DNA of 64,000 nt from Wenyingzhuangia sp. 2_MG-2023 (GTDB taxonomy: Bacteria > Bacteroidota > Bacteroidia > Flavobacteriales > Flavobacteriaceae), in contig NZ_JAUOSB010000001.1 in assembly GCF_030548295.1 (NCBI RefSeq), positions 372,001 through 436,000 of the forward strand, written 5' to 3'. The notes beneath the pieces are model-generated. The model did not search any database, was not told where the DNA came from, and worked only from the letters and a program-made list of their open reading frames with translations. Shown here in pieces: positions 1 through 64,000 of the stretch; positions within the stretch are counted from its first letter, which is position 1, and the number at the start of each line of letters is the position of its first letter. The translations under genes were made by a program, and so were the position numbers.

Positions 1-469
1 ACTAGAAACAGATTGTAATGTTCAATTTACAACACCTAACGGACATCAAATAGCTTTGAGAGGAAAGATAGATAGAGTAGATGAAGTAAATGGAGTACGC
101 AGAATTGTTGATTACAAAACAGGAAAAGTAGAAGCAAAAGATTTAAAACTAAGTGATATTTCTTTAGCAACCTCAGATTACAAATACCATAAAATAGTTC
201 AAGTAATGACCTATATGTTGTTGTATAGTACTACTCAAAATTTGGAGGTTGATAAGATGGAGTTACAAGCGGGGATTTATTCCTTCAAAAACTTAAAAGC
301 TGGATTTTTAGCTATGAATTTTTCAGAAACATACAAGAAAGAGCATTCAATCACAAAAGCACATATCGAATCGTTTAAAATGAGTTTGTTGACTATGATT
401 GATGAGATTCTAGACAACAAACTTACTTTTGTAGAAAATATTGATCGAAAATTTAAAAAAGAAGCATAA
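1..469 (+). CDS. PD-(D/E)XK nuclease C-terminal part (5' truncated by window)
   Basis: The reading frame is open from base 2 to the TAA at 467-469, so the gene begins before the window; the TTG at 56 is internal. The visible part carries GKIDRVD followed by DYKTGK, the Asp and the D-x-K catalytic core of the RecB/AddB-like PD-(D/E)XK nuclease fold, then a helical C-terminus. In Bacteroidota such domains end long AddB-like proteins that process DNA ends, which is the likely identity, but the helicase-like portion cannot be seen here. The next gene starts 2 nt after the stop, so the two are probably cotranscribed. Confidence 0.7.
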   Translation, partial: LETDCNVQFTTPNGHQIALRGKIDRVDEVNGVRRIVDYKTGKVEAKDLKLSDISLATSDYKYHKIVQVMTYMLLYSTTQNLEVDKMELQAGIYSFKNLKAGFLAMNFSETYKKEHSITKAHIESFKMSLLTMIDEILDNKLTFVENIDRKFKKEA

Positions 470-471
470 AT

Positions 472-1317
472 ATGGTTCATAAAAATATTCAAATAGCAGG
501 ACTGCATCAAAAACCTATTTTAACGGACATACATTACACTAAAAATAATCAGAAAAAAGGAATTGTAATTTTTTGCCATGGCTACAAAGGTTACAAAGAC
601 TGGGGAGCTTGGAATTTGATGGCTACGGAATTTGCCAAACAAAATTTCTTTTTTGTAAAGTTTAGTTTTTCGCATAGTGGAGGTACCGTAAAACAACCAA
701 TAGATTTCCCTGATTTGAAAGCTTTTGGTCAAAATTCATACACCAAAGAACTGGATGATTTACAATCTGTAATAGATTTCATTGTCAACCAAGAAGAATT
801 TGCTGATCAATTGGACACAGAAAATATCACATTGATTGGTCACTCTAGAGGAGGTGGGGTTGTTACACTAAAAACAGGAGAAGATTCCAGAATCAAGAAT
901 GTTGTTTCTTGGGCAGGTCTTTCAGATTTAGAAGCAAGATTTCCAAAAGGATTCAAACTTTGGTGGTGGAAAATTAGAGGTGTTGGTTATGTGGTAAATG
1001 GAAGGACAAAACAAAAAATGCCTCATTATATTTCATTTTACAAAGATTATGTTCAGAATAAAGAAAGATTCAATATTCAAAAAACAGCACAAAATTTAAA
1101 TGCAAATCATTTGTTGATTCACGGAACCAATGACGAAGTTGTGCTACCTGTAGAGTCAGAAAATGTACACAAATGGAATCCTAAGAGTACATTGGTTTGG
1201 ATAGAAAAAATGAATCATTCTTTAGGATGCTCTCAGCCTTATACAGAGAAAGAAATGCCAGAAGATTTGAAAAAAGTGGTTCAAAAAACAATTGATTTTA
1301 TACATGCGCAATCCTAA
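472..1317 (+). CDS. alpha/beta hydrolase
   Basis: A 281-aa cytosolic alpha/beta-hydrolase fold protein. The oxyanion segment HGYKG lies near residue 36, the nucleophile elbow GHSRGG places the catalytic Ser at 125, and the expected Asp (HGTNDEVV, near 221) and His (MNHSLG, near 249) complete the triad. There is no signal peptide. The family includes esterases and acyl-transfer enzymes, and the substrate cannot be told from sequence. It starts at the first ATG, 2 nt after the nuclease stop, and overlaps the MATE start by 14 nt, so the three genes look like one transcript. Confidence 0.85.
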   Translation: MVHKNIQIAGLHQKPILTDIHYTKNNQKKGIVIFCHGYKGYKDWGAWNLMATEFAKQNFFFVKFSFSHSGGTVKQPIDFPDLKAFGQNSYTKELDDLQSVIDFIVNQEEFADQLDTENITLIGHSRGGGVVTLKTGEDSRIKNVVSWAGLSDLEARFPKGFKLWWWKIRGVGYVVNGRTKQKMPHYISFYKDYVQNKERFNIQKTAQNLNANHLLIHGTNDEVVLPVESENVHKWNPKSTLVWIEKMNHSLGCSQPYTEKEMPEDLKKVVQKTIDFIHAQS

Positions 1318-2635
1318 GCTATCATTCAAGCATATCAATAGCATTGCTGTGCCTGCAATTATTTCGGGAGTTATAGAGCCCATACTTTCTTTAACGGACA
1401 CTGCCGTGGTGGGTAATGTCTCTCTTAATGCCAAAGAGGCATTAGCTGCTGTGGGAATTGCAGGGTCTTTTATTGCCACTCTAGGCTGGGTTTTTACACA
1501 AAGTAAAGTTGCTATTGCCGCTTTGGTTGCTGAATATTTAGGGAAAAAAGAATTGGATAAGATTATGGGTTTGCCAGCGCAAATGATTGGAATTAACATT
1601 GTGCTAGGAACTTTGGTATATGCAATTACCTATTTTGCAACCGTATCTATTTTTAAATGGTACCATGCAGAAGATTTGGTGTTGGAATACACCATTTCGT
1701 ATTACCGAATTAGGGCCTTAGGTTTTCCTTTTCTCTTGTTTATTGTGTCTGTATTTGCCATTTTCAGAGGCTTACAGAATACATTTTGGCCCATGGTGAT
1801 TAGTGCTATTGGAGCAGTATTAAATATAGGATTGGATTTTATATTGGTTTACGGAATTGAAGGATGGATTCCAGCAATGCATGTTGAAGGAGCAGCTTGG
1901 GCTAGTTTGATAGCTCAACTTGTAATGTCTGTTTTAGCATTGATTTTATTGTTTCTAAAAACACCTTTCAGATTAAAAATTCAATGGAAAATTCATCCCG
2001 AATTAAAAAGAATGATCAGCATTTCACTAAACATGTTGGTGAGAACAATTGCGTTGAATACTAGCTTAATTCTATCCAACGCTTATGCAACAAAATACGG
2101 ATCTAAATACATTGCTGCTTTCACCATTGCGTTCCAAATTTGGTTGTTTTTCGCTTTCTTTATTGATGGTTATGCTAGTGTATCTGCAATTATTGCAGGA
2201 AAATTTAAAGGAGAAAAAAACTACAAAGACTTGGCTCTTCTGGTAAAAATCATCACCAAATATGCGCTTGTAGTATCGGTGTCTTTAAGTTTTATCTTTT
2301 TCATCATGTACCCATATATAGGGCAAATATTTACAAACGATGTAGAGGTGATTGCTACTTTTGAAATGTTTTTTTGGATGGTTCTAATCATGCAACCACT
2401 AAACGCTATTGCTTTTGTTTATGACGATGTGTACAAAGGAATGGCAGAAGCTAAAACATTAAGAAACACACAATTGATCGCTACTTTTATAGGATTTGTT
2501 CCCACATTGTTGATCTTAGACTATTTTGATTTTAAAATTTATGCAATTTGGATCGCATTTTTAGTTTGGATGTTATTTAGAGCCTTACTTTTGCGTATAA
2601 AGTTTGTGAAATTATTAAAATTGAATCTTTATTAA
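1304..2635 (+). CDS. MATE-family multidrug/cation antiporter
   Basis: About 443 aa with roughly twelve hydrophobic helices in two homologous halves, typical of MATE (multidrug and toxic compound extrusion) efflux proteins of the inner membrane. The N-terminal half has the family pattern around PAIISG and LTDTAVVG, with repeated small-residue-rich helices after it. An in-frame TTG lies 12 nt upstream, but the ATG at 1304 (MRNPKLSF) fits the family N-terminus better and is preferred. The start lies inside the end of the hydrolase gene, which implies translational coupling. The transported substrate is unknown. Confidence 0.9.
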   Translation: MRNPKLSFKHINSIAVPAIISGVIEPILSLTDTAVVGNVSLNAKEALAAVGIAGSFIATLGWVFTQSKVAIAALVAEYLGKKELDKIMGLPAQMIGINIVLGTLVYAITYFATVSIFKWYHAEDLVLEYTISYYRIRALGFPFLLFIVSVFAIFRGLQNTFWPMVISAIGAVLNIGLDFILVYGIEGWIPAMHVEGAAWASLIAQLVMSVLALILLFLKTPFRLKIQWKIHPELKRMISISLNMLVRTIALNTSLILSNAYATKYGSKYIAAFTIAFQIWLFFAFFIDGYASVSAIIAGKFKGEKNYKDLALLVKIITKYALVVSVSLSFIFFIMYPYIGQIFTNDVEVIATFEMFFWMVLIMQPLNAIAFVYDDVYKGMAEAKTLRNTQLIATFIGFVPTLLILDYFDFKIYAIWIAFLVWMLFRALLLRIKFVKLLKLNLY

Positions 2636-2645
2636 AAAGAATTTT

Positions 2646-3404
2646 ATGGAATCAGCTTATGTAAATACACGAGTACAAGATAAGATTGCTGAGATTGAAT
2701 TTTTTAATCCTGCAAGCAATTCTTTAAACAGCTTACAATTGAAAGAATTGACTGTTGCAATTTCAGAATTAGGAAAAAATAAAAATATCGTATTGATTCA
2801 TTTGAAAAGTAAGGGAGAGCGAGCATTCTGTGCTGGTGCTTCTTTTGACGAGTTGTTACAAATTAACAATTTAGAAAATGGGACTGCCTTCTTTTCTGGA
2901 TTTGCAAATGTTATCAATGCAATAAGAACTTGTGGAAAATTAGTAATCACTTCTATTCAAGGAAAAACCGTTGGAGGTGGAGTTGGTATTGCAGCTGCAA
3001 GTGATTATGTATTTGCTACAAAATCAGCAAGTATCAAATTGTCTGAATTGAGTATTGGAATTGGCCCTTTTGTGATAGAGCCTGCGGTATCTAGAAAGAT
3101 TGGATTGAATAATTTTTCAGAATTGACCTTAAATCCTACGGAATGGAAAACAGCAGAATGGGCTCAAAAGGCAGGCTTGTTTTATCAGACAGTAGATAGT
3201 TTAGAAGAATTATCAACAAAAGTATCTCAACACTTGATACAATTATCGAACTACAACCCAATTGCTTTAAATGAATTAAAAAAGGTATTGTGGAATGGAA
3301 CAGAATCTTGGGAGCAATTATTGATAGAAAGAGCTAGAATTAGTGGAGAATTGGTACTGTCTGAGGAAACAAAAAAGGCATTGTCACAGTTTAAAAATAA
3401 ATAA
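2646..3404 (+). CDS. enoyl-CoA hydratase/isomerase, methylglutaconyl-CoA hydratase-like
   Basis: A 252-aa crotonase-fold protein. The oxyanion-hole segments are AFCAGASFDEL (near residues 60-70) and GGGVGIAAASD (near 103-113). The first catalytic Glu of classical hydratases is replaced by Gly in GGGVG, while the second is kept in LSELSIG. The following GIGPFVIEP pattern resembles LiuC-type 3-methylglutaconyl-CoA hydratases of leucine breakdown. That assignment rests on family resemblance, because no other leucine-degradation gene is adjacent. It starts 10 nt after the MATE gene and is followed 1 nt later by queD. Confidence 0.83.
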   Translation: MESAYVNTRVQDKIAEIEFFNPASNSLNSLQLKELTVAISELGKNKNIVLIHLKSKGERAFCAGASFDELLQINNLENGTAFFSGFANVINAIRTCGKLVITSIQGKTVGGGVGIAAASDYVFATKSASIKLSELSIGIGPFVIEPAVSRKIGLNNFSELTLNPTEWKTAEWAQKAGLFYQTVDSLEELSTKVSQHLIQLSNYNPIALNELKKVLWNGTESWEQLLIERARISGELVLSEETKKALSQFKNK

Positions 3405-3405
3405 G

Positions 3406-3855
3406 ATGAAGAAGATAAGAATTACTAAAAAGTTTGATTTTGAAACAGGGCATGCATTGCATGGTTACGATGGGAAATGTAGAAACGTACACGGTCATAG
3501 TTACAAATTGTACGTAACAGTGATTGGTTCTCCTATTCAAGATATAAATCATGTTAAAAATGGAATGGTGATTGATTTTACCGATTTAAAAAGTATTGTA
3601 AAATCAGAGGTGGAAGATGTGTTTGATCATGCGACTGTTTTTAATAAAAACACTCCACACGTAGAGTTGGCTAAAGAATTACAAGACAGAGGTCACAACG
3701 TAATTCTGGTAGATTACCAACCAACAAGTGAGATGATGATTTTAGATTTTGCAGAAAAAATTAAAAATAGACTTCCTGAAAATATTGAATTACACTCTTT
3801 AAAACTGCAAGAAACCGAAAGCTCTTTTGCAGAATGGTATGCAAGTGATCAATAA
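3406..3855 (+). CDS. queD: 6-carboxytetrahydropterin synthase / 6-pyruvoyl-tetrahydropterin synthase family
   Basis: A 149-aa protein of the QueD/PTPS family, which in bacteria usually converts 7,8-dihydroneopterin triphosphate to 6-carboxytetrahydropterin in queuosine synthesis. The zinc histidines are visible as His16 (FETGHALHG) and His29/His31 (NVHGHSY), and the probable catalytic Cys is residue 25. A longer in-frame start exists at 3343 inside the preceding gene, but ATG 3406, 1 nt after that gene's stop, gives the standard family N-terminus (MKKIRITKKF). A C-terminal Glu region (LQETESSFAEW) matches substrate-anchoring residues of the family. Confidence 0.9.
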   Translation: MKKIRITKKFDFETGHALHGYDGKCRNVHGHSYKLYVTVIGSPIQDINHVKNGMVIDFTDLKSIVKSEVEDVFDHATVFNKNTPHVELAKELQDRGHNVILVDYQPTSEMMILDFAEKIKNRLPENIELHSLKLQETESSFAEWYASDQ

Positions 3856-3888
3856 ATCATTACATTTTTTATATAAAACGGAGAACAT

Positions 3889-4524
3889 TTAAATGTCATC
3901 TACTTGTTTTCCGTTAAACTCATTCATGGCATTTCCAATTCCAGCCGTTCCAAAAGAAAGGATGAGTTGTGCAGACTTGTCTAACAATTCAGGAAAATAA
4001 CGTTCTTCCTCTTTATTCCACTCTCCTAAAACATAATTTACTTGTTTCCCTTTCCCAAACACAGCACTAATTCCAAACCTAAAACGTGCGTAGTTTTGAT
4101 TCCCCAATTTTTCATTAATATCCTTTAGACCATTGTGCCCTCCTGCACTTCCTTTGGGTTTTAGGCGAAAAGTTCCAAAATCAATATTTAAATCATCCGA
4201 AATGACCAAAATATTCTCTTGTGGAATTTTTTCTTTATCCATCCAGTATTTCACAGATTTCCCACTCAAATTCATATACGTAGAAGGTTTTAAAAGAATA
4301 AAAGTTCTTCCTTTAAATTTAAATACCGCTACATCACCAAGCTTTTCTGTAGAAAATGAAGACTCTTGCTGTTTGGCCAATTCATCTACAATTTTAAAGC
4401 CTATATTGTGTCTAGTGTTTTCGTAATCAGAACCAATATTTCCTAGTCCTACAATTAAAAATTTCTTCATCGGATCTACGTTAGAAAGTTGTTTGGGTTG
4501 AAACCATTTGGAAAAGAATCCCAT
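3889..4524 (-). CDS. pth: peptidyl-tRNA hydrolase
   Basis: Recycles peptidyl-tRNA by hydrolysing the ester bond between peptide and tRNA. The core begins MKKFLIVGLGNIG. Conserved features are GLGN (substrate Asn), RHNIGF (catalytic His) and ISDDLN (catalytic Asp), followed by GSAGGHNGLK. Starting at 4524 adds 18 residues before the core methionine (ATG at 4470); flavobacterial homologues often carry such an extension. A -7 box TATCTTTG (minus strand, 4546-4539) sits just upstream of 4524, which leaves either start possible. The gene is transcribed towards queD, and no clear hairpin lies in the 33-bp gap. Confidence 0.93.
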   Translation of the reverse strand: MGFFSKWFQPKQLSNVDPMKKFLIVGLGNIGSDYENTRHNIGFKIVDELAKQQESSFSTEKLGDVAVFKFKGRTFILLKPSTYMNLSGKSVKYWMDKEKIPQENILVISDDLNIDFGTFRLKPKGSAGGHNGLKDINEKLGNQNYARFRFGISAVFGKGKQVNYVLGEWNKEEERYFPELLDKSAQLILSFGTAGIGNAMNEFNGKQVDDI

Positions 4525-4561
4525 TGTGTTTTTTGAAACAAAGATAAGATTATACCATAAA

Positions 4562-4596
4562 AAAAGAGCGTTACTTTTTGGTAACGCCCTTTTTAA
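4562..4596 (-). terminator. Rho-independent terminator of prs-rplY
   Basis: The stem GCGTTAC/GTAACGC (4568-4574 with 4581-4587) has a 6-nt loop and flanking A and T runs on both sides. On the minus strand it follows the rplY stop by about 15 nt. Because the runs are symmetrical it could also act in the other direction. Confidence 0.85.
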
Positions 4597-4610
4597 TAAT
4601 TTTAAATGTC

Positions 4611-5186
4611 TTATTTTGTAGCTTCAGCAGCAGCTTTAGCAGCGTTACGAGACATTCTTACTTGAGCAACAACAGTATTGTCATTGTGTAAGATTTGGTA
4701 TTGATCGTTTCTTAATTTAGAAACGTATAATTTGTTACCAATTTGCAATTCTGTAATATTAGCCTCAATAAAATCAGGCAAGTTAGCAGGAATAGCTTTG
4801 ATTTTTAGTTTACGTAAATTTTGACGTAAAGCTCCACCAGCAATAACACCTTTAGAGTTACCAACCAAATTAACTGGAATATTCATAGAAATTTCCTTAT
4901 CATCTTGTAATTGATAAAAATCTACGTGTATAATTCTGTCATGAATTGGGTGAAATTGAATATCTTGTAAGATAGCATCAATTGTTTTACCGTCTACTTC
5001 AATCTTAGCAGTATATACGTTTGGAGTGTACACTAAGTTTTTGAATTGTTTTTCATCTGCTGAAAAGTGTAAAACTTTGTCCCCTCCGTATATAACGCAA
5101 GGTACCTGTCCAGCATTACGTAAGGCTTTAGTCGCTGACTTACCTACGCTTTCTCTTTGAGATCCTTTGATTGTAATTGATTTCAT
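4611..5186 (-). CDS. rplY: 50S ribosomal protein L25/general stress protein Ctc
   Basis: A 191-aa long-form L25 (Ctc type) that binds 5S rRNA. The N-terminal L25 domain ([20 protein letters not shown] through the FYQL region) is followed by the C-terminal TL5-like beta domain (residues ~100-180) absent from the short E. coli form. The end is Ala/Lys-rich. It lies 8 nt downstream of prs on the same strand, a gene pair widespread in bacteria, and is closed by the hairpin at 4562-4596. Confidence 0.93.
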
Positions 5187-5194
5187 AATATATA

Positions 5195-6136
5195 TTAAAT
5201 GATAAATTTATCCGTAATTGACTTGAAGTTCTGAACTTTATCCATTACCTCCGCAAATAAGGGAGCGCAAGATAACACTTTTATTTTAGAACTTTCTTTT
5301 TTTAATGGAATAGTATCAGAAGTAATAAATTCTAACAGTTTAGAGTTTTCTATCTTCTCATAAGCATCGCCAGAAAGTATAGAATGTGTAACAATAGCTC
5401 TAACACTTAAAGCTCCTCTTTCCATCATTAAGTCTGCCGCTTTTGTCAATGTTCCAGCAGTATCTGCCATATCATCAACTAAGACTACATGCTGACCTTC
5501 TACTTGACCAATTAATTCCATATGAGAAATCTCATTGGCTTTTATTCTGTGTTTGTAACAGATAACTACATCGCTTTTTAAGTACTTAGCATAAGCATAA
5601 GCTCTTTTAGAACCTCCCATATCTGGAGAAGCAATAGTTAAGTTTTCCAAATTCAAACTTTCTAAGTAAGGTAAGAAAATAGTAGAACCATATAAATGAT
5701 CTACTGGTTTCTCAAAAAACCCTTGAATTTGTCCTGCGTGTAAATCCATAGTCATCACACGAGTTGCACCAGCAGCTTCTAACAAATTGGCAACCATTTT
5801 TGCACCAATAGCTACACGAGGTTGATCTTTTCTATCTTGACGTGCCCATCCAAAGTAAGGAATTACTGCAGTAATATGTTTTGCAGAAGCTCTTTTACAA
5901 GCATCTAAAATCAATAACAACTCCATCAAGTTGTCTGAGTTAGGAAAAGTAGATCCAATAATGAACACCCTTCTTCCTCTTACTGTTTCGTTAATTACAG
6001 GTTGAAATTCACCGTCACTAAATCTAGCTACGGTCAAGTCACCTAGTTCAGTTCCGTAATGTTTTGCAATAGATTTAGCCAATTCAGTACTTTGTGAACA
6101 AGCAAAAACCTTTGGAGTTAATTGATTTACAGACAT
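5195..6136 (-). CDS. prs: ribose-phosphate pyrophosphokinase
   Basis: Makes PRPP from ribose 5-phosphate and ATP for nucleotide, histidine and NAD synthesis. It is 313 aa, the normal length for class I enzymes. The flexible-loop region ([13 protein letters not shown]), the [11 protein letters not shown] segment and the PRPP-binding loop [13 protein letters not shown] are all present. It is first in the prs-rplY unit. A -7 box TATTTTTG is on the minus strand at 6182-6175, about 40 nt upstream of the ATG. Confidence 0.96.
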
Positions 6137-6174
6137 TTGTATTTGTGTTGTTGTTGGTAGAATTTATTTCTTGG

Positions 6175-6182
6175 CAAAAATA
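6175..6182 (-). promoter_or_regulatory. -7 promoter box of prs
   Basis: TATTTTTG on the minus strand matches the Bacteroidota consensus TAnnTTTG and is correctly placed upstream of prs. No convincing TTG -33 element is seen. Confidence 0.5.
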
Positions 6183-6225
6183 GAATTTTTTTTGGTTGAA
6201 AGCTGTGATTATGTTGAATTTTTTT

Positions 6226-6233
6226 TACATTTG
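6226..6233 (+). promoter_or_regulatory. -7 promoter box of tRNA-Leu
   Basis: TACATTTG matches TAnnTTTG and ends 18 nt before the tRNA 5' end, a sensible distance for a short processed leader. Confidence 0.5.
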
Positions 6234-6251
6234 CACCACCAATAATTAATT

Positions 6252-6333
6252 GCCTAGGTGGCGGAATTGGTAGACGCGCTGGATTCAAAATCCAGTTTCC
6301 TCGGAAGTGCGGGTTCGATTCCCGCCCTAGGTA
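6252..6333 (+). tRNA. tRNA-Leu (anticodon CAA)
   Basis: A class II tRNA of 82 nt. The acceptor arms GCCTAGG and CCTAGGT pair over 7 bp with a terminal G-U, followed by discriminator A at 6333. The anticodon stem CTGGA/TCCAG encloses TTCAAAA, giving anticodon CAA (codon UUG). A variable arm (TCCTCGGAAG region) and the T-arm with GTTCGATTC are present. CCA is not encoded. The 3' part from 6317 is the attachment core of integrative element 1, so the gene remains intact after integration. Confidence 0.96.
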
Positions 6334-6338
6334 CAACA
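6317..6338 (+). repeat. attachment core, tRNA side of element 1
   Basis: A 22-bp repeat, identical to 12592-12613. It covers the T-loop 3' half, the T-stem, the 3' acceptor strand, the discriminator and five following bases of tRNA-Leu. Confidence 0.92.
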
Positions 6339-6340
6339 TT

Positions 6341-6382
6341 AAACCTCAACACTTTGACTATCAAGTGATTGAGGTTTTTTTA
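6341..6382 (+). terminator. terminator of tRNA-Leu, carried on element 1
   Basis: AACCTCA and ACACTT pair with AAGTG and TTGAGGTT, followed by seven T. The stem is identical to the hairpin at 12616-12657 just outside the distal att core, and only the loop differs. The tRNA transcript therefore now ends in a copy that belongs to the element. Confidence 0.85.
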
Positions 6383-6391
6383 TTAAAATAA

Positions 6392-6411
6392 TCCCCACAT
6401 AGTCCCCACAT
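6392..6411 (+). repeat. two 11-bp-spaced TCCCCACAT repeats (left arm sites)
   Basis: TCCCCACAT occurs at 6392-6400 and 6403-6411, in the same orientation and with 11-bp periodicity. The same 9-mer occurs three times at 12451-12481 near the other end. They start 53 bp inside the att core. Likely arm-type binding sites for the integrase or a directionality factor. Confidence 0.7.
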
Positions 6412-6545
6412 ACTATTTTTGTGTTTTAAACTTTTAGGTACTGTAAAAACGTCATATTTATACGCTCAATGGGTTGCAAATGGCATTATGCATATGCTTT
6501 GCACACATTTAAACCCTGTTATATAAATTGTTACTATATAAAAAA

Positions 6546-6567
6546 AGCGTTTCAATTAAGAAACGCC
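6546..6567 (-). terminator. terminator of the element 1 gene cluster
   Basis: On the minus strand GGCGTTTC, a short loop and GAAACGC are followed by a run of T (plus-strand stem 6547-6553 with 6560-6566). It lies about 30 nt beyond the last small gene of the cluster. Confidence 0.8.
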
Positions 6568-6598
6568 TTTTCAAACTAATACAAATAAACAACAAATC

Positions 6599-6745
6599 TT
6601 ATTTAACCATTAAAACCGTTAAATAATCATTGAAAACTAATAAACTCCCTTTTACATGAAATCCTTTTTTGGCTTCATCGTTAATTTTATCATGTAAGTC
6701 TTGAGCTTTTAACTCTTTTATAATTTTATATTCTTTATCTGGCAT
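6599..6745 (-). CDS. 48-aa small protein, translationally coupled
   Basis: A small gene read from the sequence: ATG at 6745-6743, TAA at 6601-6599. Its product starts MPDKEYKIIKELKAQDL and ends YLTVLMVK. The start overlaps the stop of the 230-aa gene by one base (TAATG), a classical coupling arrangement. A terminator follows about 30 nt later. The pattern of alternating charged and hydrophobic residues with an inner Gly is reminiscent of short DUF4177-like proteins, but I do not assign a function. It is likely real because of the coupling, the clean stop and the terminator position. Confidence 0.65.
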   Translation of the reverse strand: MPDKEYKIIKELKAQDLHDKINDEAKKGFHVKGSLLVFNDYLTVLMVK

Positions 6746-7437
6746 TACTCAATTGTTAAGATGTTACTGTAGTCAAAATTAATTTCGTTTAAATCTCTTG
6801 ATAAACCAACTTGGTTAGTGTTGTACATATCACTTTTTAATAAATATGGCTCTATTGGAGCTTTAATATATTTATAGTCTAAGTTTAAAGATTTAGATAC
6901 TTCTACAAACTTTTTAACATTATCAATAAATTTTAGTTGAGTATTGTTTACATAAACGTTAAACGGATCTTCAGGAACTTGAATTTTAAAATTATCTTTT
7001 TTGATTGTTATAAAGTCAAAGAGGCAATACGTTTTTTTAGCTGGTGCTTTAGATAGTAAATTACCGTATTTAGGATCTTGTTTTCTGTATTCGCAAAAAA
7101 AGTAAAACGCATTATTATACTTGTAGAAATCTTTTTTGAAATTTAACCAGCCTTTATAAGTGTTTTCTAATTTTTGCAAACTTACATCTGTCAAACCTCT
7201 GTAATCTAAATATTTTTCAAATGTTGGTTTTGCGGGATCGTTTTGTAATTCTTGTTTGTGATAGTTTAAGAATATTTCAACAAAGTTACCCTCTTTTAAA
7301 GATTCGTAATTTAGGGGTATTGAAACTCTTTGTTTTTTTAATTCTGTTTTTGCATCGTCTAAAATGTTTTTAACGGTGCTTAAAGAATTTATTAAATTGT
7401 TATACTCTGTTGAGTAATTATAAACTTTTGTGTTCAT
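6745..7437 (-). CDS. hypothetical 230-aa protein of element 1
   Basis: Not recognised. The product is 230 aa, Lys/Asn/Tyr-rich, without signal peptide or membrane segments. The N-terminus looks like a short coiled coil (residues 10-40), and the middle is aromatic-rich (YKYNNAFYFFCEY). It is separated from the upstream SF3 helicase gene by a 361-bp non-coding region containing 9-bp iterons, so it may have its own promoter there. It is coupled to the 48-aa gene by TAATG. A role in replication or segregation of the element is only a guess from position. Confidence 0.7.
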   Translation of the reverse strand: MNTKVYNYSTEYNNLINSLSTVKNILDDAKTELKKQRVSIPLNYESLKEGNFVEIFLNYHKQELQNDPAKPTFEKYLDYRGLTDVSLQKLENTYKGWLNFKKDFYKYNNAFYFFCEYRKQDPKYGNLLSKAPAKKTYCLFDFITIKKDNFKIQVPEDPFNVYVNNTQLKFIDNVKKFVEVSKSLNLDYKYIKAPIEPYLLKSDMYNTNQVGLSRDLNEINFDYSNILTIE

Positions 7438-7591
7438 TTTTATGGTGTTATAAATTAAAATTAAATGTGTTTGTTTTGAGTACCATTAAAAAATTAAGGT
7501 GCTCGAGGTTTGAAATTGGGAAACATTTTTATGTATGTTGAGTAGATTAAGTAGAAGTAAATCGAAAAACTATTTCTATATATAAATATCT

Positions 7592-7601
7592 CTCACGTGA
7601 G
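7592..7601. repeat. 10-bp perfect palindrome CTCACGTGAG
   Basis: A perfect palindrome in the non-coding region upstream of the 230-aa gene, 14 bp from the first iteron pair. Candidate operator or part of a replication origin. Confidence 0.45.
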
Positions 7602-7615
7602 TAACTTTTATAAAA

Positions 7616-7818
7616 TACATCTACTACATCTACAAAGTGTATATAAAGCCTTTTAAATACTGAGTTTGTTTAAGTAGATGTAAATTTTTTTACTTCTTGT
7701 TTAGTAGATGTAAATTGTCTTTTGCTTAGTTAGGTTTTAAACAGTTTTATAAAAAACATAAAAAACGTTGTTCTAAAAGCTTGTTACATCTACTACATCT
7801 ACGATTTTAGTAGATGTA
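7616..7818. repeat. iteron cluster: seven copies of TACATCTAC
   Basis: Perfect 9-mers TACATCTAC (or complement GTAGATGTA) occur at 7616-7624, 7625-7633, 7674-7682 (inverted), 7704-7712 (inverted), 7785-7793, 7794-7802 and 7810-7818 (inverted). Two are tandem 18-bp pairs. A weaker version lies around 7541-7560. This fills most of the otherwise gene-free stretch 7438-7798 and runs into the last codons of the SF3 helicase gene. Iterons beside an initiator-type helicase suggest a replication origin. Confidence 0.8.
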
Positions 7819-9274
7819 ATTTAAACTTTGTGATGCCCGAACTTAAACGTTTTTCAAGTGTTAATCCTTTGTATGTAGCCCATACGTTTAACCATTTAAC
7901 AATTGTTTTACTTTTGGTTCTAGTTTCCATACTTACAACCTCATCAACAAATTTTGCAAGCTCTTTTATGTTGTAATACTCATCTGTTTTGTTAAAATGT
8001 GTTTCCATGGCATTAACAAAACTTTTAGATGTGTTGTTCTCAATACTCTTTTTTTCTAATTCAGGACTGTTATACTCAACTAAACCATGGTTTAAATATG
8101 TTTGTATACAGTATATCATAAAAGCATCAAAACACTCATATTCTTTGTGATCCCATTCACTAAAAAAAAGATTCTTAAAATGTTGCTCGGGTTTATGTAA
8201 GCTGTTAAAATAATTGTTAATAAATACCAAATGTTTACGGTCTGTAAAGCTTCCGCCTGTGTTGTTAATGGTGTAGTTTGTAGTTAGGGCAATTTTGGGA
8301 CTATCAATAAAATCTAAGATTATTTTGACTTGATGTTTACGTTCAATACTCATTTTGTCTGTAAGAACTGCAAATAAATCCTCAAAATTAAAAGACTGTT
8401 GTACGTCCTGAAGTAGAAATAAATTTGTTAATAATGTTATTGACTGGAAAACAAATTTATCTTTTGACAAATCAACGTTTTTGCCGTTGTATTCTGCAAT
8501 GTTTAAAAATTGGTGCAATGCCTGTATTAATATTCCTTTTCCGCTTCTACCTTGAGCGGTGTTACTTGCTTGACTAAGTATATCACTTAAAATAATGGCT
8601 TTTGCAATGCTAGGATTTTTATACTTGTGTAGCAAATAACCCAATGCAGTAACAACGTTTAAAAAATGTTTTTCGCTGTTTGTTATTAGTTTTGTAAACT
8701 CATAAAATTGAGCCTGTTTATAGTCTGTGTTTTTGTTGTAGTTCCTTTTTATAATTTGACTTTCATATATAAAATAACCTGGTATAAGTTTGTTGAGTTT
8801 TGAATAGTTATGAAAATTGATAGTATCATTTAACACTACTGTAAAGCCATTTTTAAAACAAATTAGTGCAACCTCTCTAGTATCTTTAAAAGGTTTTAAT
8901 TCAAGTGTTTTTAAACTTCCTAGGGTGGCTTTTTTACTAACTATAATACTTTCAACAATCTTTATATATTCGTTTCTTAGAATATCGTTTTTTTGTCTTT
9001 TAACATACTCTAAACCAAAATTATAAATTTGTTGAGGTGTGTAAATAGTAACTATGTTGTTTTCAAATTTTACAGTCTCATTGTAGCCTTTTATGGATAG
9101 GGTTCTAAAATTATTTAGTTCTAAAAAATCAGTTAATAAACCAGCGTTTATGATAGGCTTTGAGTTTTTAAATACCCAAAACTGTAAAGGTTTTATTTTT
9201 GTATCTTTACTTTGCAAGTTTAAATCAACATCATTATTTACAAGGCTTTGAATATGGTTCTCTTTATTATTCAT
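7799..9274 (-). CDS. SF3/D5-type replication helicase (primase-helicase-like)
   Basis: A 491-aa putative replication protein. A Walker A motif GRSGKG (residues ~242-247) follows an SDILSQASNTAQ segment. Next come an acidic Walker B-like LLQDVQQ and a sensor-type TTNYTINNTGGSFTDRK, a layout typical of superfamily 3 helicases of the phage D5/P4 primase group. The N-terminal ~200 residues show no clear primase catalytic motif, and the C-terminus (~430-490) looks like a winged helix. It probably opens the origin at the iterons lying at and beyond its 3' end. It starts 7 nt after the HTH gene stop. Confidence 0.72.
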   Translation of the reverse strand: MNNKENHIQSLVNNDVDLNLQSKDTKIKPLQFWVFKNSKPIINAGLLTDFLELNNFRTLSIKGYNETVKFENNIVTIYTPQQIYNFGLEYVKRQKNDILRNEYIKIVESIIVSKKATLGSLKTLELKPFKDTREVALICFKNGFTVVLNDTINFHNYSKLNKLIPGYFIYESQIIKRNYNKNTDYKQAQFYEFTKLITNSEKHFLNVVTALGYLLHKYKNPSIAKAIILSDILSQASNTAQGRSGKGILIQALHQFLNIAEYNGKNVDLSKDKFVFQSITLLTNLFLLQDVQQSFNFEDLFAVLTDKMSIERKHQVKIILDFIDSPKIALTTNYTINNTGGSFTDRKHLVFINNYFNSLHKPEQHFKNLFFSEWDHKEYECFDAFMIYCIQTYLNHGLVEYNSPELEKKSIENNTSKSFVNAMETHFNKTDEYYNIKELAKFVDEVVSMETRTKSKTIVKWLNVWATYKGLTLEKRLSSGITKFKLHLLKS

Positions 9275-9281
9275 AGCCTTG

Positions 9282-9560
9282 TTATTTTAGTTTAACAATA
9301 GCTTTCATAATATCGGAACGCTTGTAGTATACACGTCCTTGTAAACCATAAGGAATAAGTTTTCCTTGCTTTTGCCAATTCCATAAGGTAGACTTATCCA
9401 CTTTTAAAAGTGTGGCGGTTTCTTCCCTCGTAAGTAGTTCTTCAGGTTCGGTAAAATATTTTTTAAGTTCCGAAACTTGCTGTTTAACGCTTTCAGTAAT
9501 TGCGTTTTGTAGTTGTTCAGGGTTTACCTGAATAAATTGAATTTGTTGAGTTGTGCTCAT
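9282..9560 (-). CDS. helix-turn-helix protein (MerR/excisionase-like)
   Basis: A 92-aa protein with an N-terminal helical stretch and a C-terminal HTH_17-type domain. Key pieces are LLTREETATLLKV, STLWNWQKQGKL and GRVYYKRSDI. Such proteins serve as excisionases or replication regulators in Bacteroidota elements. It is paralogous to the element 2 protein at 25000-25281 (same LLTREET, STLW and YYK pieces). It lies directly upstream of the SF3 helicase and downstream of a palindrome, so it may control this transcript or excision. Confidence 0.85.
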   Translation of the reverse strand: MSTTQQIQFIQVNPEQLQNAITESVKQQVSELKKYFTEPEELLTREETATLLKVDKSTLWNWQKQGKLIPYGLQGRVYYKRSDIMKAIVKLK

Positions 9561-9600
9561 AACTATTGGTTTTAATTATGAGACAAAATTGGGTTTGTTT

Positions 9601-9642
9601 AAACGGCGTTCTATGGCTGTTTTATGGCGAAATTCGCCGTTT
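9601..9642. repeat. nested inverted repeat upstream of HTH gene
   Basis: AAACGGCG (9601-9608) faces CGCCGTTT (9635-9642), and inside the right half lies a perfect 13-nt hairpin, GGCGAA-A-TTCGCC (9626-9638). It occupies the gap between the 216-aa gene and the HTH gene. There is no T-run after the hairpin on the minus strand, so an operator is more likely than a terminator. Confidence 0.55.
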
Positions 9643-9645
9643 TAT

Positions 9646-10296
9646 TTAAACTGCTATAATACTATTGTAGGTCTTAATTCTACCCTTTGTGAGTATTTTG
9701 CTAGGGCTTAAAAAACAACCGTTTGTTTGTAGAATGTCAAAAGTATTTTGTTCGATATATTTTTTATCTAATGCCCAATTTGAAAGCCCTTTAAAGTCTT
9801 TAGTTCTAAGTTTGTTTTCAACTTTTAGTTTTTGAAAAATAAAACTAATGTTTTTTATAGGATCGGGTTCAAATTGTTTATTTATCCATGTTTCAAATAT
9901 TTCAAAAGCACCATCTTCAAAAATTGAGGGATGTAAATTTGTTACTTTCTCTTTAGATGTGTTTTTTTTATCTTCAGAAATACCGTTTAATTCACTTAGT
10001 AAATTATCTAATTTTTCTAAGAATGGTTTTTTATGGTAAAGTATACTTTCTTTTAATTCTCCTGTTTTTTTATTTTGTAAAATATATTCATTTACTCTTT
10101 TTTCTATTTTATTGTTATTAATATGTCTTATGTATTTGTCATAAAAAAAATCACTCATACAAAGTTTAATAAATTTAGGGTCTGAAAGTTGATTGTTTAA
10201 ATTTTTATAAATATTATCTGGAAATGGTATTTTATCTATTGTATTTTTATAGTTTAGATATGTATGCTTGTGGTCGTTGAAGTCTATATCATCCAT
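9646..10296 (-). CDS. hypothetical protein sharing a C-terminal domain with element 2
   Basis: A 216-aa protein of unknown function. Its last ~95 residues (LHPSIFEDGAFEIFE onwards) align by eye with the end of the 382-aa element 2 protein (LHSHIFVGKAFYVWQ onwards). They share LH..IF...AF, an I.F.F segment, a W and a terminal aromatic region. In both elements the gene lies between integrase and HTH. The N-terminus is Asn/Lys/Tyr-rich without clear motifs. It starts 5 nt after the Fic stop. It may be an accessory factor for recombination or replication, inferred from conserved position only. Confidence 0.7.
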   Translation of the reverse strand: MDDIDFNDHKHTYLNYKNTIDKIPFPDNIYKNLNNQLSDPKFIKLCMSDFFYDKYIRHINNNKIEKRVNEYILQNKKTGELKESILYHKKPFLEKLDNLLSELNGISEDKKNTSKEKVTNLHPSIFEDGAFEIFETWINKQFEPDPIKNISFIFQKLKVENKLRTKDFKGLSNWALDKKYIEQNTFDILQTNGCFLSPSKILTKGRIKTYNSIIAV

Positions 10297-10301
10297 ATTA
10301 T

Positions 10302-11036
10302 TTACTCAAAAATTGATAAAATTCGGTTAATGGTTTCTTTTATGGTGCTTGTTATAAGTTGTATAAAAACCTCTTTGTTGTTTTGCGTTTGTGCAATTTC
10401 TAAGGCATTGTAATAACTTAAACGGCTTTGGTCGTCTCCTTTTAAAATAGCAATAGGATAACCGTTTTGTAATAAAATAAGGTTCATTAACAAACGTGAG
10501 GTTCTACCATTTCCATCTATAAAAGGGTGTATGGTTACTAATCTTTCGTGCATTTCTGCGGATAGTTCAATAGGGTGTAACACTTCTTTGTTTTGGTTAT
10601 ACCATACAAACAAATCTTTCATTTGTTGAGGTATTAAAAGCGGTTGCGGTGGTATGTGCTTTGCCCCACTAATAATTACGGGTACTTTTCTGTAAGTTCC
10701 TGCATTGGGTTTGTCTATGCCTTGTAATATTAAACTGTGAATTTGTAAAATATCCCTTTCGCTAATATTGTTTTTTTCTTTGGCTAGTTCTTTAATATAG
10801 TCAATCGCCTGGGTGTGATTAATGGCTTCTAAGTGTTCGTTTAAAGTTTTTCCCCCAACGGTTAACCCCTTTTCAATTACTAAAGCAGTTTCTTGTAAGG
10901 TTAAAGTGTTTCCCTCTATTTTGTTGCTCTCGTATGTATATTCTATTTCTAAAGCCTTTGTAACCTTTGGGTGTTCTGTTTTACGATATTCGTTTAAACG
11001 GTCTTTAAGTTGATCTATTTCTTTATATGGGTTCAT
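10302..11036 (-). CDS. Fic-domain AMP-transferase with N-terminal inhibitory motif
   Basis: A 244-aa Fic enzyme, predicted to move AMP (or another nucleotide part) onto a target protein hydroxyl. The active-site loop is HPFIDGNGRTSR (His170, Asp174, Asn176, Arg178, Arg181), fully conserved. The substrate flap is around GTYRKVPVII (113-122). The N-terminal inhibitory motif S-x-x-x-E-G is present as SNKIEG (37-42), so this is a self-inhibited class II Fic protein and needs no separate antitoxin. It lies 25 nt after the integrase stop and has no counterpart in element 2. It is the only obvious cargo; the target is unknown, and stress or anti-phage roles are speculative. Confidence 0.93.
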   Translation of the reverse strand: MNPYKEIDQLKDRLNEYRKTEHPKVTKALEIEYTYESNKIEGNTLTLQETALVIEKGLTVGGKTLNEHLEAINHTQAIDYIKELAKEKNNISERDILQIHSLILQGIDKPNAGTYRKVPVIISGAKHIPPQPLLIPQQMKDLFVWYNQNKEVLHPIELSAEMHERLVTIHPFIDGNGRTSRLLMNLILLQNGYPIAILKGDDQSRLSYYNALEIAQTQNNKEVFIQLITSTIKETINRILSIFE

Positions 11037-11061
11037 TGTAATTGTTTATGAATTGATAAAG

Positions 11062-12414
11062 TTAAATTTTAGTTCCTGTTTTTAATACAGTCATTTGTAC
11101 TTTATTACTTTTTTGTAGTTCTTCTTTTACTTTTTGCAATTGGTTGTATTCGTTTCTCATTTTTTTAACCTGTGATAGTTTTCGGCTTCTATCTTGATTA
11201 ACATAGATGTTTACGGTTTCTTCTTTGCTGTGTCCTGTAATGTGTTTTACTTGAGATCCGAAAACTTGATAATAATGCGTTGTTGCTGTTTTTCTTAACG
11301 TGTGTGAGGTTATTAATTGCCATTTAGGAAAAACCCCCTCTATTTTACGTTTACATTTTTTACCGTTAATTTCTACAATTTGAGTAATTGCCCCGTCCGT
11401 AGGTTTGTTAATTTCAGCCAGTTTACAAATTTCTTTTAAATACTCATTAAATCGTTGTTCGGATAATGGAGTAGGTAAACCGTTTTTTATTATTTGCTCA
11501 ATAACCTCATCAATTGGGATCACAATTTCTTTTGTGTTTTGTGATTTTTTTTGAGTGAATACAAAACACTTTGTTAGTTCCCCATCTAAATCGGGGTGGT
11601 ACTTTATATTGTCTTCTGTAAGTGGTAGTAAGTCACTTACTCTTTGTGCCATTTGCAAACCTAATAAGAACCACTTACGAGTATTTAAAAGCCTTTCGTT
11701 TGTGATTTCTAGCTTTATTATGCTTTGTATCTCATCGTTTTCTAAAACAATAGGTTTCGGGTTTCTTCTTTTAATTCTTTTGATGTAATCTAATTCCTGT
11801 GAAGCTGGTATTTTATAACGTCTTGCGTGTCTACCAATAGCAATTAAATCATCTGAATATTTTTTTGCTGTGTTATGACTATAACCCTCTTTGCTAATTT
11901 GCCAATGAATAAAGTTATCGTAAAAGAATTGGTCTATCTCAACAATTTTATAAACGTGGTTTTTTTGATATTTTTTAAAAACATTCAGCAAAGTATTTAA
12001 TTGCTTAATTCTGTTTTTAGATAAACCTTTTTCGCCTATGCTGTTTTCAAATAAGTGTGGATTGTCAATTACAAATTTAATCCAATAGTCAATACTTGCG
12101 TTTTGCTGTTTTTCTTCTTTGTTTGCAAACTTATTAAAAACAGTTTCTAGCCATTTTTTAGAGGGTTCTAAACCCTGTATAGATATATTGTTTAATTCTG
12201 CTTGAATGTGGCTAATTAAAGCATCTAAAACAGTTTTAAGGTTTTTTAAATCGGCGGTTGATTCTTTAGGTCTTTTGGTTTTAGGATTCCATTTATTTAC
12301 ATCAATATTTAACCCTGTAGAAATTGTGTAATCGTGTGTTCGTCCGCTTCTTAATCTTACGTAGATTGTTGAGGTTTTTCCTTTGGTTTTTATAAAAGGT
12401 GTTATACTAGCCAT
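11062..12414 (-). CDS. tyrosine recombinase (integrase) of element 1
   Basis: A 450-aa integrase that should recombine attP with the tRNA-Leu 3' end. An N-terminal arm-binding-like domain and a SAM-like core-binding domain (~100-210) precede the catalytic domain. Catalytic residues are visible in MAQRVSDLL (Arg), SHTLRKTATTHY (His-x-x-Arg), HITGHSKEE (His) and NIYVNQDR (Tyr nucleophile). It is at the tRNA-distal end and divergent from gldC's side. Its -7 box (12444-12437) is immediately preceded by three 11-bp-spaced repeats, which suggests autoregulation. Confidence 0.93.
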   Translation of the reverse strand: MASITPFIKTKGKTSTIYVRLRSGRTHDYTISTGLNIDVNKWNPKTKRPKESTADLKNLKTVLDALISHIQAELNNISIQGLEPSKKWLETVFNKFANKEEKQQNASIDYWIKFVIDNPHLFENSIGEKGLSKNRIKQLNTLLNVFKKYQKNHVYKIVEIDQFFYDNFIHWQISKEGYSHNTAKKYSDDLIAIGRHARRYKIPASQELDYIKRIKRRNPKPIVLENDEIQSIIKLEITNERLLNTRKWFLLGLQMAQRVSDLLPLTEDNIKYHPDLDGELTKCFVFTQKKSQNTKEIVIPIDEVIEQIIKNGLPTPLSEQRFNEYLKEICKLAEINKPTDGAITQIVEINGKKCKRKIEGVFPKWQLITSHTLRKTATTHYYQVFGSQVKHITGHSKEETVNIYVNQDRSRKLSQVKKMRNEYNQLQKVKEELQKSNKVQMTVLKTGTKI

Positions 12415-12436
12415 ATTGGGTTACTTTACTGTATTC

Positions 12437-12444
12437 TAAAGATA
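12437..12444 (-). promoter_or_regulatory. probable -7 box of element 1 integrase
   Basis: TATCTTTA on the minus strand is one base off TAnnTTTG. It is 22 bp upstream of the integrase ATG and 6 bp from the TCCCCACAT repeats, so repeat-bound protein would block or touch the polymerase. Confidence 0.45.
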
Positions 12445-12450
12445 CAACAG

Positions 12451-12481
12451 TCCCCACATAATCCCCACATAGTCCCCACAT
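12451..12481 (+). repeat. three 11-bp-spaced TCCCCACAT repeats (right arm sites)
   Basis: Copies at 12451-12459, 12462-12470 and 12473-12481, all in the same orientation as the pair at 6392-6411. They are 110 bp inside the distal att core and directly upstream of the integrase promoter. Confidence 0.75.
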
Positions 12482-12591
12482 TTTTTAAATCTTATTAAAT
12501 TGCATTAAATCCAATTAGCTGTTAAGCCTTGTTATTACTGGGGTTGTATGTTTTTTTAGATTTTTTAAGATTGATTAAAATCGCTATTGGT

Positions 12592-12613
12592 GATTCCCGC
12601 CCTAGGTACAACA
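12592..12613 (+). repeat. attachment core, distal side of element 1
   Basis: Identical to 6317-6338. This copy is a severed tRNA 3' end with no tRNA 5' part before it. Confidence 0.92.
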
Positions 12614-12615
12614 CT

Positions 12616-12657
12616 AAACCTCAACACTTTAAAAATAAAGTGATTGAGGTTTTTTTA
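12616..12657 (+). terminator. orphan tRNA-Leu terminator outside element 1
   Basis: Same stem as 6341-6382 with a different loop, ending in seven T. It is probably the ancestral terminator of tRNA-Leu, now separated from its gene by the element. Confidence 0.75.
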
Positions 12658-12715
12658 ATAAAAAAACCCTCGAAATTTCATCTTAAAACAAGACTTACAC
12701 ACTATACAATCAAAA

Positions 12716-12742
12716 AACCTCAGCAATTGCTGAGGTTTTTTG
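12716..12742 (-). terminator. terminator after gldC
   Basis: AACCTCAGCAATTGCTGAGGTT is a nearly loopless palindrome flanked by A and T runs, 9-13 nt past the gldC stop. It is symmetrical, so it can work in both directions. Confidence 0.85.
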
Positions 12743-12750
12743 ATTCAATT

Positions 12751-13095
12751 CTATTTCGTCTTATCTTCTAATTCTAATTTTTCTGCAAAATACTCACAAA
12801 AATCTCGCATGGTAGCGGCCATTTTTTCATCATTAGTTGCTCTTTCAAAAGTATCTGCCATTTGTACCAATGTCTGATGAAAAAACACTTTCATTTCATC
12901 TACAGGCATTTTTTTAGTCCACAAAGGCAAGTACAAAGTTTCTTTTTCTTTTCCATCCCAAACAGCAATCATTGTTGACTTTGCCTCATCTTTGGTAACA
13001 CCTCCATCCGTTGCTGACCAGTGAATTGTTTCTGGAATTTTATTTTCATCCAACCCTATTTCAAATTCTATTTTTGATTTATGTACTATTGCCAT
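12751..13095 (-). CDS. gldC: gliding motility protein GldC
   Basis: A 114-aa soluble protein matching GldC of flavobacteria. The N-terminus is MAIVHKSKIEFEIGLDENK, followed by the IHWSATDGG segment and a helical acidic C-terminus (MRDFCEYFAEKLELE). In Flavobacterium johnsoniae GldC is accessory to gliding and lies with gldB. Here gldB is upstream on the same strand, 52 bp away. The biochemical role is not established. The tRNA-proximal element 1 now separates this cluster from tRNA-Leu. Confidence 0.93.
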   Translation of the reverse strand: MAIVHKSKIEFEIGLDENKIPETIHWSATDGGVTKDEAKSTMIAVWDGKEKETLYLPLWTKKMPVDEMKVFFHQTLVQMADTFERATNDEKMAATMRDFCEYFAEKLELEDKTK

Positions 13096-13147
13096 ATTGT
13101 TCTTATTTAGGTTGCAAAGATAGAAATTACAACTGAGCTAACGAATC

Positions 13148-14107
13148 CTATTTTTGAGGTTTGAAACCTGAATCTCTCAGAATTTTTTCTGCATCCATTT
13201 TCATCAACTGATCTATAGATACTTGATGTTTCTTTTGATACGACCTTACAATTTGCAATCCCAAATACTTACCAACACCCCCTGGAGAATCTTTATCTAC
13301 AGACGTATAAAATTTAGAAAAAGGAGCTACATCTATAAACCGTTGCTTTAACGTAGGTTTGTTACTAAACAACAATTCATTTTTGATAAAATAACTCCAA
13401 ACTCCAGCTTCGTTTTCTTTAAGCCAATGCATCTTTTTTTCTGAATACCCCATTTTAATTTCGTCTGAAACTTTGGGTAAAAACAAATCCAACAGATATA
13501 ATTTTTTACCTTCAAAAACCATCTGTCCTAAAAAAGTTCTATTATCATCAAAAGGATATTGCGTTTCAATAATTTTCTGAGCAATGGCCGTTGACAAGTG
13601 TTTTGGAGTGAATGTTTCTGCCAAATACATGGCAAAACCACTATAAACCTCATGTTCTTTACCCAAATACATATCCAAAGAAATTAACAACATATTGTTG
13701 GCATACAAGACTCGATCTTGATACGAAACCCCAGTAAGATCTGTAACCACTACAGGTGTTTTAAAATCTTTTTCATAATATTTAATATGCCTGAACAAAT
13801 CATCAATCTCTGATTTTTGAGTTTTAAAATCACCATAAACTTTTTTAACCTCCTTATACAAAAACAACTGTAGCGTGTCTTGCATCCTACCAATCACCAA
13901 ACTATCAGGCATTTGAACAGGGAACATATAGGGATAATCTTTTTTCAACGCTTTTAAATTATCTGTAGACGACGTAAACAAAGCATCGTGGAATAAGGCA
14001 AACTGGGTATCTACCTGAATCTTTTCTATTTCTTGTTCTGTTTTAGAGTTTGATGTACAAGCAAATAGCATGACCAAAACCAACAATAAGCAACTCCACT
14101 GTTTCAT
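13148..14107 (-). CDS. gldB: gliding motility lipoprotein GldB
   Basis: A 319-aa lipoprotein required for gliding in flavobacteria. Starting at 14107 gives MKQWSCLLLVLVMLFAC, a lipoprotein signal with lipobox LFAC and lipidated Cys17. A start at 14143 would add 12 residues before it and is less likely. The mature protein has the GldB-type region with DLTGVSYQDRVLY, GFAMYLAETF and the C-terminal PGGVGKYLGLQIV. It is divergent from nadE and upstream of gldC, the common flavobacterial arrangement. Gliding proteins of this class work with the T9SS motor, which fits the two T9SS cargo genes in the window. Confidence 0.93.
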   Translation of the reverse strand: MKQWSCLLLVLVMLFACTSNSKTEQEIEKIQVDTQFALFHDALFTSSTDNLKALKKDYPYMFPVQMPDSLVIGRMQDTLQLFLYKEVKKVYGDFKTQKSEIDDLFRHIKYYEKDFKTPVVVTDLTGVSYQDRVLYANNMLLISLDMYLGKEHEVYSGFAMYLAETFTPKHLSTAIAQKIIETQYPFDDNRTFLGQMVFEGKKLYLLDLFLPKVSDEIKMGYSEKKMHWLKENEAGVWSYFIKNELLFSNKPTLKQRFIDVAPFSKFYTSVDKDSPGGVGKYLGLQIVRSYQKKHQVSIDQLMKMDAEKILRDSGFKPQK

Positions 14108-14125
14108 TCTGTAAGTTATTTTAAG

Positions 14126-14153
14126 TAAATTTGTGTTAACCACAACAAAAATA
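14126..14153. promoter_or_regulatory. face-to-face -7 boxes of nadE and gldB
   Basis: TAAATTTG on the plus strand (14126-14133) points to nadE. TATTTTTG on the minus strand (14153-14146) points to gldB. The two boxes face each other 12 bp apart, so both predicted start points fall in the same gap. Confidence 0.5.
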
Positions 14154-14166
14154 AGAAATAAGGAAC

Positions 14167-14955
14167 ATGGAAATTCAAAAGATCGCAGAACATATCATTG
14201 CTTGGTTAAAAGAATACGCAACACAAGCAGGAGTGAAAGGATTTGTGGTAGGTGTTTCTGGCGGAATAGACTCTGCCGTAACTTCTACACTATGTGCTCG
14301 CACAGGCTTGCCAACAGTTTGCGTAGAAATGCCAATTCACCAACATCCAGATCAAGTAAATAGAGCTCAAGAACACATTCTTCAACTAAAAGCAAGATTT
14401 ACAAACGTAAGCGGAGAACGTGTAGATTTGACAGAAAGTTTTGAAACTTTTAAAACTGCAGTTCCCACTACTGATAACGAAACCATTTTAAATTTGACCT
14501 TGGCCAACACTAGAGCTCGTTTAAGAATGACAACACTATATTACATTGCAGGATTGCACAGTAGCTTAGTGGCAGGCACAGGAAACAAGGTAGAAGATTT
14601 TGGAGTTGGATTTTATACCAAATACGGAGATGGTGGTGTAGACATTAGCCCAATTGCAGATTTAATGAAAAGTGAAGTATTTGCTTTGGGAGCTTATTTA
14701 GAAGTGCCAAATACAATACAAAAAGCAGCCCCTACCGATGGTTTGTTTGGAGACAGCCGTACTGACGAAGACCAATTAGGTGCTAGTTACGATGAATTAG
14801 AATGGGCTATGAAACAACAAGACAAAGGTTCTTTATTGAATGATTTTGAAGGAAGAGAAAAAGAAGTGTATGCCATTTATACCAAACTAAACAACGCAAA
14901 CAAACACAAAATGCTAGAAATTCCTGTTTGCGAAATTCCAGAAACCTGGAAATAA
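14167..14955 (+). CDS. nadE: NH3-dependent NAD synthetase
   Basis: Forms NAD from nicotinate adenine dinucleotide, ATP and ammonia. It is 262 aa and lacks a glutaminase domain, so it is the ammonia-dependent form. The PP-loop SGGIDSAV lies near residues 30-37. The later NKVEDFGVGFYTKYGDGGVD stretch and the PTDGLFGDSRTDEDQLG loop are family signatures. The ribosome site AAGGA precedes ATG 14167. It is divergent from gldB. Confidence 0.95.
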   Translation: MEIQKIAEHIIAWLKEYATQAGVKGFVVGVSGGIDSAVTSTLCARTGLPTVCVEMPIHQHPDQVNRAQEHILQLKARFTNVSGERVDLTESFETFKTAVPTTDNETILNLTLANTRARLRMTTLYYIAGLHSSLVAGTGNKVEDFGVGFYTKYGDGGVDISPIADLMKSEVFALGAYLEVPNTIQKAAPTDGLFGDSRTDEDQLGASYDELEWAMKQQDKGSLLNDFEGREKEVYAIYTKLNNANKHKMLEIPVCEIPETWK

Positions 14956-15075
14956 GAATAACAAACACCTAAAAAGCTAAAGCTCTTTATAATTATAAAA
15001 ATTTTAAAGGGTTTTTATTTTATCTTTAGATTTTCACATCAATACCGTTTCAGACTCGTCAAATTACAAGGATAA

Positions 15076-15392
15076 AAACGACAATTACACATAGAGACTT
15101 TAAATAAATTTAAGAATTACGGCACTTTGGTTTTAGGTCATTCTTTGGGAACTATAGACAAAACCTTATTAGAACATAATTTAACCACAACAAGCGTAAC
15201 AATATCATGTTGTACAAAAGACAATTTACCGAGGAAAAAGATGCAAAAATAGAGCTTAACAAACTACTTTATGGTATAAGTAGAACTATAGAAGACGAGG
15301 CAAAAATCAGACAATTAGTAGTTGATCTTACCAATAGTCCTCGTTTTAAATTAAAAATACCTTACCAAAAACACGACCTAAGTACAAAATAG
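15076..15392 (+). pseudogene. decayed C-terminal fragment, AbiH-like
   Basis: No intact gene. One frame (15076 to the TAG near 15258) reads ...LNKFKNYGTLVLGHSLG and TIDKTLLEHNL. The -GHSL--.D--LL- pattern is what I know from the C-terminal region of AbiH abortive-infection proteins. The frame then shifts: the +1 frame continues to 15392 with YGISRTIEDEAKIRQLVV and TNSPRFK, which again fits the AbiH tail. There is no start or N-terminal part. It is best read as a frameshifted remnant of a phage-defence gene. The family call is tentative. The A+T-rich stretch 14956-15075 upstream shows nothing else. Confidence 0.42.
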
Positions 15393-15414
15393 GTAGACAT
15401 AGTCATACTTTTGG

Positions 15415-15422
15415 TATCTTTG
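15415..15422 (+). promoter_or_regulatory. -7 box of cold-shock-domain gene
   Basis: TATCTTTG matches TAnnTTTG. The distance to ATG 15467 is 44 nt, leaving a leader of about 38 nt. Confidence 0.6.
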
Positions 15423-15466
15423 CATACAATTGAATACTCAATTAACAATTTTAAACTAGATAGTAC

Positions 15467-15904
15467 ATGGCAGACAGCTTTGAAAAAAAAGAAAGAGAAA
15501 AGAAAAGAGACAAAAAACGTAAGGATAAAGCGGCACGCAAAGAACAACAAAAATTATCTGGAGAAAAAACTGCTGAATTTATGTACATGGGTGCAGATGG
15601 ACAGTTGACTACAGAAAAACCAGAATCTTTAATTAGAGAAGAAGTTTCTTTGGATGAAATTCAAATTAGTACTCCTAAAAAAGAAGATTTAGAGCAAGAA
15701 GATCCTGTTAAAATTGGAATTGTAAACAACTTTAACAAAGATAAAGGATATGGATTTATCGATCAAAAAGAAACAGGTGAAAGCTTTTTTGTACACATTA
15801 ACAATGTTGAAGGTACTATTAAAGAAGGAAATAAAGTTTCTTTTGAAACAGAAAAGGGACCTAAGGGTCTTGTGGCTGTAAAAGTAAAATTGTTTGTTGC
15901 TTAA
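15467..15904 (+). CDS. cold-shock-domain RNA-binding protein with basic N-terminal extension
   Basis: A 145-aa protein. Residues ~80-145 form a cold-shock domain with RNP1 KGYGFI and RNP2 SFFVHI, which bind single-stranded nucleic acid. The first 30 residues are almost entirely Lys/Arg/Glu (EKKEREKKRDKKRKDK), and a linker of about 50 residues follows. This extended form is common in Flavobacteriia and likely acts as an RNA chaperone. The start ATG 15467 is well placed after a -7 box, and a strong terminator follows. Confidence 0.9.
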   Translation: MADSFEKKEREKKRDKKRKDKAARKEQQKLSGEKTAEFMYMGADGQLTTEKPESLIREEVSLDEIQISTPKKEDLEQEDPVKIGIVNNFNKDKGYGFIDQKETGESFFVHINNVEGTIKEGNKVSFETEKGPKGLVAVKVKLFVA

Positions 15905-15930
15905 TTAACTACAAGTCTAATAAATATTTA

Positions 15931-15972
15931 AAACCTCCAATCTATTTCATATAGATTGGGGGTTTCTTTTTT
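15931..15972 (+). terminator. terminator after cold-shock-domain gene
   Basis: AAACCTCCAATCTAT pairs with ATAGATTGGGGGTTT around a 5-nt loop, followed by CTTTTTT. It is 26 nt past the stop. Confidence 0.9.
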
Positions 15973-16567
15973 ATGCTTAAACCACATAAAATGAACCAAT
16001 ATTAATGTTGCCTGAAGCACATTTAAAAACTCCTTTATATAATGGGTAAAATTATTTAAGACAATGCAAAGCTCAGACAATTGATTCTTAATTTTTGATG
16101 AAAGCTCCGATTTTGGGTTTTGGAACACAACACCAACAGTATTCTATATTCTAAATTTTCAGAAATTCACAAAGATAAAACACTAAAAAAATCACCTCCA
16201 ATTATCACTTCAAAAACCATCAAAAAAGGAATCTTTGCAAATGTTCAGGTGAAATCGAGTTCTTTAAAAACCGATAGAAGTCTATCAAAAACATCTTTTT
16301 AATTTTAGAAAGACAGCTTATTCTGTTAAAAAACTAACCAAAAGTCACTTATCACCCATATTTCTCTAATTTGACAAACCTTTCCTAAAAACAGATTCAA
16401 CCACTACTTGAATTTAACAAACAATATCAAATTTTATCTCGTTACAACATCATCTAGTTTTTGTCTAGCTATAATTTCACGTTAATTCTCATGCTCAAAG
16501 TAGCTTCGTGACTCACTGTTTTAGCTCAATTATTTAGCACCTAACAACAATCACTTAAAATCACTTC
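15973..16567. other. 595-bp region without a convincing gene
   Basis: Two short open frames on opposite strands (15928-16128 minus and 16120-16302 plus) have no homology I recognise, and one runs over the terminator. The region may hold decayed coding sequence. The last 250 bp are presumably the promoter region of the T9SS protein gene, but no clean TAnnTTTG box is seen. Confidence 0.5.
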
Positions 16568-19500
16568 ATGAAAAAAATTAAAAATGTATTTATAGCCCTT
16601 TTTACACTGATGAGTTTTTTGAAAACCAATGCTCAAACTATTGTTAATTTTGACACCGAACGCAACACATCAGCAACAATTGCTAGCGAAATAACCCGAC
16701 TAGTAAAAGCAAATCCTGAAGCCATTATCCAATTCAATTCACCAGAATACGATTTAGAAGATAAGGTAGTAAATCTCCCAAGAGCCATTACTTTACAAGG
16801 AACAACTAACAGCAATGTAGTAAATCTTTCAGGTCACGGAGCAGACAATAGCAATATTGCGACTAAGTTTATAAATTGTCGTCAAATTAATTTTGCGTCT
16901 AACGATATTAAAATTAAAAACCTATCCTTAACAAGAATCAACGGAGCTAAATATAGCGTGTTTTTAAATATGATTCATGGTAGTTACAACAATGTAAACA
17001 AACCTGATAAGATAATTTATACAGGAATTGAATTCAACAACGTAGAAGTTTCTGGAGGAGGCTATCAAGTAAGAGTAGGAAACGGTATTGAAGGAAAGTT
17101 CACCAACGTTTCGTTTTTAAACTTTAACACTATTGGTTTTTGGTTTGATCGTAAAGGAAACGTAGATTCTCATCCTAAAGTAGAATGGACAAATTGTACT
17201 TTTTCTGTAAGAAATACTCCAGGTGGTACTCCCGCTTCTGGAACCAATATTGAATTTAATGACAGAGCCATTTCTTTTGATGCAGGAAACACATCGTATC
17301 CAATGATTTGGGACCATAGCGGTTCTACCGTAGAAAAGTGTCATTTTATAAATACCGGATTAGGAGCATCTTCTCGTGGTGCCAACCTAATTTTAAACAA
17401 TAATTTATTTGATGACAATGTTGGAATCGTAGATCTTATACACATAGAAGAATTCTCTAGCAATTTTACCATTACCAATAATATTTTTAACAGCATAGGA
17501 GACGCAACCAGCAAAGTCTTAGTTTTTGATAGAGAACTACAAATTGTAAACGATATTTTAATTGCCAACAACACCATCAATGGAGAAATTCAATTTTTTT
17601 TATCCGCTTACGCTCCTAACAATATCACCATTGAAAACAACAATTTTACAAATGCTTCTACACAATTAGGAAGTCCATTTATAAATTTAACCTATTATGA
17701 AAACGCTACAGACGAACCCATAACCCCAAGAAGTAATCCTGATAGAACTGGAGAATTTTACTCAAAAAACATAATTGTAAGAAACAACACAGGATTAGAC
17801 AGAGCTGAAACTGGAACTTTTGAAGTAAATTTAAAACAAGGAGACTCCGAAAGCGTTATTGATTTCCCTAGCGCAAGAAGAACTATTAATTATGTAGAAG
17901 AACCAAAACAACTATTAGCAAATGGTATTTATGAAATTGTAAACATTGAAACAGGTGGAAATATAATTCCTTCTGATATTGATGGTGGATTAATTACATC
18001 AAACACAATAGAAAACAATTCAAGTTGGGAAATTACTTTTGTGCCTCCTTTTACTTACAACATTCAAAATGTAACAACAGGTAATTATCTAGAACTAGCA
18101 ATTCCCTTTACAGAAAGCAATCTTTTTGGAAACCTAAACAACCTACCTGATTTATATCCTTTTGCAAAAAATAACTATAGCGGACTAGTTTTATCAGAAA
18201 TTAAAAAGCTACCCTTTTGGAATCTCCTAAAAGAAAACGACAACTATGTTATATTACCTGGTGGAAACGAGAGACAATCAGCAATTGCCGTTACAGATAC
18301 CATTGCTATTAAAATGATTCCCGGAAAATTTGTTGATCCAAACACAGGCAGAAGAGCACCCGTAGTCTTAGGCAACAATGCCAAATGGAAATTTAGAGCT
18401 TTAGATGAAAATTACATTTCATGGAACACAAACCAATGCAAAGAATTCAACACAGGACAAGCTACTCAACAAACTATTAATTATGGAGTCCGTGCAGACA
18501 ATGAAACAATTAGTTATACACAATTTGGTTTGGCTATTTTAAACACAAGCACCAACGTAGTTACAGAAGTAGGACCGCAAAGCAATCCTTCAGACTCTAG
18601 TTCTCCAGCCATAGCTTCGGAAACATTTGACTTTGATATTCCAACAACTATTGCTCCATCAAACGAATTACCTGAAGGACAACAATACATTATACAGGTA
18701 AAATTAGCGACACGTTTATCTGGTAATTCATCGGATACTTTTACAACCATCCAAAGCCCTGTAACCATCTACAAAACCATTACAGAAAATGAAATTAGCT
18801 GGGACACCAATAGCAATACCATATTTAGTATTGGAGAAACTACAAATCAAACTCTTACTTACAATGTTCTTCCTAGTCAAACCCCAGAATACACTCAATT
18901 TGGATTGTTCATCACCAACATTACCAATCATACTATTGTAGAAGTGATAAAACCACAAGCATTTCCTTCTGATGCAAAAAACATCTTACAGAGAGAAACA
19001 AAAGAATTTCAATACACGATCCCTACAGGAATTAAAACCTCCGAAGATTTACCCGAAGGACAGCAATACGTAATCAGAACTATTCTTTCTGCAAAAGAAG
19101 GAGAATCCGCTAGCAATTACACTGTAGAAACTACTCCTGTTACCGTTGTTGCTCCCAACAACATTACTTGGGACACGAATAGGGATACACAATTTGAAGA
19201 AGAAGAAACTTCTTCTCAAACCATTTCATACAACCTTCAAACTACAGACCAAGTTCAGTTTATTCAATTTGGTTTGTTAATTGTAAACGCAACCAACAAC
19301 AGCTACATAAGCGCTGTAGCCCCACAAACAGACGTAGTAGGAAATAATTCTTTAACAACCGACACTAGAAATTTTAACTTTACCATACCTTCAGGAATTA
19401 AAACCTCTGCCAATTTACCAGCCAATCAAAAATATCAGATAAGAGCAAGAGTTTCTTACAAAGATGCTTCAGGAACAGATCATTTTGCACTAGAATTTAC

Positions 19501-20128
19501 AGATGTTATCATTGTTGAGGCAGGAAGTAATTTTGTTACCTGGGATACAAATTCCGACACAGAATTTGAACTTAATGAAACAACTTCTCAAACTATCTCA
19601 TATCGCGTACAACCTACAGAAACTATTCAATCTGTTCAGTACGGATTGATTATTACCACAGAAACAACAAACGCATACATTAGTGCAGTTGCACCTGGAG
19701 CAAATGTAAACGCAAACTACTCTTTAAAAGAAGCTACTAATACATTTAACTTTACCATTCCCAGTGGAATTGTAACTTCAGAAAACTTGCCCAACAATCA
19801 AAAATATAGAATCCGCACAAGAATAGATTCCAAAGATGCAGCTAACACTCCTATTGTCACTTTAGAATTTACAGACGTTACTATTGTTGAATCATCATTA
19901 GCTGTGGATAATATTAAACAAAACTCATTAACAATCTACCCTAACCCTGTGGCCAACACTTTGTTTTTATCTAAAAACATTAAAGATGAATATACTGTTT
20001 ACGATATGTTAGGTCAGAAATTATTAAACATCAATACAAGTACTTCTATAGATGTATCAAGCCTAAAAAAAGGACTTTACATACTAGTAAACTCAAAAGG
20101 TAGCTATGTTAAGTTTATAAAAAACTAG
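16568..20128 (+). CDS. secreted T9SS protein: beta-helix, trefoil-like part and four tandem repeats
   Basis: A 1186-aa exported protein. Residues 1-22 are a Sec signal peptide ending ..TNAQ. Residues ~25-440 read as a right-handed parallel beta-helix, with many short N-rich rungs such as FTITNNIF and ITIENNNF, the fold of polysaccharide lyases and related enzymes. Residues ~450-610 resemble a ricin-type trefoil (GIYEIVNIETGGN, YNIQNVTTGNYLEL). Four ~124-residue repeats start at ~617, 742, 865 and 990, each opening with I/V-S/T-W-D/N-T-N. Residues ~1113-1186 are a type A T9SS sorting domain (LTIYPNPV...YDMLGQ...LKKGLYIL). Probably a cell-surface or released polysaccharide-binding or cleaving protein; no catalytic residues can be named. 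Confidence 0.85.
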   Translation: MKKIKNVFIALFTLMSFLKTNAQTIVNFDTERNTSATIASEITRLVKANPEAIIQFNSPEYDLEDKVVNLPRAITLQGTTNSNVVNLSGHGADNSNIATKFINCRQINFASNDIKIKNLSLTRINGAKYSVFLNMIHGSYNNVNKPDKIIYTGIEFNNVEVSGGGYQVRVGNGIEGKFTNVSFLNFNTIGFWFDRKGNVDSHPKVEWTNCTFSVRNTPGGTPASGTNIEFNDRAISFDAGNTSYPMIWDHSGSTVEKCHFINTGLGASSRGANLILNNNLFDDNVGIVDLIHIEEFSSNFTITNNIFNSIGDATSKVLVFDRELQIVNDILIANNTINGEIQFFLSAYAPNNITIENNNFTNASTQLGSPFINLTYYENATDEPITPRSNPDRTGEFYSKNIIVRNNTGLDRAETGTFEVNLKQGDSESVIDFPSARRTINYVEEPKQLLANGIYEIVNIETGGNIIPSDIDGGLITSNTIENNSSWEITFVPPFTYNIQNVTTGNYLELAIPFTESNLFGNLNNLPDLYPFAKNNYSGLVLSEIKKLPFWNLLKENDNYVILPGGNERQSAIAVTDTIAIKMIPGKFVDPNTGRRAPVVLGNNAKWKFRALDENYISWNTNQCKEFNTGQATQQTINYGVRADNETISYTQFGLAILNTSTNVVTEVGPQSNPSDSSSPAIASETFDFDIPTTIAPSNELPEGQQYIIQVKLATRLSGNSSDTFTTIQSPVTIYKTITENEISWDTNSNTIFSIGETTNQTLTYNVLPSQTPEYTQFGLFITNITNHTIVEVIKPQAFPSDAKNILQRETKEFQYTIPTGIKTSEDLPEGQQYVIRTILSAKEGESASNYTVETTPVTVVAPNNITWDTNRDTQFEEEETSSQTISYNLQTTDQVQFIQFGLLIVNATNNSYISAVAPQTDVVGNNSLTTDTRNFNFTIPSGIKTSANLPANQKYQIRARVSYKDASGTDHFALEFTDVIIVEAGSNFVTWDTNSDTEFELNETTSQTISYRVQPTETIQSVQYGLIITTETTNAYISAVAPGANVNANYSLKEATNTFNFTIPSGIVTSENLPNNQKYRIRTRIDSKDAANTPIVTLEFTDVTIVESSLAVDNIKQNSLTIYPNPVANTLFLSKNIKDEYTVYDMLGQKLLNINTSTSIDVSSLKKGLYILVNSKGSYVKFIKN
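18417..19900 (+). repeat. four tandem ~124-codon protein repeats
   Basis: Units begin at about 18417, 18793, 19162 and 19536. Each has W-D/N-T-N near its start, a Q-T-I/L-x-Y strand, a Q-F/Y-G-L strand, an I-P-x-G/T-I-x-T/P-S turn and a final Q-Y/K-x-I-R/Q strand. Units 3 and 4 are the most alike, so the array probably grew by recent duplication. Confidence 0.8.
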
Positions 20129-20140
20129 AGACTTAATAAA

Positions 20141-20175
20141 AACCCCTTACTAAAATATAGTAAGGGGTTTTATTT
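20141..20175 (+). terminator. terminator after T9SS protein gene
   Basis: AACCCCTTACTA pairs with TAGTAAGGGGTT around AAATA and is followed by TTATTTC. The stem core is the same as in the hairpin at 22203-22240. Confidence 0.88.
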
Positions 20176-20190
20176 CTAAAGAAAACATCT

Positions 20191-20394
20191 TTAATACATC
20201 AATAAATAATTTCGTGTTTTTCCTTTTTTTAAATAGTCTGGTATAGGTGTGTTAAAATAATCTAAACCTTGCTTAGATAAATAGTTTACCAACCTCATCT
20301 TTTCTTGATATTTTTCTGAATCTAGCGAAAAAGTCATCGTTCTTAAGTACCCTAGTATCTGAAAACCTCCTGGATTATATTTAACTAATATCAC
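20191..20394 (-). CDS. small hypothetical protein or gene fragment
   Basis: A 67-aa product from a GTG at 20394, not recognised. It contains KYNPGGFQILGYLRTMTF and ends PDYLKKGKTRNYLLMY. The frame stays open further upstream to about 20455 (LFVFTLPKEKNNKAKTK before the GTG), so either an alternative start such as TTG is used or this is the 3' part of a truncated gene whose 5' end was lost next to the AlbA gene. There is no ribosome site to decide. It could also be non-coding. Confidence 0.35.
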   Translation of the reverse strand: MILVKYNPGGFQILGYLRTMTFSLDSEKYQEKMRLVNYLSKQGLDYFNTPIPDYLKKGKTRNYLLMY

Positions 20395-20454
20395 CTTTGT
20401 TTTAGCTTTATTATTTTTTTCTTTTGGAAGAGTAAAAACAAATAAACTAGCTAG

Positions 20455-20508
20455 TTATCGACCGGTTATCGACCAATCGTTAATTATTTACAGCATTTTG
20501 GTCGATAA
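20455..20508. repeat. TTATCGACC repeats at the end of the AlbA gene
   Basis: Direct copies at 20455-20463 and 20466-20474 (11-bp period), plus an inverted copy GGTCGATAA at 20500-20508 that lies in the last codons of the AlbA gene. Possibly a protein-binding site or the relic of a duplication. Confidence 0.45.
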
Positions 20509-22129
20509 AGTATTTCGTCCCCCTTTTTTCACCTTCTAAACTAATAAGCTTATTATCAATCATTTCATCAAGCTTTCGTTTTACTTTTCGTCTATTAATT
20601 TCTAATCCTATCCTTTGATGGATATCACCAATAGAACAAGGTGCGTATATTTTTAAATCTTCTAAAATGAGGTGCTCTAAACGATGTGGCTCTATTTTCT
20701 TTAAATCTGTTTTTCCTTTGAAATCTACATTTTTTAAGAGTTCTGGATTTAAATAATATTCGGTAGCCTTTGTTTTTCCTTTACTTAAGACAATTTCATT
20801 TTTAAGTAAATCACCCATCCAATACTTTAAAGAATCATTATTTCTTAAGCACAATTTATTTGATAACGCTATAGATGTTAACATACCACTTTGAGCAATT
20901 AAACCTAATGCTATAATCTCTTTTTGGTTTAAATTAAACTCATCATTAACATTAGACATCAACCTAACAACCTCTTTGCTAATTATTTGTTTCTTTAAAG
21001 TCACAATAACTCTATCATCCCACTCTTCTACAACAGGTTCTGGCTTTCCATTAAACAATTGTATTTCAAAAACCTTATCATAACCACTACCTTCTTTTTC
21101 AATCAATTTTAAATCGTGAAAAATTTTAGATAAATGCTGATTACGTTGTACAGATTTAGAAATAATATTTGATGGTGTAACTCCCAAAGGTAATCTACCG
21201 GGTGAATGCACTTCTAGTCTATCGTGATATAAGTTTATAAAAATATCTCCTCGCATTGTATAGACTTTATGCACCAAAGCATTTGCTATAATTTCTCTAA
21301 TCACTTCAATATCATAATTAGGAATTGTTTTTCTAAAAATCCCATCTGATATTTCTATCGATTCTTTCCAATCTGGTAGAGCTATAATTTCATTTAATAA
21401 TTCTTTTGGGTTTTTCGTAAAATCATCCCAAAGCTTTTTATTTATTTTATTACCTCTTTCATCATATTTAATAAACTGAATCGTAGGAGCATAATGTAAT
21501 AACGCTCTATCTTTTCTAGTACCAAACCACAGGACACCTAAGTTTGTTACATGCTCATTTGAGGTTAATAGATAATATTCCAAAAGCTCCTCTCTAGACA
21601 TTTCTCTTACAAAACTACTTATACGCTCTGAATTAATAATATCTAACAACAATGAATCTCTTTTTTGATAATCTATATTTTCTAAAGTAATTTTACGCAC
21701 TACTTTTTCTTCCCAAACAAAGGCTTGTTTTTCCGAAGCAACTCTTGTCATGTCTTCAGGTAAAAGAGGCCTACACTCATCTGCAACATGCATATAATAC
21801 TTTCCACTCGAGGTACAAGCAATAGTTTGACTACTTCTTAGTACTTTTAGATTGATATATTCACCTCCATTTTCTGCTATTTCTATAGAAGGAACAATTC
21901 CAACATTTAAAGTCAATTGTGGTATGGTCTTACTTATTTTATCTACTAATTCGGGTTTTATTTTTTGAGAAGCCTCTGGCAATTCTTCTTCATCTTCTAT
22001 ACCAATATGTATTTCTCCACCAACACCATTAGCAAAACAAACACAATCTTTAGCTAACTCCGCCCAATCAGCAGTTTTACCTTGTACAAGTTTTAATGAC
22101 TTTCTATCAAAATGAGAATTCTCTTCCAT
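20480..22129 (-). CDS. AlbA-domain ATP-binding transcriptional regulator-like protein
   Basis: A 549-aa protein. Residues ~1-130 form the AlbA_2 (Schlafen-like) domain, with HFDRKSLKL, FANGVGGEIHIGIEDE and YYMHVADECRPL. A GHKL-type ATPase part around residues 280-380 follows (REIIANALVHK, LEVHSPGRLPLGV, RNQHLSKIF, EGSGYDKV). The last ~150 residues form one or two winged helices. Proteins of this build (COG2865) are often called putative transcriptional regulators or DNA-binding ATPases and are frequent in accessory regions, but their biochemistry is poorly known. It lies between two nearly identical hairpins (20141 and 22203), next to element 2. Confidence 0.85.
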   Translation of the reverse strand: MEENSHFDRKSLKLVQGKTADWAELAKDCVCFANGVGGEIHIGIEDEEELPEASQKIKPELVDKISKTIPQLTLNVGIVPSIEIAENGGEYINLKVLRSSQTIACTSSGKYYMHVADECRPLLPEDMTRVASEKQAFVWEEKVVRKITLENIDYQKRDSLLLDIINSERISSFVREMSREELLEYYLLTSNEHVTNLGVLWFGTRKDRALLHYAPTIQFIKYDERGNKINKKLWDDFTKNPKELLNEIIALPDWKESIEISDGIFRKTIPNYDIEVIREIIANALVHKVYTMRGDIFINLYHDRLEVHSPGRLPLGVTPSNIISKSVQRNQHLSKIFHDLKLIEKEGSGYDKVFEIQLFNGKPEPVVEEWDDRVIVTLKKQIISKEVVRLMSNVNDEFNLNQKEIIALGLIAQSGMLTSIALSNKLCLRNNDSLKYWMGDLLKNEIVLSKGKTKATEYYLNPELLKNVDFKGKTDLKKIEPHRLEHLILEDLKIYAPCSIGDIHQRIGLEINRRKVKRKLDEMIDNKLISLEGEKRGTKYFIDQNAVNN

Positions 22130-22202
22130 AAATTTTTAACCTAAAAATAAACATTATTTTCAAGCGTAAATTAAAACTTAGTCAAAAAATTGACCCCCAT
22201 AA

Positions 22203-22240
22203 AAAAGCCCCTTACTAAAATAGTAAGGGGCTTTTATTCT
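22203..22240 (-). terminator. orphan (ancestral) ssrA terminator
   Basis: AAAAGCCCCTTACTA pairs with TAGTAAGGGGCTTTT around a 3-nt loop, with T-rich flanks on both strands. It lies 2 nt from the distal att copy, so before integration it would have stood directly behind the tmRNA 3' end. Confidence 0.75.
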
Positions 22241-22241
22241 T

Positions 22242-22260
22242 TTGTGGAGACGCCGAGAAT
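22242..22260. repeat. attachment core, distal side of element 2
   Basis: TTGTGGAGACGCCGAGAAT, 19 bp, identical to 27202-27220. It is a detached copy of the tmRNA 3' end. Confidence 0.92.
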
Positions 22261-22397
22261 ACAAAAACACAAAACAACGTACTTCACAAATCCGCCTTAT
22301 ATCACAAAAATACTAATAAACTCAACAATACAAAGGGTTTAATAATAAAATTAACTTTTAAACAGATTGTAACAGTTTTCATTAATTTGCAAACAGC

Positions 22398-22428
22398 CGT
22401 ACAAATACCGTACAATAATTTATATTTG
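22398..22428 (+). promoter_or_regulatory. 11-bp-spaced CGTACAA repeats and -7 box of element 2 integrase
   Basis: CGTACAAAT (22398-22406) and CGTACAATA (22409-22417) are 11 bp apart. They are followed at once by the -7 box TATATTTG (22421-22428), which is 22 bp before the integrase ATG. An inverted GTACAATA copy lies at 22429-22436 around the predicted start point. The same pair recurs at 27130-27149. Confidence 0.65.
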
Positions 22429-22450
22429 TATTGTACAAGCAATATCAGTC

Positions 22451-23701
22451 ATGGCAACAATCAACTATTTATATCGTTCAACAAGGGAAAAATCAACCCT
22501 AATTTTGAGACTATTATTTCGCCATAACAACGTTGACTATGCTATTGGAGAAAAAACAAAATTAGAAGTTGAAAAACACTACTGGAGCAAGCAACATAAA
22601 AAGAAATCAAAAGATATTGAAATCACTAATAAACAAACTGAAATCAATAACGAACTCAATAAGCTTGACAATCATATTATAAACGCTTTTAACCTTGTTA
22701 GTCCTGATACAATAAATAAAGAATGGTTAAAAACTCAAATTGACTATTACTACACCCCACCTCAACAAGAAAAAAACATACCTGTCAATTTAGTTGATTA
22801 CATAGATTTTTACAATGAATACAGAAAACATGAGGTAAAAGAAGCTTCTAAAAAAAAGTTTAATGTTATTAAACACAAACTGCAAAGATTTGAAAGCTAT
22901 CGTAAAAAACAAATATTGATTAAAGATGTAAACGATAAATTTAAAAATGAGTTTGTAAACTATCTTAAAAAAGAATTGTACGCACAAAACACAATACAAA
23001 GAGAATTAGCCATTATTAAAACATTTTGTAAACACGCACGATTTTTAGGACTTGAAACACACCCACAATTAGACAGTTTAAGACTTGACAAAGTAAAAGT
23101 TGAAAAAATATACTTAACTATTGAAGAACTAAATAAAATAGAATTAATAAAAAAAGAAAAACTTACTGATAGTTTAGACAATGCAAAAGATTGGTTAATT
23201 ATTAGTTGCTACATGGGGCAAAGAATTTCAGACTTCATGAAATTTACACACGAACAAATAAGAATTGAAAACGATAAACAGTTATTAGAATTTACTCAAA
23301 AGAAAACTGGTAAAAATATGACCATACCACTACACCCCAAAGTACTAGAAATACTAAACAAAAGAAACGGTAAATTTCCTTATTCCATTTCAGACCAAAA
23401 GTATAACGACTACATAAAAGAGGTGTGTAAAATTGCAGAAATTAATTATTTGGTAAATGGTAGTAAAAAAACAGAAACAAAACCTGATAGTGGTATTTAT
23501 AGAAAAAAAACAGATACTTATCCAAAACACAAACTAATAACCTCCCATATTGGAAGACGTAGTTTTGCTACTAACTTTTACGGTAAAATACCTACTACTT
23601 ATTTAATATACATTACAGGACATAGTACGGAATCTATGTTTTTAAATTACATAGGTAAAAGCAACAAAGATTTGGCACTAGAAATAACTAAATACTTTTA
23701 A
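22451..23701 (+). CDS. tyrosine recombinase (integrase) of element 2
   Basis: A 416-aa integrase predicted to target the 3' end of ssrA. After an N-terminal beta-rich arm-binding-type domain comes a SAM-like core-binding domain (~115-205), then the catalytic domain with MGQRISDFM (Arg), SHIGRRSFATNFYG (His-x-x-Arg), ITGHSTESM (His) and LNYIGKS (Tyr nucleophile). It belongs to the same broad Bacteroidota group as the element 1 integrase. The promoter overlaps 11-bp-spaced repeats, as in element 1. Confidence 0.93.
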   Translation: MATINYLYRSTREKSTLILRLLFRHNNVDYAIGEKTKLEVEKHYWSKQHKKKSKDIEITNKQTEINNELNKLDNHIINAFNLVSPDTINKEWLKTQIDYYYTPPQQEKNIPVNLVDYIDFYNEYRKHEVKEASKKKFNVIKHKLQRFESYRKKQILIKDVNDKFKNEFVNYLKKELYAQNTIQRELAIIKTFCKHARFLGLETHPQLDSLRLDKVKVEKIYLTIEELNKIELIKKEKLTDSLDNAKDWLIISCYMGQRISDFMKFTHEQIRIENDKQLLEFTQKKTGKNMTIPLHPKVLEILNKRNGKFPYSISDQKYNDYIKEVCKIAEINYLVNGSKKTETKPDSGIYRKKTDTYPKHKLITSHIGRRSFATNFYGKIPTTYLIYITGHSTESMFLNYIGKSNKDLALEITKYF

Positions 23702-23748
23702 CTTCCTTTTAAAATATCATTTACTTCACTTCTTAAAAGCAATAAACA

Positions 23749-24897
23749 ATGTCAACATACTTTGGTAAAGAAAACCCTCAAAACTTAGAAAATAAATTAA
23801 AAGAACTAAAAAAAAGTAAAGTTGATACTCCACTTCAATACAACAATAAGTTTTTTTATTTTTCTGTATCTGAACAAAAAATATTTGAAGAAAAAGAAGC
23901 CTACAGAAGAAATTACCTAAACAAAAAAAAACCTATGTTTCCTTTCAACTGTATTGATTTAGCACCCGAATATTACCAAATAAAACTTGAAGTTTATTTA
24001 AAAGAAAGTAAACAAACTTTAAGTACTCTTTACAATGAAAAAGAAGAAACAAAAGAATTTTTAACAAAAGAAATAAATAAAACAAACGAGATTATAGAAT
24101 ATAATATTGATTATATCAAACAACACCCAAACTCAAAGTCATTATCACAACACAGAACAAATAAAATCTACAAAGGGTATTTAATGTTTTTAGAAAAAGA
24201 AAAACTAGAACTACAAACCCCAAAAATAAACGAATCCATAAACAATAATCAAAATCTAAATAATTTCAAAAGCAATTATTACTCTGACAGTTGGTATAAA
24301 TACGAAAATGAAGTCAAAAAAATCAACTCTATTGATGATAAAATCAACTACTGGGAAACTAAAATATATTATTATAAAAAAGAAGAATTAGAACTAGAAA
24401 TAGACGGATTACAATCATTGATATTAAGTATAGATTTTGAGTTTAGAAACCCAAAAAACTTATTTGGAATAGGTTTTAAAGTCTTTTGCCTAAATAAAAT
24501 AGAAAAATTAAAGCTAGAAAAAGAGTATAATCCTACACTAAAACCTCAACAAAATACAATTAACGAGAACCTTACAAAACCTGACATCAAAATCAATAAA
24601 AGTGATGAGGTTAAAAAAGATTTACATAGTCATATTTTCGTAGGAAAAGCTTTTTATGTTTGGCAAGGAATGTTTGACAAATTTAAAATTGATAAGAAAA
24701 AAAGAACTGATATTGATTTTATGTTTTCAGTAATGAAACATCATAAATTAATTCATGATAATATTCGATACGTAGATATACAAAACTGGATCAATGATAC
24801 TTATGAAATTGCATTTGAAAAAATAAAATTCACAGACTACAAAGCACAATCAAATGAAAAAAGACTAGTTATTTTCAACCAAATAAAATCCATTTAA
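23749..24897 (+). CDS. coiled-coil hypothetical protein with the shared C-terminal domain
   Basis: A 382-aa Lys/Glu/Asn-rich protein without signal peptide. Long predicted helices cover residues ~75-240 (KESKQTLSTLYNEKEETKEF and others). The last ~90 residues (from DLHSHIFVGKAFYVWQ) match the end of the element 1 216-aa protein by eye. Function unknown. Its fixed place between integrase and HTH in both elements suggests a role in element biology rather than cargo. It starts 47 bp after the integrase stop. Confidence 0.7.
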   Translation: MSTYFGKENPQNLENKLKELKKSKVDTPLQYNNKFFYFSVSEQKIFEEKEAYRRNYLNKKKPMFPFNCIDLAPEYYQIKLEVYLKESKQTLSTLYNEKEETKEFLTKEINKTNEIIEYNIDYIKQHPNSKSLSQHRTNKIYKGYLMFLEKEKLELQTPKINESINNNQNLNNFKSNYYSDSWYKYENEVKKINSIDDKINYWETKIYYYKKEELELEIDGLQSLILSIDFEFRNPKNLFGIGFKVFCLNKIEKLKLEKEYNPTLKPQQNTINENLTKPDIKINKSDEVKKDLHSHIFVGKAFYVWQGMFDKFKIDKKKRTDIDFMFSVMKHHKLIHDNIRYVDIQNWINDTYEIAFEKIKFTDYKAQSNEKRLVIFNQIKSI

Positions 24898-24914
24898 AAA
24901 CAAAGGTATGAAGC

Positions 24915-24930
24915 GTACCCAAAAAGGTAC
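24915..24930. repeat. GTACC/GGTAC inverted repeat upstream of HTH gene
   Basis: GTACC (24915-24919) and GGTAC (24926-24930) form a short inverted repeat. More GGTA and GGGTAC pieces lie around 24905 and 24948. It occupies the 102-bp gap before the HTH gene, the same place as the GGCGAA-A-TTCGCC palindrome of element 1. Candidate operator. Confidence 0.45.
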
Positions 24931-24999
24931 AAAACGCGGTCTTTAAGGGTACAACCCAAAACCAATATTTGCAATGTTAATCACTTAAAAACATTGTAA

Positions 25000-25281
25000 A
25001 TGACACAGTCAATTTTATTGCAAAATGTAAGTCCCGAAACATTAACTCAGTTAATTAAAGAGGGAGTTAAAAGTCAATTAGAAGACTTTAAAAAAACTTT
25101 AAACACTCATAACCCTAATGAGTTGTTAACACGTGAAGAAACGTGTAAATTCCTACAAATAGACTCAAGTACGCTTTGGCACTGGACTAACAAAGGTAAA
25201 GTCAAAGCTTATGGTATTGCAAACCGCCGATACTATAAAAAAGCGGAGTTGTTAGAATGTTTAACACCATTAAAAAAATAA
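25000..25281 (+). CDS. helix-turn-helix protein (MerR/excisionase-like)
   Basis: A 93-aa protein with C-terminal HTH_17 domain: ELLTREETCKFLQI, STLWHWTNKGKV, NRRYYKKAELL. It is clearly paralogous to the element 1 protein at 9282-9560, with both an N-terminal helical region and the same wing. It is followed 4 nt later by the 104-aa gene, so it probably opens the replication operon. Likely excisionase or replication regulator. Confidence 0.85.
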   Translation: MTQSILLQNVSPETLTQLIKEGVKSQLEDFKKTLNTHNPNELLTREETCKFLQIDSSTLWHWTNKGKVKAYGIANRRYYKKAELLECLTPLKK

Positions 25282-25285
25282 GGCT

Positions 25286-25600
25286 ATGAGTACTACCAAT
25301 ACACAAAGCCTTAAAGATAATAGTTATAAGCAAGGCAAAAATACACAAAGAGCAAATCAAAAGAAAACCATATTTCTGTATTTAAAAGAAAACATTGCAA
25401 CAGCTTCAATGGTTTCAGATGCAACAGGTATTCCCCAAAAATCTATTTGTAGATACAAAAGAGATTTAGAAAAAAAAAGGTTACTCTATGAGGTTGAAAA
25501 AAGAACCTGTAAAAAGACAGGGTTCAAAGCATGGTATTTAACTACAAATCCTGAATTGTTTCCTCCGTCAAACCAATTAGATATTCCATTTAACTATTAA
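25286..25600 (+). CDS. small winged-helix-like DNA-binding protein
   Basis: A 104-aa protein. The middle reads ENIATASMVSDATGIPQKS and ICRYKRDLEKKRLLYEVEK, a helix-turn-helix followed by a basic wing. The N-terminus is polar and basic, the C-terminus Pro-rich. Similar small HTH proteins accompany replication genes in Bacteroidota elements. The stop is followed directly by the ATG of the replication gene (0-nt gap), which suggests coupled translation. Confidence 0.65.
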   Translation: MSTTNTQSLKDNSYKQGKNTQRANQKKTIFLYLKENIATASMVSDATGIPQKSICRYKRDLEKKRLLYEVEKRTCKKTGFKAWYLTTNPELFPPSNQLDIPFNY

Positions 25601-26470
25601 ATGTGTAGGTTAAATTATATTCCAATTGATTTTATAAAAGCTGAGGTTATAGGTTTAAGTAAAACAGTTTTTGAAACCAACTCTCTACTAGATTTTATTT
25701 GTAAAGTAAGCACAAGCACTGGAGAAATTTTTGAGTACAAAGAAGCTCGTTTTAAGAATTTTAAAATACAAATATTTAATAGTGGGAGAGTTTGGATTTC
25801 AGGAAGCATTCATATCTATTCTAATGACGGTAAACACAATTATAACGATATGAATCAAAGTTGTTTTCTAAACACCTTAAAACTGCTAAAAAAAGAGTTA
25901 TTAATAGAGCCATTTAATTTAAAAATCCTAAATCTTGAATGGGGTTATAACATCATACCATTATTACTAATGAGTAATTATGTTATAGATAGATGCGTAC
26001 AACATTTATCCGTAGACAAAACCGTAGGAATTGATTGTAAAATAGAGGGTAAATACATTCAATTTAAACACTCTAATTATATTTTAAAAATCTACAATAA
26101 AGGTTTACAGTATAAATTAAATAAAGAGGTTTTAAGGATTGAAGTAAAGCAAATGAATTGGTCTAAATACAGAGCAAAAGGAATCTATACACTTGAAGAC
26201 TTTATAAACTGTGATAAAAAGGTATTTTTTGATGAATTAATTACTCAATGGAACAATATTATTTTTTATGATATTGATAATACAATAACTAAAAAGTATA
26301 TCGAATACCAAACCAATACATTTTGGAACGAGAGAAACAATTTGTATTCAAGAAAAAACAAAAAATATCATTTAGACAAACTAAAAAAGTTAAACAAAAC
26401 TATAGGTTACAACACACAAAACAAAATAGTAGAATTATTAATAAAAAAGGGTAACGAATTACAAGTTTAG
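25601..26470 (+). CDS. putative replication initiator resembling filamentous-phage gene II
   Basis: A 289-aa protein. The segment ISGSIHIYSNDGKHNYND (66-83), then LNLEWGYNI, IYNKGLQY (164-171), LRIEVKQMNW (178-187) and GIYTLEDF follow the pattern I know from gene II/X-type (Phage_CRI, Rep_G2) rolling-circle initiators. If correct it nicks one strand of the excised circle and starts rolling-circle copying. The catalytic Tyr cannot be named. It starts directly at the stop of the 104-aa gene. A 12-bp inverted repeat covers its 3' end and the following gap. Family call by memory of motif spacing only. Confidence 0.5.
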   Translation: MCRLNYIPIDFIKAEVIGLSKTVFETNSLLDFICKVSTSTGEIFEYKEARFKNFKIQIFNSGRVWISGSIHIYSNDGKHNYNDMNQSCFLNTLKLLKKELLIEPFNLKILNLEWGYNIIPLLLMSNYVIDRCVQHLSVDKTVGIDCKIEGKYIQFKHSNYILKIYNKGLQYKLNKEVLRIEVKQMNWSKYRAKGIYTLEDFINCDKKVFFDELITQWNNIIFYDIDNTITKKYIEYQTNTFWNERNNLYSRKNKKYHLDKLKKLNKTIGYNTQNKIVELLIKKGNELQV

Positions 26471-26518
26471 ATTTGGGTAACATATTACATCTTTAATTAT
26501 AGATACAATTCGTTACCC
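26449..26518. repeat. 12-bp inverted repeat GGGTAACGAATT at the end of the rep gene
   Basis: GGGTAACGAATT (26449-26460) and its exact complement AATTCGTTACCC (26507-26518), with a further GGGTAAC at 26475-26481. The 46-bp spacing and lack of a T-run argue against a terminator. Possible rolling-circle origin or initiator-binding site. Confidence 0.55.
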
Positions 26519-26568
26519 ATAACAAACAAATAATCTTCTCTAATTATTTAGGTTTAAAAAATAATAAT

Positions 26569-27117
26569 ATGGCTAAAAATTACACGTTCCCTTTCTTATT
26601 TGATGAGGTTAAAAGTTTATCTATTACAGATTTAAAGAAACTTAAATACCTACAACAAAACTACTTAATTAAGGGAACTGTTAACTGGGTTAGACAAGGA
26701 GAAAACTCAGGAAGTATAAATATCAAAACTTCATTAAATAAAAATGATAATTATGTTGAATTTAATTACATCTGTAATGATATACAACACAATTACAAAG
26801 TTAATTTAGTGTTTACAAAATCAAATCTAAACAAAGGTGATATTTGGTATTTTAAATGCAAATACACTGGAGTAAGATGTAGAAAATTACATTTAATTAA
26901 TGGCATATTTCAACATAGAAGTATTTTAAAAACTGGAATGTACTCAACACAAACCACAAGTAAAAGCTATAGAGAATTAGAAAAAACACATGGAGCGTAT
27001 TTTAAATTTGACATTTACTATACAGAGCTACGTAGTAAATATTTTAAAAAATACTATAGAGGGAAACCAACAAAAAGATATTTACGCTTAATGAAATTAA
27101 CCAGTCAAATACACTAA
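26569..27117 (+). CDS. conserved hypothetical element protein with WYF-C...TG-RCRKL motif
   Basis: A 182-aa basic protein. The striking motif W93-Y-F-x-C97-x-x-T-G101-x-R-C104-R-K-L recurs, as far as I remember, in hypothetical proteins of integrative elements and phages. The two Cys could bind metal with other residues (His118 nearby). Residues 37-80 look beta-rich (GTVNWVRQGENSGSINIK). The C-terminus is very basic (KKYYRGKPTKRYLRL), suggesting nucleic-acid binding. No function is assigned. It is the gene nearest to the ssrA att site. Confidence 0.65.
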   Translation: MAKNYTFPFLFDEVKSLSITDLKKLKYLQQNYLIKGTVNWVRQGENSGSINIKTSLNKNDNYVEFNYICNDIQHNYKVNLVFTKSNLNKGDIWYFKCKYTGVRCRKLHLINGIFQHRSILKTGMYSTQTTSKSYRELEKTHGAYFKFDIYYTELRSKYFKKYYRGKPTKRYLRLMKLTSQIH

Positions 27118-27129
27118 AAGAACACCGAC

Positions 27130-27149
27130 CGTACATAAATCGTACAATT
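27130..27149 (+). repeat. two 11-bp-spaced CGTACA repeats (right arm sites)
   Basis: CGTACATAA at 27130-27138 and CGTACAATT at 27141-27149, in the same orientation and period as those at 22398-22417. They end 52 bp from the att core, against 53 bp in element 1. Confidence 0.65.
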
Positions 27150-27158
27150 AAAAAAATA

Positions 27159-27200
27159 AAAAAACCTAAACACCTACAAGTAAGTTGTTTAGGTTTTTTA
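27159..27200 (-). terminator. ssrA terminator supplied by element 2
   Basis: AACCTAAAC (27163-27171) pairs with GTTTAGGTT (27187-27195). On the minus strand a long T-run follows (complement of the A-rich 27149-27164). It stands directly behind the tmRNA 3' end but lies inside the element. Confidence 0.8.
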
Positions 27201-27201
27201 A

Positions 27202-27220
27202 TTGTGGAGACGCCGAGAAT
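27202..27220. repeat. attachment core, ssrA side of element 2
   Basis: The 19-bp repeat identical to 22242-22260. It forms the 3' acceptor strand and part of the T-stem of the tmRNA. Confidence 0.92.
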
Positions 27221-27601
27221 CGAACTCGGGTCCAAACGAGCAATCGCGTAGCTTTCTACATGCATAGTTTCTATCCAATTGTCGGCAGTGGGCTGGCTAA
27301 AAACGACCTACCCAAAACTTAACTTATTGAGTTTCGAAAACGCAGCTAAGTTATACGTTTTCTATCTAGACTTTTACGACACCTCTAAATTGCACGCGGT
27401 CTATCAGCGCTGGCATGAGATGCATAGCTTGCTCACCTTGTGAGCCTAGGCCTTATCGTACTATTAATTCAGATAATTAGGCAGCCATGGCGAAAGATTC
27501 TTCACCGTTTGTTGTTTTAGAACCTCGATTTACGAGAATGAGTTCCATCTCTCGGCATGCTTACTAGTTAACTGACCTCGCTGTCAAAACCAGTCGTCCC
27601 C
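27205..27601 (-). ncRNA. ssrA: transfer-messenger RNA (tmRNA)
   Basis: Rescues stalled ribosomes by acting as alanine tRNA and as mRNA for a degradation tag. On the minus strand the 5' end is GGGGACGACTGGTTTTGACAGCG and the 3' end ...GTTCGATTCTCGGCGTCTCCA. GGGGACG pairs with CGTCTCC over 7 bp including a G-U, with discriminator A at 27205. CCA is not encoded. The tag frame ends GEESFAMAA followed by TAA (27506 down to 27477), close to the Cytophaga-type tag. Resumption at the GGT is my reading. Length is 397 nt. The 3' end is the attachment core of element 2 and is kept intact. Confidence 0.95.
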
Positions 27602-27620
27602 ATATTGTCAAAGAAGTTTG

Positions 27621-27628
27621 CAAATGTA
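27621..27628 (-). promoter_or_regulatory. -7 box of ssrA
   Basis: TACATTTG on the minus strand, 19 nt before the mature 5' end, consistent with a short leader removed by RNase P. Confidence 0.55.
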
Positions 27629-27667
27629 TATATTTATACGCTCAAAACATATACCAATATACAAATA

Positions 27668-27901
27668 ATGAACAATTTGTCAGATAAAGAATATTTAATC
27701 AAACTAGCAAACACTAAAATGCCTTTTGGAAAGTACAAAGGCTATGATTTGATTAATTTGCCCGAACATTATATTGTATGGTATAGAACCAAGGGATTTC
27801 CAGCAGGAACCTTAGGTAAAATGATGGCTGAGGTGTATGAGCTAAAGCTAAATGGATTAGAAGAGTTGATTAGAAAACTAAAAAACAGACAAACTCCATA
27901 A
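27668..27901 (+). CDS. DUF3820 family protein
   Basis: A 77-aa small cytosolic protein from ATG 27668 (MNNLSDKEYLIKLANTKMPF). The FGKYKGYDLINLPEHYIVWY core (residues ~19-38) is the DUF3820 signature, sometimes described as putative quorum-sensing or nuclease-associated. The function is unknown. A longer in-frame start at 27605 overlaps the ssrA promoter region and is rejected. It is divergent from ssrA, with about 66 bp between. Confidence 0.85.
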   Translation: MNNLSDKEYLIKLANTKMPFGKYKGYDLINLPEHYIVWYRTKGFPAGTLGKMMAEVYELKLNGLEELIRKLKNRQTP

Positions 27902-27913
27902 CATTCCTAAAGA

Positions 27914-27958
27914 AGAGTCCAGAAAGATAAAACATCAAATTTCTTTCTTCTGGACTCT
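27914..27958. terminator. hairpin between convergent genes
   Basis: AGAGTCCAGAA (27914-27924) pairs with TTCTGGACTCT (27948-27958). T-runs are weak on both strands, so it may be a terminator of both genes or only an RNA-stabilising hairpin. Confidence 0.6.
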
Positions 27959-27978
27959 AAAATAACAATCTCGAAAAG

Positions 27979-28587
27979 TTATTTTTTATTGTACAACATC
28001 GGGTTCAATTCATCGTCATTGTACATTTTCATTTGCTTGTACACTTTCATGTATTTGTCACCACTCTCAATATCCGTAACCAAATCATCAATAGCCGTAG
28101 ACAAATCTATTCTTTGCTCTAACAAAATATCTAATTTTTTCTGACACGCTGCTCGGTGACTTTCAGAAGCAGACTCTCTATTTACCTCTTCTGCCATGTG
28201 ATATATTTTCAATGCCAAAATAGACAATCTGTCAATAGCCCATGCAGGACTTTCAGAATTGATTTTTGCATTGTTCTTAGGCTGTACGTCTGCGTACTTT
28301 TGTAAAAAATAACTATCCACATACTCCACCATGTCTGTTCTGTCTTGATTAGAAGCATCTATTCTTCTTTTCAAAGCCAAAGCTTCTATAGGATCTATTT
28401 CTGGCAAACGAATAATATCTTCAAAATGCCACTGAACCGTATCTATCCAACATTTTCTGTACAACAAATGCTCCAAAGTACTTGCCTTATAAATATTTTC
28501 AAAAGGCTGATCTACATCATCTACTACGTGATATTTCGCAATCACAGCATCAAATATTTTATTAAAATCTTGTGCTTTTAAACTCAT
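27979..28587 (-). CDS. DUF4254 domain protein
   Basis: A 202-aa all-helical cytosolic protein matching DUF4254: RKCWIDTVQWHFEDIIR, LALKRRIDASNQDRTDMVEYVD and SPAWAIDRLSILALKIYHM. In Bacteroidota this family usually accompanies glycosyltransferase genes of envelope assembly, though here its neighbour is an acidic hypothetical protein starting one gene upstream with a 1-nt gap. Molecular role unknown. Confidence 0.85.
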   Translation of the reverse strand: MSLKAQDFNKIFDAVIAKYHVVDDVDQPFENIYKASTLEHLLYRKCWIDTVQWHFEDIIRLPEIDPIEALALKRRIDASNQDRTDMVEYVDSYFLQKYADVQPKNNAKINSESPAWAIDRLSILALKIYHMAEEVNRESASESHRAACQKKLDILLEQRIDLSTAIDDLVTDIESGDKYMKVYKQMKMYNDDELNPMLYNKK

Positions 28588-28588
28588 C

Positions 28589-29389
28589 TTAATTAAATTT
28601 TCTATCGATTAACAAAAGTAGTCTTTCTTCGTATACTTCTTTTCCGCTCCAATTATACTCCTTTTTTATCATTTTCAAGAAAGATAAAGCTTCTTTTTGC
28701 GATTCCATTGTGTTTAATTGCGAAACCACTCTATTAAAATCTTCTTGACTATTGGCAAACAAATGTTTCACAAAAGCAATTCTATCATTCAAGTCTATCT
28801 GCAAACTCTTTTGTTGCATCATTGCATCATTGATAGATTTTTTAGGAGCTAATCTTTGTGCATTTTCAAACAAATCTGTCGTTACATCTAAAGAAACTGT
28901 AGTTCCAAACTCTCGTTCTAATGTAGATTGCAAAGAAGGTGTTGATTCTTCTATCTTTTCAAATTCTTGTATTTCTTCTTTTTCATGAAACAAATCAACA
29001 ATAGGTTCAGGCATTTCTTCAAGCTCTTCTACTACTCCATTTTCCACAATTGTTTCTTCAGTTTCAATCTTTATTTCTTCTACAACCACTGTCTCTACTA
29101 TCTCCGTATTCTCTTCTGCAGTCATTTCTTGCTCCACTACTTCTTCCTCCAACACCTCAACAGTATTTTTTTCCTCAGTGATTTCCACAAAAGTTTCAGT
29201 CACCAATTCCTCCATCGTTTTGGTATTTTGAGGAGTTTCTCTTACATATCTCTCCAAAAAAGACAACACAGACAACTGCTCATACAACTTATGAGCTTTA
29301 TTTTTTAAAGCTTCTACATCTCCTCCATTTTTCATTTTCAGAATACTATGAGCGAGACTCATCAATTCTGCTTCTATTTTTTTTTGCAT
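28589..29389 (-). CDS. acidic hypothetical protein, flavobacterial
   Basis: A 266-aa cytosolic protein of unknown function. An N-terminal helical part (1-60) is followed by a Glu/Val-rich low-complexity stretch of about 100 residues (EEKNTVEVLEEEVVEQE). The C-terminal helical domain (~170-266) reads SINDAMMQQKSLQIDLNDR and EDFNRVVSQLNTMES. It is upstream of and tightly linked to the DUF4254 gene. Such long acidic linkers suggest a scaffold or partner-binding role, which is only inference. Confidence 0.75.
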   Translation of the reverse strand: MQKKIEAELMSLAHSILKMKNGGDVEALKNKAHKLYEQLSVLSFLERYVRETPQNTKTMEELVTETFVEITEEKNTVEVLEEEVVEQEMTAEENTEIVETVVVEEIKIETEETIVENGVVEELEEMPEPIVDLFHEKEEIQEFEKIEESTPSLQSTLEREFGTTVSLDVTTDLFENAQRLAPKKSINDAMMQQKSLQIDLNDRIAFVKHLFANSQEDFNRVVSQLNTMESQKEALSFLKMIKKEYNWSGKEVYEERLLLLIDRKFN

Positions 29390-29434
29390 AAATACTTTGA
29401 TAAATTTAGGTTAGAGAGGTTGATTTTTATTTGA

Positions 29435-29442
29435 TAAATTTG
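29435..29442 (+). promoter_or_regulatory. -7 box of tdk
   Basis: TAAATTTG matches the consensus, with a TTG about 12 bp before it. The predicted leader is about 58 nt and contains a 17-codon open frame starting ATG 29475 that overlaps the tdk start. Confidence 0.5.
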
Positions 29443-29506
29443 TGCCACTTATCACTTTGCTAAAAACTTGCAAAATGGATAATACTAACACTGATAAAAT
29501 TACAAA

Positions 29507-30091
29507 ATGTTTCTGGAAAACACCGTAAACCCAAAAGAACAATTTGGATGGATTGAAGTTATTTGTGGATCTATGTTTTCGGGTAAAACCGAAGAGTTGA
29601 TCCGTAGATTGAAACGCGCTCAGATTGCCAAACAACGAATTGAAATTTTCAAACCCACTATAGACACCAGATACAACGATGAAGATGTAGTATCTCACGA
29701 TGCCAATCAAATTCGCTCTACTCCTGTTCCTGCAGCAGCAAACATTCGTTTGTTAGCCAATGATGTTGATGTAGTTGGAATTGATGAAGCTCAATTTTTT
29801 GATGACGAAATTGTAAATGTGTGCAACGATTTAGCCAACAAAGGAATTAGAGTTATTGTAGCTGGATTGGATATGGATTTTAAAGGAAAACCCTTTGGTC
29901 CCATGCCTTACTTAATGGCAACAGCAGAATATGTAACCAAAGTACACGCTATTTGCACCAAAACAGGAAACCTAGCACACTACAGCCACCGAAAAACTAG
30001 CGATGAAAAACAAGTAATGTTGGGTGAGAATGATGCCTACGAACCTTTGAGTCGAGCAGCTTTTTACAAAGAAAATGTAAAAAACAATTAG
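29507..30091 (+). CDS. tdk: thymidine kinase
   Basis: Phosphorylates thymidine to dTMP in nucleotide salvage. It is 194 aa, a type II kinase. The P-loop is GSMFSGKT (21-28), the catalytic region GIDEAQFF, and the lasso-like segment ends [14 protein letters not shown]. The zinc ribbon of E. coli-type enzymes (two C-x2-C pairs) is mostly lost: only one Cys remains in the CTKTG segment. The start [15 protein letters not shown] fits flavobacterial homologues. It is followed 1 nt later by alr. Confidence 0.93.
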
Positions 30092-30092
30092 A

Positions 30093-31199
30093 ATGGAAAA
30101 CCACCATGTTACGCAGTTAGAAATTGATTTATCTGCTCTAAAACACAATTTTCACTACTTAAAAAACAAAACAAAACGCGGAACCAAAACATTGGCCGTT
30201 GTAAAAGCTTTTTCTTATGGTTTGGAACCTGTTGGAATAGCTAACGAACTTGAAAAACAAGGTGTTGATTATTTTGGTGTTGCTTACGCTGATGAGGGGA
30301 TTAAGCTACGTGAACAAGGAATTACAAAGCCAATCTTGGTTTTGCATGCTCAAACATTCAACTATCCTTTGTTGGTAAAATATTGTTTAGAACCGAACAT
30401 CTATTCTCTACACACTTTAAAAGAATTTAGCTCTTTTGCCAAACAAGAAAATTTAACGAACTATCCTATTCATTTAAAATTCAATTCAGGCCTAAACAGA
30501 TTGGGATTCAATTTAGAAGAAGTTGATGAACTTTTGAAACTTGTAACAAAGAACCAAAACATTAAAGTGGTTTCAGCTTTTTCACACATTGCCGCCAGTG
30601 AAGATTTGAATGAAAAAGAATTTACCGAAGGTCAGATACATACGTTTGATAAAATCACCACAAAGTTACGTTCAAAATTAACGGATCCTTTTACGGTGCA
30701 CATGAGCAACACTTCTGGTGTTATCAATTACCCTAACGCTCATTTTGATATGGTTAGATTGGGAATTGGTCTGTACGGTTTTGGAAACGATGCCAAAGAG
30801 ACATCCAATCTTAAAAACGTAGCTACTTTAAAATCTATTATTTCACAAATCAGAAAAGTACCCAAAGGCAGTAGCGTTAGTTACAACAGAGGACTTATTA
30901 CTGAAAAAGAAGAGAAAATTGCCATTATTCCTATTGGTCATGCGGATGGGTTTTCTAGACCACTGGGTTGTGGAAACGGATATGTAACCATCAACGGACA
31001 AAAAGCATACACTGCAGGAAATATTTGTATGGACATGATTTTAGTAAATGTAACAGAGATTGACTGCAAAGAAGGTGATGAAGTAATTATTTTTAACAAT
31101 CAACAAACTGTAGAAGAATTTGCTACCATTTGTAACACCATTTCTTACGAAATTTTAACTGCTATTGCTCAGCGAATCAAACGTGTTTTCATCGACTAA
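30093..31199 (+). CDS. alr: alanine racemase
   Basis: A PLP enzyme interconverting L- and D-alanine for peptidoglycan. It is 368 aa. PLP Lys38 lies in VVKAFSYG (the usual VKANAYG is altered to KAFSYG). The second catalytic Tyr is in SVSYNRG, and GNICMDMI provides C-terminal active-site residues. It starts 1 nt after the tdk stop and is followed by mscL after 12 nt, so tdk-alr-mscL is one unit. Confidence 0.95.
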   Translation: MENHHVTQLEIDLSALKHNFHYLKNKTKRGTKTLAVVKAFSYGLEPVGIANELEKQGVDYFGVAYADEGIKLREQGITKPILVLHAQTFNYPLLVKYCLEPNIYSLHTLKEFSSFAKQENLTNYPIHLKFNSGLNRLGFNLEEVDELLKLVTKNQNIKVVSAFSHIAASEDLNEKEFTEGQIHTFDKITTKLRSKLTDPFTVHMSNTSGVINYPNAHFDMVRLGIGLYGFGNDAKETSNLKNVATLKSIISQIRKVPKGSSVSYNRGLITEKEEKIAIIPIGHADGFSRPLGCGNGYVTINGQKAYTAGNICMDMILVNVTEIDCKEGDEVIIFNNQQTVEEFATICNTISYEILTAIAQRIKRVFID

Positions 31200-31211
31200 A
31201 TTCACTTTAAA

Positions 31212-31646
31212 ATGGAACCAATAAAAACTAAAACCATCACTTTTTTTAAGGACTTTAAAGCTTTTCTAATGAAAGGCGATATTGTTAGTTTAGCAACCGC
31301 TGTTATTATTGGTAGTGCTTTTAAAACCATTGTTAGTTCTTTAGCTGCAGATATCTTAATGCCCATAGTGGGTCTTTTTCTAGGGAACAAAAACGTAAGT
31401 AATCTATTTATTGTATTAGGAAAAGGACATTATGAAACCTTGACTGAAGCAAAACAAGCTGATGCTGCTGTGTTGACTTATGGAAATTTTATCCAAGCTA
31501 TTATAGATTTTATAATCATTGGTTTTGTCATCTTTATATTTATCAAAGCATACGAAAAAACAAAAAAGAAAGAAGTTCCAAAACCTAAAGCCCCTACACA
31601 AGAACAATTGCTAACAGAAATCAGAGATTTATTAGCTAAAAAATAA
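31212..31646 (+). CDS. mscL: large-conductance mechanosensitive channel
   Basis: A 144-aa pentameric inner-membrane channel that opens under osmotic downshock. The N-terminal amphipathic helix and TM1 (FLMKGDIVSLATAVIIGSAF), a periplasmic loop, TM2 (~95-117) and the basic, then helical C-terminus (LLTEIRDLLAKK) are all present. Last gene of the tdk-alr-mscL unit, closed by a strong terminator. Confidence 0.95.
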   Translation: MEPIKTKTITFFKDFKAFLMKGDIVSLATAVIIGSAFKTIVSSLAADILMPIVGLFLGNKNVSNLFIVLGKGHYETLTEAKQADAAVLTYGNFIQAIIDFIIIGFVIFIFIKAYEKTKKKEVPKPKAPTQEQLLTEIRDLLAKK

Positions 31647-31648
31647 TC

Positions 31649-31683
31649 AAAATCCACTTAGAAATTCTAAGTGGATTTTCGCT
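31649..31683 (+). terminator. terminator after mscL
   Basis: AAAATCCACTTAGAA and TTCTAAGTGGATTTT form a perfect 15-bp stem with a 1-nt centre, followed by CGCTTTTT. Confidence 0.88.
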
Positions 31684-31738
31684 TTTTATTAAGAAACTAC
31701 AAAGGTGATTTTACCTTTCAGACATCGAATTAAAAAAG

Positions 31739-31746
31739 TAACTTTG
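31739..31746 (+). promoter_or_regulatory. -7 box of aspS
   Basis: TAACTTTG, 22 bp upstream of ATG 31769. Confidence 0.6.
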
Positions 31747-31768
31747 CCCCTTTAAATTGAAGCACAAC

Positions 31769-33526
31769 ATGTACAGAAGTCATACAAACGGAGAATTAAG
31801 AATTGAAAATGCAAACCAAGAAGTTACCTTATCAGGTTGGGTTCAAAAATCCAGAGATAAAGGATTTATGGTTTGGGTAGATTTACGTGATAGATACGGA
31901 ATTACACAACTTATTTTTGATGAAGACAGAACTCCCAAAGAAATTCTTGACAAAGCTAAAACATTAGGTAGAGAGTTTGTGATTCAAGTACAAGGTACGG
32001 TAATAGAACGTGAAGCAAAAAACAAAAATATAGCTACGGGTGAAATTGAAGTTTTAGTAAAAGAACTAACTATTTTAAACGAGGCTAAACTTCCTCCTTT
32101 TACCATAGAAGATGAAACAGACGGAGGTGAAGACATCCGTATGAAATACAGATACTTAGACATTCGTAGAAATCCGGTAAAAAACAACCTGATTTTTAGA
32201 AGTAAAGTTGCTCAAGAAGTTCGTAACTACTTATCTAATCAAGATTTTATTGAGGTAGAAACTCCTTATTTAATCAAATCTACTCCAGAAGGAGCACGTG
32301 ATTTTGTTGTACCTTCTAGAATGAATCAAGGGGAGTTTTACGCATTACCACAATCTCCACAAACTTTTAAACAATTGTTGATGGTAGGTGGAATGGATAA
32401 ATACTTTCAGATTGTAAAGTGTTTCCGTGATGAAGATTTACGTGCTGACAGACAACCAGAATTCACACAAATTGACTGTGAATTAGCTTTTGTAGAGCAA
32501 GAAGATATTTTAAACATTTTTGAAGGAATGACTCGTCACTTACTAAAAAAAGTGAACAATGTAGAAATTGGAGACTTCCCTAGAATGACGTTTGAACATG
32601 CCATGAAAACTTATGGTAATGACAAACCAGACATCCGTTTTGGAATGGAGTTTGGAGAATTAAACACCGTGGCACAACACAAAGAATTCAAAGTATTTAA
32701 CGATGCTGAATTGGTGGTGGGTATTGCTGTTCCAGGAGGAGAAAAATATACTCGTAAAGAAATTGACAAATTAATTGAATGGGTAAAACGTCCACAAGTA
32801 GGTGCTTTAGGAATGGTCTACGTAAAATGCAATCAAGATGGTTCTTTTAAATCGTCTGTAGATAAATTTTACGATCAAGAAGATTTGGCTGCTTGGGCAA
32901 AAGCTACAGGAGCTAAACCAGGAGATTTAATTTGTGTATTGTCTGGACCTGCAAACAAAACTAGAGCACAGCTTTCTGCATTACGTATGGAATTAGCAGA
33001 ACGTTTGGAATTGAGAAAATCTAACGAATTTGCTCCTTTATGGGTCATAGATTTTCCATTATTAGAATGGGACGAAGATTCTGAAAGATTCCATGCCATG
33101 CACCACCCTTTTACTAGCCCTAAAAAAGAGGACATGGCTTTGTTAGATACCGATCCTGGAAAAGTAAGAGCTAATGCTTATGATTTGGTTTTAAACGGAA
33201 ACGAAATTGGAGGAGGATCTATTAGAATATATGATAGAACTACACAAGAAATGATGTTTAAACATTTAGGATTTACTCCAGAAGAAGCAAAAGAACAGTT
33301 TGGATTCTTAATGAATGCTTTTGAATATGGAGCACCACCACATGGAGGTTTGGCTTTTGGATTAGATAGATTGGTTGCTATATTAGGAGGTCAAGAAACT
33401 ATTCGTGATTTTATTGCCTTTCCTAAAAACAATTCAGGTAGAGATGTAATGATTAACGCACCTGCAACAGTTACCAATGAAGTTTTATCAGAACTAAATA
33501 TAAATATTACAGTTCCAAAGGTATAA
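31769..33526 (+). CDS. aspS: aspartyl-tRNA synthetase
   Basis: Charges tRNA-Asp. It is 585 aa, the full bacterial type with the extra GAD domain in the middle (~280-410). The N-terminal OB anticodon-binding domain begins [21 protein letters not shown]. Class II motif 2 is [18 protein letters not shown], and motif 3 is [14 protein letters not shown] near the end. ATG 31769 ([10 protein letters not shown]) is preferred over the upstream in-frame TTG 31757. Confidence 0.96.
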
Positions 33527-33559
33527 GTTGTAATAAAACTTATAGTTCCTTAATTTTAT

Positions 33560-33635
33560 AAAATTCTTTAAAAGCAATTGGATCTTATATTTTCAAGAAA
33601 TAAGTAAGATTTTAAATTTGCTTTTAAAGAATTTT
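33560..33635. repeat. 18-bp perfect inverted repeat around the ferritin promoter
   Basis: AAAATTCTTTAAAAGCAA (33560-33577) is exactly complementary to TTGCTTTTAAAGAATTTT (33618-33635), with 40 bp between. The right arm begins on the last three bases of the ferritin -7 box. It could be a paired operator or a hairpin in read-through aspS transcripts. Confidence 0.75.
33613..33620 (+). promoter_or_regulatory. -7 box of ferritin gene
   Basis: TAAATTTG, 38 bp upstream of the ATG, overlapped by the right arm of the inverted repeat. Confidence 0.6.
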
Positions 33636-33658
33636 TCATCCCATAAAACACGAAGATT

Positions 33659-34177
33659 ATGTTATCAGAAACTATAGAAAAAGCACTAAACAAACAAATA
33701 CAATTAGAAGCCAATGCCTCAATGAAGTATTTAGCTATGGCCACTTGGGCAGAAGTAATTGGTTACAATGGTGTTGCTGGCTTTTTTTACAAGCAGTCCG
33801 AAGAAGAAAGAATCCACATGCTAAAATTGGTGAAATTTGTTAACGAACGTGGAGGTACTGCTAACATCCCTAGTTTAGACGCACCTAAAAGCACTTTTAA
33901 TGATTTACACGACCTTTTCACTATATTCCTAGAAAGTGAAGAACAAGTTACAGAAAGTATCAATCATTTAGTTTTTCAAACCTTAGAAGAAAAAAACTAT
34001 ACTGTTCATAATTTTTTACAATGGTACGTAGCTGAGCAAGCAGAAGAAGAATCTTTAGCTAGAACTATTTTAGATAAATTAAAAATTATTGGAGACGATA
34101 AAAGTGGTACTTATTTATTTGATAAAGACATTGAAAGTATTGTTGCTCAAACAGAAATTAACGCCAAAAACGAATAG
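33659..34177 (+). CDS. ftnA: bacterial non-heme ferritin
   Basis: An iron-storage cage subunit of 172 aa with four long helices. Ferroxidase ligands fit FtnA numbering: Glu17, Glu50, His53 (EEERIHM), Glu94, Gln127 and Glu130 (AEQAEEE). No heme methionine of the bacterioferritin type is evident. A small Cys-rich gene lies 69 bp downstream with its own -7 box. Regulation may involve the inverted repeat over the promoter. Confidence 0.94.
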   Translation: MLSETIEKALNKQIQLEANASMKYLAMATWAEVIGYNGVAGFFYKQSEEERIHMLKLVKFVNERGGTANIPSLDAPKSTFNDLHDLFTIFLESEEQVTESINHLVFQTLEEKNYTVHNFLQWYVAEQAEEESLARTILDKLKIIGDDKSGTYLFDKDIESIVAQTEINAKNE

Positions 34178-34205
34178 TTAATTTAGATTTACTTAAAATA
34201 AAACA

Positions 34206-34244
34206 TATATTTGCGCTGATTTTAAGACAGTTAATCAGTGCAAA
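34206..34244 (+). promoter_or_regulatory. -7 box and leader hairpin of the small Cys-rich gene
   Basis: The -7 box is TATATTTG (34206-34213). TTTGCGCTGATT (34210-34221) pairs with AATCAGTGCAAA (34233-34244) over 12 bp with one G-T pair. The hairpin starts on the -7 box and ends 2 nt before the ATG, so in DNA it is an operator-like dyad, and in RNA its distal arm would cover the ribosome-binding region. Confidence 0.6.
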
Positions 34245-34246
34245 TT

Positions 34247-34396
34247 ATGTTAGATAAAAGAATTGAAAAGGTTATAACCCCAGAATATACGGGATGTTGC
34301 TTTGCATATTTAGCAAAAGACAAAAAGAAGAAGTGCTGCAAAAAATATAAAAAAAAGGGCAAAGACCACTGTAAAAAATGCCCTATACAAGCATAA
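34247..34396 (+). CDS. 49-aa Cys-rich, Lys-rich small protein
   Basis: A small gene, ATG 34247 to TAA 34394-34396, preceded by a -7 box and a dyad. The product has six cysteines in the order CC, CC, C-x2-C, with segments PEYTGCCFAYLA, KKKCCKKY and DHCKKCPIQA, and about 14 lysines. The cysteine pattern suggests metal or Fe-S binding. Its place directly behind ferritin hints at iron or metal handling, which is inference. I do not recognise a named family. Confidence 0.68.
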   Translation: MLDKRIEKVITPEYTGCCFAYLAKDKKKKCCKKYKKKGKDHCKKCPIQA

Positions 34397-34457
34397 AGTA
34401 GTTTGTCTTTGTTCGAGTTATAAATACTATCTTAGCCCACCGAAAAAAACAAAGGCC

Positions 34458-36254
34458 ATGCCTAAAAAAAAGAATATATTAAATCAATTTTTGATTTGGA
34501 AGTATAAACACATTTCTCCAGAAAACTTTTTATACATTCTTAGTGTAGTTGTTGGTTTTTTAGCGGGTATAGGTGCAGTTACACTTAAAAACTTAACTCA
34601 CTTTATTTTTGTGTCTTTAGAGACTGGGTTTATCAAAGAAATCCACATTGGTTTTTATTTCATTTTTCCGATTATTGGACTGTCTCTTACCTTATTAGTC
34701 ATCAAATTCATCATTCGCAAAAAAATAGGTCACGGTATTCCTTCCACATTGTACGCAATATCCAAAAGGGAATCTATCATGTACCGTTATCAAATGTGGG
34801 CATCTATCCTAACCGCTCCACTAACCGTAGGGTTTGGAGGATCTGTAGGTTTAGAGGGACCTACCGTAGCAACGGGTTCTGCTTTAGGATCTAACTTTGC
34901 AAGATTGTTCCATTTAGACCAACGCTCTAGAACTTTACTTGTAGGTTGTGCAGCAGCCGGTGCTATGTCTTCCATTTTTAAAGCTCCCATTGCAGCTATT
35001 GTATTTGCTGTAGAAATATTTAGTTTGGAACTGACCATGATTTCTATGATTCCTTTGCTATTGGCTTCTATTTCAGCAGTAATTACTTCTTATTTATTTT
35101 TAGGTGATGAGGTGTTATTACACTTTGAAATTAAAGATAGTTTTGAATTGAATGACATTGGCTTTTACATTCTTCTAGGAGTTGGATGTTCTTTAATTTC
35201 CATCTACTTTACCAAGGTTTACTTTTGGGTTCATGATTTCTTTAAAAAAATAGAAAACCCCTGGTACAAACTACTCTTAGGAGGAAGTTTAATTGGGGTA
35301 ATTGTCTTTTTTATTCCCCCACTATTTGGTGAGGGTTTTGAAACTATCAACGCAGTTTTAAGAGGAGATGCTTCGCATATTTTAAAAAACAACATTTTTA
35401 ACACCAACGCAGATACCATTTGGATGGTTGTTGGTTTGCTTATAGGGCTTATTATTTTTAAAGTAATTGCTATGGCTCTAACATTTGGGGCAGGAGGAAT
35501 TGGAGGTGTTTTTGCTCCAACACTATTTATTGGTAGTGTTACAGGTTATGTGGTTGCAACCATTGTAAATCAATTTAAGATGGTAAGTCACACGGTTTCA
35601 TCTAGCAACTTTGCCATGGTAGGTATGGCTGGCTTGATGGCAGGTGTGTTGCATGCTCCACTAACAGCTATTTTCTTAATTGCTGAAATTACAGGAGGTT
35701 ATGAATTGTTTGTTCCTTTAATGATTGTATCTTCTATCTCATTTCTAGTTACCAAAAAATTTATTCCTTTTAACATTTATACAGCAGAATTGGCTAAAAA
35801 AGGACAATTGATGACTCATGATAAAGACAAAAATGTCTTGATGATGATGGATATTGACAAAGTTGTAGAAACTGATTTTATTTTAACCAACCCTAAAATG
35901 ACTTTAGGACAACTCGTTCACAAAGCAATTGTAAAATCGAAACGAAACAACTTTCCTGTAGTCAACAAACACAAAGAGTTGGTTGGAGTTTTACACATGG
36001 ATGACATTCGCCCAATCATGTTCAATACTGAATTATACGAAACCACTTTTGTTTCAGATTTAATGACTACTCCATTAGATGTAATCAATTACGATCAAGA
36101 TTCTATGGAAGTTATTATGGATAAATTTAAAATAACCTCAGCGTGGAATTTACCAATCATCAAAGACGGAAAATACCACGGATTTATTTCAAAATCAAGA
36201 TTGTTAAACGCTTACAGAAGAAAATTAATCATGGCAAGTGATTCTATTTCTTAA
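34458..36254 (+). CDS. CLC-type chloride channel/transporter with C-terminal CBS pair
   Basis: A 598-aa inner-membrane protein. Residues 1-~430 are the CLC fold: GHGIP (91-95) in place of the usual GSGIP, GLEGP with gating Glu133, GAGGIGGVFAP near 353, and IYTAEL near 446 holding the central Tyr. Residues ~445-590 are two CBS domains (LVHKAIVKSKRNNFPVVN; DLMTTPLDVI), usually nucleotide-sensing. At the inner proton-glutamate position the sequence is AVEIFS, so the residue next to Glu186 is Ile, as in channels rather than exchangers. Its 3' end overlaps the converging glpQ-like gene by 11 bp. Confidence 0.92.
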   Translation: MPKKKNILNQFLIWKYKHISPENFLYILSVVVGFLAGIGAVTLKNLTHFIFVSLETGFIKEIHIGFYFIFPIIGLSLTLLVIKFIIRKKIGHGIPSTLYAISKRESIMYRYQMWASILTAPLTVGFGGSVGLEGPTVATGSALGSNFARLFHLDQRSRTLLVGCAAAGAMSSIFKAPIAAIVFAVEIFSLELTMISMIPLLLASISAVITSYLFLGDEVLLHFEIKDSFELNDIGFYILLGVGCSLISIYFTKVYFWVHDFFKKIENPWYKLLLGGSLIGVIVFFIPPLFGEGFETINAVLRGDASHILKNNIFNTNADTIWMVVGLLIGLIIFKVIAMALTFGAGGIGGVFAPTLFIGSVTGYVVATIVNQFKMVSHTVSSSNFAMVGMAGLMAGVLHAPLTAIFLIAEITGGYELFVPLMIVSSISFLVTKKFIPFNIYTAELAKKGQLMTHDKDKNVLMMMDIDKVVETDFILTNPKMTLGQLVHKAIVKSKRNNFPVVNKHKELVGVLHMDDIRPIMFNTELYETTFVSDLMTTPLDVINYDQDSMEVIMDKFKITSAWNLPIIKDGKYHGFISKSRLLNAYRRKLIMASDSIS

Positions 36255-37251
36255 AATAATCAACCGCTAAGTCTGGGTGATCTGTAAAAACCCCATCCAG
36301 ATGCAGTGTAGTTGCCACCTCTAACAATTCCTCAAAAGAAGAAAAATCGACCAAATCATCGGCTCTAAAAGTAAAAGCATGTACTTTTAAATTCTGCTGA
36401 TGTGCCAATGTCACTATTTTGTGAAAGTCTGGAATCTTTACCTTGTCTTTTCCATCAATGATTTGCTTGTACCAAGGACCTATTCCATCAGCATATACAG
36501 CAATTTCTTTGATCATTTGCTGTGGTGTTTTGTCTTTAAAAGCTTCATCCAGATAACCTATTTCAAGCAATTGCACTAAAAACAAATCTGACTTGTATTC
36601 CTGCCTGATTTTTTTCAATTCTATCGCATCAAAACATTGCAATATACAGTTGTCTTTTCTAGTTGTATATCCATAAGTCTCCAACACACTCAACACTATT
36701 TCAGAAAGATTTTTTCCTTCATTTTCATGAAACTGAGGTTCTTTTATTTCTACGTAAATTCCAACATTTTTTCTCATTGACTTGTTCAATCCTTGAATCA
36801 TTTCTATTTCATCTTGCAGCCTATGAAGCTTGAATGTTGATGTATGTATCGGAAATCTATCATCAAAAACTGCTTCCTGAGTCTTTGTATTGAATCTCTC
36901 TGTCACTTGTAACGTTTCTAATTCTTTCCAGGTAAAATCTATCACATAAAATTTTCCATCTTCTCTTTTTCTATCTGGAAAAGCATGAGCAACATTGGTC
37001 GTAGTTTCTAAATGAATATCATGAATTACCACAGGCACATTGTCTTTTGACAACACTACATCTTGTTCTAAAAAATCAGGTTGCATTCCATAAGCCAATG
37101 CTTTTGCAGGCAATGTATGTTCTGGCAAATAAGCAGATGCACCTCTGTGCGCAATAACAATCATATTAGATTTATTTTTTGTTTGACGACAAGACATTAA
37201 CCCTCCTAAAATAGCCAAAATAGAAACACACAAACTAACTTTAAACTTCAT
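36244..37251 (-). CDS. glycerophosphodiester phosphodiesterase, lipoprotein
   Basis: A 335-aa GDPD-family enzyme that releases glycerol 3-phosphate from glycerophosphodiesters. The signal peptide with lipobox GLMSC puts it in the envelope. IAHRGASAYLPEHT holds the catalytic His-Arg and Glu, FLEQDVVLSKD and VIHD the metal-site residues and second His. The C-terminal barrel strand VHAFTFRADDL is near residue 295. It resembles GlpQ more than cytosolic UgpQ in length and export. Confidence 0.92.
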   Translation of the reverse strand: MKFKVSLCVSILAILGGLMSCRQTKNKSNMIVIAHRGASAYLPEHTLPAKALAYGMQPDFLEQDVVLSKDNVPVVIHDIHLETTTNVAHAFPDRKREDGKFYVIDFTWKELETLQVTERFNTKTQEAVFDDRFPIHTSTFKLHRLQDEIEMIQGLNKSMRKNVGIYVEIKEPQFHENEGKNLSEIVLSVLETYGYTTRKDNCILQCFDAIELKKIRQEYKSDLFLVQLLEIGYLDEAFKDKTPQQMIKEIAVYADGIGPWYKQIIDGKDKVKIPDFHKIVTLAHQQNLKVHAFTFRADDLVDFSSFEELLEVATTLHLDGVFTDHPDLAVDYFKK

Positions 37252-37316
37252 TTCTTCTGTATCTTTACATTGCGAGTTAAATTAGCTAATTTCACAAACA
37301 ATTGTAACACTACTAC

Positions 37317-37547
37317 ATGAAGATTCTATTAAAAATACTGCTTATTTTGGTGATTGTACTTTGGACTTCTGGTGCTTTTTTTCATTTAACAGGTAACCCC
37401 TTAAGCTCAAAATTTATTGGTTTTGGAGTTATTGTATTGACCTTAATCCTAATGCCTTTGTTTATTTACCATAGATACAACGGAAGAGATTTGACCAAAT
37501 ATTCACTTAAGCACAACGACCCAAACGCCAGCAGAATTGACGATTAA
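37317..37547 (+). CDS. small two-helix membrane protein
   Basis: A 76-aa product with two hydrophobic helices (residues ~3-24 and ~33-52) and a polar C-terminal tail (YHRYNGRDLTKYSLKHND). No family recognised. The 3' end overlaps the stop of convergent tadA by 4 bp. It is divergent from the glpQ-like gene with 65 bp between them. Confidence 0.75.
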   Translation: MKILLKILLILVIVLWTSGAFFHLTGNPLSSKFIGFGVIVLTLILMPLFIYHRYNGRDLTKYSLKHNDPNASRIDD

Positions 37548-37993
37548 TTTTTATTTCTTTTAGATAAAAAAAAGTCCATTAACAACTGTGCACATTCTTC
37601 TTCTCTAACTCCAGAAATAATTTTTGTTTTAGGATGCAATTTGGTGTTTAGTTTTGTAAAACCTCTCTCCTTATCAGTCGCTCCAAATACAATTTTTCCA
37701 ATCTGTGCCCAATAACTTGCTCCAGCACACATCTGGCAAGGCTCCAACGTTACATACAAAACACATTCTTGTAAATATTTCCCTCCTAAAAAACTTGAAG
37801 CTGCTGTAAAAGCTTGCATTTCTGCATGTGCTGTAACATCGTTTAGCTGCTCAGTCAAGTTGTGTCCTCTAGCAATGATTTGGTCATTCATCACAATAAC
37901 AGCTCCCACAGGAACTTCTCCCTTTTCCATAGCAAACGAAGCTTCTTCTAAAGCTTTTTTCATAAAATAATCATCATCAAAAGGGCGTATCAT
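37544..37993 (-). CDS. tadA: tRNA-specific adenosine deaminase
   Basis: Deaminates A34 of tRNA-Arg(ACG) to inosine. It is 149 aa. Zinc ligands are His56 with catalytic Glu58 in THAE-like HAE, and Cys86/Cys89 in PCQMC. The C-terminal FTKLNTKLHPK region is family-typical. It is divergent from dxs. A related cytidine or guanine deaminase is possible but less likely. Confidence 0.9.
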   Translation of the reverse strand: MIRPFDDDYFMKKALEEASFAMEKGEVPVGAVIVMNDQIIARGHNLTEQLNDVTAHAEMQAFTAASSFLGGKYLQECVLYVTLEPCQMCAGASYWAQIGKIVFGATDKERGFTKLNTKLHPKTKIISGVREEECAQLLMDFFLSKRNKN

Positions 37994-38044
37994 AAAAATC
38001 CTAAAAAGATTGTGTGGAACGAAGCTACTTTATTCAAACATAAG

Positions 38045-38076
38045 TTGCAAGGACAATTCTCAAAATCGTAATTTTG
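38045..38076 (+). promoter_or_regulatory. dxs promoter very close to the start codon
   Basis: TTG (38045-38047) and TAATTTTG (38069-38076) are separated by 21 bp. The -7 box ends only 5 bp before the GTG at 38082, so transcription would start at or next to the start codon. Confidence 0.55.
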
Positions 38077-38081
38077 TTGTC

Positions 38082-39857
38082 GTGAAAGAAATCCTAAACG
38101 CCATAAATTCCCCCAAAGACTTAAAAAGTCTTAGCCTCCTTGAGTTAGAACTATTAGCTCAAGAATTAAGAGATTTTATCATCAATATTGTCTCTACTAA
38201 AGAAGGGCATCTTGGTGCTAGTTTGGGTGTGGTAGAGTTGACCATTGCATTGCATTATGTATTCAACACTCCCAAAGACAAATTAATTTGGGATGTAGGT
38301 CATCAAGCTTACGGACATAAAATTCTTACCGGGAGAAGAGCACAATTTCACACCAACAGGCGTTTGAAAGGAATTGCAGGTTTTCCAAATATTTCTGAAA
38401 GTGAATACGATGCCTTTGGAACGGGACATTCCTCCACTTCTATTTCTGCTGCTTTAGGAATGGCTATGGCTGCACAAATTCAAGGCAATACTGAGCAACA
38501 ACACATTGCTGTTATTGGAGATGCCTCTATTGCTTCTGGAATGGCCTTTGAAGCATTGAACCACGCGGGAGTTACGAATGCCAATCTTTTGGTAATTTTA
38601 AACGACAATGCCATCGGTATAGATCCTAGTATTGGTGCTTTAAAAGATTACTTTACACAAACAAAAAACGGAAAATCACCTAAAAAAGACAATATTTTTG
38701 AAGCTTTGAACTTTGATTATTCTGGCCCTATTGACGGACATGATTTGTCTAAAATAATTGCTGAATTTGAAAGACTCAAAAACATCAAAGGTCCAAAATT
38801 TTTACATCTAGTTACCACCAAAGGAAAAGGATTAAAAAAAGCTGAAGAAGATCAAATTACATATCATGCACCAGGAAAATTTGATGCTCTAACAGGAGAT
38901 AGAATAGCTTTAGCTCAAGAAAACACCCCTCCAAAATACCAAGATGTTTTTGGTTATACCATTATAGAACTGGCAGAACAAAATGATAAAATAGTAGGAA
39001 TTACACCTGCCATGCCTACAGGAAGCTCTTTAAAATATATGATTGCCAAAATGCCCAATAGGGCTTTTGATGTAGGAATTGCAGAACAACATGCTGTTAC
39101 ATTAGCAGCAGGAATGGCCAAAGAAGGACTCATCCCTTTTTGCAATATTTACTCTACCTTTTTACAAAGAGCTTACGACCAAGTGATTCACGATGTTGCT
39201 TTGCAAAAACTGCCTGTTGTTTTTTGTTTGGACAGAGCGGGTTTGGTAGGACAAGACGGAGCCACACATCATGGGGTTTTTGATATTGCTTACTTGCGCT
39301 GTATTCCAAATTTAATTCTCTACGCTCCTATGAATGAGATAGATTTAAGAAACATTATGTATACTGCTCAAAAAGGCTTGAAGCTCCCTATCGCCATCCG
39401 TTACCCTAGAGGAAATGGTGAAACTATCAACTGGAAACAACCTTTTGAAGAACTTATTATAGGAAAAGGAAAAATCCTAAAAAAAGGCTCTAAAACTGCC
39501 ATTCTAAGTATTGGTACAATTGGAAATCATGTTAACTTAGCCATTGATAAATTACCAGAGGAAAAAAAAGCAGAGATAGGACACTACAATATGCAATTTA
39601 TAAAACCGTTAGATACTAAATTAGTACAAAGTATACTCAACCAATATCAAACAATTATCACTTATGAAGATGGTGTTGTTAGCGGAGGTTTTGGATCTAG
39701 TATTATTGAATATGCAGTGCTCAACAACTTTAAAAACAACATTATTATTAAAGGAATTGAAGATGTTTTTGTAGAACATGGTAAAACCCAAGAGTTAAGA
39801 GTGCAAACACAGATTGATGAACTATCTATACTAAACACCATATTATTTACTTTATAA
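38082..39857 (+). CDS. dxs: 1-deoxy-D-xylulose-5-phosphate synthase
   Basis: Condenses pyruvate and glyceraldehyde 3-phosphate, the first step of the MEP isoprenoid pathway, with thiamine diphosphate. It is 591 aa from GTG 38082 (VKEILNAINSPKDL), the start matching the family. An in-frame TTG at 38010 would add 24 unusual residues. Conserved parts are GHLGASLGVVE, WDVGHQAYGHK, the ThDP motif GDASIASGMAFEALN...NDN, DRAGLVGQDGATHHG and a transketolase C-terminal domain. The DUF3078 gene follows 2 nt after the stop. Confidence 0.95.
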   Translation: MKEILNAINSPKDLKSLSLLELELLAQELRDFIINIVSTKEGHLGASLGVVELTIALHYVFNTPKDKLIWDVGHQAYGHKILTGRRAQFHTNRRLKGIAGFPNISESEYDAFGTGHSSTSISAALGMAMAAQIQGNTEQQHIAVIGDASIASGMAFEALNHAGVTNANLLVILNDNAIGIDPSIGALKDYFTQTKNGKSPKKDNIFEALNFDYSGPIDGHDLSKIIAEFERLKNIKGPKFLHLVTTKGKGLKKAEEDQITYHAPGKFDALTGDRIALAQENTPPKYQDVFGYTIIELAEQNDKIVGITPAMPTGSSLKYMIAKMPNRAFDVGIAEQHAVTLAAGMAKEGLIPFCNIYSTFLQRAYDQVIHDVALQKLPVVFCLDRAGLVGQDGATHHGVFDIAYLRCIPNLILYAPMNEIDLRNIMYTAQKGLKLPIAIRYPRGNGETINWKQPFEELIIGKGKILKKGSKTAILSIGTIGNHVNLAIDKLPEEKKAEIGHYNMQFIKPLDTKLVQSILNQYQTIITYEDGVVSGGFGSSIIEYAVLNNFKNNIIIKGIEDVFVEHGKTQELRVQTQIDELSILNTILFTL

Positions 39858-39859
39858 AA

Positions 39860-40966
39860 ATGAAAATTATTTTTACAAGGCATTTACCATTCCATTCTAT
39901 TAGCAAAGTAAATATTTACGCTCTGCTTTTTATTTTATTTGTTAGCAACTCTTCTTTTGCTGCACATACTTATCATCAACCAGACACCGTACCAGTACCT
40001 CAGACAATTACAAACATCAAAAAGAATATTAAAAAAGTCTTTTCAAAACAGAAAAAAGATTCACTAGCAATTGTCAAAAAAGATACGATTAAAAATATTT
40101 TAAAGGAAAGTGTAAAAACAAATTATTGGACAAAAACAAACAAACCAAGTATTCTTTTTACCCAAACTTCTTTTCTAAACTGGATCAAAGGAGGTAACAA
40201 TACCATTGCTGGTATTGCGTCTTTTGCTGGTGACTATAATTATAAAAAAGGACAACTTTTTTGGAAAAATGGTGTTTTGATAAAATACGGTTTGAGTAAA
40301 GAAAATGATTTGGATCATTCTTTAAAAACAGACGATATAATCGATATTAAATCTGCTGTCGGATATAAAAAGAATATTGAATCTAAGTGGTATTATTCCG
40401 GAGATTTTAACCTTACAACGCAAATAGCAAAAGGATACAATGACAAACTAAAAACAACTGTAATCTCTAACTTCTTTGCCCCTGCTCGTATGCGTTTAGG
40501 TGTTGGTGCTGTTTATAACGATGATGAAGACAATTTTAAATTAAACATCTCTCCACTAACAAATCAGGTAACTTTTGTATATGATCAAGACTTGGCAGAT
40601 AAAGGTTCTTATGGGGTTACACCAGCAGAAAAGGACAGTGATGGAAACATTATTAAAAAAGGAGAAAACATCTACTCAGAATTTGGTACTCTAGTCACTG
40701 TAGAATACCAAACTACCGTTATGAAGAATATCAAGTTTCAACTAAAGAGTTCTTTTTATTCAGATTATCTTAATCGATTTGGAAATGTAGATAGTGATGT
40801 TCAGATAAATTTAAACATGAAAGTGAACCAATACATTCAATCTACCATAAGCTCTCATTTACTTTACGATGATGATGCTAAAATTCTTCAAGATGATGGT
40901 ACACAAACAGGTCCTAAAATACAGTTGAAACAAATTTTAGGTGTTGGTGTTACCTACATTTTTTAG
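39860..40966 (+). CDS. DUF3078 outer-membrane-type protein
   Basis: A 368-aa exported protein. The signal peptide runs to about residue 35 (..SNSSFAA), a basic linker follows, and then comes the DUF3078 domain (~95-368) with FTQTSFLNWIKGGNN, WKNGVLIKYGLSK and WYYSGDFNLTTQ. The strands are amphipathic and the last residue is aromatic (VTYIF), as in outer-membrane barrels. It is conserved behind dxs in flavobacteria; function unknown. It converges on the T9SS BNR gene, overlapping by 4 bp. Confidence 0.88.
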   Translation: MKIIFTRHLPFHSISKVNIYALLFILFVSNSSFAAHTYHQPDTVPVPQTITNIKKNIKKVFSKQKKDSLAIVKKDTIKNILKESVKTNYWTKTNKPSILFTQTSFLNWIKGGNNTIAGIASFAGDYNYKKGQLFWKNGVLIKYGLSKENDLDHSLKTDDIIDIKSAVGYKKNIESKWYYSGDFNLTTQIAKGYNDKLKTTVISNFFAPARMRLGVGAVYNDDEDNFKLNISPLTNQVTFVYDQDLADKGSYGVTPAEKDSDGNIIKKGENIYSEFGTLVTVEYQTTVMKNIKFQLKSSFYSDYLNRFGNVDSDVQINLNMKVNQYIQSTISSHLLYDDDAKILQDDGTQTGPKIQLKQILGVGVTYIF

Positions 40967-43722
40967 TTAACTACAATTATTTTCTTTGTATAAGATTTAC
41001 CCTCGTTAGTTATTCTAACAATGTACAACCCTGATCGGGAAGGAGCTTCTAACTCTTGAAGAGATCCTTTTTCTGAGTCTAATATATCTTTTGAAATTAC
41101 TTTTCCCGTAGCATCATATACCACAATATCAATCTCACCTGCCACATTCTGAACAACTACATCTAATTTTCCAGTTTCAATCAGCTCTGTTTTCAAATAA
41201 ATACTCTTTTCCAAATCTGACTTATCTCCTAAATCTGTTTCCAAACCATCGTCTTCAAAACTAGCTGTAAAAAGTCCTCTACCATAAGTAGATGCTAACA
41301 ACGTATTGTCTGAAGTACGCATATCAAACTTGGTTACTTTTACATTGGACATTCCATTTTGAGACTGTACCCAATTTGGTGATTCCGAAGAAAAATTAGA
41401 CGTTCTCCAAACCCCTAAATTGGTACCTATCAACACTTCATCTTCATCAAAAGGATTCATTTTAATTGCCTTTACAGGAATATCTGGAAAATCTCCATCT
41501 TTTTCCTGCCAAGTAATTCCACCATCCACTGTGTAATAAATATTGTTGATTCCGTAATTGTGCAAGGTAACCAATATTCTATTTTCATTAACTCCAAAAT
41601 CAATATCGGAAATAGACCCCACATTAATTTCTTCATCAACATCTATATTTTCCCAAACAGGAACACCTGTATCTATGTTAGAGATTTTTAAAAGAACTCC
41701 TGACTCTGTACCCACAATAATTGTAGAAGAAGCTGTTGTATAAGGAGAAACTCTGATCGCTGTTGGATCATCTACCAATTCAGAATTGGTAAAATTCCTT
41801 CTAGTTGGGGAAGTTGTTAAATTTGTAAATCTTGAAATTCTAGGTGTAGAACTTGTACTACCATCCGTATATAAAATATCTAGATTGTCATCTAAATCTG
41901 CAATATTATCAAAGCTACCACTTTCATCATCTTCAGCAATCTCAACAACCTCACTTGAATTCCTTAAAGGCAGCGTATACGCTCCATAAGTATTGTAAAC
42001 ATAGGATACTATTAGATACGCTCCATCTTTGTCTATAAAACTCTGCACTCCATCTCCTCCATAAATATCCTGAAAAGAATTGATTCCCGAACTTGCACTG
42101 GAAACAAACAAAGAACCGTTGTCTTGTGCTCCTCCTAAAAACATTTCGTTGTCTTCATCTTGCCCTATAGCTCCTGAATAAAACTGGGTGATGTTGTAAT
42201 TATTGTTTCTACTAACTATTGCCGTTGTGCTTGTTGGAGCAGAACTTAGATTTGAACAATAATAAATACCTCCGTCATTGGCAAAAACTCCTTTATTAGC
42301 ATCCAAAGGACTAAAAGCAACCGCATGATGATCTGCATGCACAAGCGAAATGTCAAAATCAGCCAAATCGTTATTATTAGACCATTTCGAGATTTGTGAC
42401 CAAGAAGTTCCTCCATTGTTAGATCGGAACAAGTCAATACCTCCTGCATAAACTACGGCATTGTTTGTAGGATCTACTTCTATTGTTAAATTGTAAAAAG
42501 CTTGATCTCTAGCAAAATCATTGGCAGAAATATCAGCATCTACATCGTTAGGTTTTCCAATGCTTACAAAATTAGTTCCATCCGTAGTTTTTACCAACTC
42601 TACACCATTACCAACAATTTCTGCCAAAACATATACAATATTTGCATCCGTTTTAGAAACCGCCAATTCTACCCTACCTCCATTTGAAAAAGAATATTTT
42701 TCTGTAAAATTTTCTCCATCTGTAGTTCTAAAAACCTTTCCTCCACCATTTCCATAAGGATTGATTTTAGTTGCACACCATAAGGAATTATCCGCAGCAA
42801 TTTCTACATCGCTAAAAACATAAGGAGACGTATTATCTCTACTTGGACTTGCATCACTATCAGGAGCATTAAAAGACAATCTCTCAACCCTATTGCCTGT
42901 AAGTTTCCACCAGCCTGACAATTGGTAACCAACATTATCGTAATCAAATCCACCATCTACAGAAAAAAACAACTCCGTTGTTCCTCCATTGTTCCAAGCT
43001 ACAATCTGATTGAAAAAATAAGGTCTACTTGCTTCTGCAGGAACCGTTGAGTCTGGTTCTATTTCTGCATCCAAATCAACCGTCCATAATTTAGACCAAG
43101 TACTACCTCCATTGGTTGTGTACCAAACTCCATTTCCTGTACCATCATTTCCTGTATAAGCTTCTCCCGTACCAACGTACCATGTATTAGAATCATTGGG
43201 ATCTATAGCATAACACGATACTGACAAATTCTCATCTATCCCCACTTGAGACCACATCGAATTTGCATTCGTAATATCATCATTTACCCACAAACCTCCA
43301 GAAACTCCACCCGCAAACACTCTTTTACCTGATGTATCATTTGGATCGTAAAAAACTACTCTTGTTCTTCCTCCAATATTATTTGGACCTCTCTCTATCC
43401 ATTTGTTTTCTGAATCTTGACCAGGCACCGCAGAAAAACGAGCTACAGTCTTCTTTTGATTTTTAATTTCTTCCAAATTTTCAGGATACGTTTTTCCTGT
43501 GTATGGATTCATTTCTAACAAATACTGAAGGTCGAAATAGCGATTGGGAGGAATTCCTCTTTTTTTTCGTTCTTTTTTAGATAGTTTTAACCTTTGTTGA
43601 ACTGGGTGATTTTCAATAAGCTCTCTAAATTCACGTTTACTTACATGTTTTGCATCATACACAACAAATGCCACGGAAACAACAATAAGAAATGATAATG
43701 TGTAAAGTAGTCTTTTTTTCAT
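40963..43722 (-). CDS. secreted T9SS protein with BNR/sialidase-like propeller
   Basis: A 919-aa exported protein. The signal anchor MKKRLLYTLSFLIVVSV is followed by a pro-region. From WIERGPNNIGGRTR (~108) to ~830 it reads as one or two beta-propellers with Asp-box repeats such as YTTNGGSTW, RSNNGGTSW and YTVDGGITW. Residues ~845-919 are a T9SS sorting domain (VVQNVAGEIDIVVYDATGK...SRSGLYIVRI). Asp-box propellers occur in sialidases and photosystem-assembly-like proteins; no sialidase catalytic Arg triad or Tyr can be recognised, so a binding or structural role is equally possible. Confidence 0.87.
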   Translation of the reverse strand: MKKRLLYTLSFLIVVSVAFVVYDAKHVSKREFRELIENHPVQQRLKLSKKERKKRGIPPNRYFDLQYLLEMNPYTGKTYPENLEEIKNQKKTVARFSAVPGQDSENKWIERGPNNIGGRTRVVFYDPNDTSGKRVFAGGVSGGLWVNDDITNANSMWSQVGIDENLSVSCYAIDPNDSNTWYVGTGEAYTGNDGTGNGVWYTTNGGSTWSKLWTVDLDAEIEPDSTVPAEASRPYFFNQIVAWNNGGTTELFFSVDGGFDYDNVGYQLSGWWKLTGNRVERLSFNAPDSDASPSRDNTSPYVFSDVEIAADNSLWCATKINPYGNGGGKVFRTTDGENFTEKYSFSNGGRVELAVSKTDANIVYVLAEIVGNGVELVKTTDGTNFVSIGKPNDVDADISANDFARDQAFYNLTIEVDPTNNAVVYAGGIDLFRSNNGGTSWSQISKWSNNNDLADFDISLVHADHHAVAFSPLDANKGVFANDGGIYYCSNLSSAPTSTTAIVSRNNNYNITQFYSGAIGQDEDNEMFLGGAQDNGSLFVSSASSGINSFQDIYGGDGVQSFIDKDGAYLIVSYVYNTYGAYTLPLRNSSEVVEIAEDDESGSFDNIADLDDNLDILYTDGSTSSTPRISRFTNLTTSPTRRNFTNSELVDDPTAIRVSPYTTASSTIIVGTESGVLLKISNIDTGVPVWENIDVDEEINVGSISDIDFGVNENRILVTLHNYGINNIYYTVDGGITWQEKDGDFPDIPVKAIKMNPFDEDEVLIGTNLGVWRTSNFSSESPNWVQSQNGMSNVKVTKFDMRTSDNTLLASTYGRGLFTASFEDDGLETDLGDKSDLEKSIYLKTELIETGKLDVVVQNVAGEIDIVVYDATGKVISKDILDSEKGSLQELEAPSRSGLYIVRITNEGKSYTKKIIVVN

Positions 43723-43749
43723 ACGAGGAATGTTGCGAACATGTTGTTT

Positions 43750-45090
43750 TTAAACAATAACTCCGCTAATTTTTTTATGGATTAAAATAGCAAAACTATC
43801 AGACATACTTGCTACATAAGAACAAATATTCATAATACGTTCGTAAAGACTATCGGATTGGTTTTTAAACTCCTGAGGCAACATTATTAAAATTAACTTA
43901 TCGTAGCTAGATTCTTTTCCCAAATAATAACGATGCACTGCGTTGATGAATACATCCAACAAATCTGCAATAACCTTGTAACCAGCAACTTCTTTTTCTA
44001 TCACACTACGACTGTTGTAAATTTTATCAACACTCAGTTTGATGATGTCATTTATTTGAGCTTCATATTTACACTTATCTAACAACGATTTGTCAAAAGT
44101 TCCATTTAGAATAGCCTCTTCATTTTCAATAAAAATAGTAGCAGCTTCTGTAATGAGCGTGCTTATTGCCAAAGCTCTTAAATAACTTACTCTATCTTTT
44201 TTCAACTCAAGAGAGTTGTATTTTTTCTTGTCAATTTTATCTTGAACAATCTTAATCATATACTCCAAGGCAAATTCCTCATCTACCAAACCTAAATTGA
44301 TTCCATCTTCAAAATCGATAATGGTGTAACAGATATCATCCGCTGCCTCTACCAAATAAGCCAAAGGGTGACGGTAATAAGAAATGTCTTTTCCCTCTCG
44401 CATTCTTTTCAAACCCAACGTTTCTGCTACATCTACAAACTTCTCTTTTTCTGATTGAAAAAAACCGTATTTTTTATCTACAATATGCTTGGTTTCTTTT
44501 TTAGGCAATGATTCTTTGGGATATTTCATAAAAGCACCCAAGGTTGCATAAGACAATCTTAATCCATCTTTTACACCGCCAACATCTTGCGTTAAAATTC
44601 TAAATCCATTAGCATTCCCTTCAAAATCGATCAAATCTTGCCACTCTTTTGGAGTCAAAGCTTCTTTGTATTTTTGGCCGTTTCCTGTATTAAAATATTC
44701 ACCTATAGACTTTTCTCCACTGTGTCCAAATGGAGGATTCCCAATATCGTGAGACAAGGCTGCTGCTGCCACAATAGTTCCAAAGTCGTTGAATGTGTAT
44801 CCTAATTGTTTTAAATAGGGATGTTTTTCCAACAATTGCTGTCCTACAATTCTTCCCAAAGAACGTCCTACCACAGAAACCTCCATACTGTGAGTCAATC
44901 GTGTGTGTACAAAATCCGTATCAGAAAGTGGAATTACTTGTGTTTTATCTTGTAGACTTCGGAATGCAGATGAGAAGACAATTCTATCAAAATCTACTTC
45001 AAACCCCAACCTTAATTCATCTTGATCTTTTCTAAAACGACCATCTATATCGCCTGCTCTCTTAAGAGATAATAATTGTTCCCAGTGCAT
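43750..45090 (-). CDS. dgt: dGTP triphosphohydrolase (HD-domain dNTPase)
   Basis: Hydrolyses dGTP or other dNTPs to the nucleoside and triphosphate. It is 446 aa. The HD motif is split between LTHSMEVSVVGRSLG and ALSHDIGNPPFGHSGE, with a later Asp in EAADDICYTIIDFEDG. FSSAFRSLQDKTQV precedes the first His, as in Dgt. It lies 2 nt after the barrel gene on the same strand. Confidence 0.93.
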   Translation of the reverse strand: MHWEQLLSLKRAGDIDGRFRKDQDELRLGFEVDFDRIVFSSAFRSLQDKTQVIPLSDTDFVHTRLTHSMEVSVVGRSLGRIVGQQLLEKHPYLKQLGYTFNDFGTIVAAAALSHDIGNPPFGHSGEKSIGEYFNTGNGQKYKEALTPKEWQDLIDFEGNANGFRILTQDVGGVKDGLRLSYATLGAFMKYPKESLPKKETKHIVDKKYGFFQSEKEKFVDVAETLGLKRMREGKDISYYRHPLAYLVEAADDICYTIIDFEDGINLGLVDEEFALEYMIKIVQDKIDKKKYNSLELKKDRVSYLRALAISTLITEAATIFIENEEAILNGTFDKSLLDKCKYEAQINDIIKLSVDKIYNSRSVIEKEVAGYKVIADLLDVFINAVHRYYLGKESSYDKLILIMLPQEFKNQSDSLYERIMNICSYVASMSDSFAILIHKKISGVIV

Positions 45091-45092
45091 GT

Positions 45093-46775
45093 TTAAAATT
45101 TGTATGAAAGTCCTCCCAAAGCTTGAAAACCTTGAACTTGATAATTTATATAAGATTCATAATTATTACTCAAAAGATTGTAAACATTTACGTGTACATT
45201 CAACTTGTCGTTAATTTTATAAGCGGTTTTTAGATTGATATCTACAAATCCATCTACATCTACTTTTTCTAATTCCACAAAATCTTTTCTTCCTCCAACA
45301 AAATTAAGTCCCAACTGTCCAAAAAACTTTCCTTTGGTGTAATTTGCGTAGGTCTCTACTGTAAAGTTAGGCAAATTCCATGCTTCATCTTCTTGATCTA
45401 AACTGTAGGAATTAAAAACTCCTGTAACTCCTCCGGTAAAAGCTTCATAAAATTTAGACTCTATGGTTCCTTTAAAAGAAAACACATTTACATCGTCATA
45501 AATAGCACGAAAGCTATTTCCCATTTGATACGCCAACACAGAACCACTTACATCATTATTATGCACAAATAACACTTTGTCTTTTGTTTGTTGATAACTG
45601 ATTTCTGTATTGTAAGACACCGTTTTGGTCAGTTTTCCTTCCAATCCTAAAAATACATCAACAGGTGTTTGAGACGTTTTTATTGTTTGCGTAGGTGAAA
45701 TCCATGGATTTTGTTTGACCAAACTTGCGTATGAATTTTGATTCAATTCACTACGGATTCCCGCATGCATTGTCATGATATTTTCTAACAGTAAGATATC
45801 CGTTTGGATGTTTGGCAAAAATATAAAATTAGATTTTGATGCTTCTTGATCTATATTGGCAAACAAACCTAAAGCCGCACGCAATTGAAAACTCTTCGCT
45901 TGGTATTCATATTTTGGAGTCAATCCTACATTGATAAAACTATAATTTACGGCAGCATCCCCAGCATAATTCTGATCAAAACTTCCGTTCAAATATTCTA
46001 AATCTACTTGTAATTCTATAAAATCTTTGAACAAAGATTTGTCTAAAACCGTACCTATGCCCAATTTAATTTCAGAACTATTGTAGTCATCCGAAAAAAA
46101 CTGAATGGAAGGTGTTACACTTTTCACTGCTGCTTTGTTAAAGGACAATGCTCCAGAAAAATCAACCGTATTGTACAATTGCATTACCTCTTGATTTTCG
46201 TAAATACTTGCTAAAATATTTTCATCCAATCCGTACCAATGAATTTGATTTCTATTGTAATTCAACTTCCCTATCCAATCATAATTTCTATCTTCTTTAG
46301 CCAAAAACACACCCGCATTTGCATTCCACTGTCCATTATTTACTCTTTCATCTTCTATTCCTTTCTGTGCATTGTAACTAGATAAGTCTACTCCAAAACG
46401 ATATCCTTTTCTAGAAGTCTCTGGTCTCAACATCAATTCAAATTCACCATTCCCATACAAGCCCGCAGCTCCGTACACATAATTTGCGTAATTGGGTGCT
46501 TTGTCATCATCAACTGAAACATAGACTGCTTTCTTAGCTACTGGAACAAAATCCGAAGGAACTTCTTTGGAATTAATTTTATACGTAACTTTTTTCTTTG
46601 GAAATTCTTGCGTAGGATTTGGAGTGCTTTTTAATTTAAACACATTAGACAGTGTGGGGCTGAATGAAAATTCTACCACCACATCTTCTTTTTTTATTTC
46701 TGTAGATTCTTCTTCTTGGGCAGACATACTTATGGTTCCCAAAAATAGACTCGCTATTAGCAATTGTTTTTTCAT
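45093..46775 (-). CDS. outer-membrane beta-barrel protein (TonB receptor-like barrel)
   Basis: About 560 aa. The start at 46775 (MKKQLLIASLFLGTISMSAQ) gives a clear signal peptide and lies 1 nt after the TPR stop; the in-frame ATG at 46787 would overlap the TPR gene. After a Glu-rich linker, amphipathic strands continue to the C-terminal aromatic ..GGLSYKF, typical of outer-membrane barrels. Parts such as INDKLNVHVNVYNLLSN recall TonB-dependent receptor barrels, but no plug domain is visible. Probably partnered with the upstream TPR protein. Confidence 0.82.
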   Translation of the reverse strand: MKKQLLIASLFLGTISMSAQEEESTEIKKEDVVVEFSFSPTLSNVFKLKSTPNPTQEFPKKKVTYKINSKEVPSDFVPVAKKAVYVSVDDDKAPNYANYVYGAAGLYGNGEFELMLRPETSRKGYRFGVDLSSYNAQKGIEDERVNNGQWNANAGVFLAKEDRNYDWIGKLNYNRNQIHWYGLDENILASIYENQEVMQLYNTVDFSGALSFNKAAVKSVTPSIQFFSDDYNSSEIKLGIGTVLDKSLFKDFIELQVDLEYLNGSFDQNYAGDAAVNYSFINVGLTPKYEYQAKSFQLRAALGLFANIDQEASKSNFIFLPNIQTDILLLENIMTMHAGIRSELNQNSYASLVKQNPWISPTQTIKTSQTPVDVFLGLEGKLTKTVSYNTEISYQQTKDKVLFVHNNDVSGSVLAYQMGNSFRAIYDDVNVFSFKGTIESKFYEAFTGGVTGVFNSYSLDQEDEAWNLPNFTVETYANYTKGKFFGQLGLNFVGGRKDFVELEKVDVDGFVDINLKTAYKINDKLNVHVNVYNLLSNNYESYINYQVQGFQALGGLSYKF

Positions 46776-46776
46776 C

Positions 46777-49700
46777 TTAAAATTCATTTGCTGTATCGAT
46801 TGTAGGTTGACTCTTTGTTTTTACTTCTTCTTTACTTTTTGAAGATTCTGCATTCTTAGTTGCTTTGTATTTTTCTAATAACACGGCAGCCTCATTAATA
46901 ACATCTTTGTATTCTTCGGCATTTTTAATTACGTTGTTCAAAATAAAATCAGCTTGAAAATCATCTTTCAACTCATGAAAGTTTTTTGCCATCAACAACA
47001 AGCCTTTTACTCCCCAATATTTATAAGATTGGTAATTACTAGCTAGCAATTGTACTTGTTCGTTAGACTTTTCATACTTTTTATCTTGATACAACCAAAG
47101 CGCTTTGTAATAATGAGCTTCTGCTTTCACCTCTCCTTTACCAATGGTTTCTAATTCTTTATAAAACACTTTAGCTTTGTCATACTGTTTCAAGAAAACG
47201 GCACTTCTTGCTCCATACACATACGCATCTGCCACAGCTTCTTTACTACTTTTTGTGTTCTTTAAAACCTTGTCTGTATAGGCTAACACTTGTTGATGTT
47301 GTTCTTTTTTGTAATAATACTTCATCAAATTACTTTGTGCATACACAATACTTTCTGTATTGGTTGCCTCATTTTCTATCTGCAACAACAACCTACTTGC
47401 TTGCTCCCATTCTTCGTTTTCTAAATAAATTTGAGACAATCTGTTTAACGAAACTTCCGTATACTCATTGGTTTTCACTTTTAAAACCTCTAAATATTCT
47501 GGTGCAGCTCTGTCTTTAGCTCCAATATTGTAATACGATTGAGCCAAATAAAAATGAGCCGTCAATGCATAAATTCCGTTCGGGAAATTCACCAAATACT
47601 TTCTACAACTAGTGATAGCTCCACCCAAATCATTCGATACATATTTATTTTCAGCAGCTTCAAACATGGTTTTATCAATATCTGAATCCGTAATATTTAC
47701 AAACTCTAATTGCTTTACCCATGTTGCATATACATCCACTTGATCCATGTCTTTATACACTTGTTCTGCAATTTTCACCGCTTGCACAGCCTCTGCAGTA
47801 CCCGGATATTGCGCTACCAATTGTTTCAAAACAGCTAAAGAGGCTTCGTTCTCATTCCCATTAAACAACACAATTCCTTTTTTTAATTTTGCTTTGGCTA
47901 CTAACGGACTCTTTGGATATTTTTTCACCAAATCATCATATGCCTCTATTCCTAATTTGCTTTTATTTTGATTGACATACAAATTCCCCAATTGATAATA
48001 CGAATCATCCAAATAAGCAGAAGACGTAAAAGTTTGTTGCAATGTTTTTAGTGTTTCTATCTTCTGATCGTTGCGACCTAAAAACCCATATGATAATGCT
48101 TTTTGGTACAATGCATAATCCACCTGTTCCTTTTTTTCAGCAATTACTTGATTGTATTTTTCCAAAGCTGGCCAATAAGTTTTACTCACAAAATAACAAT
48201 CGGCTATTCGTAACAAAGCGTTTCTTCTTTTGGCTTCATCATTTGTAAACTTTAAATATTCTTCAAAATAAACAATGGCTTTTTCATATTTTTTCTGTTG
48301 ATACGTTGCATAAGCCAAACCATACAATCCATCTGCATATTCAGACAATTCATGATTTCTGGCAGGCCCCACAAAAGTCTGATACGCATACGAAGCATTT
48401 TTAAAATCATTCAACTCCGCCAACGTTTCAGCTTTCCAAAACAAGGCTCTACTTTTTAAAACCTCATCAGAATACAAACTTGAGGCTTCAGAAAAATAAG
48501 TCAATGCTTTGTTGTATTTCTGTGTATTGAACAATTCAAATCCTTTTTCTAACACCACCAATTGGTAAAGCTCATCTTTCAACAATCTACGTTTCTTATA
48601 ATAATCAATAGCTCCTTGATAATCTTTAAATTGCAAATAAGCATTCACAATTAATTTTTCCATGTAACTAGTTTCTGCACTATTTGGATAGGCATCTACA
48701 TAAGCTTGCAAAACGTCCGACGTACTTTGGTAAGGATTTCCAATTTCGTAACTCAATTTGGCATAATTCAAAAAAGCATCTTGTTGTATCTGAACATCAA
48801 AAGTCATTTCCGAAGCATTTTTAAACGCATTTAAAGCCTGTGTTTTTTGATTTTTATTTAAATAACAATCTCCCAAATGATAATGAGCGTTTTGAGAAAC
48901 TGCTGTTTTTTCATCAGTAATTTTGTTAAAGTTTTCAATGGCTTTGTCATAATTTGCTAACTTGTAATAAGCATATCCCAAAAAATAATAATCAACCTCT
49001 GTCAATCCTTTTTTAAGATTCCCTCTGTACTGCAACAAATACGTAACTGCTTTTTGATAATCACCTTCGTAAAAATAACTTTCTCCTAAAATTTTAGCCA
49101 TCTGAGATTGTTCTGTACCTCTAGATCTTTCAAAATTTGATTCTCCTAAAGCAATCGTTTCTTTGTATTTTTTCTGATGGTATAGAATTACCAAGTTCTG
49201 GTACGCAATCTCTTTTTTGTATTTTGATTCGTTTTTAATTTTATCAAAATTACCCAAAGCAGTATCGTAATCCTTATTTTCTAAAGCAATGTTTCCCAAA
49301 TAGTAATAAGCTTCCTTTTGGTAAGCACCACTTTTGGTCATCGGAATTAAATATTGCTTTGCTTTAGAGTAATTTTTACGTTTGTAATTGGCAAAAGCCA
49401 ACTTGTAATTGTAATTATTTTCCTGACTTGCTGTAAGTGATTTTACATCTATTTTCTCAAACCATTTTAACGCTTTGTCTTCCTGTTTCTTATCAAAATA
49501 ATAATTAGACAAGCCTAACAAAAGTGCTGTTTTATTGGTAGTAAACGGATGTTCTTTCAAATACATTTCCATTTTGGATCCTGCATCCAAGTTATTCAGT
49601 TCCAAACCAATCAACAATTCATATTCTTTTACGGTTGCCAGTTGGTAGTTTTCTACCAAAACTTTTTCAAAATAAGTAGCCGCTAATGTGTAATTTTCGC

Positions 49701-49827
49701 TATCAAAAGCAAGTAGGGCTTTAGAATACCATTTTAATGATTCTTTTTCTTTGTAACTCTGTTGTGCAAATAAAATGTTGGAGCTCAAAAGCAAAAACCC
49801 TAAGTATTGTAAAAGCTGTTTTTTCAT
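46777..49827 (-). CDS. periplasmic tetratricopeptide-repeat protein
   Basis: A 1016-aa exported protein. The signal peptide ends around ..NILFAQQ. The rest is about 20 or more TPR/Sel1-like helical hairpins, for example ALLAFDSENYTLAATYFEKV, EAYYYLGNIALENKDYDTAL and KAKVFYKELETIGKGEVKAE. Several are of the outer-membrane-lipoprotein (BamD/YbgF) style. The C-terminal tail is basic. It is a scaffold for protein contacts in the periplasm, probably with the barrel encoded 1 nt downstream. The pair is conserved in flavobacteria; the substrate is unknown. Confidence 0.88.
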   Translation of the reverse strand: MKKQLLQYLGFLLLSSNILFAQQSYKEKESLKWYSKALLAFDSENYTLAATYFEKVLVENYQLATVKEYELLIGLELNNLDAGSKMEMYLKEHPFTTNKTALLLGLSNYYFDKKQEDKALKWFEKIDVKSLTASQENNYNYKLAFANYKRKNYSKAKQYLIPMTKSGAYQKEAYYYLGNIALENKDYDTALGNFDKIKNESKYKKEIAYQNLVILYHQKKYKETIALGESNFERSRGTEQSQMAKILGESYFYEGDYQKAVTYLLQYRGNLKKGLTEVDYYFLGYAYYKLANYDKAIENFNKITDEKTAVSQNAHYHLGDCYLNKNQKTQALNAFKNASEMTFDVQIQQDAFLNYAKLSYEIGNPYQSTSDVLQAYVDAYPNSAETSYMEKLIVNAYLQFKDYQGAIDYYKKRRLLKDELYQLVVLEKGFELFNTQKYNKALTYFSEASSLYSDEVLKSRALFWKAETLAELNDFKNASYAYQTFVGPARNHELSEYADGLYGLAYATYQQKKYEKAIVYFEEYLKFTNDEAKRRNALLRIADCYFVSKTYWPALEKYNQVIAEKKEQVDYALYQKALSYGFLGRNDQKIETLKTLQQTFTSSAYLDDSYYQLGNLYVNQNKSKLGIEAYDDLVKKYPKSPLVAKAKLKKGIVLFNGNENEASLAVLKQLVAQYPGTAEAVQAVKIAEQVYKDMDQVDVYATWVKQLEFVNITDSDIDKTMFEAAENKYVSNDLGGAITSCRKYLVNFPNGIYALTAHFYLAQSYYNIGAKDRAAPEYLEVLKVKTNEYTEVSLNRLSQIYLENEEWEQASRLLLQIENEATNTESIVYAQSNLMKYYYKKEQHQQVLAYTDKVLKNTKSSKEAVADAYVYGARSAVFLKQYDKAKVFYKELETIGKGEVKAEAHYYKALWLYQDKKYEKSNEQVQLLASNYQSYKYWGVKGLLLMAKNFHELKDDFQADFILNNVIKNAEEYKDVINEAAVLLEKYKATKNAESSKSKEEVKTKSQPTIDTANEF

Positions 49828-49960
49828 AAGTTCTCTCTATTTTCAGTAATTAAAAATAAATAATATCCCTGTTAATTAACGGAATATGCTGTTATTTATT
49901 TGAACAAGATAGAAACGTTTCTTAAAACCCTGATTATTTTAGGATTCCCCTATTTTTAAA

Positions 49961-49968
49961 TATGTTTG
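49961..49968 (+). promoter_or_regulatory. -7 box of ftsE
   Basis: TATGTTTG, 16 bp before ATG 49985, leaving a leader of about 10 nt. Confidence 0.5.
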
Positions 49969-49984
49969 TAAAAACAAAAAAATC

Positions 49985-50686
49985 ATGTCACAGCCTGTTT
50001 TATACCTAAAAGATGCCCATATTTTTCAAGACAGTATATTGATTTTGAAAAATGTAGATTTTGAAATTCAGCCAGGAGAGTTTTTTTATTTGATTGGAAA
50101 AACAGGAAGTGGAAAAAGTAGTTTGCTAAAAATTCTATACGGAGATTTGTCTCTAACTAGTGGAATTGGTGAAGTAGTAGGTTACGATTTGCCATCATTA
50201 AAAGAAAAGCAAATTCCTTTTTTAAGACGAAAAATTGGAATTGTATTTCAAGACTTCAAATTGCTAAACGATAGAAATATTCACGACAACTTGTTATTTG
50301 TTTTAAAAGCCACCGGATGGAAAGACAAAGATAAAATGAAAGCTAAAATTAGTGAAGTTTTAAGCAAAGTTGGTCTAGAAGAAAAAGGATACAAAATGCC
50401 CTATCAAGTTTCAGGTGGTGAACAACAACGTATTGCCATTGCAAGAGCTTTGTTAAATGATCCTGAACTAATTATTGCAGATGAGCCTACTGGGAATCTA
50501 GATCCAAAAACATCTATGGAAGTAATGGAGTTGCTGAATGATATTCATAAAAGTGGGAAAACTATTTTAATGGCAACGCATGATTATGCTTTGATTTTAA
50601 AATATCCTCAACGTACTTTTAAAGTAGAAAACGGAGAAGTTTTTGAAGTTGCACACCAAACACAATCTAACACAACAAATCCATAA
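49985..50686 (+). CDS. ftsE: FtsE-like ABC transporter ATP-binding protein
   Basis: A 233-aa ABC ATPase. Walker A is GKTGSGKSS, the signature [15 protein letters not shown], Walker B LIIADEP with TGNLDP, and the switch His is in MATHD. The N-terminal [11 protein letters not shown] and length match flavobacterial FtsE, which with FtsX controls cell-wall hydrolases at the septum. ftsX is not adjacent here, so a related LolD-like transporter remains possible. The 3' end overlaps the converging glycosyltransferase by 20 bp. Confidence 0.85.
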
Positions 50687-51806
50687 TTTTTTGTGCGTTT
50701 GTCTTGGTGTCAAATATTTTTAAAGCTTCTTTTCTAGCTATTCTTTCTTCATCAGAAAAAGGCAAAGACATGTAAAAATCTAGTTGTTTTTTAATTTCTA
50801 AAGTGGTATTTCCTTCAATACACAATGCTTCTAATCCTGTTTGTTTGATGATTTTTTCATTAGCAATGATAAACCTACTTTTAACCAACGTATTCAACAA
50901 TTTAAGCTTGATTCCCGTTACTTGAAAAGTGAACAATAAATTTACATTTGCCGAAGCCATTAAGGAATCCAGTTCACATTCTGTATTCAAATCATTAAAC
51001 GTTACATTGTTTAGTTGTTTACAAGCACGAAACACTTCTTCTTCTTTTGTATTGCTTGCAATGATCAGTTTGTGATTTGTGTTTTTTACAATTTCAATAG
51101 CCCACAATGCAGACTTTACATTGTCACTCACACGCAAATCTCCATGCCAAAGCACAAAGTCTTTCTGAGGTTTTAAATCACTAAAATGAGTATCTGAAAA
51201 AACAGGAATGTAACGACATTTTGTTCCGAACAATTCTGAAAAATAGTTTTGTTCTAATGGTGAAATAGTCAAAATATGATTGCATCTAGACAATACTTCT
51301 TGGTGTTTTTTTAATTTGAAAGCCTCTAATTTGAAAAATATTTTTTTAAATAAATTTCTTTCGCTTTCTGCCAAACCATGGTAATAATCATGCTCTATAT
51401 TATGCATTCGAACCAATGTTTGCACATCAACTTTAGATTGATTTTTAAAAAAAGAAACAGAGTGCAAACCTTCAAAAAGAATAGGAAATTTTGCTTCATC
51501 TAATCTTTTCTCTAACAAATGGTGTTCTCTAGATTTTACAATAAATGGAGTGCTAGATAAAAAAGATTTCCAAAAAGATTTTCTAGGATAGTAAAAGACT
51601 TCTTCACAATATTTTTCCAATTCAATCTGTTCTCCCCTACCATACTCAAACGTATGCAAATATATTTTTATTCCTAATTCGCTTAATGCCTTTATTTTGT
51701 AAAAAACGTCTATCACACCACCGTAATTTGGAGGATAAGGAACATCAAAAGAAACCACATGTAAGGCTTTTGTTTGATTTGTAGATTTGTTTGTGGTAGA
51801 ATTCAA
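50667..51806 (-). CDS. GT-B glycosyltransferase
   Basis: A 379-aa protein with a GT-B layout. The N-terminal Rossmann half begins LHVVSFDVPYPPNYGGVIDV, and the C-terminal half holds FVLWHGDLRVSDNVKSALW and a late GIKLKLLNTLVKSRF donor-site-like stretch. It lacks the strict EX7E motif of family 4, so the CAZy family is unclear. Probably acts on surface polysaccharide or lipid-linked sugar, together with the next two genes. Confidence 0.8.
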   Translation of the reverse strand: MNSTTNKSTNQTKALHVVSFDVPYPPNYGGVIDVFYKIKALSELGIKIYLHTFEYGRGEQIELEKYCEEVFYYPRKSFWKSFLSSTPFIVKSREHHLLEKRLDEAKFPILFEGLHSVSFFKNQSKVDVQTLVRMHNIEHDYYHGLAESERNLFKKIFFKLEAFKLKKHQEVLSRCNHILTISPLEQNYFSELFGTKCRYIPVFSDTHFSDLKPQKDFVLWHGDLRVSDNVKSALWAIEIVKNTNHKLIIASNTKEEEVFRACKQLNNVTFNDLNTECELDSLMASANVNLLFTFQVTGIKLKLLNTLVKSRFIIANEKIIKQTGLEALCIEGNTTLEIKKQLDFYMSLPFSDEERIARKEALKIFDTKTNAQKIMDLLC

Positions 51807-51922
51807 ATACTGTACTTTTAGAAAACTAAGATGGATGTTTTTTTAGAAGGAAACAAACATTTTTTCAGAAAACAGACATCCAAAAAGGGATTCTTTTTTC
51901 ATACTTTTAATCAAAATATACA

Positions 51923-53011
51923 ATGACTCCTAAAAACAAAAATATTTGCATCATTACTTCGTCTTTAGGTCATGGCGGAGCTGAAAAAGTTGCTGCTTTG
52001 CAATCGCAAATGTTACACAATTTAGGTTGCCATGTTTTTGTGGTTTCTATTATGAATCCTATTGAATACAAATATGCAGGAAAACTCTTAAATCTTGGTG
52101 CCCTAAAAGACGAAAAGGATGGATTTTTTCACCGAATGAATCGTTTCATCGTCTTTAAAAAGTTCTTGCAAAAAAATCATATCGATTTGATCATAGACCA
52201 TCGATCTAGAAATTCTCTTGCTCGTGAATTGTTGTTAAAACATCTTGTGTATCAAAATATCAAAACTGTTTTTATGGTGCATAGTCACAACTTGCTAAAG
52301 TCTTTTCCTAAAAACAAAATAATTGCAAACTATCTGTATCCTAAAAACACAGCATTTGTTTCCGTATCAAAAGGCATCAAAGAAAAAATTAAATCTAATT
52401 ATCAATTAGACAATGTAAGCACTATTTACAACTCTTTCCAACTTAGTTCCAATAACAAAGTTGTTGTAAAAACGAATAAGAATTACATTTTATTTTTTGG
52501 AAGATTGGATGAGGAAGCCAAAGATTTAACGTTTCTAATTAAAGCTTATCACAAATCTATTTTACCTGCTCAAAACATTCAATTGTATATTTTAGGTGAC
52601 GGTCCAGATTTGCATAAATTAATTGCTTTGGTTACAACGTTAGAATTGACCCAATACGTAGTTTTTAAATCTGCAACCACCAATCCTTTTCCCATTGTGA
52701 AAAGCGCAAAACTCACTGTACTGACAAGTAATTTCGAAGGATTCCCTATGTCTCTGGTTGAATCTTTAGCCTGTGAAACACCTATTATTTCTGTAGATTG
52801 TGAATCGGGACCGAGCGAAATTATCATAAACAAGCACAATGGATTGTTGGTCAAAAAAGACCTAGACACTTTTACAAACGCATTAAATCTCATGATTTCT
52901 GACAATGAACTTTTAGCTTTTTGCAAAAGCAATTCCTTACAAAGTATTGAGCATTTGTCTTTTGACAACATTCAACAAGAGTGGGCTAAGTTTCTGGAAA
53001 GCATTCTGTAA
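51923..53011 (+). CDS. glycosyltransferase family 4
   Basis: A 362-aa GT-B enzyme. The N-terminus is ICIITSSLGHGGAEKVA, a typical GT4 acceptor-side start. ILFFGRLDEEAKD and LYILGDGPD mark the donor domain, and EGFPMSLVESLACETPII carries the EX7E motif. A retaining nucleotide-sugar glycosyltransferase of envelope polysaccharide synthesis. Convergent with the GT2 gene with a 1-bp gap. Confidence 0.92.
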   Translation: MTPKNKNICIITSSLGHGGAEKVAALQSQMLHNLGCHVFVVSIMNPIEYKYAGKLLNLGALKDEKDGFFHRMNRFIVFKKFLQKNHIDLIIDHRSRNSLARELLLKHLVYQNIKTVFMVHSHNLLKSFPKNKIIANYLYPKNTAFVSVSKGIKEKIKSNYQLDNVSTIYNSFQLSSNNKVVVKTNKNYILFFGRLDEEAKDLTFLIKAYHKSILPAQNIQLYILGDGPDLHKLIALVTTLELTQYVVFKSATTNPFPIVKSAKLTVLTSNFEGFPMSLVESLACETPIISVDCESGPSEIIINKHNGLLVKKDLDTFTNALNLMISDNELLAFCKSNSLQSIEHLSFDNIQQEWAKFLESIL

Positions 53012-53012
53012 A

Positions 53013-53915
53013 CTACAATTTTTCTTTTATTTTTTTCAATCCTGTAATCACAAAAGAAGGCAACTTTAAAAATATTTTTTTTCTAAAAGACAAATGCTTT
53101 CCGTCAATTTTAGCACACAGTATTTTAAATTTCTCCCTCTTCTTATTCTCTTTACAAATCAAAGCCAAAGAATACCTATTCAAGTCTAATATTCTATAAA
53201 ATGCTTTGTTGTTTGTCTGAACATGATCATAATCTTCAAAAAAACAATAAGAATTTAAACAGACCTTGTTTTTAGACAAACTATTTTCGGCAGCTCTTAG
53301 CAACACCGTTCTTTTGCTAGAAAAAACAATGGGGTATTTTAACCCTAATCGAAACCAAAATTCTACGTCTTCATAATTGGTATATCTAATATCAAAACCG
53401 CCCAATTGAGAATACAATTCTGCAACTACAACAAAAGAAGAAGGATGTAAAATAGAATGATGCAAACTCGCATTAAAATAATCAACTCTTTTTGCTTGAT
53501 CATTAGAAACCGCGTACACGTGTTCTATCAACTTCTCTTCTTTCTCGTAAGAAGTTCCCAATGCATAAATAGACTCCTCAGGAAAAAGACAAATCATTTT
53601 ATGAATTTCTTCCAGATGATTTTCAAGCCAAAGATCATCTCCGTCTAAAAAAGCAATATGTGTTCCTTTTGTTTGTTTTGCTCCAAAATTTCGAGCATTG
53701 GAAACTCCTTTATTTTCAATAGTAAAAACACGAATTCTAGCATCATTTACCTTTGTAATTTCTTGTAAAGAATCATCTGTAGAACCATCATTTACCACAA
53801 TAATTTCAGCAGGCTTTAACAATTGGGCACAAGTACTCTTTAAAGATTCATAAATGTATTTTTCTTTATTATATACCGTAATTACAACAGAAAAAACAAC
53901 AGGATTTATTTTCAT
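53013..53915 (-). CDS. glycosyltransferase family 2
   Basis: A 300-aa GT-A enzyme. VITVYNKEKYIYESL opens the Rossmann part, VVNDGSTDDS binds the nucleotide, NKGVSNARNFG follows, and AFLDGDDLW holds the DXD metal site. TNYEDVEFWFRLGLKYP is the catalytic ED region. An inverting transfer for surface glycans is expected. The C-terminal ~70 residues are basic and may bind the membrane. Confidence 0.92.
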   Translation of the reverse strand: MKINPVVFSVVITVYNKEKYIYESLKSTCAQLLKPAEIIVVNDGSTDDSLQEITKVNDARIRVFTIENKGVSNARNFGAKQTKGTHIAFLDGDDLWLENHLEEIHKMICLFPEESIYALGTSYEKEEKLIEHVYAVSNDQAKRVDYFNASLHHSILHPSSFVVVAELYSQLGGFDIRYTNYEDVEFWFRLGLKYPIVFSSKRTVLLRAAENSLSKNKVCLNSYCFFEDYDHVQTNNKAFYRILDLNRYSLALICKENKKREKFKILCAKIDGKHLSFRKKIFLKLPSFVITGLKKIKEKL

Positions 53916-53933
53916 TTACAATGGTATTCAATC

Positions 53934-54449
53934 TTATATATCTATTTTATCATCTAAAATCTCTATTCCTTTTTGCATGATCAAACTATTTGGAAACGTA
54001 ATGGTTTGTCCTGTATCTGTTTTTATAAAAAAATAAAACCCTGTAATATCCATCACTTCTCCTATCAACTCAAAATCTTTGTCTAAAATTCTAATTCTAC
54101 TCCCTATTCTTACAGGATGATTGAAAAATAAAATTACACTGGCTGTAAGATTGGACAATAAAGACCATTGCGCAAAAAAACCTACTCCTAAAACCGCCAA
54201 AACGGAAGAAATAAAAATAGACAACCTGTTAAAATCTACTCCCCAAATAATGGCAATTAATGCTCCGAAAAGCACATAAACAATCATATAACTCAGAATA
54301 AAAATAACTTTCCTTCTATTGATGTCAATTGCTTTTACAAAGCTAAATTTCTTAATAGCGCTTTGGATAAAAAAACGAACCAACAACATGATTGCAAAAG
54401 CAATCAAACTAAGCAACAATTCTTTTTTAAATTCAATAAAATCCTCCAT
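53934..54449 (-). CDS. small MscS-family mechanosensitive channel
   Basis: A 171-aa protein with two N-terminal membrane helices, the pore-lining TM3-like segment (VLAVLGVGFFAQWSLLSNLTASV) and the beta domain (HPVRIGSRIRILDKDFELIGEV). The C-terminal alpha/beta domain of E. coli MscS is missing, so this is a minimal form, common in Bacteroidota. Stands alone between the GT2 gene and dnaG. Confidence 0.88.
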   Translation of the reverse strand: MEDFIEFKKELLLSLIAFAIMLLVRFFIQSAIKKFSFVKAIDINRRKVIFILSYMIVYVLFGALIAIIWGVDFNRLSIFISSVLAVLGVGFFAQWSLLSNLTASVILFFNHPVRIGSRIRILDKDFELIGEVMDITGFYFFIKTDTGQTITFPNSLIMQKGIEILDDKIDI

Positions 54450-54481
54450 ATATCTTATCCTTAATCTATTCGTTTTATTAA

Positions 54482-56566
54482 TTAAACTACTCTATACAAT
54501 TTTTCAAACAACAAGGTTTTTAACTGCGTATAACTCATCACTTCTTGCAAAGCCTCTACACGTTTTTCTTCGTCTGTAATTTCATGCATCAACTCCTTAA
54601 CTTTTAAATCTATCAAAACCCTACGCAAGTTCAAAATTACATCTTGCACCAATTTCTGCAACACATCTGTTTTTTGAGCCACTTCTATTTCTTTAGATTC
54701 CCAACGGCTCAATGTATAACGTTCATCATCCATTAAAATATGAGTAACTTCTCTAGATATTTCCTGATCCGGATGGCTTGTCAATTGATCCAAAAGCAAC
54801 TTTTCTTCTTGGTTAATTTGATAACTAATCTCTTTGTATATTTTTTGAAAAATTGGATGTGTAAATTCAATTTCATCGTCTTGCAATTGCAAAAACAATT
54901 CATGACAAACCGTATTGGTATACTCTTCTTTTACCATAACTACTTTTCCATTTTTATCATGTTCCTCAATCCAATCTACAAAAGACACTTCATGATTTCC
55001 ATACAATAGTAAAATTTTAATGATTTCACTTTCGTACAATTCCAATTCATTGGTTTTAGGCAAAGCTTTGGCAGACGCTTGTCCTTTGGTTCCTTTTACA
55101 CCCGATTCTTGAGCCAGCATCATTTCCTGAAAAGCAGCATCGTCTGGCATATCTCCGGTTGCATTTGATGAAGAAATTCCGCCTGTAACTTTATTCTTAT
55201 TAGAAGAAGCAATGCTCATTCTTGGCTGTGCAGTACTTGGTTTTCGTTCTGCATCTCTGGATTTTTTATCCATCATTTGAGCCAATTCATTGAACAAAAC
55301 CGTTTCGGAAATATCCATCATTCGCACACACTCTTGAATGTATATTTCTTGTTTAATGCTGTCTGGAATTTTAGAAATACTCATCACAATATCTCGAATC
55401 AATCCTGCTTTTTTAATCGGATCGTTCTTCGCTTCTTCCATCAACAAAGAAACTTTGAAACTGATAAAATCTTGTTGATTGTTTTCTAAATACTCTTTTA
55501 ATTCTTCTGTTGTTTTTTTCTTAGAAAAAGAATCAGGATCGTCTCCATCAGGAAAAGTCACTACTTTTACGTTCATTCCCTGTTCCAAAATCAAGTCAAT
55601 TCCTCTAACAGAAGCTCTCAAACCAGCTGCATCTCCATCAAACAGAACCGTCATGTTAGGCGTTAACCTTTTTACCAAACGAATTTGATCAGGAGTCAGA
55701 GCAGTTCCTGAAGAAGCCACCACGTTGGTAATTCCTTTTTGATACATGGAAATTACATCCGTATATCCTTCTACTAAGTAACAATTATCTTCTTTAGAAA
55801 TTGTTTTTTTAGCGTGATAAATACCATACAAAACTTTGCTCTTGTGGTAAATATCGCTTTCGGGTGAGTTTAAATACTTGGCTGCTTTTTTATCGTTGGT
55901 TAAAATTCTACCTCCAAACCCCAAAACACGACCACTCATACTATGAATAGGAAACATAACACGACCTTTAAATCGGTCATACTGCTTTCCGTTTTCTTTT
56001 ACAATGGTAAGTCCTGTACTCTCTAAATATTCTAAATCGTATCCGTTTTTTAGAGCCGTATCTGTAAAAGCAGACCATTCATCTAAACAATACCCTAACT
56101 GAAACGTCTCAATGGTTTCATCTGTAAAACCTCGTTCTTTAAAATAACTCAACCCAATTGCTTTTCCTTTTTGGGTATTTTGCATTAAATTGTTAAAATA
56201 TTCTTGTGCATATTTAGAAACCAAATACATACTTTCTCGCTCATCAGCCGCTTCTTTTTGCTCATCAGACTGTTCCGTTTCCTCAATAGCAATATTGTAC
56301 TTATCTGCTAAAAATCTAATGGCTTCTGGGTAAGAATAATGTTCGTGTTCCATTAAAAAAGAAATCACATTTCCGCCTTTACCCGTACTAAAATCCTTCC
56401 AAATTCCTTTTACAGGAGACACCATAAAAGAAGGTGTTTTTTCATCTACAAAAGGACTCAATCCTTTGTAACTACTTCCTGATTTCTTCAACGTAACAAA
56501 CTCCCCTATCACCTCCTCTACACGAGCAGTTTCAAATACGCGATCTATGCTTTCTCTTGAAATCAT
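54482..56566 (-). CDS. dnaG: DNA primase without zinc-ribbon ligands
   Basis: Makes RNA primers at the fork. It is 694 aa. The N-terminal CHC2-like region reads SPFVDEKTPSFMVSPVKGIWKDFSTGKGGN, where the usual C-P-x-H and C-x2-C zinc ligands are replaced by Ser, Val, Trp and Thr-type residues. The TOPRIM core is intact: LVEGYTDVISMYQ and FDGDAAGLRAS. After a linker (~430-500), the C-terminal DnaB-interacting helices follow. The same loss is known in flavobacterial relatives as far as I recall. Confidence 0.95.
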   Translation of the reverse strand: MISRESIDRVFETARVEEVIGEFVTLKKSGSSYKGLSPFVDEKTPSFMVSPVKGIWKDFSTGKGGNVISFLMEHEHYSYPEAIRFLADKYNIAIEETEQSDEQKEAADERESMYLVSKYAQEYFNNLMQNTQKGKAIGLSYFKERGFTDETIETFQLGYCLDEWSAFTDTALKNGYDLEYLESTGLTIVKENGKQYDRFKGRVMFPIHSMSGRVLGFGGRILTNDKKAAKYLNSPESDIYHKSKVLYGIYHAKKTISKEDNCYLVEGYTDVISMYQKGITNVVASSGTALTPDQIRLVKRLTPNMTVLFDGDAAGLRASVRGIDLILEQGMNVKVVTFPDGDDPDSFSKKKTTEELKEYLENNQQDFISFKVSLLMEEAKNDPIKKAGLIRDIVMSISKIPDSIKQEIYIQECVRMMDISETVLFNELAQMMDKKSRDAERKPSTAQPRMSIASSNKNKVTGGISSSNATGDMPDDAAFQEMMLAQESGVKGTKGQASAKALPKTNELELYESEIIKILLLYGNHEVSFVDWIEEHDKNGKVVMVKEEYTNTVCHELFLQLQDDEIEFTHPIFQKIYKEISYQINQEEKLLLDQLTSHPDQEISREVTHILMDDERYTLSRWESKEIEVAQKTDVLQKLVQDVILNLRRVLIDLKVKELMHEITDEEKRVEALQEVMSYTQLKTLLFEKLYRVV

Positions 56567-56711
56567 TCTTATGGTGATTTTATGATTTTATTGGATCAAA
56601 ATCCGATTTCAAAGATAAGAATAACAAATCATTAAAAATCACCCATAATTATTCACCTTATATTAAAAAAAATAAATTAAATTGTAGCTATAAAAACATA
56701 AAATTTAAAAA

Positions 56712-57053
56712 ATGAGCAAATTTGATGAGTTATTAGAAGTTTACAAGAGTGAATTTACGAAAACACTAACAGAGCCACTAGATGAAAAATTTTTAGAAAA
56801 AGTAACAAAAGGTCTAGGTCCGAGTATCTATAATGTAGATGCAAGCAAAGTATCTAGTTCTGATAAAAAAGAACTTGAAACAGTAAAGAAAAATTTCTTG
56901 ATTAAAAAATTAGGTCTTGAAGATTCGCCAGCTTTAGACGAAGCTATTGACGAAGTTGTTGAAAAATTAGGTAGTTCTAATAGAAATAAATACAGAGCTA
57001 TTGTTTATTATTTATTGGCAAAAAAATTCAACAAAGAAGAGATTTACAACTAA
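56712..57053 (+). CDS. DUF2853 family protein
   Basis: A 113-aa helical cytosolic protein matching DUF2853: FDELLEVYKSEFTKTL, GPSIYNVDASKVSSSD and KYRAIVYYLLAKKF near the end. Function unknown. Followed 15 nt later by the DUF937-like gene, forming a two-gene unit ended by a hairpin at 57526. Confidence 0.88.
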   Translation: MSKFDELLEVYKSEFTKTLTEPLDEKFLEKVTKGLGPSIYNVDASKVSSSDKKELETVKKNFLIKKLGLEDSPALDEAIDEVVEKLGSSNRNKYRAIVYYLLAKKFNKEEIYN

Positions 57054-57068
57054 AAAAAGCACTTTCTT

Positions 57069-57521
57069 ATGATTGATGGAATTATTGATGCTATAAAAGG
57101 ACAAGCTCTTGAAGCATTGACCGATAAATTAGGACTTAACGGTCAACAAGTAGACAATGTATTAGACAGTTCAAAAGAAGCTGTTGAAAGCACCGTAGCT
57201 GAAGAAGCTAAAAACAATGGAGTTGACACTATGTTAAACCTATTTTCTGGGAATGACAACAGTAGTTCTGCTAACAATTTATTAAGTAGTTTAGGCGGAA
57301 ACTTAATTTCTAGCTTGACTAAAAATGGCTTTGATTCTAACATGTCTTCTCAAATAAAAGACATTGTTTTGCCAATACTTATGAATTATCTTTCTAGCAA
57401 AATTGGTGGTGATTCCTCTAATTTATCTGGAATGCTTGGAGGTCTGTTAGGATCTAATTCTAAATCTGACAGTCTCTTGGGGAGTTTAGGTTCTGGTTTC
57501 GCAAAAAACCTATTCAAGTAA
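57069..57521 (+). CDS. DUF937-like protein
   Basis: A 150-aa protein rich in Ser, Gly, Asn and Leu. The N-terminal helical part is IDGIIDAIKGQALEALTDKLG, then VLDSSKEAVESTV and LNLFSG, and repeated LLSSLGG/MLGGLLGS motifs follow. This fits the DUF937 (YidB-like) group, whose function is unknown. No signal peptide. Second gene of the DUF2853 unit. Confidence 0.75.
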   Translation: MIDGIIDAIKGQALEALTDKLGLNGQQVDNVLDSSKEAVESTVAEEAKNNGVDTMLNLFSGNDNSSSANNLLSSLGGNLISSLTKNGFDSNMSSQIKDIVLPILMNYLSSKIGGDSSNLSGMLGGLLGSNSKSDSLLGSLGSGFAKNLFK

Positions 57522-57525
57522 AACT

Positions 57526-57568
57526 AAATAAAAAAGGGCATAAACAATATTGTCTATACCCTCTTTTT
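57526..57568 (+). terminator. terminator after DUF937-like gene
   Basis: An imperfect stem, AGGGcATAaACAAT with ATTGTcTATaCCCt, flanked by A-run and CTTTTT. Symmetrical, so it can also serve clpX from the other side. Confidence 0.75.
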
Positions 57569-57592
57569 ATTTTAATGTGTTATCAAGACTAC

Positions 57593-58837
57593 TTATCCTG
57601 CTACACTTAGATGATTCAATAACTTCTTATCTAACTTACTATCTATGTAACTTTTTGTTACCTCAAAAGAAGACTCATCAGAACTAGGAAGATCAAACAT
57701 TGCATCTGTAAAAATTGCTTCACACAAAGAACGCAAACCTCTTGCTCCTAATTTGTATTCTATTGCCTTTTCTACAATAGCATCCAATGCCTCTTCTTGA
57801 ATTGAAAACTCAATTCCATCCATATCAAACAACTTGGTATATTGCTTGATTAGTGAATTTTTAGGTTCTGTTAGTATTGCTCTTAGAGCTATTTTATCCA
57901 AAGGATTCATATAACTCAAAATAGGCAAACGTCCAATAATTTCTGGAATCAACCCAAAACTTTTTAAATCTGTTGGAATGATGTATTGTAATAGATTTTT
58001 TTCGTCAACCCTATCTTCACTTAACGAAGCTCCAAAACCAACTGCTTGTCTATTTAGACGCTTGCTAATGTTGCGTTGAATACCCGCAAAAGCTCCACCT
58101 GCAATAAACAGAATATCTTTGGTATTTACTTCCGTAAATTTCTGATCTGGATGTTTTCGCCCTCCTTTAGGAGCCACATTTACAACCGTTCCTTCTAACA
58201 ACTTTAACAAAGCTTGTTGCACTCCCTCTCCAGAAACATCACGTGTAATGGAAGGATTGTCTCCTTTACGAGCTATTTTATCTATTTCATCAATAAAAAC
58301 AATTCCTCTTTCTGCACTTTCCACATCGTAATCTGCTGCTTGTAACAAACGGCTCAAAATACTCTCTACATCTTCACCCACATAACCTGCTTGTGTCAAT
58401 ACAGTAGCATCAACTATAGCAAACGGTACATTTAACATTTTTGCAATGGTTTTTGCTATCAATGTTTTCCCTGTCCCAGTATCACCTACTAGAATCATGT
58501 TACTTTTTTCTATCTCAACCTCTTCTTCTAAAGTATTGGGCTGTGTCAATCTTTTGTAATGATTGTAAACCGCAACAGCCATTGTTCTTTTTGTCTGATC
58601 TTGACCAATAATATATTGATCTAAAAAAGCTTTGATTTCTTTGGGTTTTTTAACTTCAAATTTTTCTTTATCATCATCTCCCAATTCATCCTCTACAGCT
58701 AGCACTTCCTCAGACAAGATTCCATGAGCTTGCTCCACACAACTATCGCAGATATGTGCATCTACTCCTGCAATCAACAGATTTGTTTCTTCTTTTTTTC
58801 TCCCACAAAAAGAGCACTCCATTCCTTCTTTTGACAT
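57593..58837 (-). CDS. clpX: ClpX ATPase subunit of ClpXP protease
   Basis: A hexameric AAA+ unfoldase that feeds ClpP. It is 414 aa from ATG 58837 ([14 protein letters not shown]); the upstream TTG at 58858 is less likely. The N-terminal zinc domain has CSFC...CDSC. Walker A is GDTGTGKT, then GYVGEDVES, Walker [10 protein letters not shown], sensor 2 GARGLRS. The IGF-type ClpP loop reads VGFGAS here. It is 33 nt downstream of clpP on the same strand. Confidence 0.96.
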
Positions 58838-58870
58838 TTTATCTGCTTTTTTAAGCAATCTGCTCTTTAC

Positions 58871-59533
58871 TTATTTATTTCTTGTAAGAATTTCATCTAC
58901 CATTCCGTATGCTTTTGCTTCATCAGCTTTCATCCAATAATCTCTATCTGAATCTTGTGATACTTTTTCAAAAGATTGTCCTGAATGATTGGCAATAATG
59001 GTATACAATTCTTGCTTTAATTTATTTATCTCTCTTACTGTTATCTCCATATCAGTAGCTTGTCCTTGTGCTCCGCCTAAAGGCTGGTGAATCATGACTC
59101 TTGAATGTGGCAAAGCAGAACGTTTTCCTGCAGCTCCAGCACACATTAATACAGCTCCCATACTTGCAGCCATTCCCGTACAAATAGTAGCAACATCTGG
59201 TTTGATGAATTGCATTGTATCGTAAATACCCAATCCTGCATACACACCTCCACCTGGAGAATTGATGTATATAGAAATATCTTTGGTAGCATCTACAGAC
59301 TCTAAAAACAACAATTGTGCTTGAATCACATTTGCTACTTGATCATTAATTCCTGTACCTAGAAAAATAATTCTATCCATCATCAAACGAGAAAAAACAT
59401 CCATTTGAGTAATGTTTAGTTGACGTTCTTCCATAATGTATGGCGTTAATGAACTAACAATTTTATCGTAATGTGTACTACTAATACCTTGGTCTTTTAT
59501 CGCAAACTTTTCAAATTCTTTTCCGAAATCCAT
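58871..59533 (-). CDS. clpP: ClpP protease subunit
   Basis: A serine peptidase of 220 aa forming the ClpP tetradecamer. Catalytic Ser124 is in GMAASMGAV, His149 in MIHQPLGGAQGQ, and the Asp lies in the QDSDRDYWM stretch. The N-terminus up to about residue 25 may be a propeptide. Cotranscribed with clpX. The -7 box is on the minus strand at 59562-59555. Confidence 0.96.
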   Translation of the reverse strand: MDFGKEFEKFAIKDQGISSTHYDKIVSSLTPYIMEERQLNITQMDVFSRLMMDRIIFLGTGINDQVANVIQAQLLFLESVDATKDISIYINSPGGGVYAGLGIYDTMQFIKPDVATICTGMAASMGAVLMCAGAAGKRSALPHSRVMIHQPLGGAQGQATDMEITVREINKLKQELYTIIANHSGQSFEKVSQDSDRDYWMKADEAKAYGMVDEILTRNK

Positions 59534-59554
59534 GTCTTATTTTCTTAATGGTTA

Positions 59555-59562
59555 CAAAGGTA
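59555..59562 (-). promoter_or_regulatory. -7 box of clpP
   Basis: TACCTTTG on the minus strand, 21 bp upstream of the clpP ATG. A TTG lies about 24 bp further up. Confidence 0.6.
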
Positions 59563-59630
59563 AATATACTAAAGTTAAGTTTAATTCAATTCTTAAAAAA
59601 ATAGGGCTTTCAAACCCATCTGATTTTACT

Positions 59631-59638
59631 ATTTTTGT
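59631..59638 (+). promoter_or_regulatory. -7 box of the 194-aa membrane protein gene
   Basis: TATTTTTG, 28 bp before ATG 59667. It shows that starts further upstream in the same frame would not be transcribed from here. Confidence 0.5.
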
Positions 59639-59666
59639 TACAATTAGCGATCAAATCCATTTACTC

Positions 59667-60251
59667 ATGAAGTTTTCTCAATCTTATCTGTTATTGTTTC
59701 TTTTTTTATTTCTTACATCTCAAAATTCTAACAGTCAAGACAAAACAATTCTAAATCAATTTGATGAACTTTATAAAAAATCTAGTACTTACGAAGATTA
59801 CAAGGTTGTAAAAATTCAGAAATACAATCAGTTAAAAACTACAGTTGTTGATTCTTTGCAATCTCAACAAACTATCATTTCAGAAAAAAATCAACTCATC
59901 AGCAACAACAATCGTCAGATTACAGAGCTAAAACAAAAACTTTCTAATTTAGAAAATGAACTTAACAGTACTCAAGAATTAAAAGACAGTCGCTCTCTGT
60001 TCGGTATTCCTGTCAGCAAATTTGCATTCTCTTTAATCCTGTTTTTCTCTCACACTATTTTAATTATTTTGTTAGCTTTCTTTGCTTACAAATACAAAGA
60101 GAACTTTAGCGTAACGAGCAAAGCGGTAACAAATTTAAAATCATTAGAAGAAGAATTTGAAGATCATAAAAAATCATCTTTAAAACGTTTTCAAGAAGTA
60201 AACAGAAAGCTTCAAGACGAGCTAAACAAACAATGGCGAAAAGAAAAGTAA
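59667..60251 (+). CDS. membrane-anchored coiled-coil hypothetical protein
   Basis: 194 aa from ATG 59667; the frame is open back to 59532, but the promoter box at 59631 and the signal peptide (MKFSQSYLLLFLFLFLTSQ) support the shorter start. The exported part is a coiled coil (~60-110: QSQQTIISEKNQ...ELKQKLSNLENEL). A transmembrane helix (~122-145) and a cytosolic basic coiled coil (EEEFEDHKKSSLKRFQEVN) follow. Function unknown; similar proteins are found near clpP in flavobacteria, as I recall. Confidence 0.75.
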   Translation: MKFSQSYLLLFLFLFLTSQNSNSQDKTILNQFDELYKKSSTYEDYKVVKIQKYNQLKTTVVDSLQSQQTIISEKNQLISNNNRQITELKQKLSNLENELNSTQELKDSRSLFGIPVSKFAFSLILFFSHTILIILLAFFAYKYKENFSVTSKAVTNLKSLEEEFEDHKKSSLKRFQEVNRKLQDELNKQWRKEK

Positions 60252-60292
60252 GCTATTTTACTTACAAATAAATCCTTAAGTCTTGTTTGCCT

Positions 60293-60300
60293 ATCTTTGC
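60293..60300 (+). promoter_or_regulatory. -7 box of DEAD-box helicase gene
   Basis: TATCTTTG, 20 bp upstream of ATG 60321. Confidence 0.55.
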
Positions 60301-60320
60301 AGCTAGAAACTTAGGAAATT

Positions 60321-61658
60321 ATGTCTTTTGAAAATTTAAATCTCAACACTCAACTTCGCAACGCTATAGCAGATTTAGGCTATACGGAACCTACCAAAAT
60401 ACAAGAACAAGCATTTTCTAGCATCATGTCTGGTAGAGATGTTGTAGGTATTGCCCAAACAGGAACGGGAAAAACTTTTGCTTATCTCTTGCCTATTTTG
60501 CGCATGTTGCCCTTTTCAGAACAAAAACATCCTAGAGTATTAATTGTAGTGCCTACTCGTGAATTGGTGGTTCAGGTTTTAGATGCTTTGGACAAGCTAA
60601 CGCCTTACATCAACATTCGCTATGGAGGAATTTATGGTGGAGCCAATCTAAACAAACAAAAAGAAATGATTCACAATGGATTGGATATTTTAGTATCTAC
60701 TCCAAGACGTGTTATTGATTTAGGAATGGTTGGTGCCTTAAAACTAAAAAACATTCAAAAACTAGTCATTGATGAAGTGGACGAAATTTTTAATCTAGGT
60801 TTTAGATTGCAATTGATAGACATTATAGATTTGTTGCCCAAAAAAAAGCAAGCCATCTTGTTTTCTGCAACCATGACCGAGGAAGTTTCTGAATTGATTC
60901 AAGAATTTTTCAAAAACCCTATCAATGTAGAATCTGCTGCATCAGGATCTCGTTTGGAAAATATTGAGCAAATTGCTTTTGAAGTTCCTAATTTTTATAC
61001 CAAAATAAATCTTCTGAATTATTTATTGCAAGAAGACGAAGACATGTCTCGCGTGTTGGTTTTTATAAAACACAAATATTTGGCCGATTTGGTTTTTAAC
61101 GAAATCCAAGGAATGGCAGAATATCCAGAAGAATCATTTGCTTTGATTCATTCTAACAAAACACAAAATTACCGTTTGCGTTCTGTTGAGAATTTTAAAG
61201 AAGGTAAACACCGTGTTTTAATTACAACGGATGTATTGTCTAGAGGTGTAGACATTCCAAATATAACACACGTTATTAATTTTGATTTGCCCAAAGAAGC
61301 AGAAGCTTATATGCACCGAATTGGTAGAACAGGTCGTGCTGAAAATGAAGGTTTTGCTCTTTCTTTTATCACTAAAAAAGACGCTGAAATTCTAGAGGAA
61401 ATAGAAACGTTGATGGATTATGAAATTCCAAAATACGAAATGCCCGAGGAGATTTTTATAGAAAGTAAATTATTAGAGGAAGAGGTGGAAATTGATGAAA
61501 TTACTGCTTATCAAAAATTAGGATCTAAAGAATTTGCTCCTGGACCAGCTTTCCATGAAAAGAAAGAGAAAAATCAAAAAGTGAATTTAGGAGGTAGTTA
61601 CCGTAGAATTATTGCTAAAAAATACAAAAAACCACAACGTAGGTATCCTAAAAAATAG
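60321..61658 (+). CDS. DEAD-box RNA helicase with DEVD motif
   Basis: A 445-aa ATP-dependent RNA helicase. The Q motif is YTEPTKIQEQAF, motif I AQTGTGKT, Ia PTRELV, Ib STPRRVI, motif II DEVD in place of DEAD, III SAT, V TDVLSRGVDIP, VI HRIGRTGRA. The C-terminal extension of about 70 residues is acidic, then very basic (RRIIAKKYKKPQRRYPKK), suited to RNA binding. Related to RhlE-type proteins, which act in ribosome assembly or RNA decay; exact role unknown. Confidence 0.93.
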   Translation: MSFENLNLNTQLRNAIADLGYTEPTKIQEQAFSSIMSGRDVVGIAQTGTGKTFAYLLPILRMLPFSEQKHPRVLIVVPTRELVVQVLDALDKLTPYINIRYGGIYGGANLNKQKEMIHNGLDILVSTPRRVIDLGMVGALKLKNIQKLVIDEVDEIFNLGFRLQLIDIIDLLPKKKQAILFSATMTEEVSELIQEFFKNPINVESAASGSRLENIEQIAFEVPNFYTKINLLNYLLQEDEDMSRVLVFIKHKYLADLVFNEIQGMAEYPEESFALIHSNKTQNYRLRSVENFKEGKHRVLITTDVLSRGVDIPNITHVINFDLPKEAEAYMHRIGRTGRAENEGFALSFITKKDAEILEEIETLMDYEIPKYEMPEEIFIESKLLEEEVEIDEITAYQKLGSKEFAPGPAFHEKKEKNQKVNLGGSYRRIIAKKYKKPQRRYPKK

Positions 61659-61667
61659 CTAGTTGAC

Positions 61668-61706
61668 AAATGAGATTTCTTTTACATCACAAAAGAAATC
61701 TCATTT
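61668..61706. terminator. terminator shared by DEAD helicase and GreA/B-like gene
   Basis: AAATGAGATTTCTTTT (61668-61683) and AAAAGAAATCTCATTT (61691-61706) form a perfect 16-bp stem with a 7-nt loop. The right arm is also the last codons of the GreA/B-like gene, so one sequence serves both convergent genes. Confidence 0.85.
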
Positions 61707-62134
61707 TCTTTACTATTAAACACAAATATAGCTCCTTTCTGTTTTCCTAAAATCAATTTACCAATAGGTGAGTTGATGGAAACCACCATAATGCTTTTTT
61801 CTGCAACTACAATTTGACCAACACTTGTAGCTAAAAAGTAATTCAATCCAGAAGTTGTACCAACCAAACTCCCCACTTGCGCTTTCTTTTTTACAGAAAC
61901 ATCTATTTTTTGCAATACATTTTTTTGAGTTAAAACCGTTTGGTATTGTTGACCTAATTTTTCCATCTCCAATTGTAACATGGCTCTTCCTGTTTCATGT
62001 TTATCACCGGCGGAGCTTTTGGTTTCACTATTTAAATCTTCTTGATAATCTTGGATTGCATTCTGAATCTGCTGTAATTTTCCATCAATCAACCGAATAC
62101 ATTCTTGTAATATTTCTTGTTTACTCACCTTCAT
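61682..62134 (-). CDS. GreA/GreB-like transcription factor
   Basis: A 150-aa protein: an N-terminal coiled coil (1-75; ECIRLIDGKLQQIQNAIQDY, then LNSETKSSAGDKHETGRAM) and a C-terminal FKBP-like domain (~80-150; QVGSLVGTTSGLNYF, INSPIGKLILGKQKG). The SSAGDKHETGRA tip resembles short GreA/B-like proteins of Bacteroidota, sometimes misnamed 3-oxoacyl-ACP synthase. It probably binds the RNA polymerase secondary channel. The start overlaps the dinB stop by 4 nt, implying coupled translation. Confidence 0.78.
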   Translation of the reverse strand: MKVSKQEILQECIRLIDGKLQQIQNAIQDYQEDLNSETKSSAGDKHETGRAMLQLEMEKLGQQYQTVLTQKNVLQKIDVSVKKKAQVGSLVGTTSGLNYFLATSVGQIVVAEKSIMVVSINSPIGKLILGKQKGAIFVFNSKENEISFVM

Positions 62135-63222
62135 AAATCTAGTTTTAATTGAATGTATTGTTTTATTGTCTTAATTTCTTCATTGTCTAAATTATTGATA
62201 GAAATTCCTAAAAGACGAACCGAGTTTTCCAATTCTTGTTGAAACAAAAGTTCTTTTACAATTTCAAAAATCTTGTTTTCATTCTGTACAAAACCTTCCA
62301 ACGTTTTGCTACGCGTTATTTGCGAAAAATCGCTGTATTTTATTTTCAAGGTAACAGTTCTTCCTTTTACTTGATTTCTCACCAATCTTTTTTCAATTTC
62401 TTGAGATAAGATTTTCAATTTCTCTAAAATAAAAATCTCAGAAGTCAAGTTCTCTAAATACGTATGTTCCGCTCCTACAGATTTTCGGGTTCTAGAAGGG
62501 CGAACAGGACTGTTGTGAATTCCTCTTACAATATTATAATAATGTTCCGCCGAACTTTTAAAATGCTCCTCTAAAAACTCTATACTTTTACTTTTTAAGT
62601 CAGCACCCGTAAAAATTCCCAAACGATACATTTTTTGAGTCGTTACTTTTCCTACTCCATAAAACTTTCCAATCGCTAATTTTTCTAAAAAAGGAACTAC
62701 CTCGTCTGGTGTAATGGTTTTTTGTCCGTTAGGTTTGTTTACATCCGAAGCTATTTTTGCTACAAATTTGTTGGGAGCAATTCCCGCCGAAGCATTCAAA
62801 CCTGTTTTTAAAAATATTTCTTGACGAATCAATCTTGCCATTTTACTTGCAGATGTTAGCCCTTTTTTATTCACTGTAACATCCAGATAAGCCTCATCTA
62901 GAGACAAAGGTTCTACCAAATCTGTGTATTCATAAAAAACAGCTCTTACCTGATTTGATATTTCTTTATAACGGGCAAAATCAGAATTCACAAAAATCAA
63001 TTCAGGACACATTTTTTTAGCCAAAGAACCTGGCATTGCAGATTTAACTCCAAATTTCCTAGCTTCATAACTTGCTGCAGATATCACCCCTCTTCTTCCA
63101 TCACTACCAACAGCAATAGGCTTTCCTCTCAAATCAGGATTGTCCAATTGAGCAACAGAAGCAAAAAAAGCATCCATATCTACATGAATGATTTTACGTG
63201 TTTTAGATAATGGATTCTCCAA
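62131..63222 (-). CDS. dinB: DNA polymerase IV
   Basis: A Y-family translesion polymerase of 363 aa. IIHVDMDAFFASVAQLD has the first catalytic Asp and the steric gate. SLDEAYLDVT holds the Asp-Glu pair. The helix-hairpin-helix VGKVTTQKMYRLGI is near residue 185. The C-terminal little finger (~245-350) ends ...ISINNLDN, but a canonical beta-clamp motif at the very C-terminus is not evident. First in a unit with the GreA/B-like gene. Confidence 0.94.
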   Translation of the reverse strand: MENPLSKTRKIIHVDMDAFFASVAQLDNPDLRGKPIAVGSDGRRGVISAASYEARKFGVKSAMPGSLAKKMCPELIFVNSDFARYKEISNQVRAVFYEYTDLVEPLSLDEAYLDVTVNKKGLTSASKMARLIRQEIFLKTGLNASAGIAPNKFVAKIASDVNKPNGQKTITPDEVVPFLEKLAIGKFYGVGKVTTQKMYRLGIFTGADLKSKSIEFLEEHFKSSAEHYYNIVRGIHNSPVRPSRTRKSVGAEHTYLENLTSEIFILEKLKILSQEIEKRLVRNQVKGRTVTLKIKYSDFSQITRSKTLEGFVQNENKIFEIVKELLFQQELENSVRLLGISINNLDNEEIKTIKQYIQLKLDL

Positions 63223-63264
63223 ATATATTACGTTAAATAAGGCTTAGTTTTACAAAAATAAAAA

Positions 63265-63295
63265 ATCCCTAAGAGCATTGTCTGCCATTAGGGAT
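63265..63295 (-). terminator. terminator after ABC-F gene
   Basis: ATCCCTAA (63265-63272) pairs with TTAGGGAT (63288-63295). On the minus strand a T-run follows. It lies 23 nt past the ABC-F stop. Confidence 0.8.
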
Positions 63296-63317
63296 CATTT
63301 GTTTAAAAACACAGTGA

Positions 63318-64000
63318 CTATCCTTCTAATTTCTCAGACAATTCAAACCAACGCATTTCTTTAAATTCTATATCGTCTATAATTTTTTGAAGTTCTAATG
63401 ATTTTTTATCAACAGCATCTCCTTCTATTTTCCCTTCTGCAAACTCCGCTTCAATCAATGCTTTTTTTCGTTGTAGTTTGGCAATATCACTTTCTAAGTT
63501 GATGTATTCCTTATTTTCTGCATAACTCAGCTTTGCACCTGTTTTTGGTTTTTCTTTGACTGCTTCTATTTTTGTAGGCACAATTTCTTGTTCTTCTGAG
63601 GTATCCGAGTTTTCATAAGCTCTAAAATCTGAATAGTTTCCAGGAAAACTTTCTATCACACCGTTTCCTCTAAAAACAAACAAACTATCTACAATTTTAT
63701 CCATAAAATAACGGTCGTGAGACACTACTACCAAATTTCCAGGATAATCCAACATAAAACTTTCCAATACATTTAGCGTTACAATATCCAAATCATTTGT
63801 AGGCTCATCCAAAATTAAAAAATTAGGATTCTGAATTAAAACGGTACATAAATACAATCGTTTACGCTCTCCACCACTTAATTTTTCTACAAAATCGTAT
63901 TGTTTCTTTTTGTCAAACAAAAATCTTTCTAGCAATTGACTTGCTGATATTTTTTGTCCTTTTGCCAGAGGAATAAATTCCCCAAACTCTTTGATGACTT
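63318..64000 (-). CDS. ABC-F ATPase, C-terminal part (5' end beyond window)
   Basis: The frame is open to the window end (..EFGEFIPLAKGQKISASQLL upstream of the internal TTG 63935). Visible are the second ABC domain signature LSGGERKRLYL, Walker B FLILDEPTNDLDI, the switch His in VVSHDRYFMD, and an acidic linker followed by the C-terminal coiled coil (YINLESDIAKLQRKKALIEA). ABC-F proteins act on ribosomes or, for Uup, on nucleoid and ribosome processes; the coiled-coil end is most like Uup. Confidence 0.88.
   Translation of the reverse strand, partial: VIKEFGEFIPLAKGQKISASQLLERFLFDKKKQYDFVEKLSGGERKRLYLCTVLIQNPNFLILDEPTNDLDIVTLNVLESFMLDYPGNLVVVSHDRYFMDKIVDSLFVFRGNGVIESFPGNYSDFRAYENSDTSEEQEIVPTKIEAVKEKPKTGAKLSYAENKEYINLESDIAKLQRKKALIEAEFAEGKIEGDAVDKKSLELQKIIDDIEFKEMRWFELSEKLEG

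Follow-up and report, generated by a model that had tools for sequence, protein, structure and literature searches.

Phage satellites have been described in Gram-positive cocci, several Gram-negative groups and some marine bacteria. Bacteroidota are abundant in the sea and in the gut, and a literature search found no paper on phage satellites in this phylum among the matches listed (judged mostly from the listings, and not proof). PICMIs are small elements whose search model combines an integrase (PF00589), an AlpA regulator (PF05930 or PF12728) and a primase (DUF3987 or DUF5906); most PICMI subfamilies have a variable gene between alpA and prim, defence cargo is carried, and integration is at fis in Vibrionaceae (PMC10803314; neither 'Bacteroid' nor 'tRNA' is mentioned in the main text). 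Gram-negative PICIs carry int, an alpA/merR regulator, a primase or replication gene, interference genes and sometimes terS, while SaPIs place accessory genes in the interval from int to the regulator or distally (PMC6092414; 'Bacteroid' is not mentioned in the main text). Tycheposons, a proposed satellite family of 4-200 kb from Prochlorococcus and Methylophilaceae, have a tyrosine recombinase at a tRNA gene (PMC10872708, PMC11389934; set against the present elements by description), and integrated elements with archaeo-eukaryotic primases, flanked by direct repeats and in many cases located in tRNA genes, have been surveyed and sorted by primase family (PMC5862659).

The window analysed here (the whole stretch of 64,000 nucleotides from Wenyingzhuangia sp. 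2_MG-2023) contained two integrative elements, elements 1 and 2 (Table 1). PF00589 and PF12728 of the PICMI model were present in both, and DUF3987 or DUF5906 in several relatives; the primase of the model was reached in element 1 only via a DUF5906 relative (L083), with no direct Pfam match of the helicase or DUF5906 kind, and not in element 2. Unlike PICMIs, the present elements lie in tRNA and tmRNA genes of Bacteroidota, swap in replication genes from other families, and encode a protein, here called X, that is followed by its own putative operator (compared with PMC10803314). As in PICIs, there were specific attachment sites and an AlpA/MerR-type regulator followed by a replication gene, and the Fic gene of element 1 is placed like some SaPI accessory genes; terS was found only in one relative, L117, and the likeness is one of gene content. 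PICIs have an origin next to the replication gene; the iterons seen in element 1 may mark one in this position. Relative to the archaeo-eukaryotic primase survey, one chassis here carried many replication modules.

Table 1. Positions in the window of the features assigned to elements 1 and 2
Feature	Position	Strand	Evidence or remark
tRNA-Leu(CAA)	6252..6334	+	ARAGORN, Rfam; target for element 1 integration
att repeat of element 1, distal copy in tRNA 3' end	6317..6338	.	exact repeat
230-aa ORF, element 1	6745..7437	-	no significant family matched
iteron cluster, putative replication origin, element 1	7550..7821	.	repeat count
SF3-type replicative helicase, element 1	7799..9274	-	phrog_28855 5e-44; motifs; DUF5906 relative L083
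HTH_17 (AlpA/excisionase-like) protein, element 1	9282..9560	-	PF12728 7e-11; phrog_66
palindrome CTCATAA-N13-TTATGAG, element 1, spanning HTH start codon	9556..9582	.	7-bp arms
distal palindrome GGCGAAATTCGCC, element 1, putative X operator	9626..9638	.	palindrome
X protein, element 1; C-terminal ~100 residues a divergent type A domain	9646..10296	-	hhalign E 1.9e-9; HMM rounds 1-2
cargo Fic protein, element 1, likely defence/toxin type	10302..11036	-	PF02661 8e-25; PADLOC SoFic 6e-35
tyrosine integrase, element 1	11062..12414	-	PF00589, PF13102, PF17293
att repeat of element 1, integrase-side copy	12592..12613	.	exact repeat
att repeat of element 2, integrase side	22242..22260	.	19-bp repeat
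tyrosine integrase, element 2	22451..23701	+	PF13102, PF00589
X protein, element 2; C-terminal type A domain 24556-24894	23749..24897	+	profile searches
distal operator (putative) GTACCCAAAAAG-N14-CTTTAAGGGTAC, element 2	24915..24952	.	palindrome
proximal palindrome ATTTGCAATGTT-N11-AACATTGTAAAT, element 2, at HTH start	24967..25001	.	palindrome
HTH_17 protein, element 2	25000..25281	+	PF12728 2e-11; 44% to element 1 HTH
104-aa small protein, element 2	25286..25600	+	phrog_1123 3e-7; clusters with proteins from 17 other loci (c0)
gene II-type rolling-circle replication initiator, element 2	25601..26470	+	hhalign to Phage_CRI E 2.1e-9; AF2 model, 4cij E 6.7e-4
182-aa protein, element 2	26569..27117	+	clusters with proteins from 10 other loci (c3)
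att repeat of element 2 in tmRNA 3' end	27202..27220	.	19-bp repeat; empty site in L226, L228
tmRNA gene, target for element 2 integration	27204..27601	-	

The first-pass annotation had proposed that the two elements share one chassis, and each of the parts (bounding repeats at the 3' end of an RNA gene, related integrases, a shared C-terminal domain and a pair of HTH_17 proteins) was confirmed. The 22-bp exact repeat at the ends of element 1, which extends to 78 nt at 90%, places it at the 3' end of tRNA-Leu(CAA), and the ends of element 2 are a 19-bp repeat at the 3' end of the tmRNA gene. Sites empty of element 2 were found in two of six genus mates, W. marina (L226) and G004 (L228), in which the tmRNA end joins directly to the sequence left of element 2. 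The integrases, both tyrosine recombinases (PF00589 and PF13102), are 27% identical, and the HTH proteins, both matching PF12728, are 44% identical over 91 residues (E 4e-27 in a single comparison); their paralogy and the palindromes ahead of both HTH genes were as first described. Plain BLASTP revealed no similarity between the two X proteins, which had been said to end in a common domain of about 90 residues. In the profile comparison named as its possible refutation, the last 113 residues of element 1 X were set against a 29-row family alignment from which elements 1 and 2 were excluded, and the domain was recovered (hhalign probability 96.3%, E 1.9e-9 for one comparison, 87 columns, score 52.7; best of 100 shuffles 21.8, six X proteins of other types 9-14). 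The element 1 domain dropped out at the third and fourth HMMER iterations with default filters, which counts against kinship. When the fold of the X domain was searched against PDB and BFVD, no match reached an E below 0.7. An RteC-like (CTnDOT) origin of this domain was considered as a possibility.

An inversion beside element 1 was considered as a product of that element and dropped; an identical 30-bp palindrome is present at both of its junctions, lying about 100 bp outside element 1 in the window.

The replication modules are unlike in kind, as the first reading had it: an SF3-type helicase with iterons in element 1, and a gene II-type initiator in element 2. The former has a Walker A motif (GRSGKG), a Walker B-like FLLQDV and a TTN motif, a set that we take to be that of SF3, and could be aligned with the DUF5906 protein of L083. 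The iteron AGTAGATGTAAAT, with at most two mismatches, gave 17 matches in the window (4.2 +/- 1.9 in shuffles), six of which fall inside the cluster listed in Table 1. The element 2 initiator had no direct Pfam match and matched no phage record in the phage search; its hhalign similarity to Phage_CRI (gene II) covers most of the protein (probability 96.2%, E 2.1e-9 for one comparison, 197 columns), with all nine control families below 0.5% probability. The Phage_CRI alignment was built from four of the seven matches obtained across 247 genomes of the phylum; a search for Rep_trans (PF02486) in 247 genomes gave no match. PDB sequence searches with the element 1 helicase, the element 2 initiator and the X domain returned nothing useful. 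HTH_17 immediately precedes the replication module in element 1, and one 104-aa gene intervenes in element 2.

In a genome scan, 64 of 80 HTH relatives lay downstream of a related integrase, and the compact gene order recurred across many genera. Thirty-one of these 64 loci end in a tRNA or tmRNA gene; with elements 1 and 2 and L021, 34 of the 67 elements examined had an RNA-gene att, always at the end opposite the integrase and in identical orientation, while of the other 33 some are cut by contig ends and others may use different sites. The genes after the HTH received 13 labels and represent at least seven distinct protein families (DUF5906, DUF3987, AAA_25, Rep_1, gene II-type, Lin1244_N and SF2 helicase). 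A quick integrase tree was built from 65 rows (including a mixed 'other' group of four; the truncated integrases of L051, L067 and L085 were excluded). On it, the replication labels needed 39 changes, relative to a minimum of 13 and an average of 45.6 in shuffles, none of 200 being as low; the 61 labelled rows alone needed 35. Replication labels are therefore inherited with the chassis to some extent, and much exchanged. The nearest relative in the set of the element 1 integrase (82% identical; HTH 70% identical) lies in W. marina at the same tRNA-Leu, where an element-2-type gene II-like initiator and a type IIG-like restriction protein replace the SF3-type helicase and Fic, so that the pair represents module exchange at one site within one genus. 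These loci, labels and tree support the proposal of a single widespread family that includes both elements and whose replication genes are interchangeable. When neighbours were followed into other genomes, integrase and HTH stayed together while the replication genes varied, whereas the shared domain did not hold as a family constant: it is one of several types and is not always kept.

Defence-type cargo, assigned by homology only, was found among 72 proteins scanned (69 of 92 listed cargo ORFs, picked by hand, and three window ORFs) and comprised a SoFic-like Fic, two Eco57I/type IIG-like proteins, two C5 methylases and one TIR domain; the Fic gene originally assigned to element 1 was borne out by PF02661 and PADLOC SoFic. 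The gene content also bears on whether these are integrative mobilizable elements, excised and moved by a co-resident conjugative element via oriT alone or via an initiator acting as relaxase. The gene II-type initiators (element 2, L021, L100 and others) and the Rep_1-type proteins (L047, L107 and L111; by Pfam match for L107 and by cluster for the others) belong to classes able to nick DNA, and the host genome has one PF03432 relaxase. However, relaxase families were found neither in elements 1 and 2 (Pfam) nor among those listed for the 72 cargo proteins (25 of 27), no nicking enzyme was noticed in elements with SF3-type, DUF3987 or AAA_25 modules, and a role of phages is indicated by the small terminase of L117 and by phages that share the front half; conjugative mobilization is considered unlikely.

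Among the family members, L117 is a circular contig (6.9 kb, 99-bp terminal repeat) that contains a 13-bp att core, also found in L039-L041, and no RNA gene. It encodes a small terminase subunit (Terminase_2, 2.4e-14) with 71 of 122 residues identical to that of the phage contig L137, and gave no TerL match with an HMM from seven phage TerLs; IMG/VR classes it as viral, a listing that does not place it in a virion. A narrow three-sequence HMM (E 0.1) found no small terminase in the window or in loci L037-L116, L117 being the only small element in which one was found. Contig L137 combines the family's integrase, X, HTH, DUF5906 and DUF6371 proteins with SPP1_portal, Terminase_2 and Terminase_6N, and L138 has the same gene set by homology. 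The host genome had no Terminase_2 or Terminase_6N match, and therefore no resident helper of those types; the HTH query matched no record among 50,697 phages. The proteins held in common with L137 and L138 would also be expected if the small elements were immobile remnants of such prophages after loss of the virion genes, but this appears improbable: att repeats and frames are intact, the empty sites in two mates are precise, and the same compact order in many genera, the circular member and the repeated module exchange fit active elements. Least probable is that they are integrative plasmids, self-replicating and passed on through transformation or vesicles without a fixed helper; iterons and the gene II-type and Rep_1 modules do resemble those of plasmids, and circular DUF6371-module contigs exist in which no integrase was called (for example, L146, 4.7 kb), but the HTH query matched none of 72,556 plasmid records at E 1e-5.

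The X slot between integrase and HTH was itself swappable, with at least four C-terminal types, and X was absent in 3 of 64 loci; the N-terminal parts of nine whole X proteins differed (the MAFFT alignment was uninformative). C-terminal type tracked a specific sequence upstream of the HTH gene. Where spacers were strongly similar, 107 of 111 pairs shared X type, relative to 686 of the 1953 pairs overall. The partial Mantel r is small (0.19, p 1/2001), and neighbourhood alone may explain part of the association. The test covered 63 elements, eight of them without type; type A was defined as a BLAST cluster, in which L037, L054, L091 and L113 lack support from the HMM. From the type A operator set L046 was excluded, and the segments compared were anchored on a motif, which favours high identity. 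Operators differed between type A subtypes, and the element 1 spacer resembled no other. The tracking suggests that X is probably a DNA-binding switch.

Elements 1 and 2 fit a single modular family of Bacteroidota integrative elements, 5-12 kb in length, whose tyrosine integrase inserts them into tRNA or tmRNA genes at the 3' end, as the repeats show and, for element 2, the empty sites as well. The C-terminal domain of X most likely binds the operator directly upstream of the HTH gene and would act as the switch, and HTH_17, judging by its protein family, most likely acts like the AlpA of known satellites and would drive excision and replication. Judging from the one circular contig of a family member, the element would leave as a circle and could then copy itself with the module that it carries, that is, an SF3-type helicase, a DUF3987 primase-helicase, an AAA_25 helicase, or a Rep_1 or gene II-type initiator. 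By analogy with PICIs and PICMIs, the copies would most likely be packaged by a tailed helper phage, and the host may be repaid with genes that act against phages, for example Fic or restriction enzymes. We therefore favour, as probable, PICI/PICMI-like phage satellites of Bacteroidota with interchangeable regulator, replication and defence cassettes, transfer being presumed to depend on phage. A more far-reaching version, put forward tentatively, is that satellites throughout Bacteroidota are assembled from plug-in cassettes, in which X joins a highly variable N-terminus, perhaps the sensor of one helper phage, to a DNA-binding C-terminal domain, of which there are at least four types (type A being without known fold match), and moves together with its own operator, so that trigger, replication machine and defence cargo would change independently while integrase and HTH are kept. 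If the satellite reading is true, Bacteroidota carry a large satellite family with interchangeable replication genes, and X with its operator would be a direct handle on how such elements switch on.

Searched with an HTH alignment, the species-genome collection yielded 89 HTH relatives, 80 of which were kept, and a related integrase lay upstream of the HTH gene in 64 of these 80 loci (no integrase was called in 14, and two had no HTH ORF). The recurrence of integrase and HTH together in other genomes, as foreseen in the first-pass annotation, was thus borne out. Adding elements 1 and 2 (E1 and E2) and L021, a further element from the same genome, brought these 64 loci to 67 elements. In 34 of the 67, an exact repeat, 13 bp or longer, connected a site approximately 115-250 bp before the integrase with a tRNA or tmRNA gene lying at the far end. 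The RNA gene lay at the far end and in the same orientation in all 34, with repeat-to-repeat distances of 5.0-12.3 kb. Family searches of E1 and E2 identified the tyrosine integrases, the HTH_17 proteins and one Fic protein; the shared-domain proteins and both replication proteins received no convincing family assignment from Pfam or NCBIfam. E1, E2 and their relatives almost certainly constitute one modular integrative family.

Coordinates of the elements and associated features (in the window unless a contig is named)
Feature	Coordinates	Site or context	Ends or content
E1	6317-12613	within tRNA-Leu(CAA)	flanked by exact 22-bp repeats
E2	22242-27220	within tmRNA	flanked by exact 19-bp repeats
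L021, third family element	contig C88, L021 5918-13020	in tRNA-Arg	gene II-type initiator and 1035-aa ORF
Region left of E2	15925-22198		1186-aa ORF (signal-peptide-like start) and 549-aa ORF (AlbA_2, HATPase_c_4)
Cluster c3 protein	26569-27117; L162 4582-5175		conserved, about 190 aa
Junctions of the apparent inversion	12712-12741; L241 2684-2713		identical 30-bp perfect palindrome
HTH relatives	L119 695-994; L118 9974-10273	tailed-phage contigs	56% and 64% identical, respectively, to HTHs of the family

Behind this chassis the HTH gene was followed by modules of many types: D5_N/DUF5906/Pox_D5 with DUF6371 and a zinc ribbon; other DUF5906-type helicases (one such cluster including the E1 protein, whose motifs fit SF3); DUF3987 with or without a BT4734-type primase; BT4734-type primase with PriCT_1; AAA_25 helicases; a CHC2-zinc-finger/Toprim-like primase fused to AAA_25; Rep_1, gene II-type and Lin1244_N-type initiators; SF2 helicases, possibly part of the cargo; and modules without a name (representatives were scanned, and remaining members named by cluster). 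In a profile comparison the E2 initiator matched Phage_CRI proteins encoded in genomes of the phylum at 96.2% (E 2.1e-9), with nine control families all under 0.5%. Its predicted structure (pLDDT 73.6) resembled TATA-binding proteins as well as 4cij, a rolling-circle initiator of Geobacillus, with TM-scores that were all low. A quick tree was built from 65 integrases by maximum likelihood (with a long-branch warning for L112 and L021); mapped onto it, the 14 module groups, consisting of 13 labels plus a mixed remainder, needed 39 changes, relative to a minimum of 13 and a shuffled mean of 45.6, and none of 200 shuffles was as low; therefore, some modules were inherited with the chassis and much exchange took place, in line with the earlier proposal of one family with swappable replication parts.

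The clearest swap was found in W. marina, in a tRNA-Leu that adjoins the same 313-aa gene as its counterpart in the window; we take this gene to encode ribose-phosphate pyrophosphokinase. The element in that tRNA-Leu has an integrase 81-82% and an HTH 70% identical to those of E1. It encodes a 1103-aa restriction protein of Eco57I/MmeI type along with a gene II-type initiator; no Fic and no X (the protein encoded between integrase and HTH) were found in it. L021 likewise combines an E1-type HTH (78%) with its initiator. The c3 protein recurs downstream of replication genes in E2 and at 10 other loci, and is also present on L162.

Direct BLASTP detected no domain match between the X proteins of E1 and E2. 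An HMM of 12 relatives, with both left out, matched E2 at 1e-36 and E1 at 1e-4; E1 improved to 4e-7 in the next round and was lost under default filters in rounds 3 and 4. Direct hhalign gave 96.3% (E 1.9e-9) for the E1 domain, with 100 shuffles and six X proteins of other types as controls, so the profile comparison proposed as a refuting test instead upheld the relatedness of the two C-terminal regions. By the end of the HMM run the domain had been located in X of 29 loci and E2, and also at locus L101 in an ORF that lies downstream of the HTH. Its AlphaFold2 model (31 sequences, mean pLDDT 83.5) predicted five helices, and neither PDB nor BFVD contained a structure matching it at E below 0.7.

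The expectation that this domain would stay with integrase and HTH did not hold, since type A is only one of several C-terminal types of X (A 35, including E1 and E2; B 13; C 5; D 3; and singles), behind variable N-termini, and X was absent from 3 of the 64 loci. By eye, the spacer after X held a sequence characteristic of the type: 12 of 13 members of the main A group had GTACCCAAAAAG...CTTTTAGGGTAC or a close variant of it there, 9 of 13 type B spacers had repeated AGTAC/GTACC, and 4 of 5 type C spacers had repeats of the GGGA/CCTA type; other A subtypes had different sequences, that of E1 being peculiar to it. X type was the same in 107 of 111 strongly similar spacer pairs, relative to 686 of all 1953 pairs, and the association persisted in a partial Mantel test with integrase and HTH similarity removed (r 0.19, p 1/2001). 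In 64 of 66 pairs drawn from 12 A-group elements, the operator was more alike than the coding DNA beside it (84% versus 67%), a result that motif anchoring favours. A second palindrome, overlapping the HTH start, counted as strong, with a score of at least 8, in just 13 of 62 regions, versus 16 of 620 shuffles. These sequence patterns suggest that X is probably an operator-binding switch, a DNA-binding regulator of the HTH operon acting as either repressor or activator.

The E2 site was empty in two of six genus mates (W. marina and G004). At the E1 site, G002, G004 and G006 have tRNA-Leu with a single core, then a 332-aa gene, with no element in the 1.5 kb beyond; a clean empty-site junction could not be read in the mates, since a rearrangement lies close by. 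Relative to the genus mates, a segment of approximately 22-28 kb running from tRNA-Leu to recA appears inverted, with the same palindrome at both junctions. The region left of E2 is absent from W. marina (L226) and G004 (L228), as the gene of 15467-15904 directly abuts the tmRNA end there.

Terminal repeats were present in 7 of 99 IMG/VR loci examined, and among those 7 the family integrase and HTH occurred together only in L117 and the larger L172 (12.2 kb). The 6,925-bp L117 (99-bp terminal repeat with one N) has the circle order HTH, c0 protein, AAA_25-type and DUF6371-type proteins (both by cluster), small ORFs, small terminase, att core, integrase and X; no RNA gene and no TerL were found in it. 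The phage contigs L137 (= L124) and L138 (= L126) share its front half, after which come genes for a portal, for the two terminase subunits and for the tail, and 71 of 122 small-terminase residues are identical between L117 and L137. Two further tailed-phage contigs carry relatives of the family HTH, which on L119 directly precedes portal, protease and major head genes. Four contigs of 4.7-7.8 kb with terminal repeats (L145, L146, L147 and L162) bear AAA_25 or DUF5906 plus DUF6371 modules, L147 additionally with X- and HTH-like genes, which suggests that relatives exist beyond the set used here.

In content the E1/E2 family matches Gram-negative phage-inducible chromosomal islands (PICIs) and, more closely, the minimalist islands (PICMIs); in PMC10803314, the PICMI search model (integrase, AlpA and primase) uses Pfam families also found here. 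E1 and E2 were not classed as PICMIs because they differ in site (not at fis), phylum and module range. On present evidence E1 and E2 would work like satellites, and we lean towards a phage-satellite lifestyle for most members of the family.
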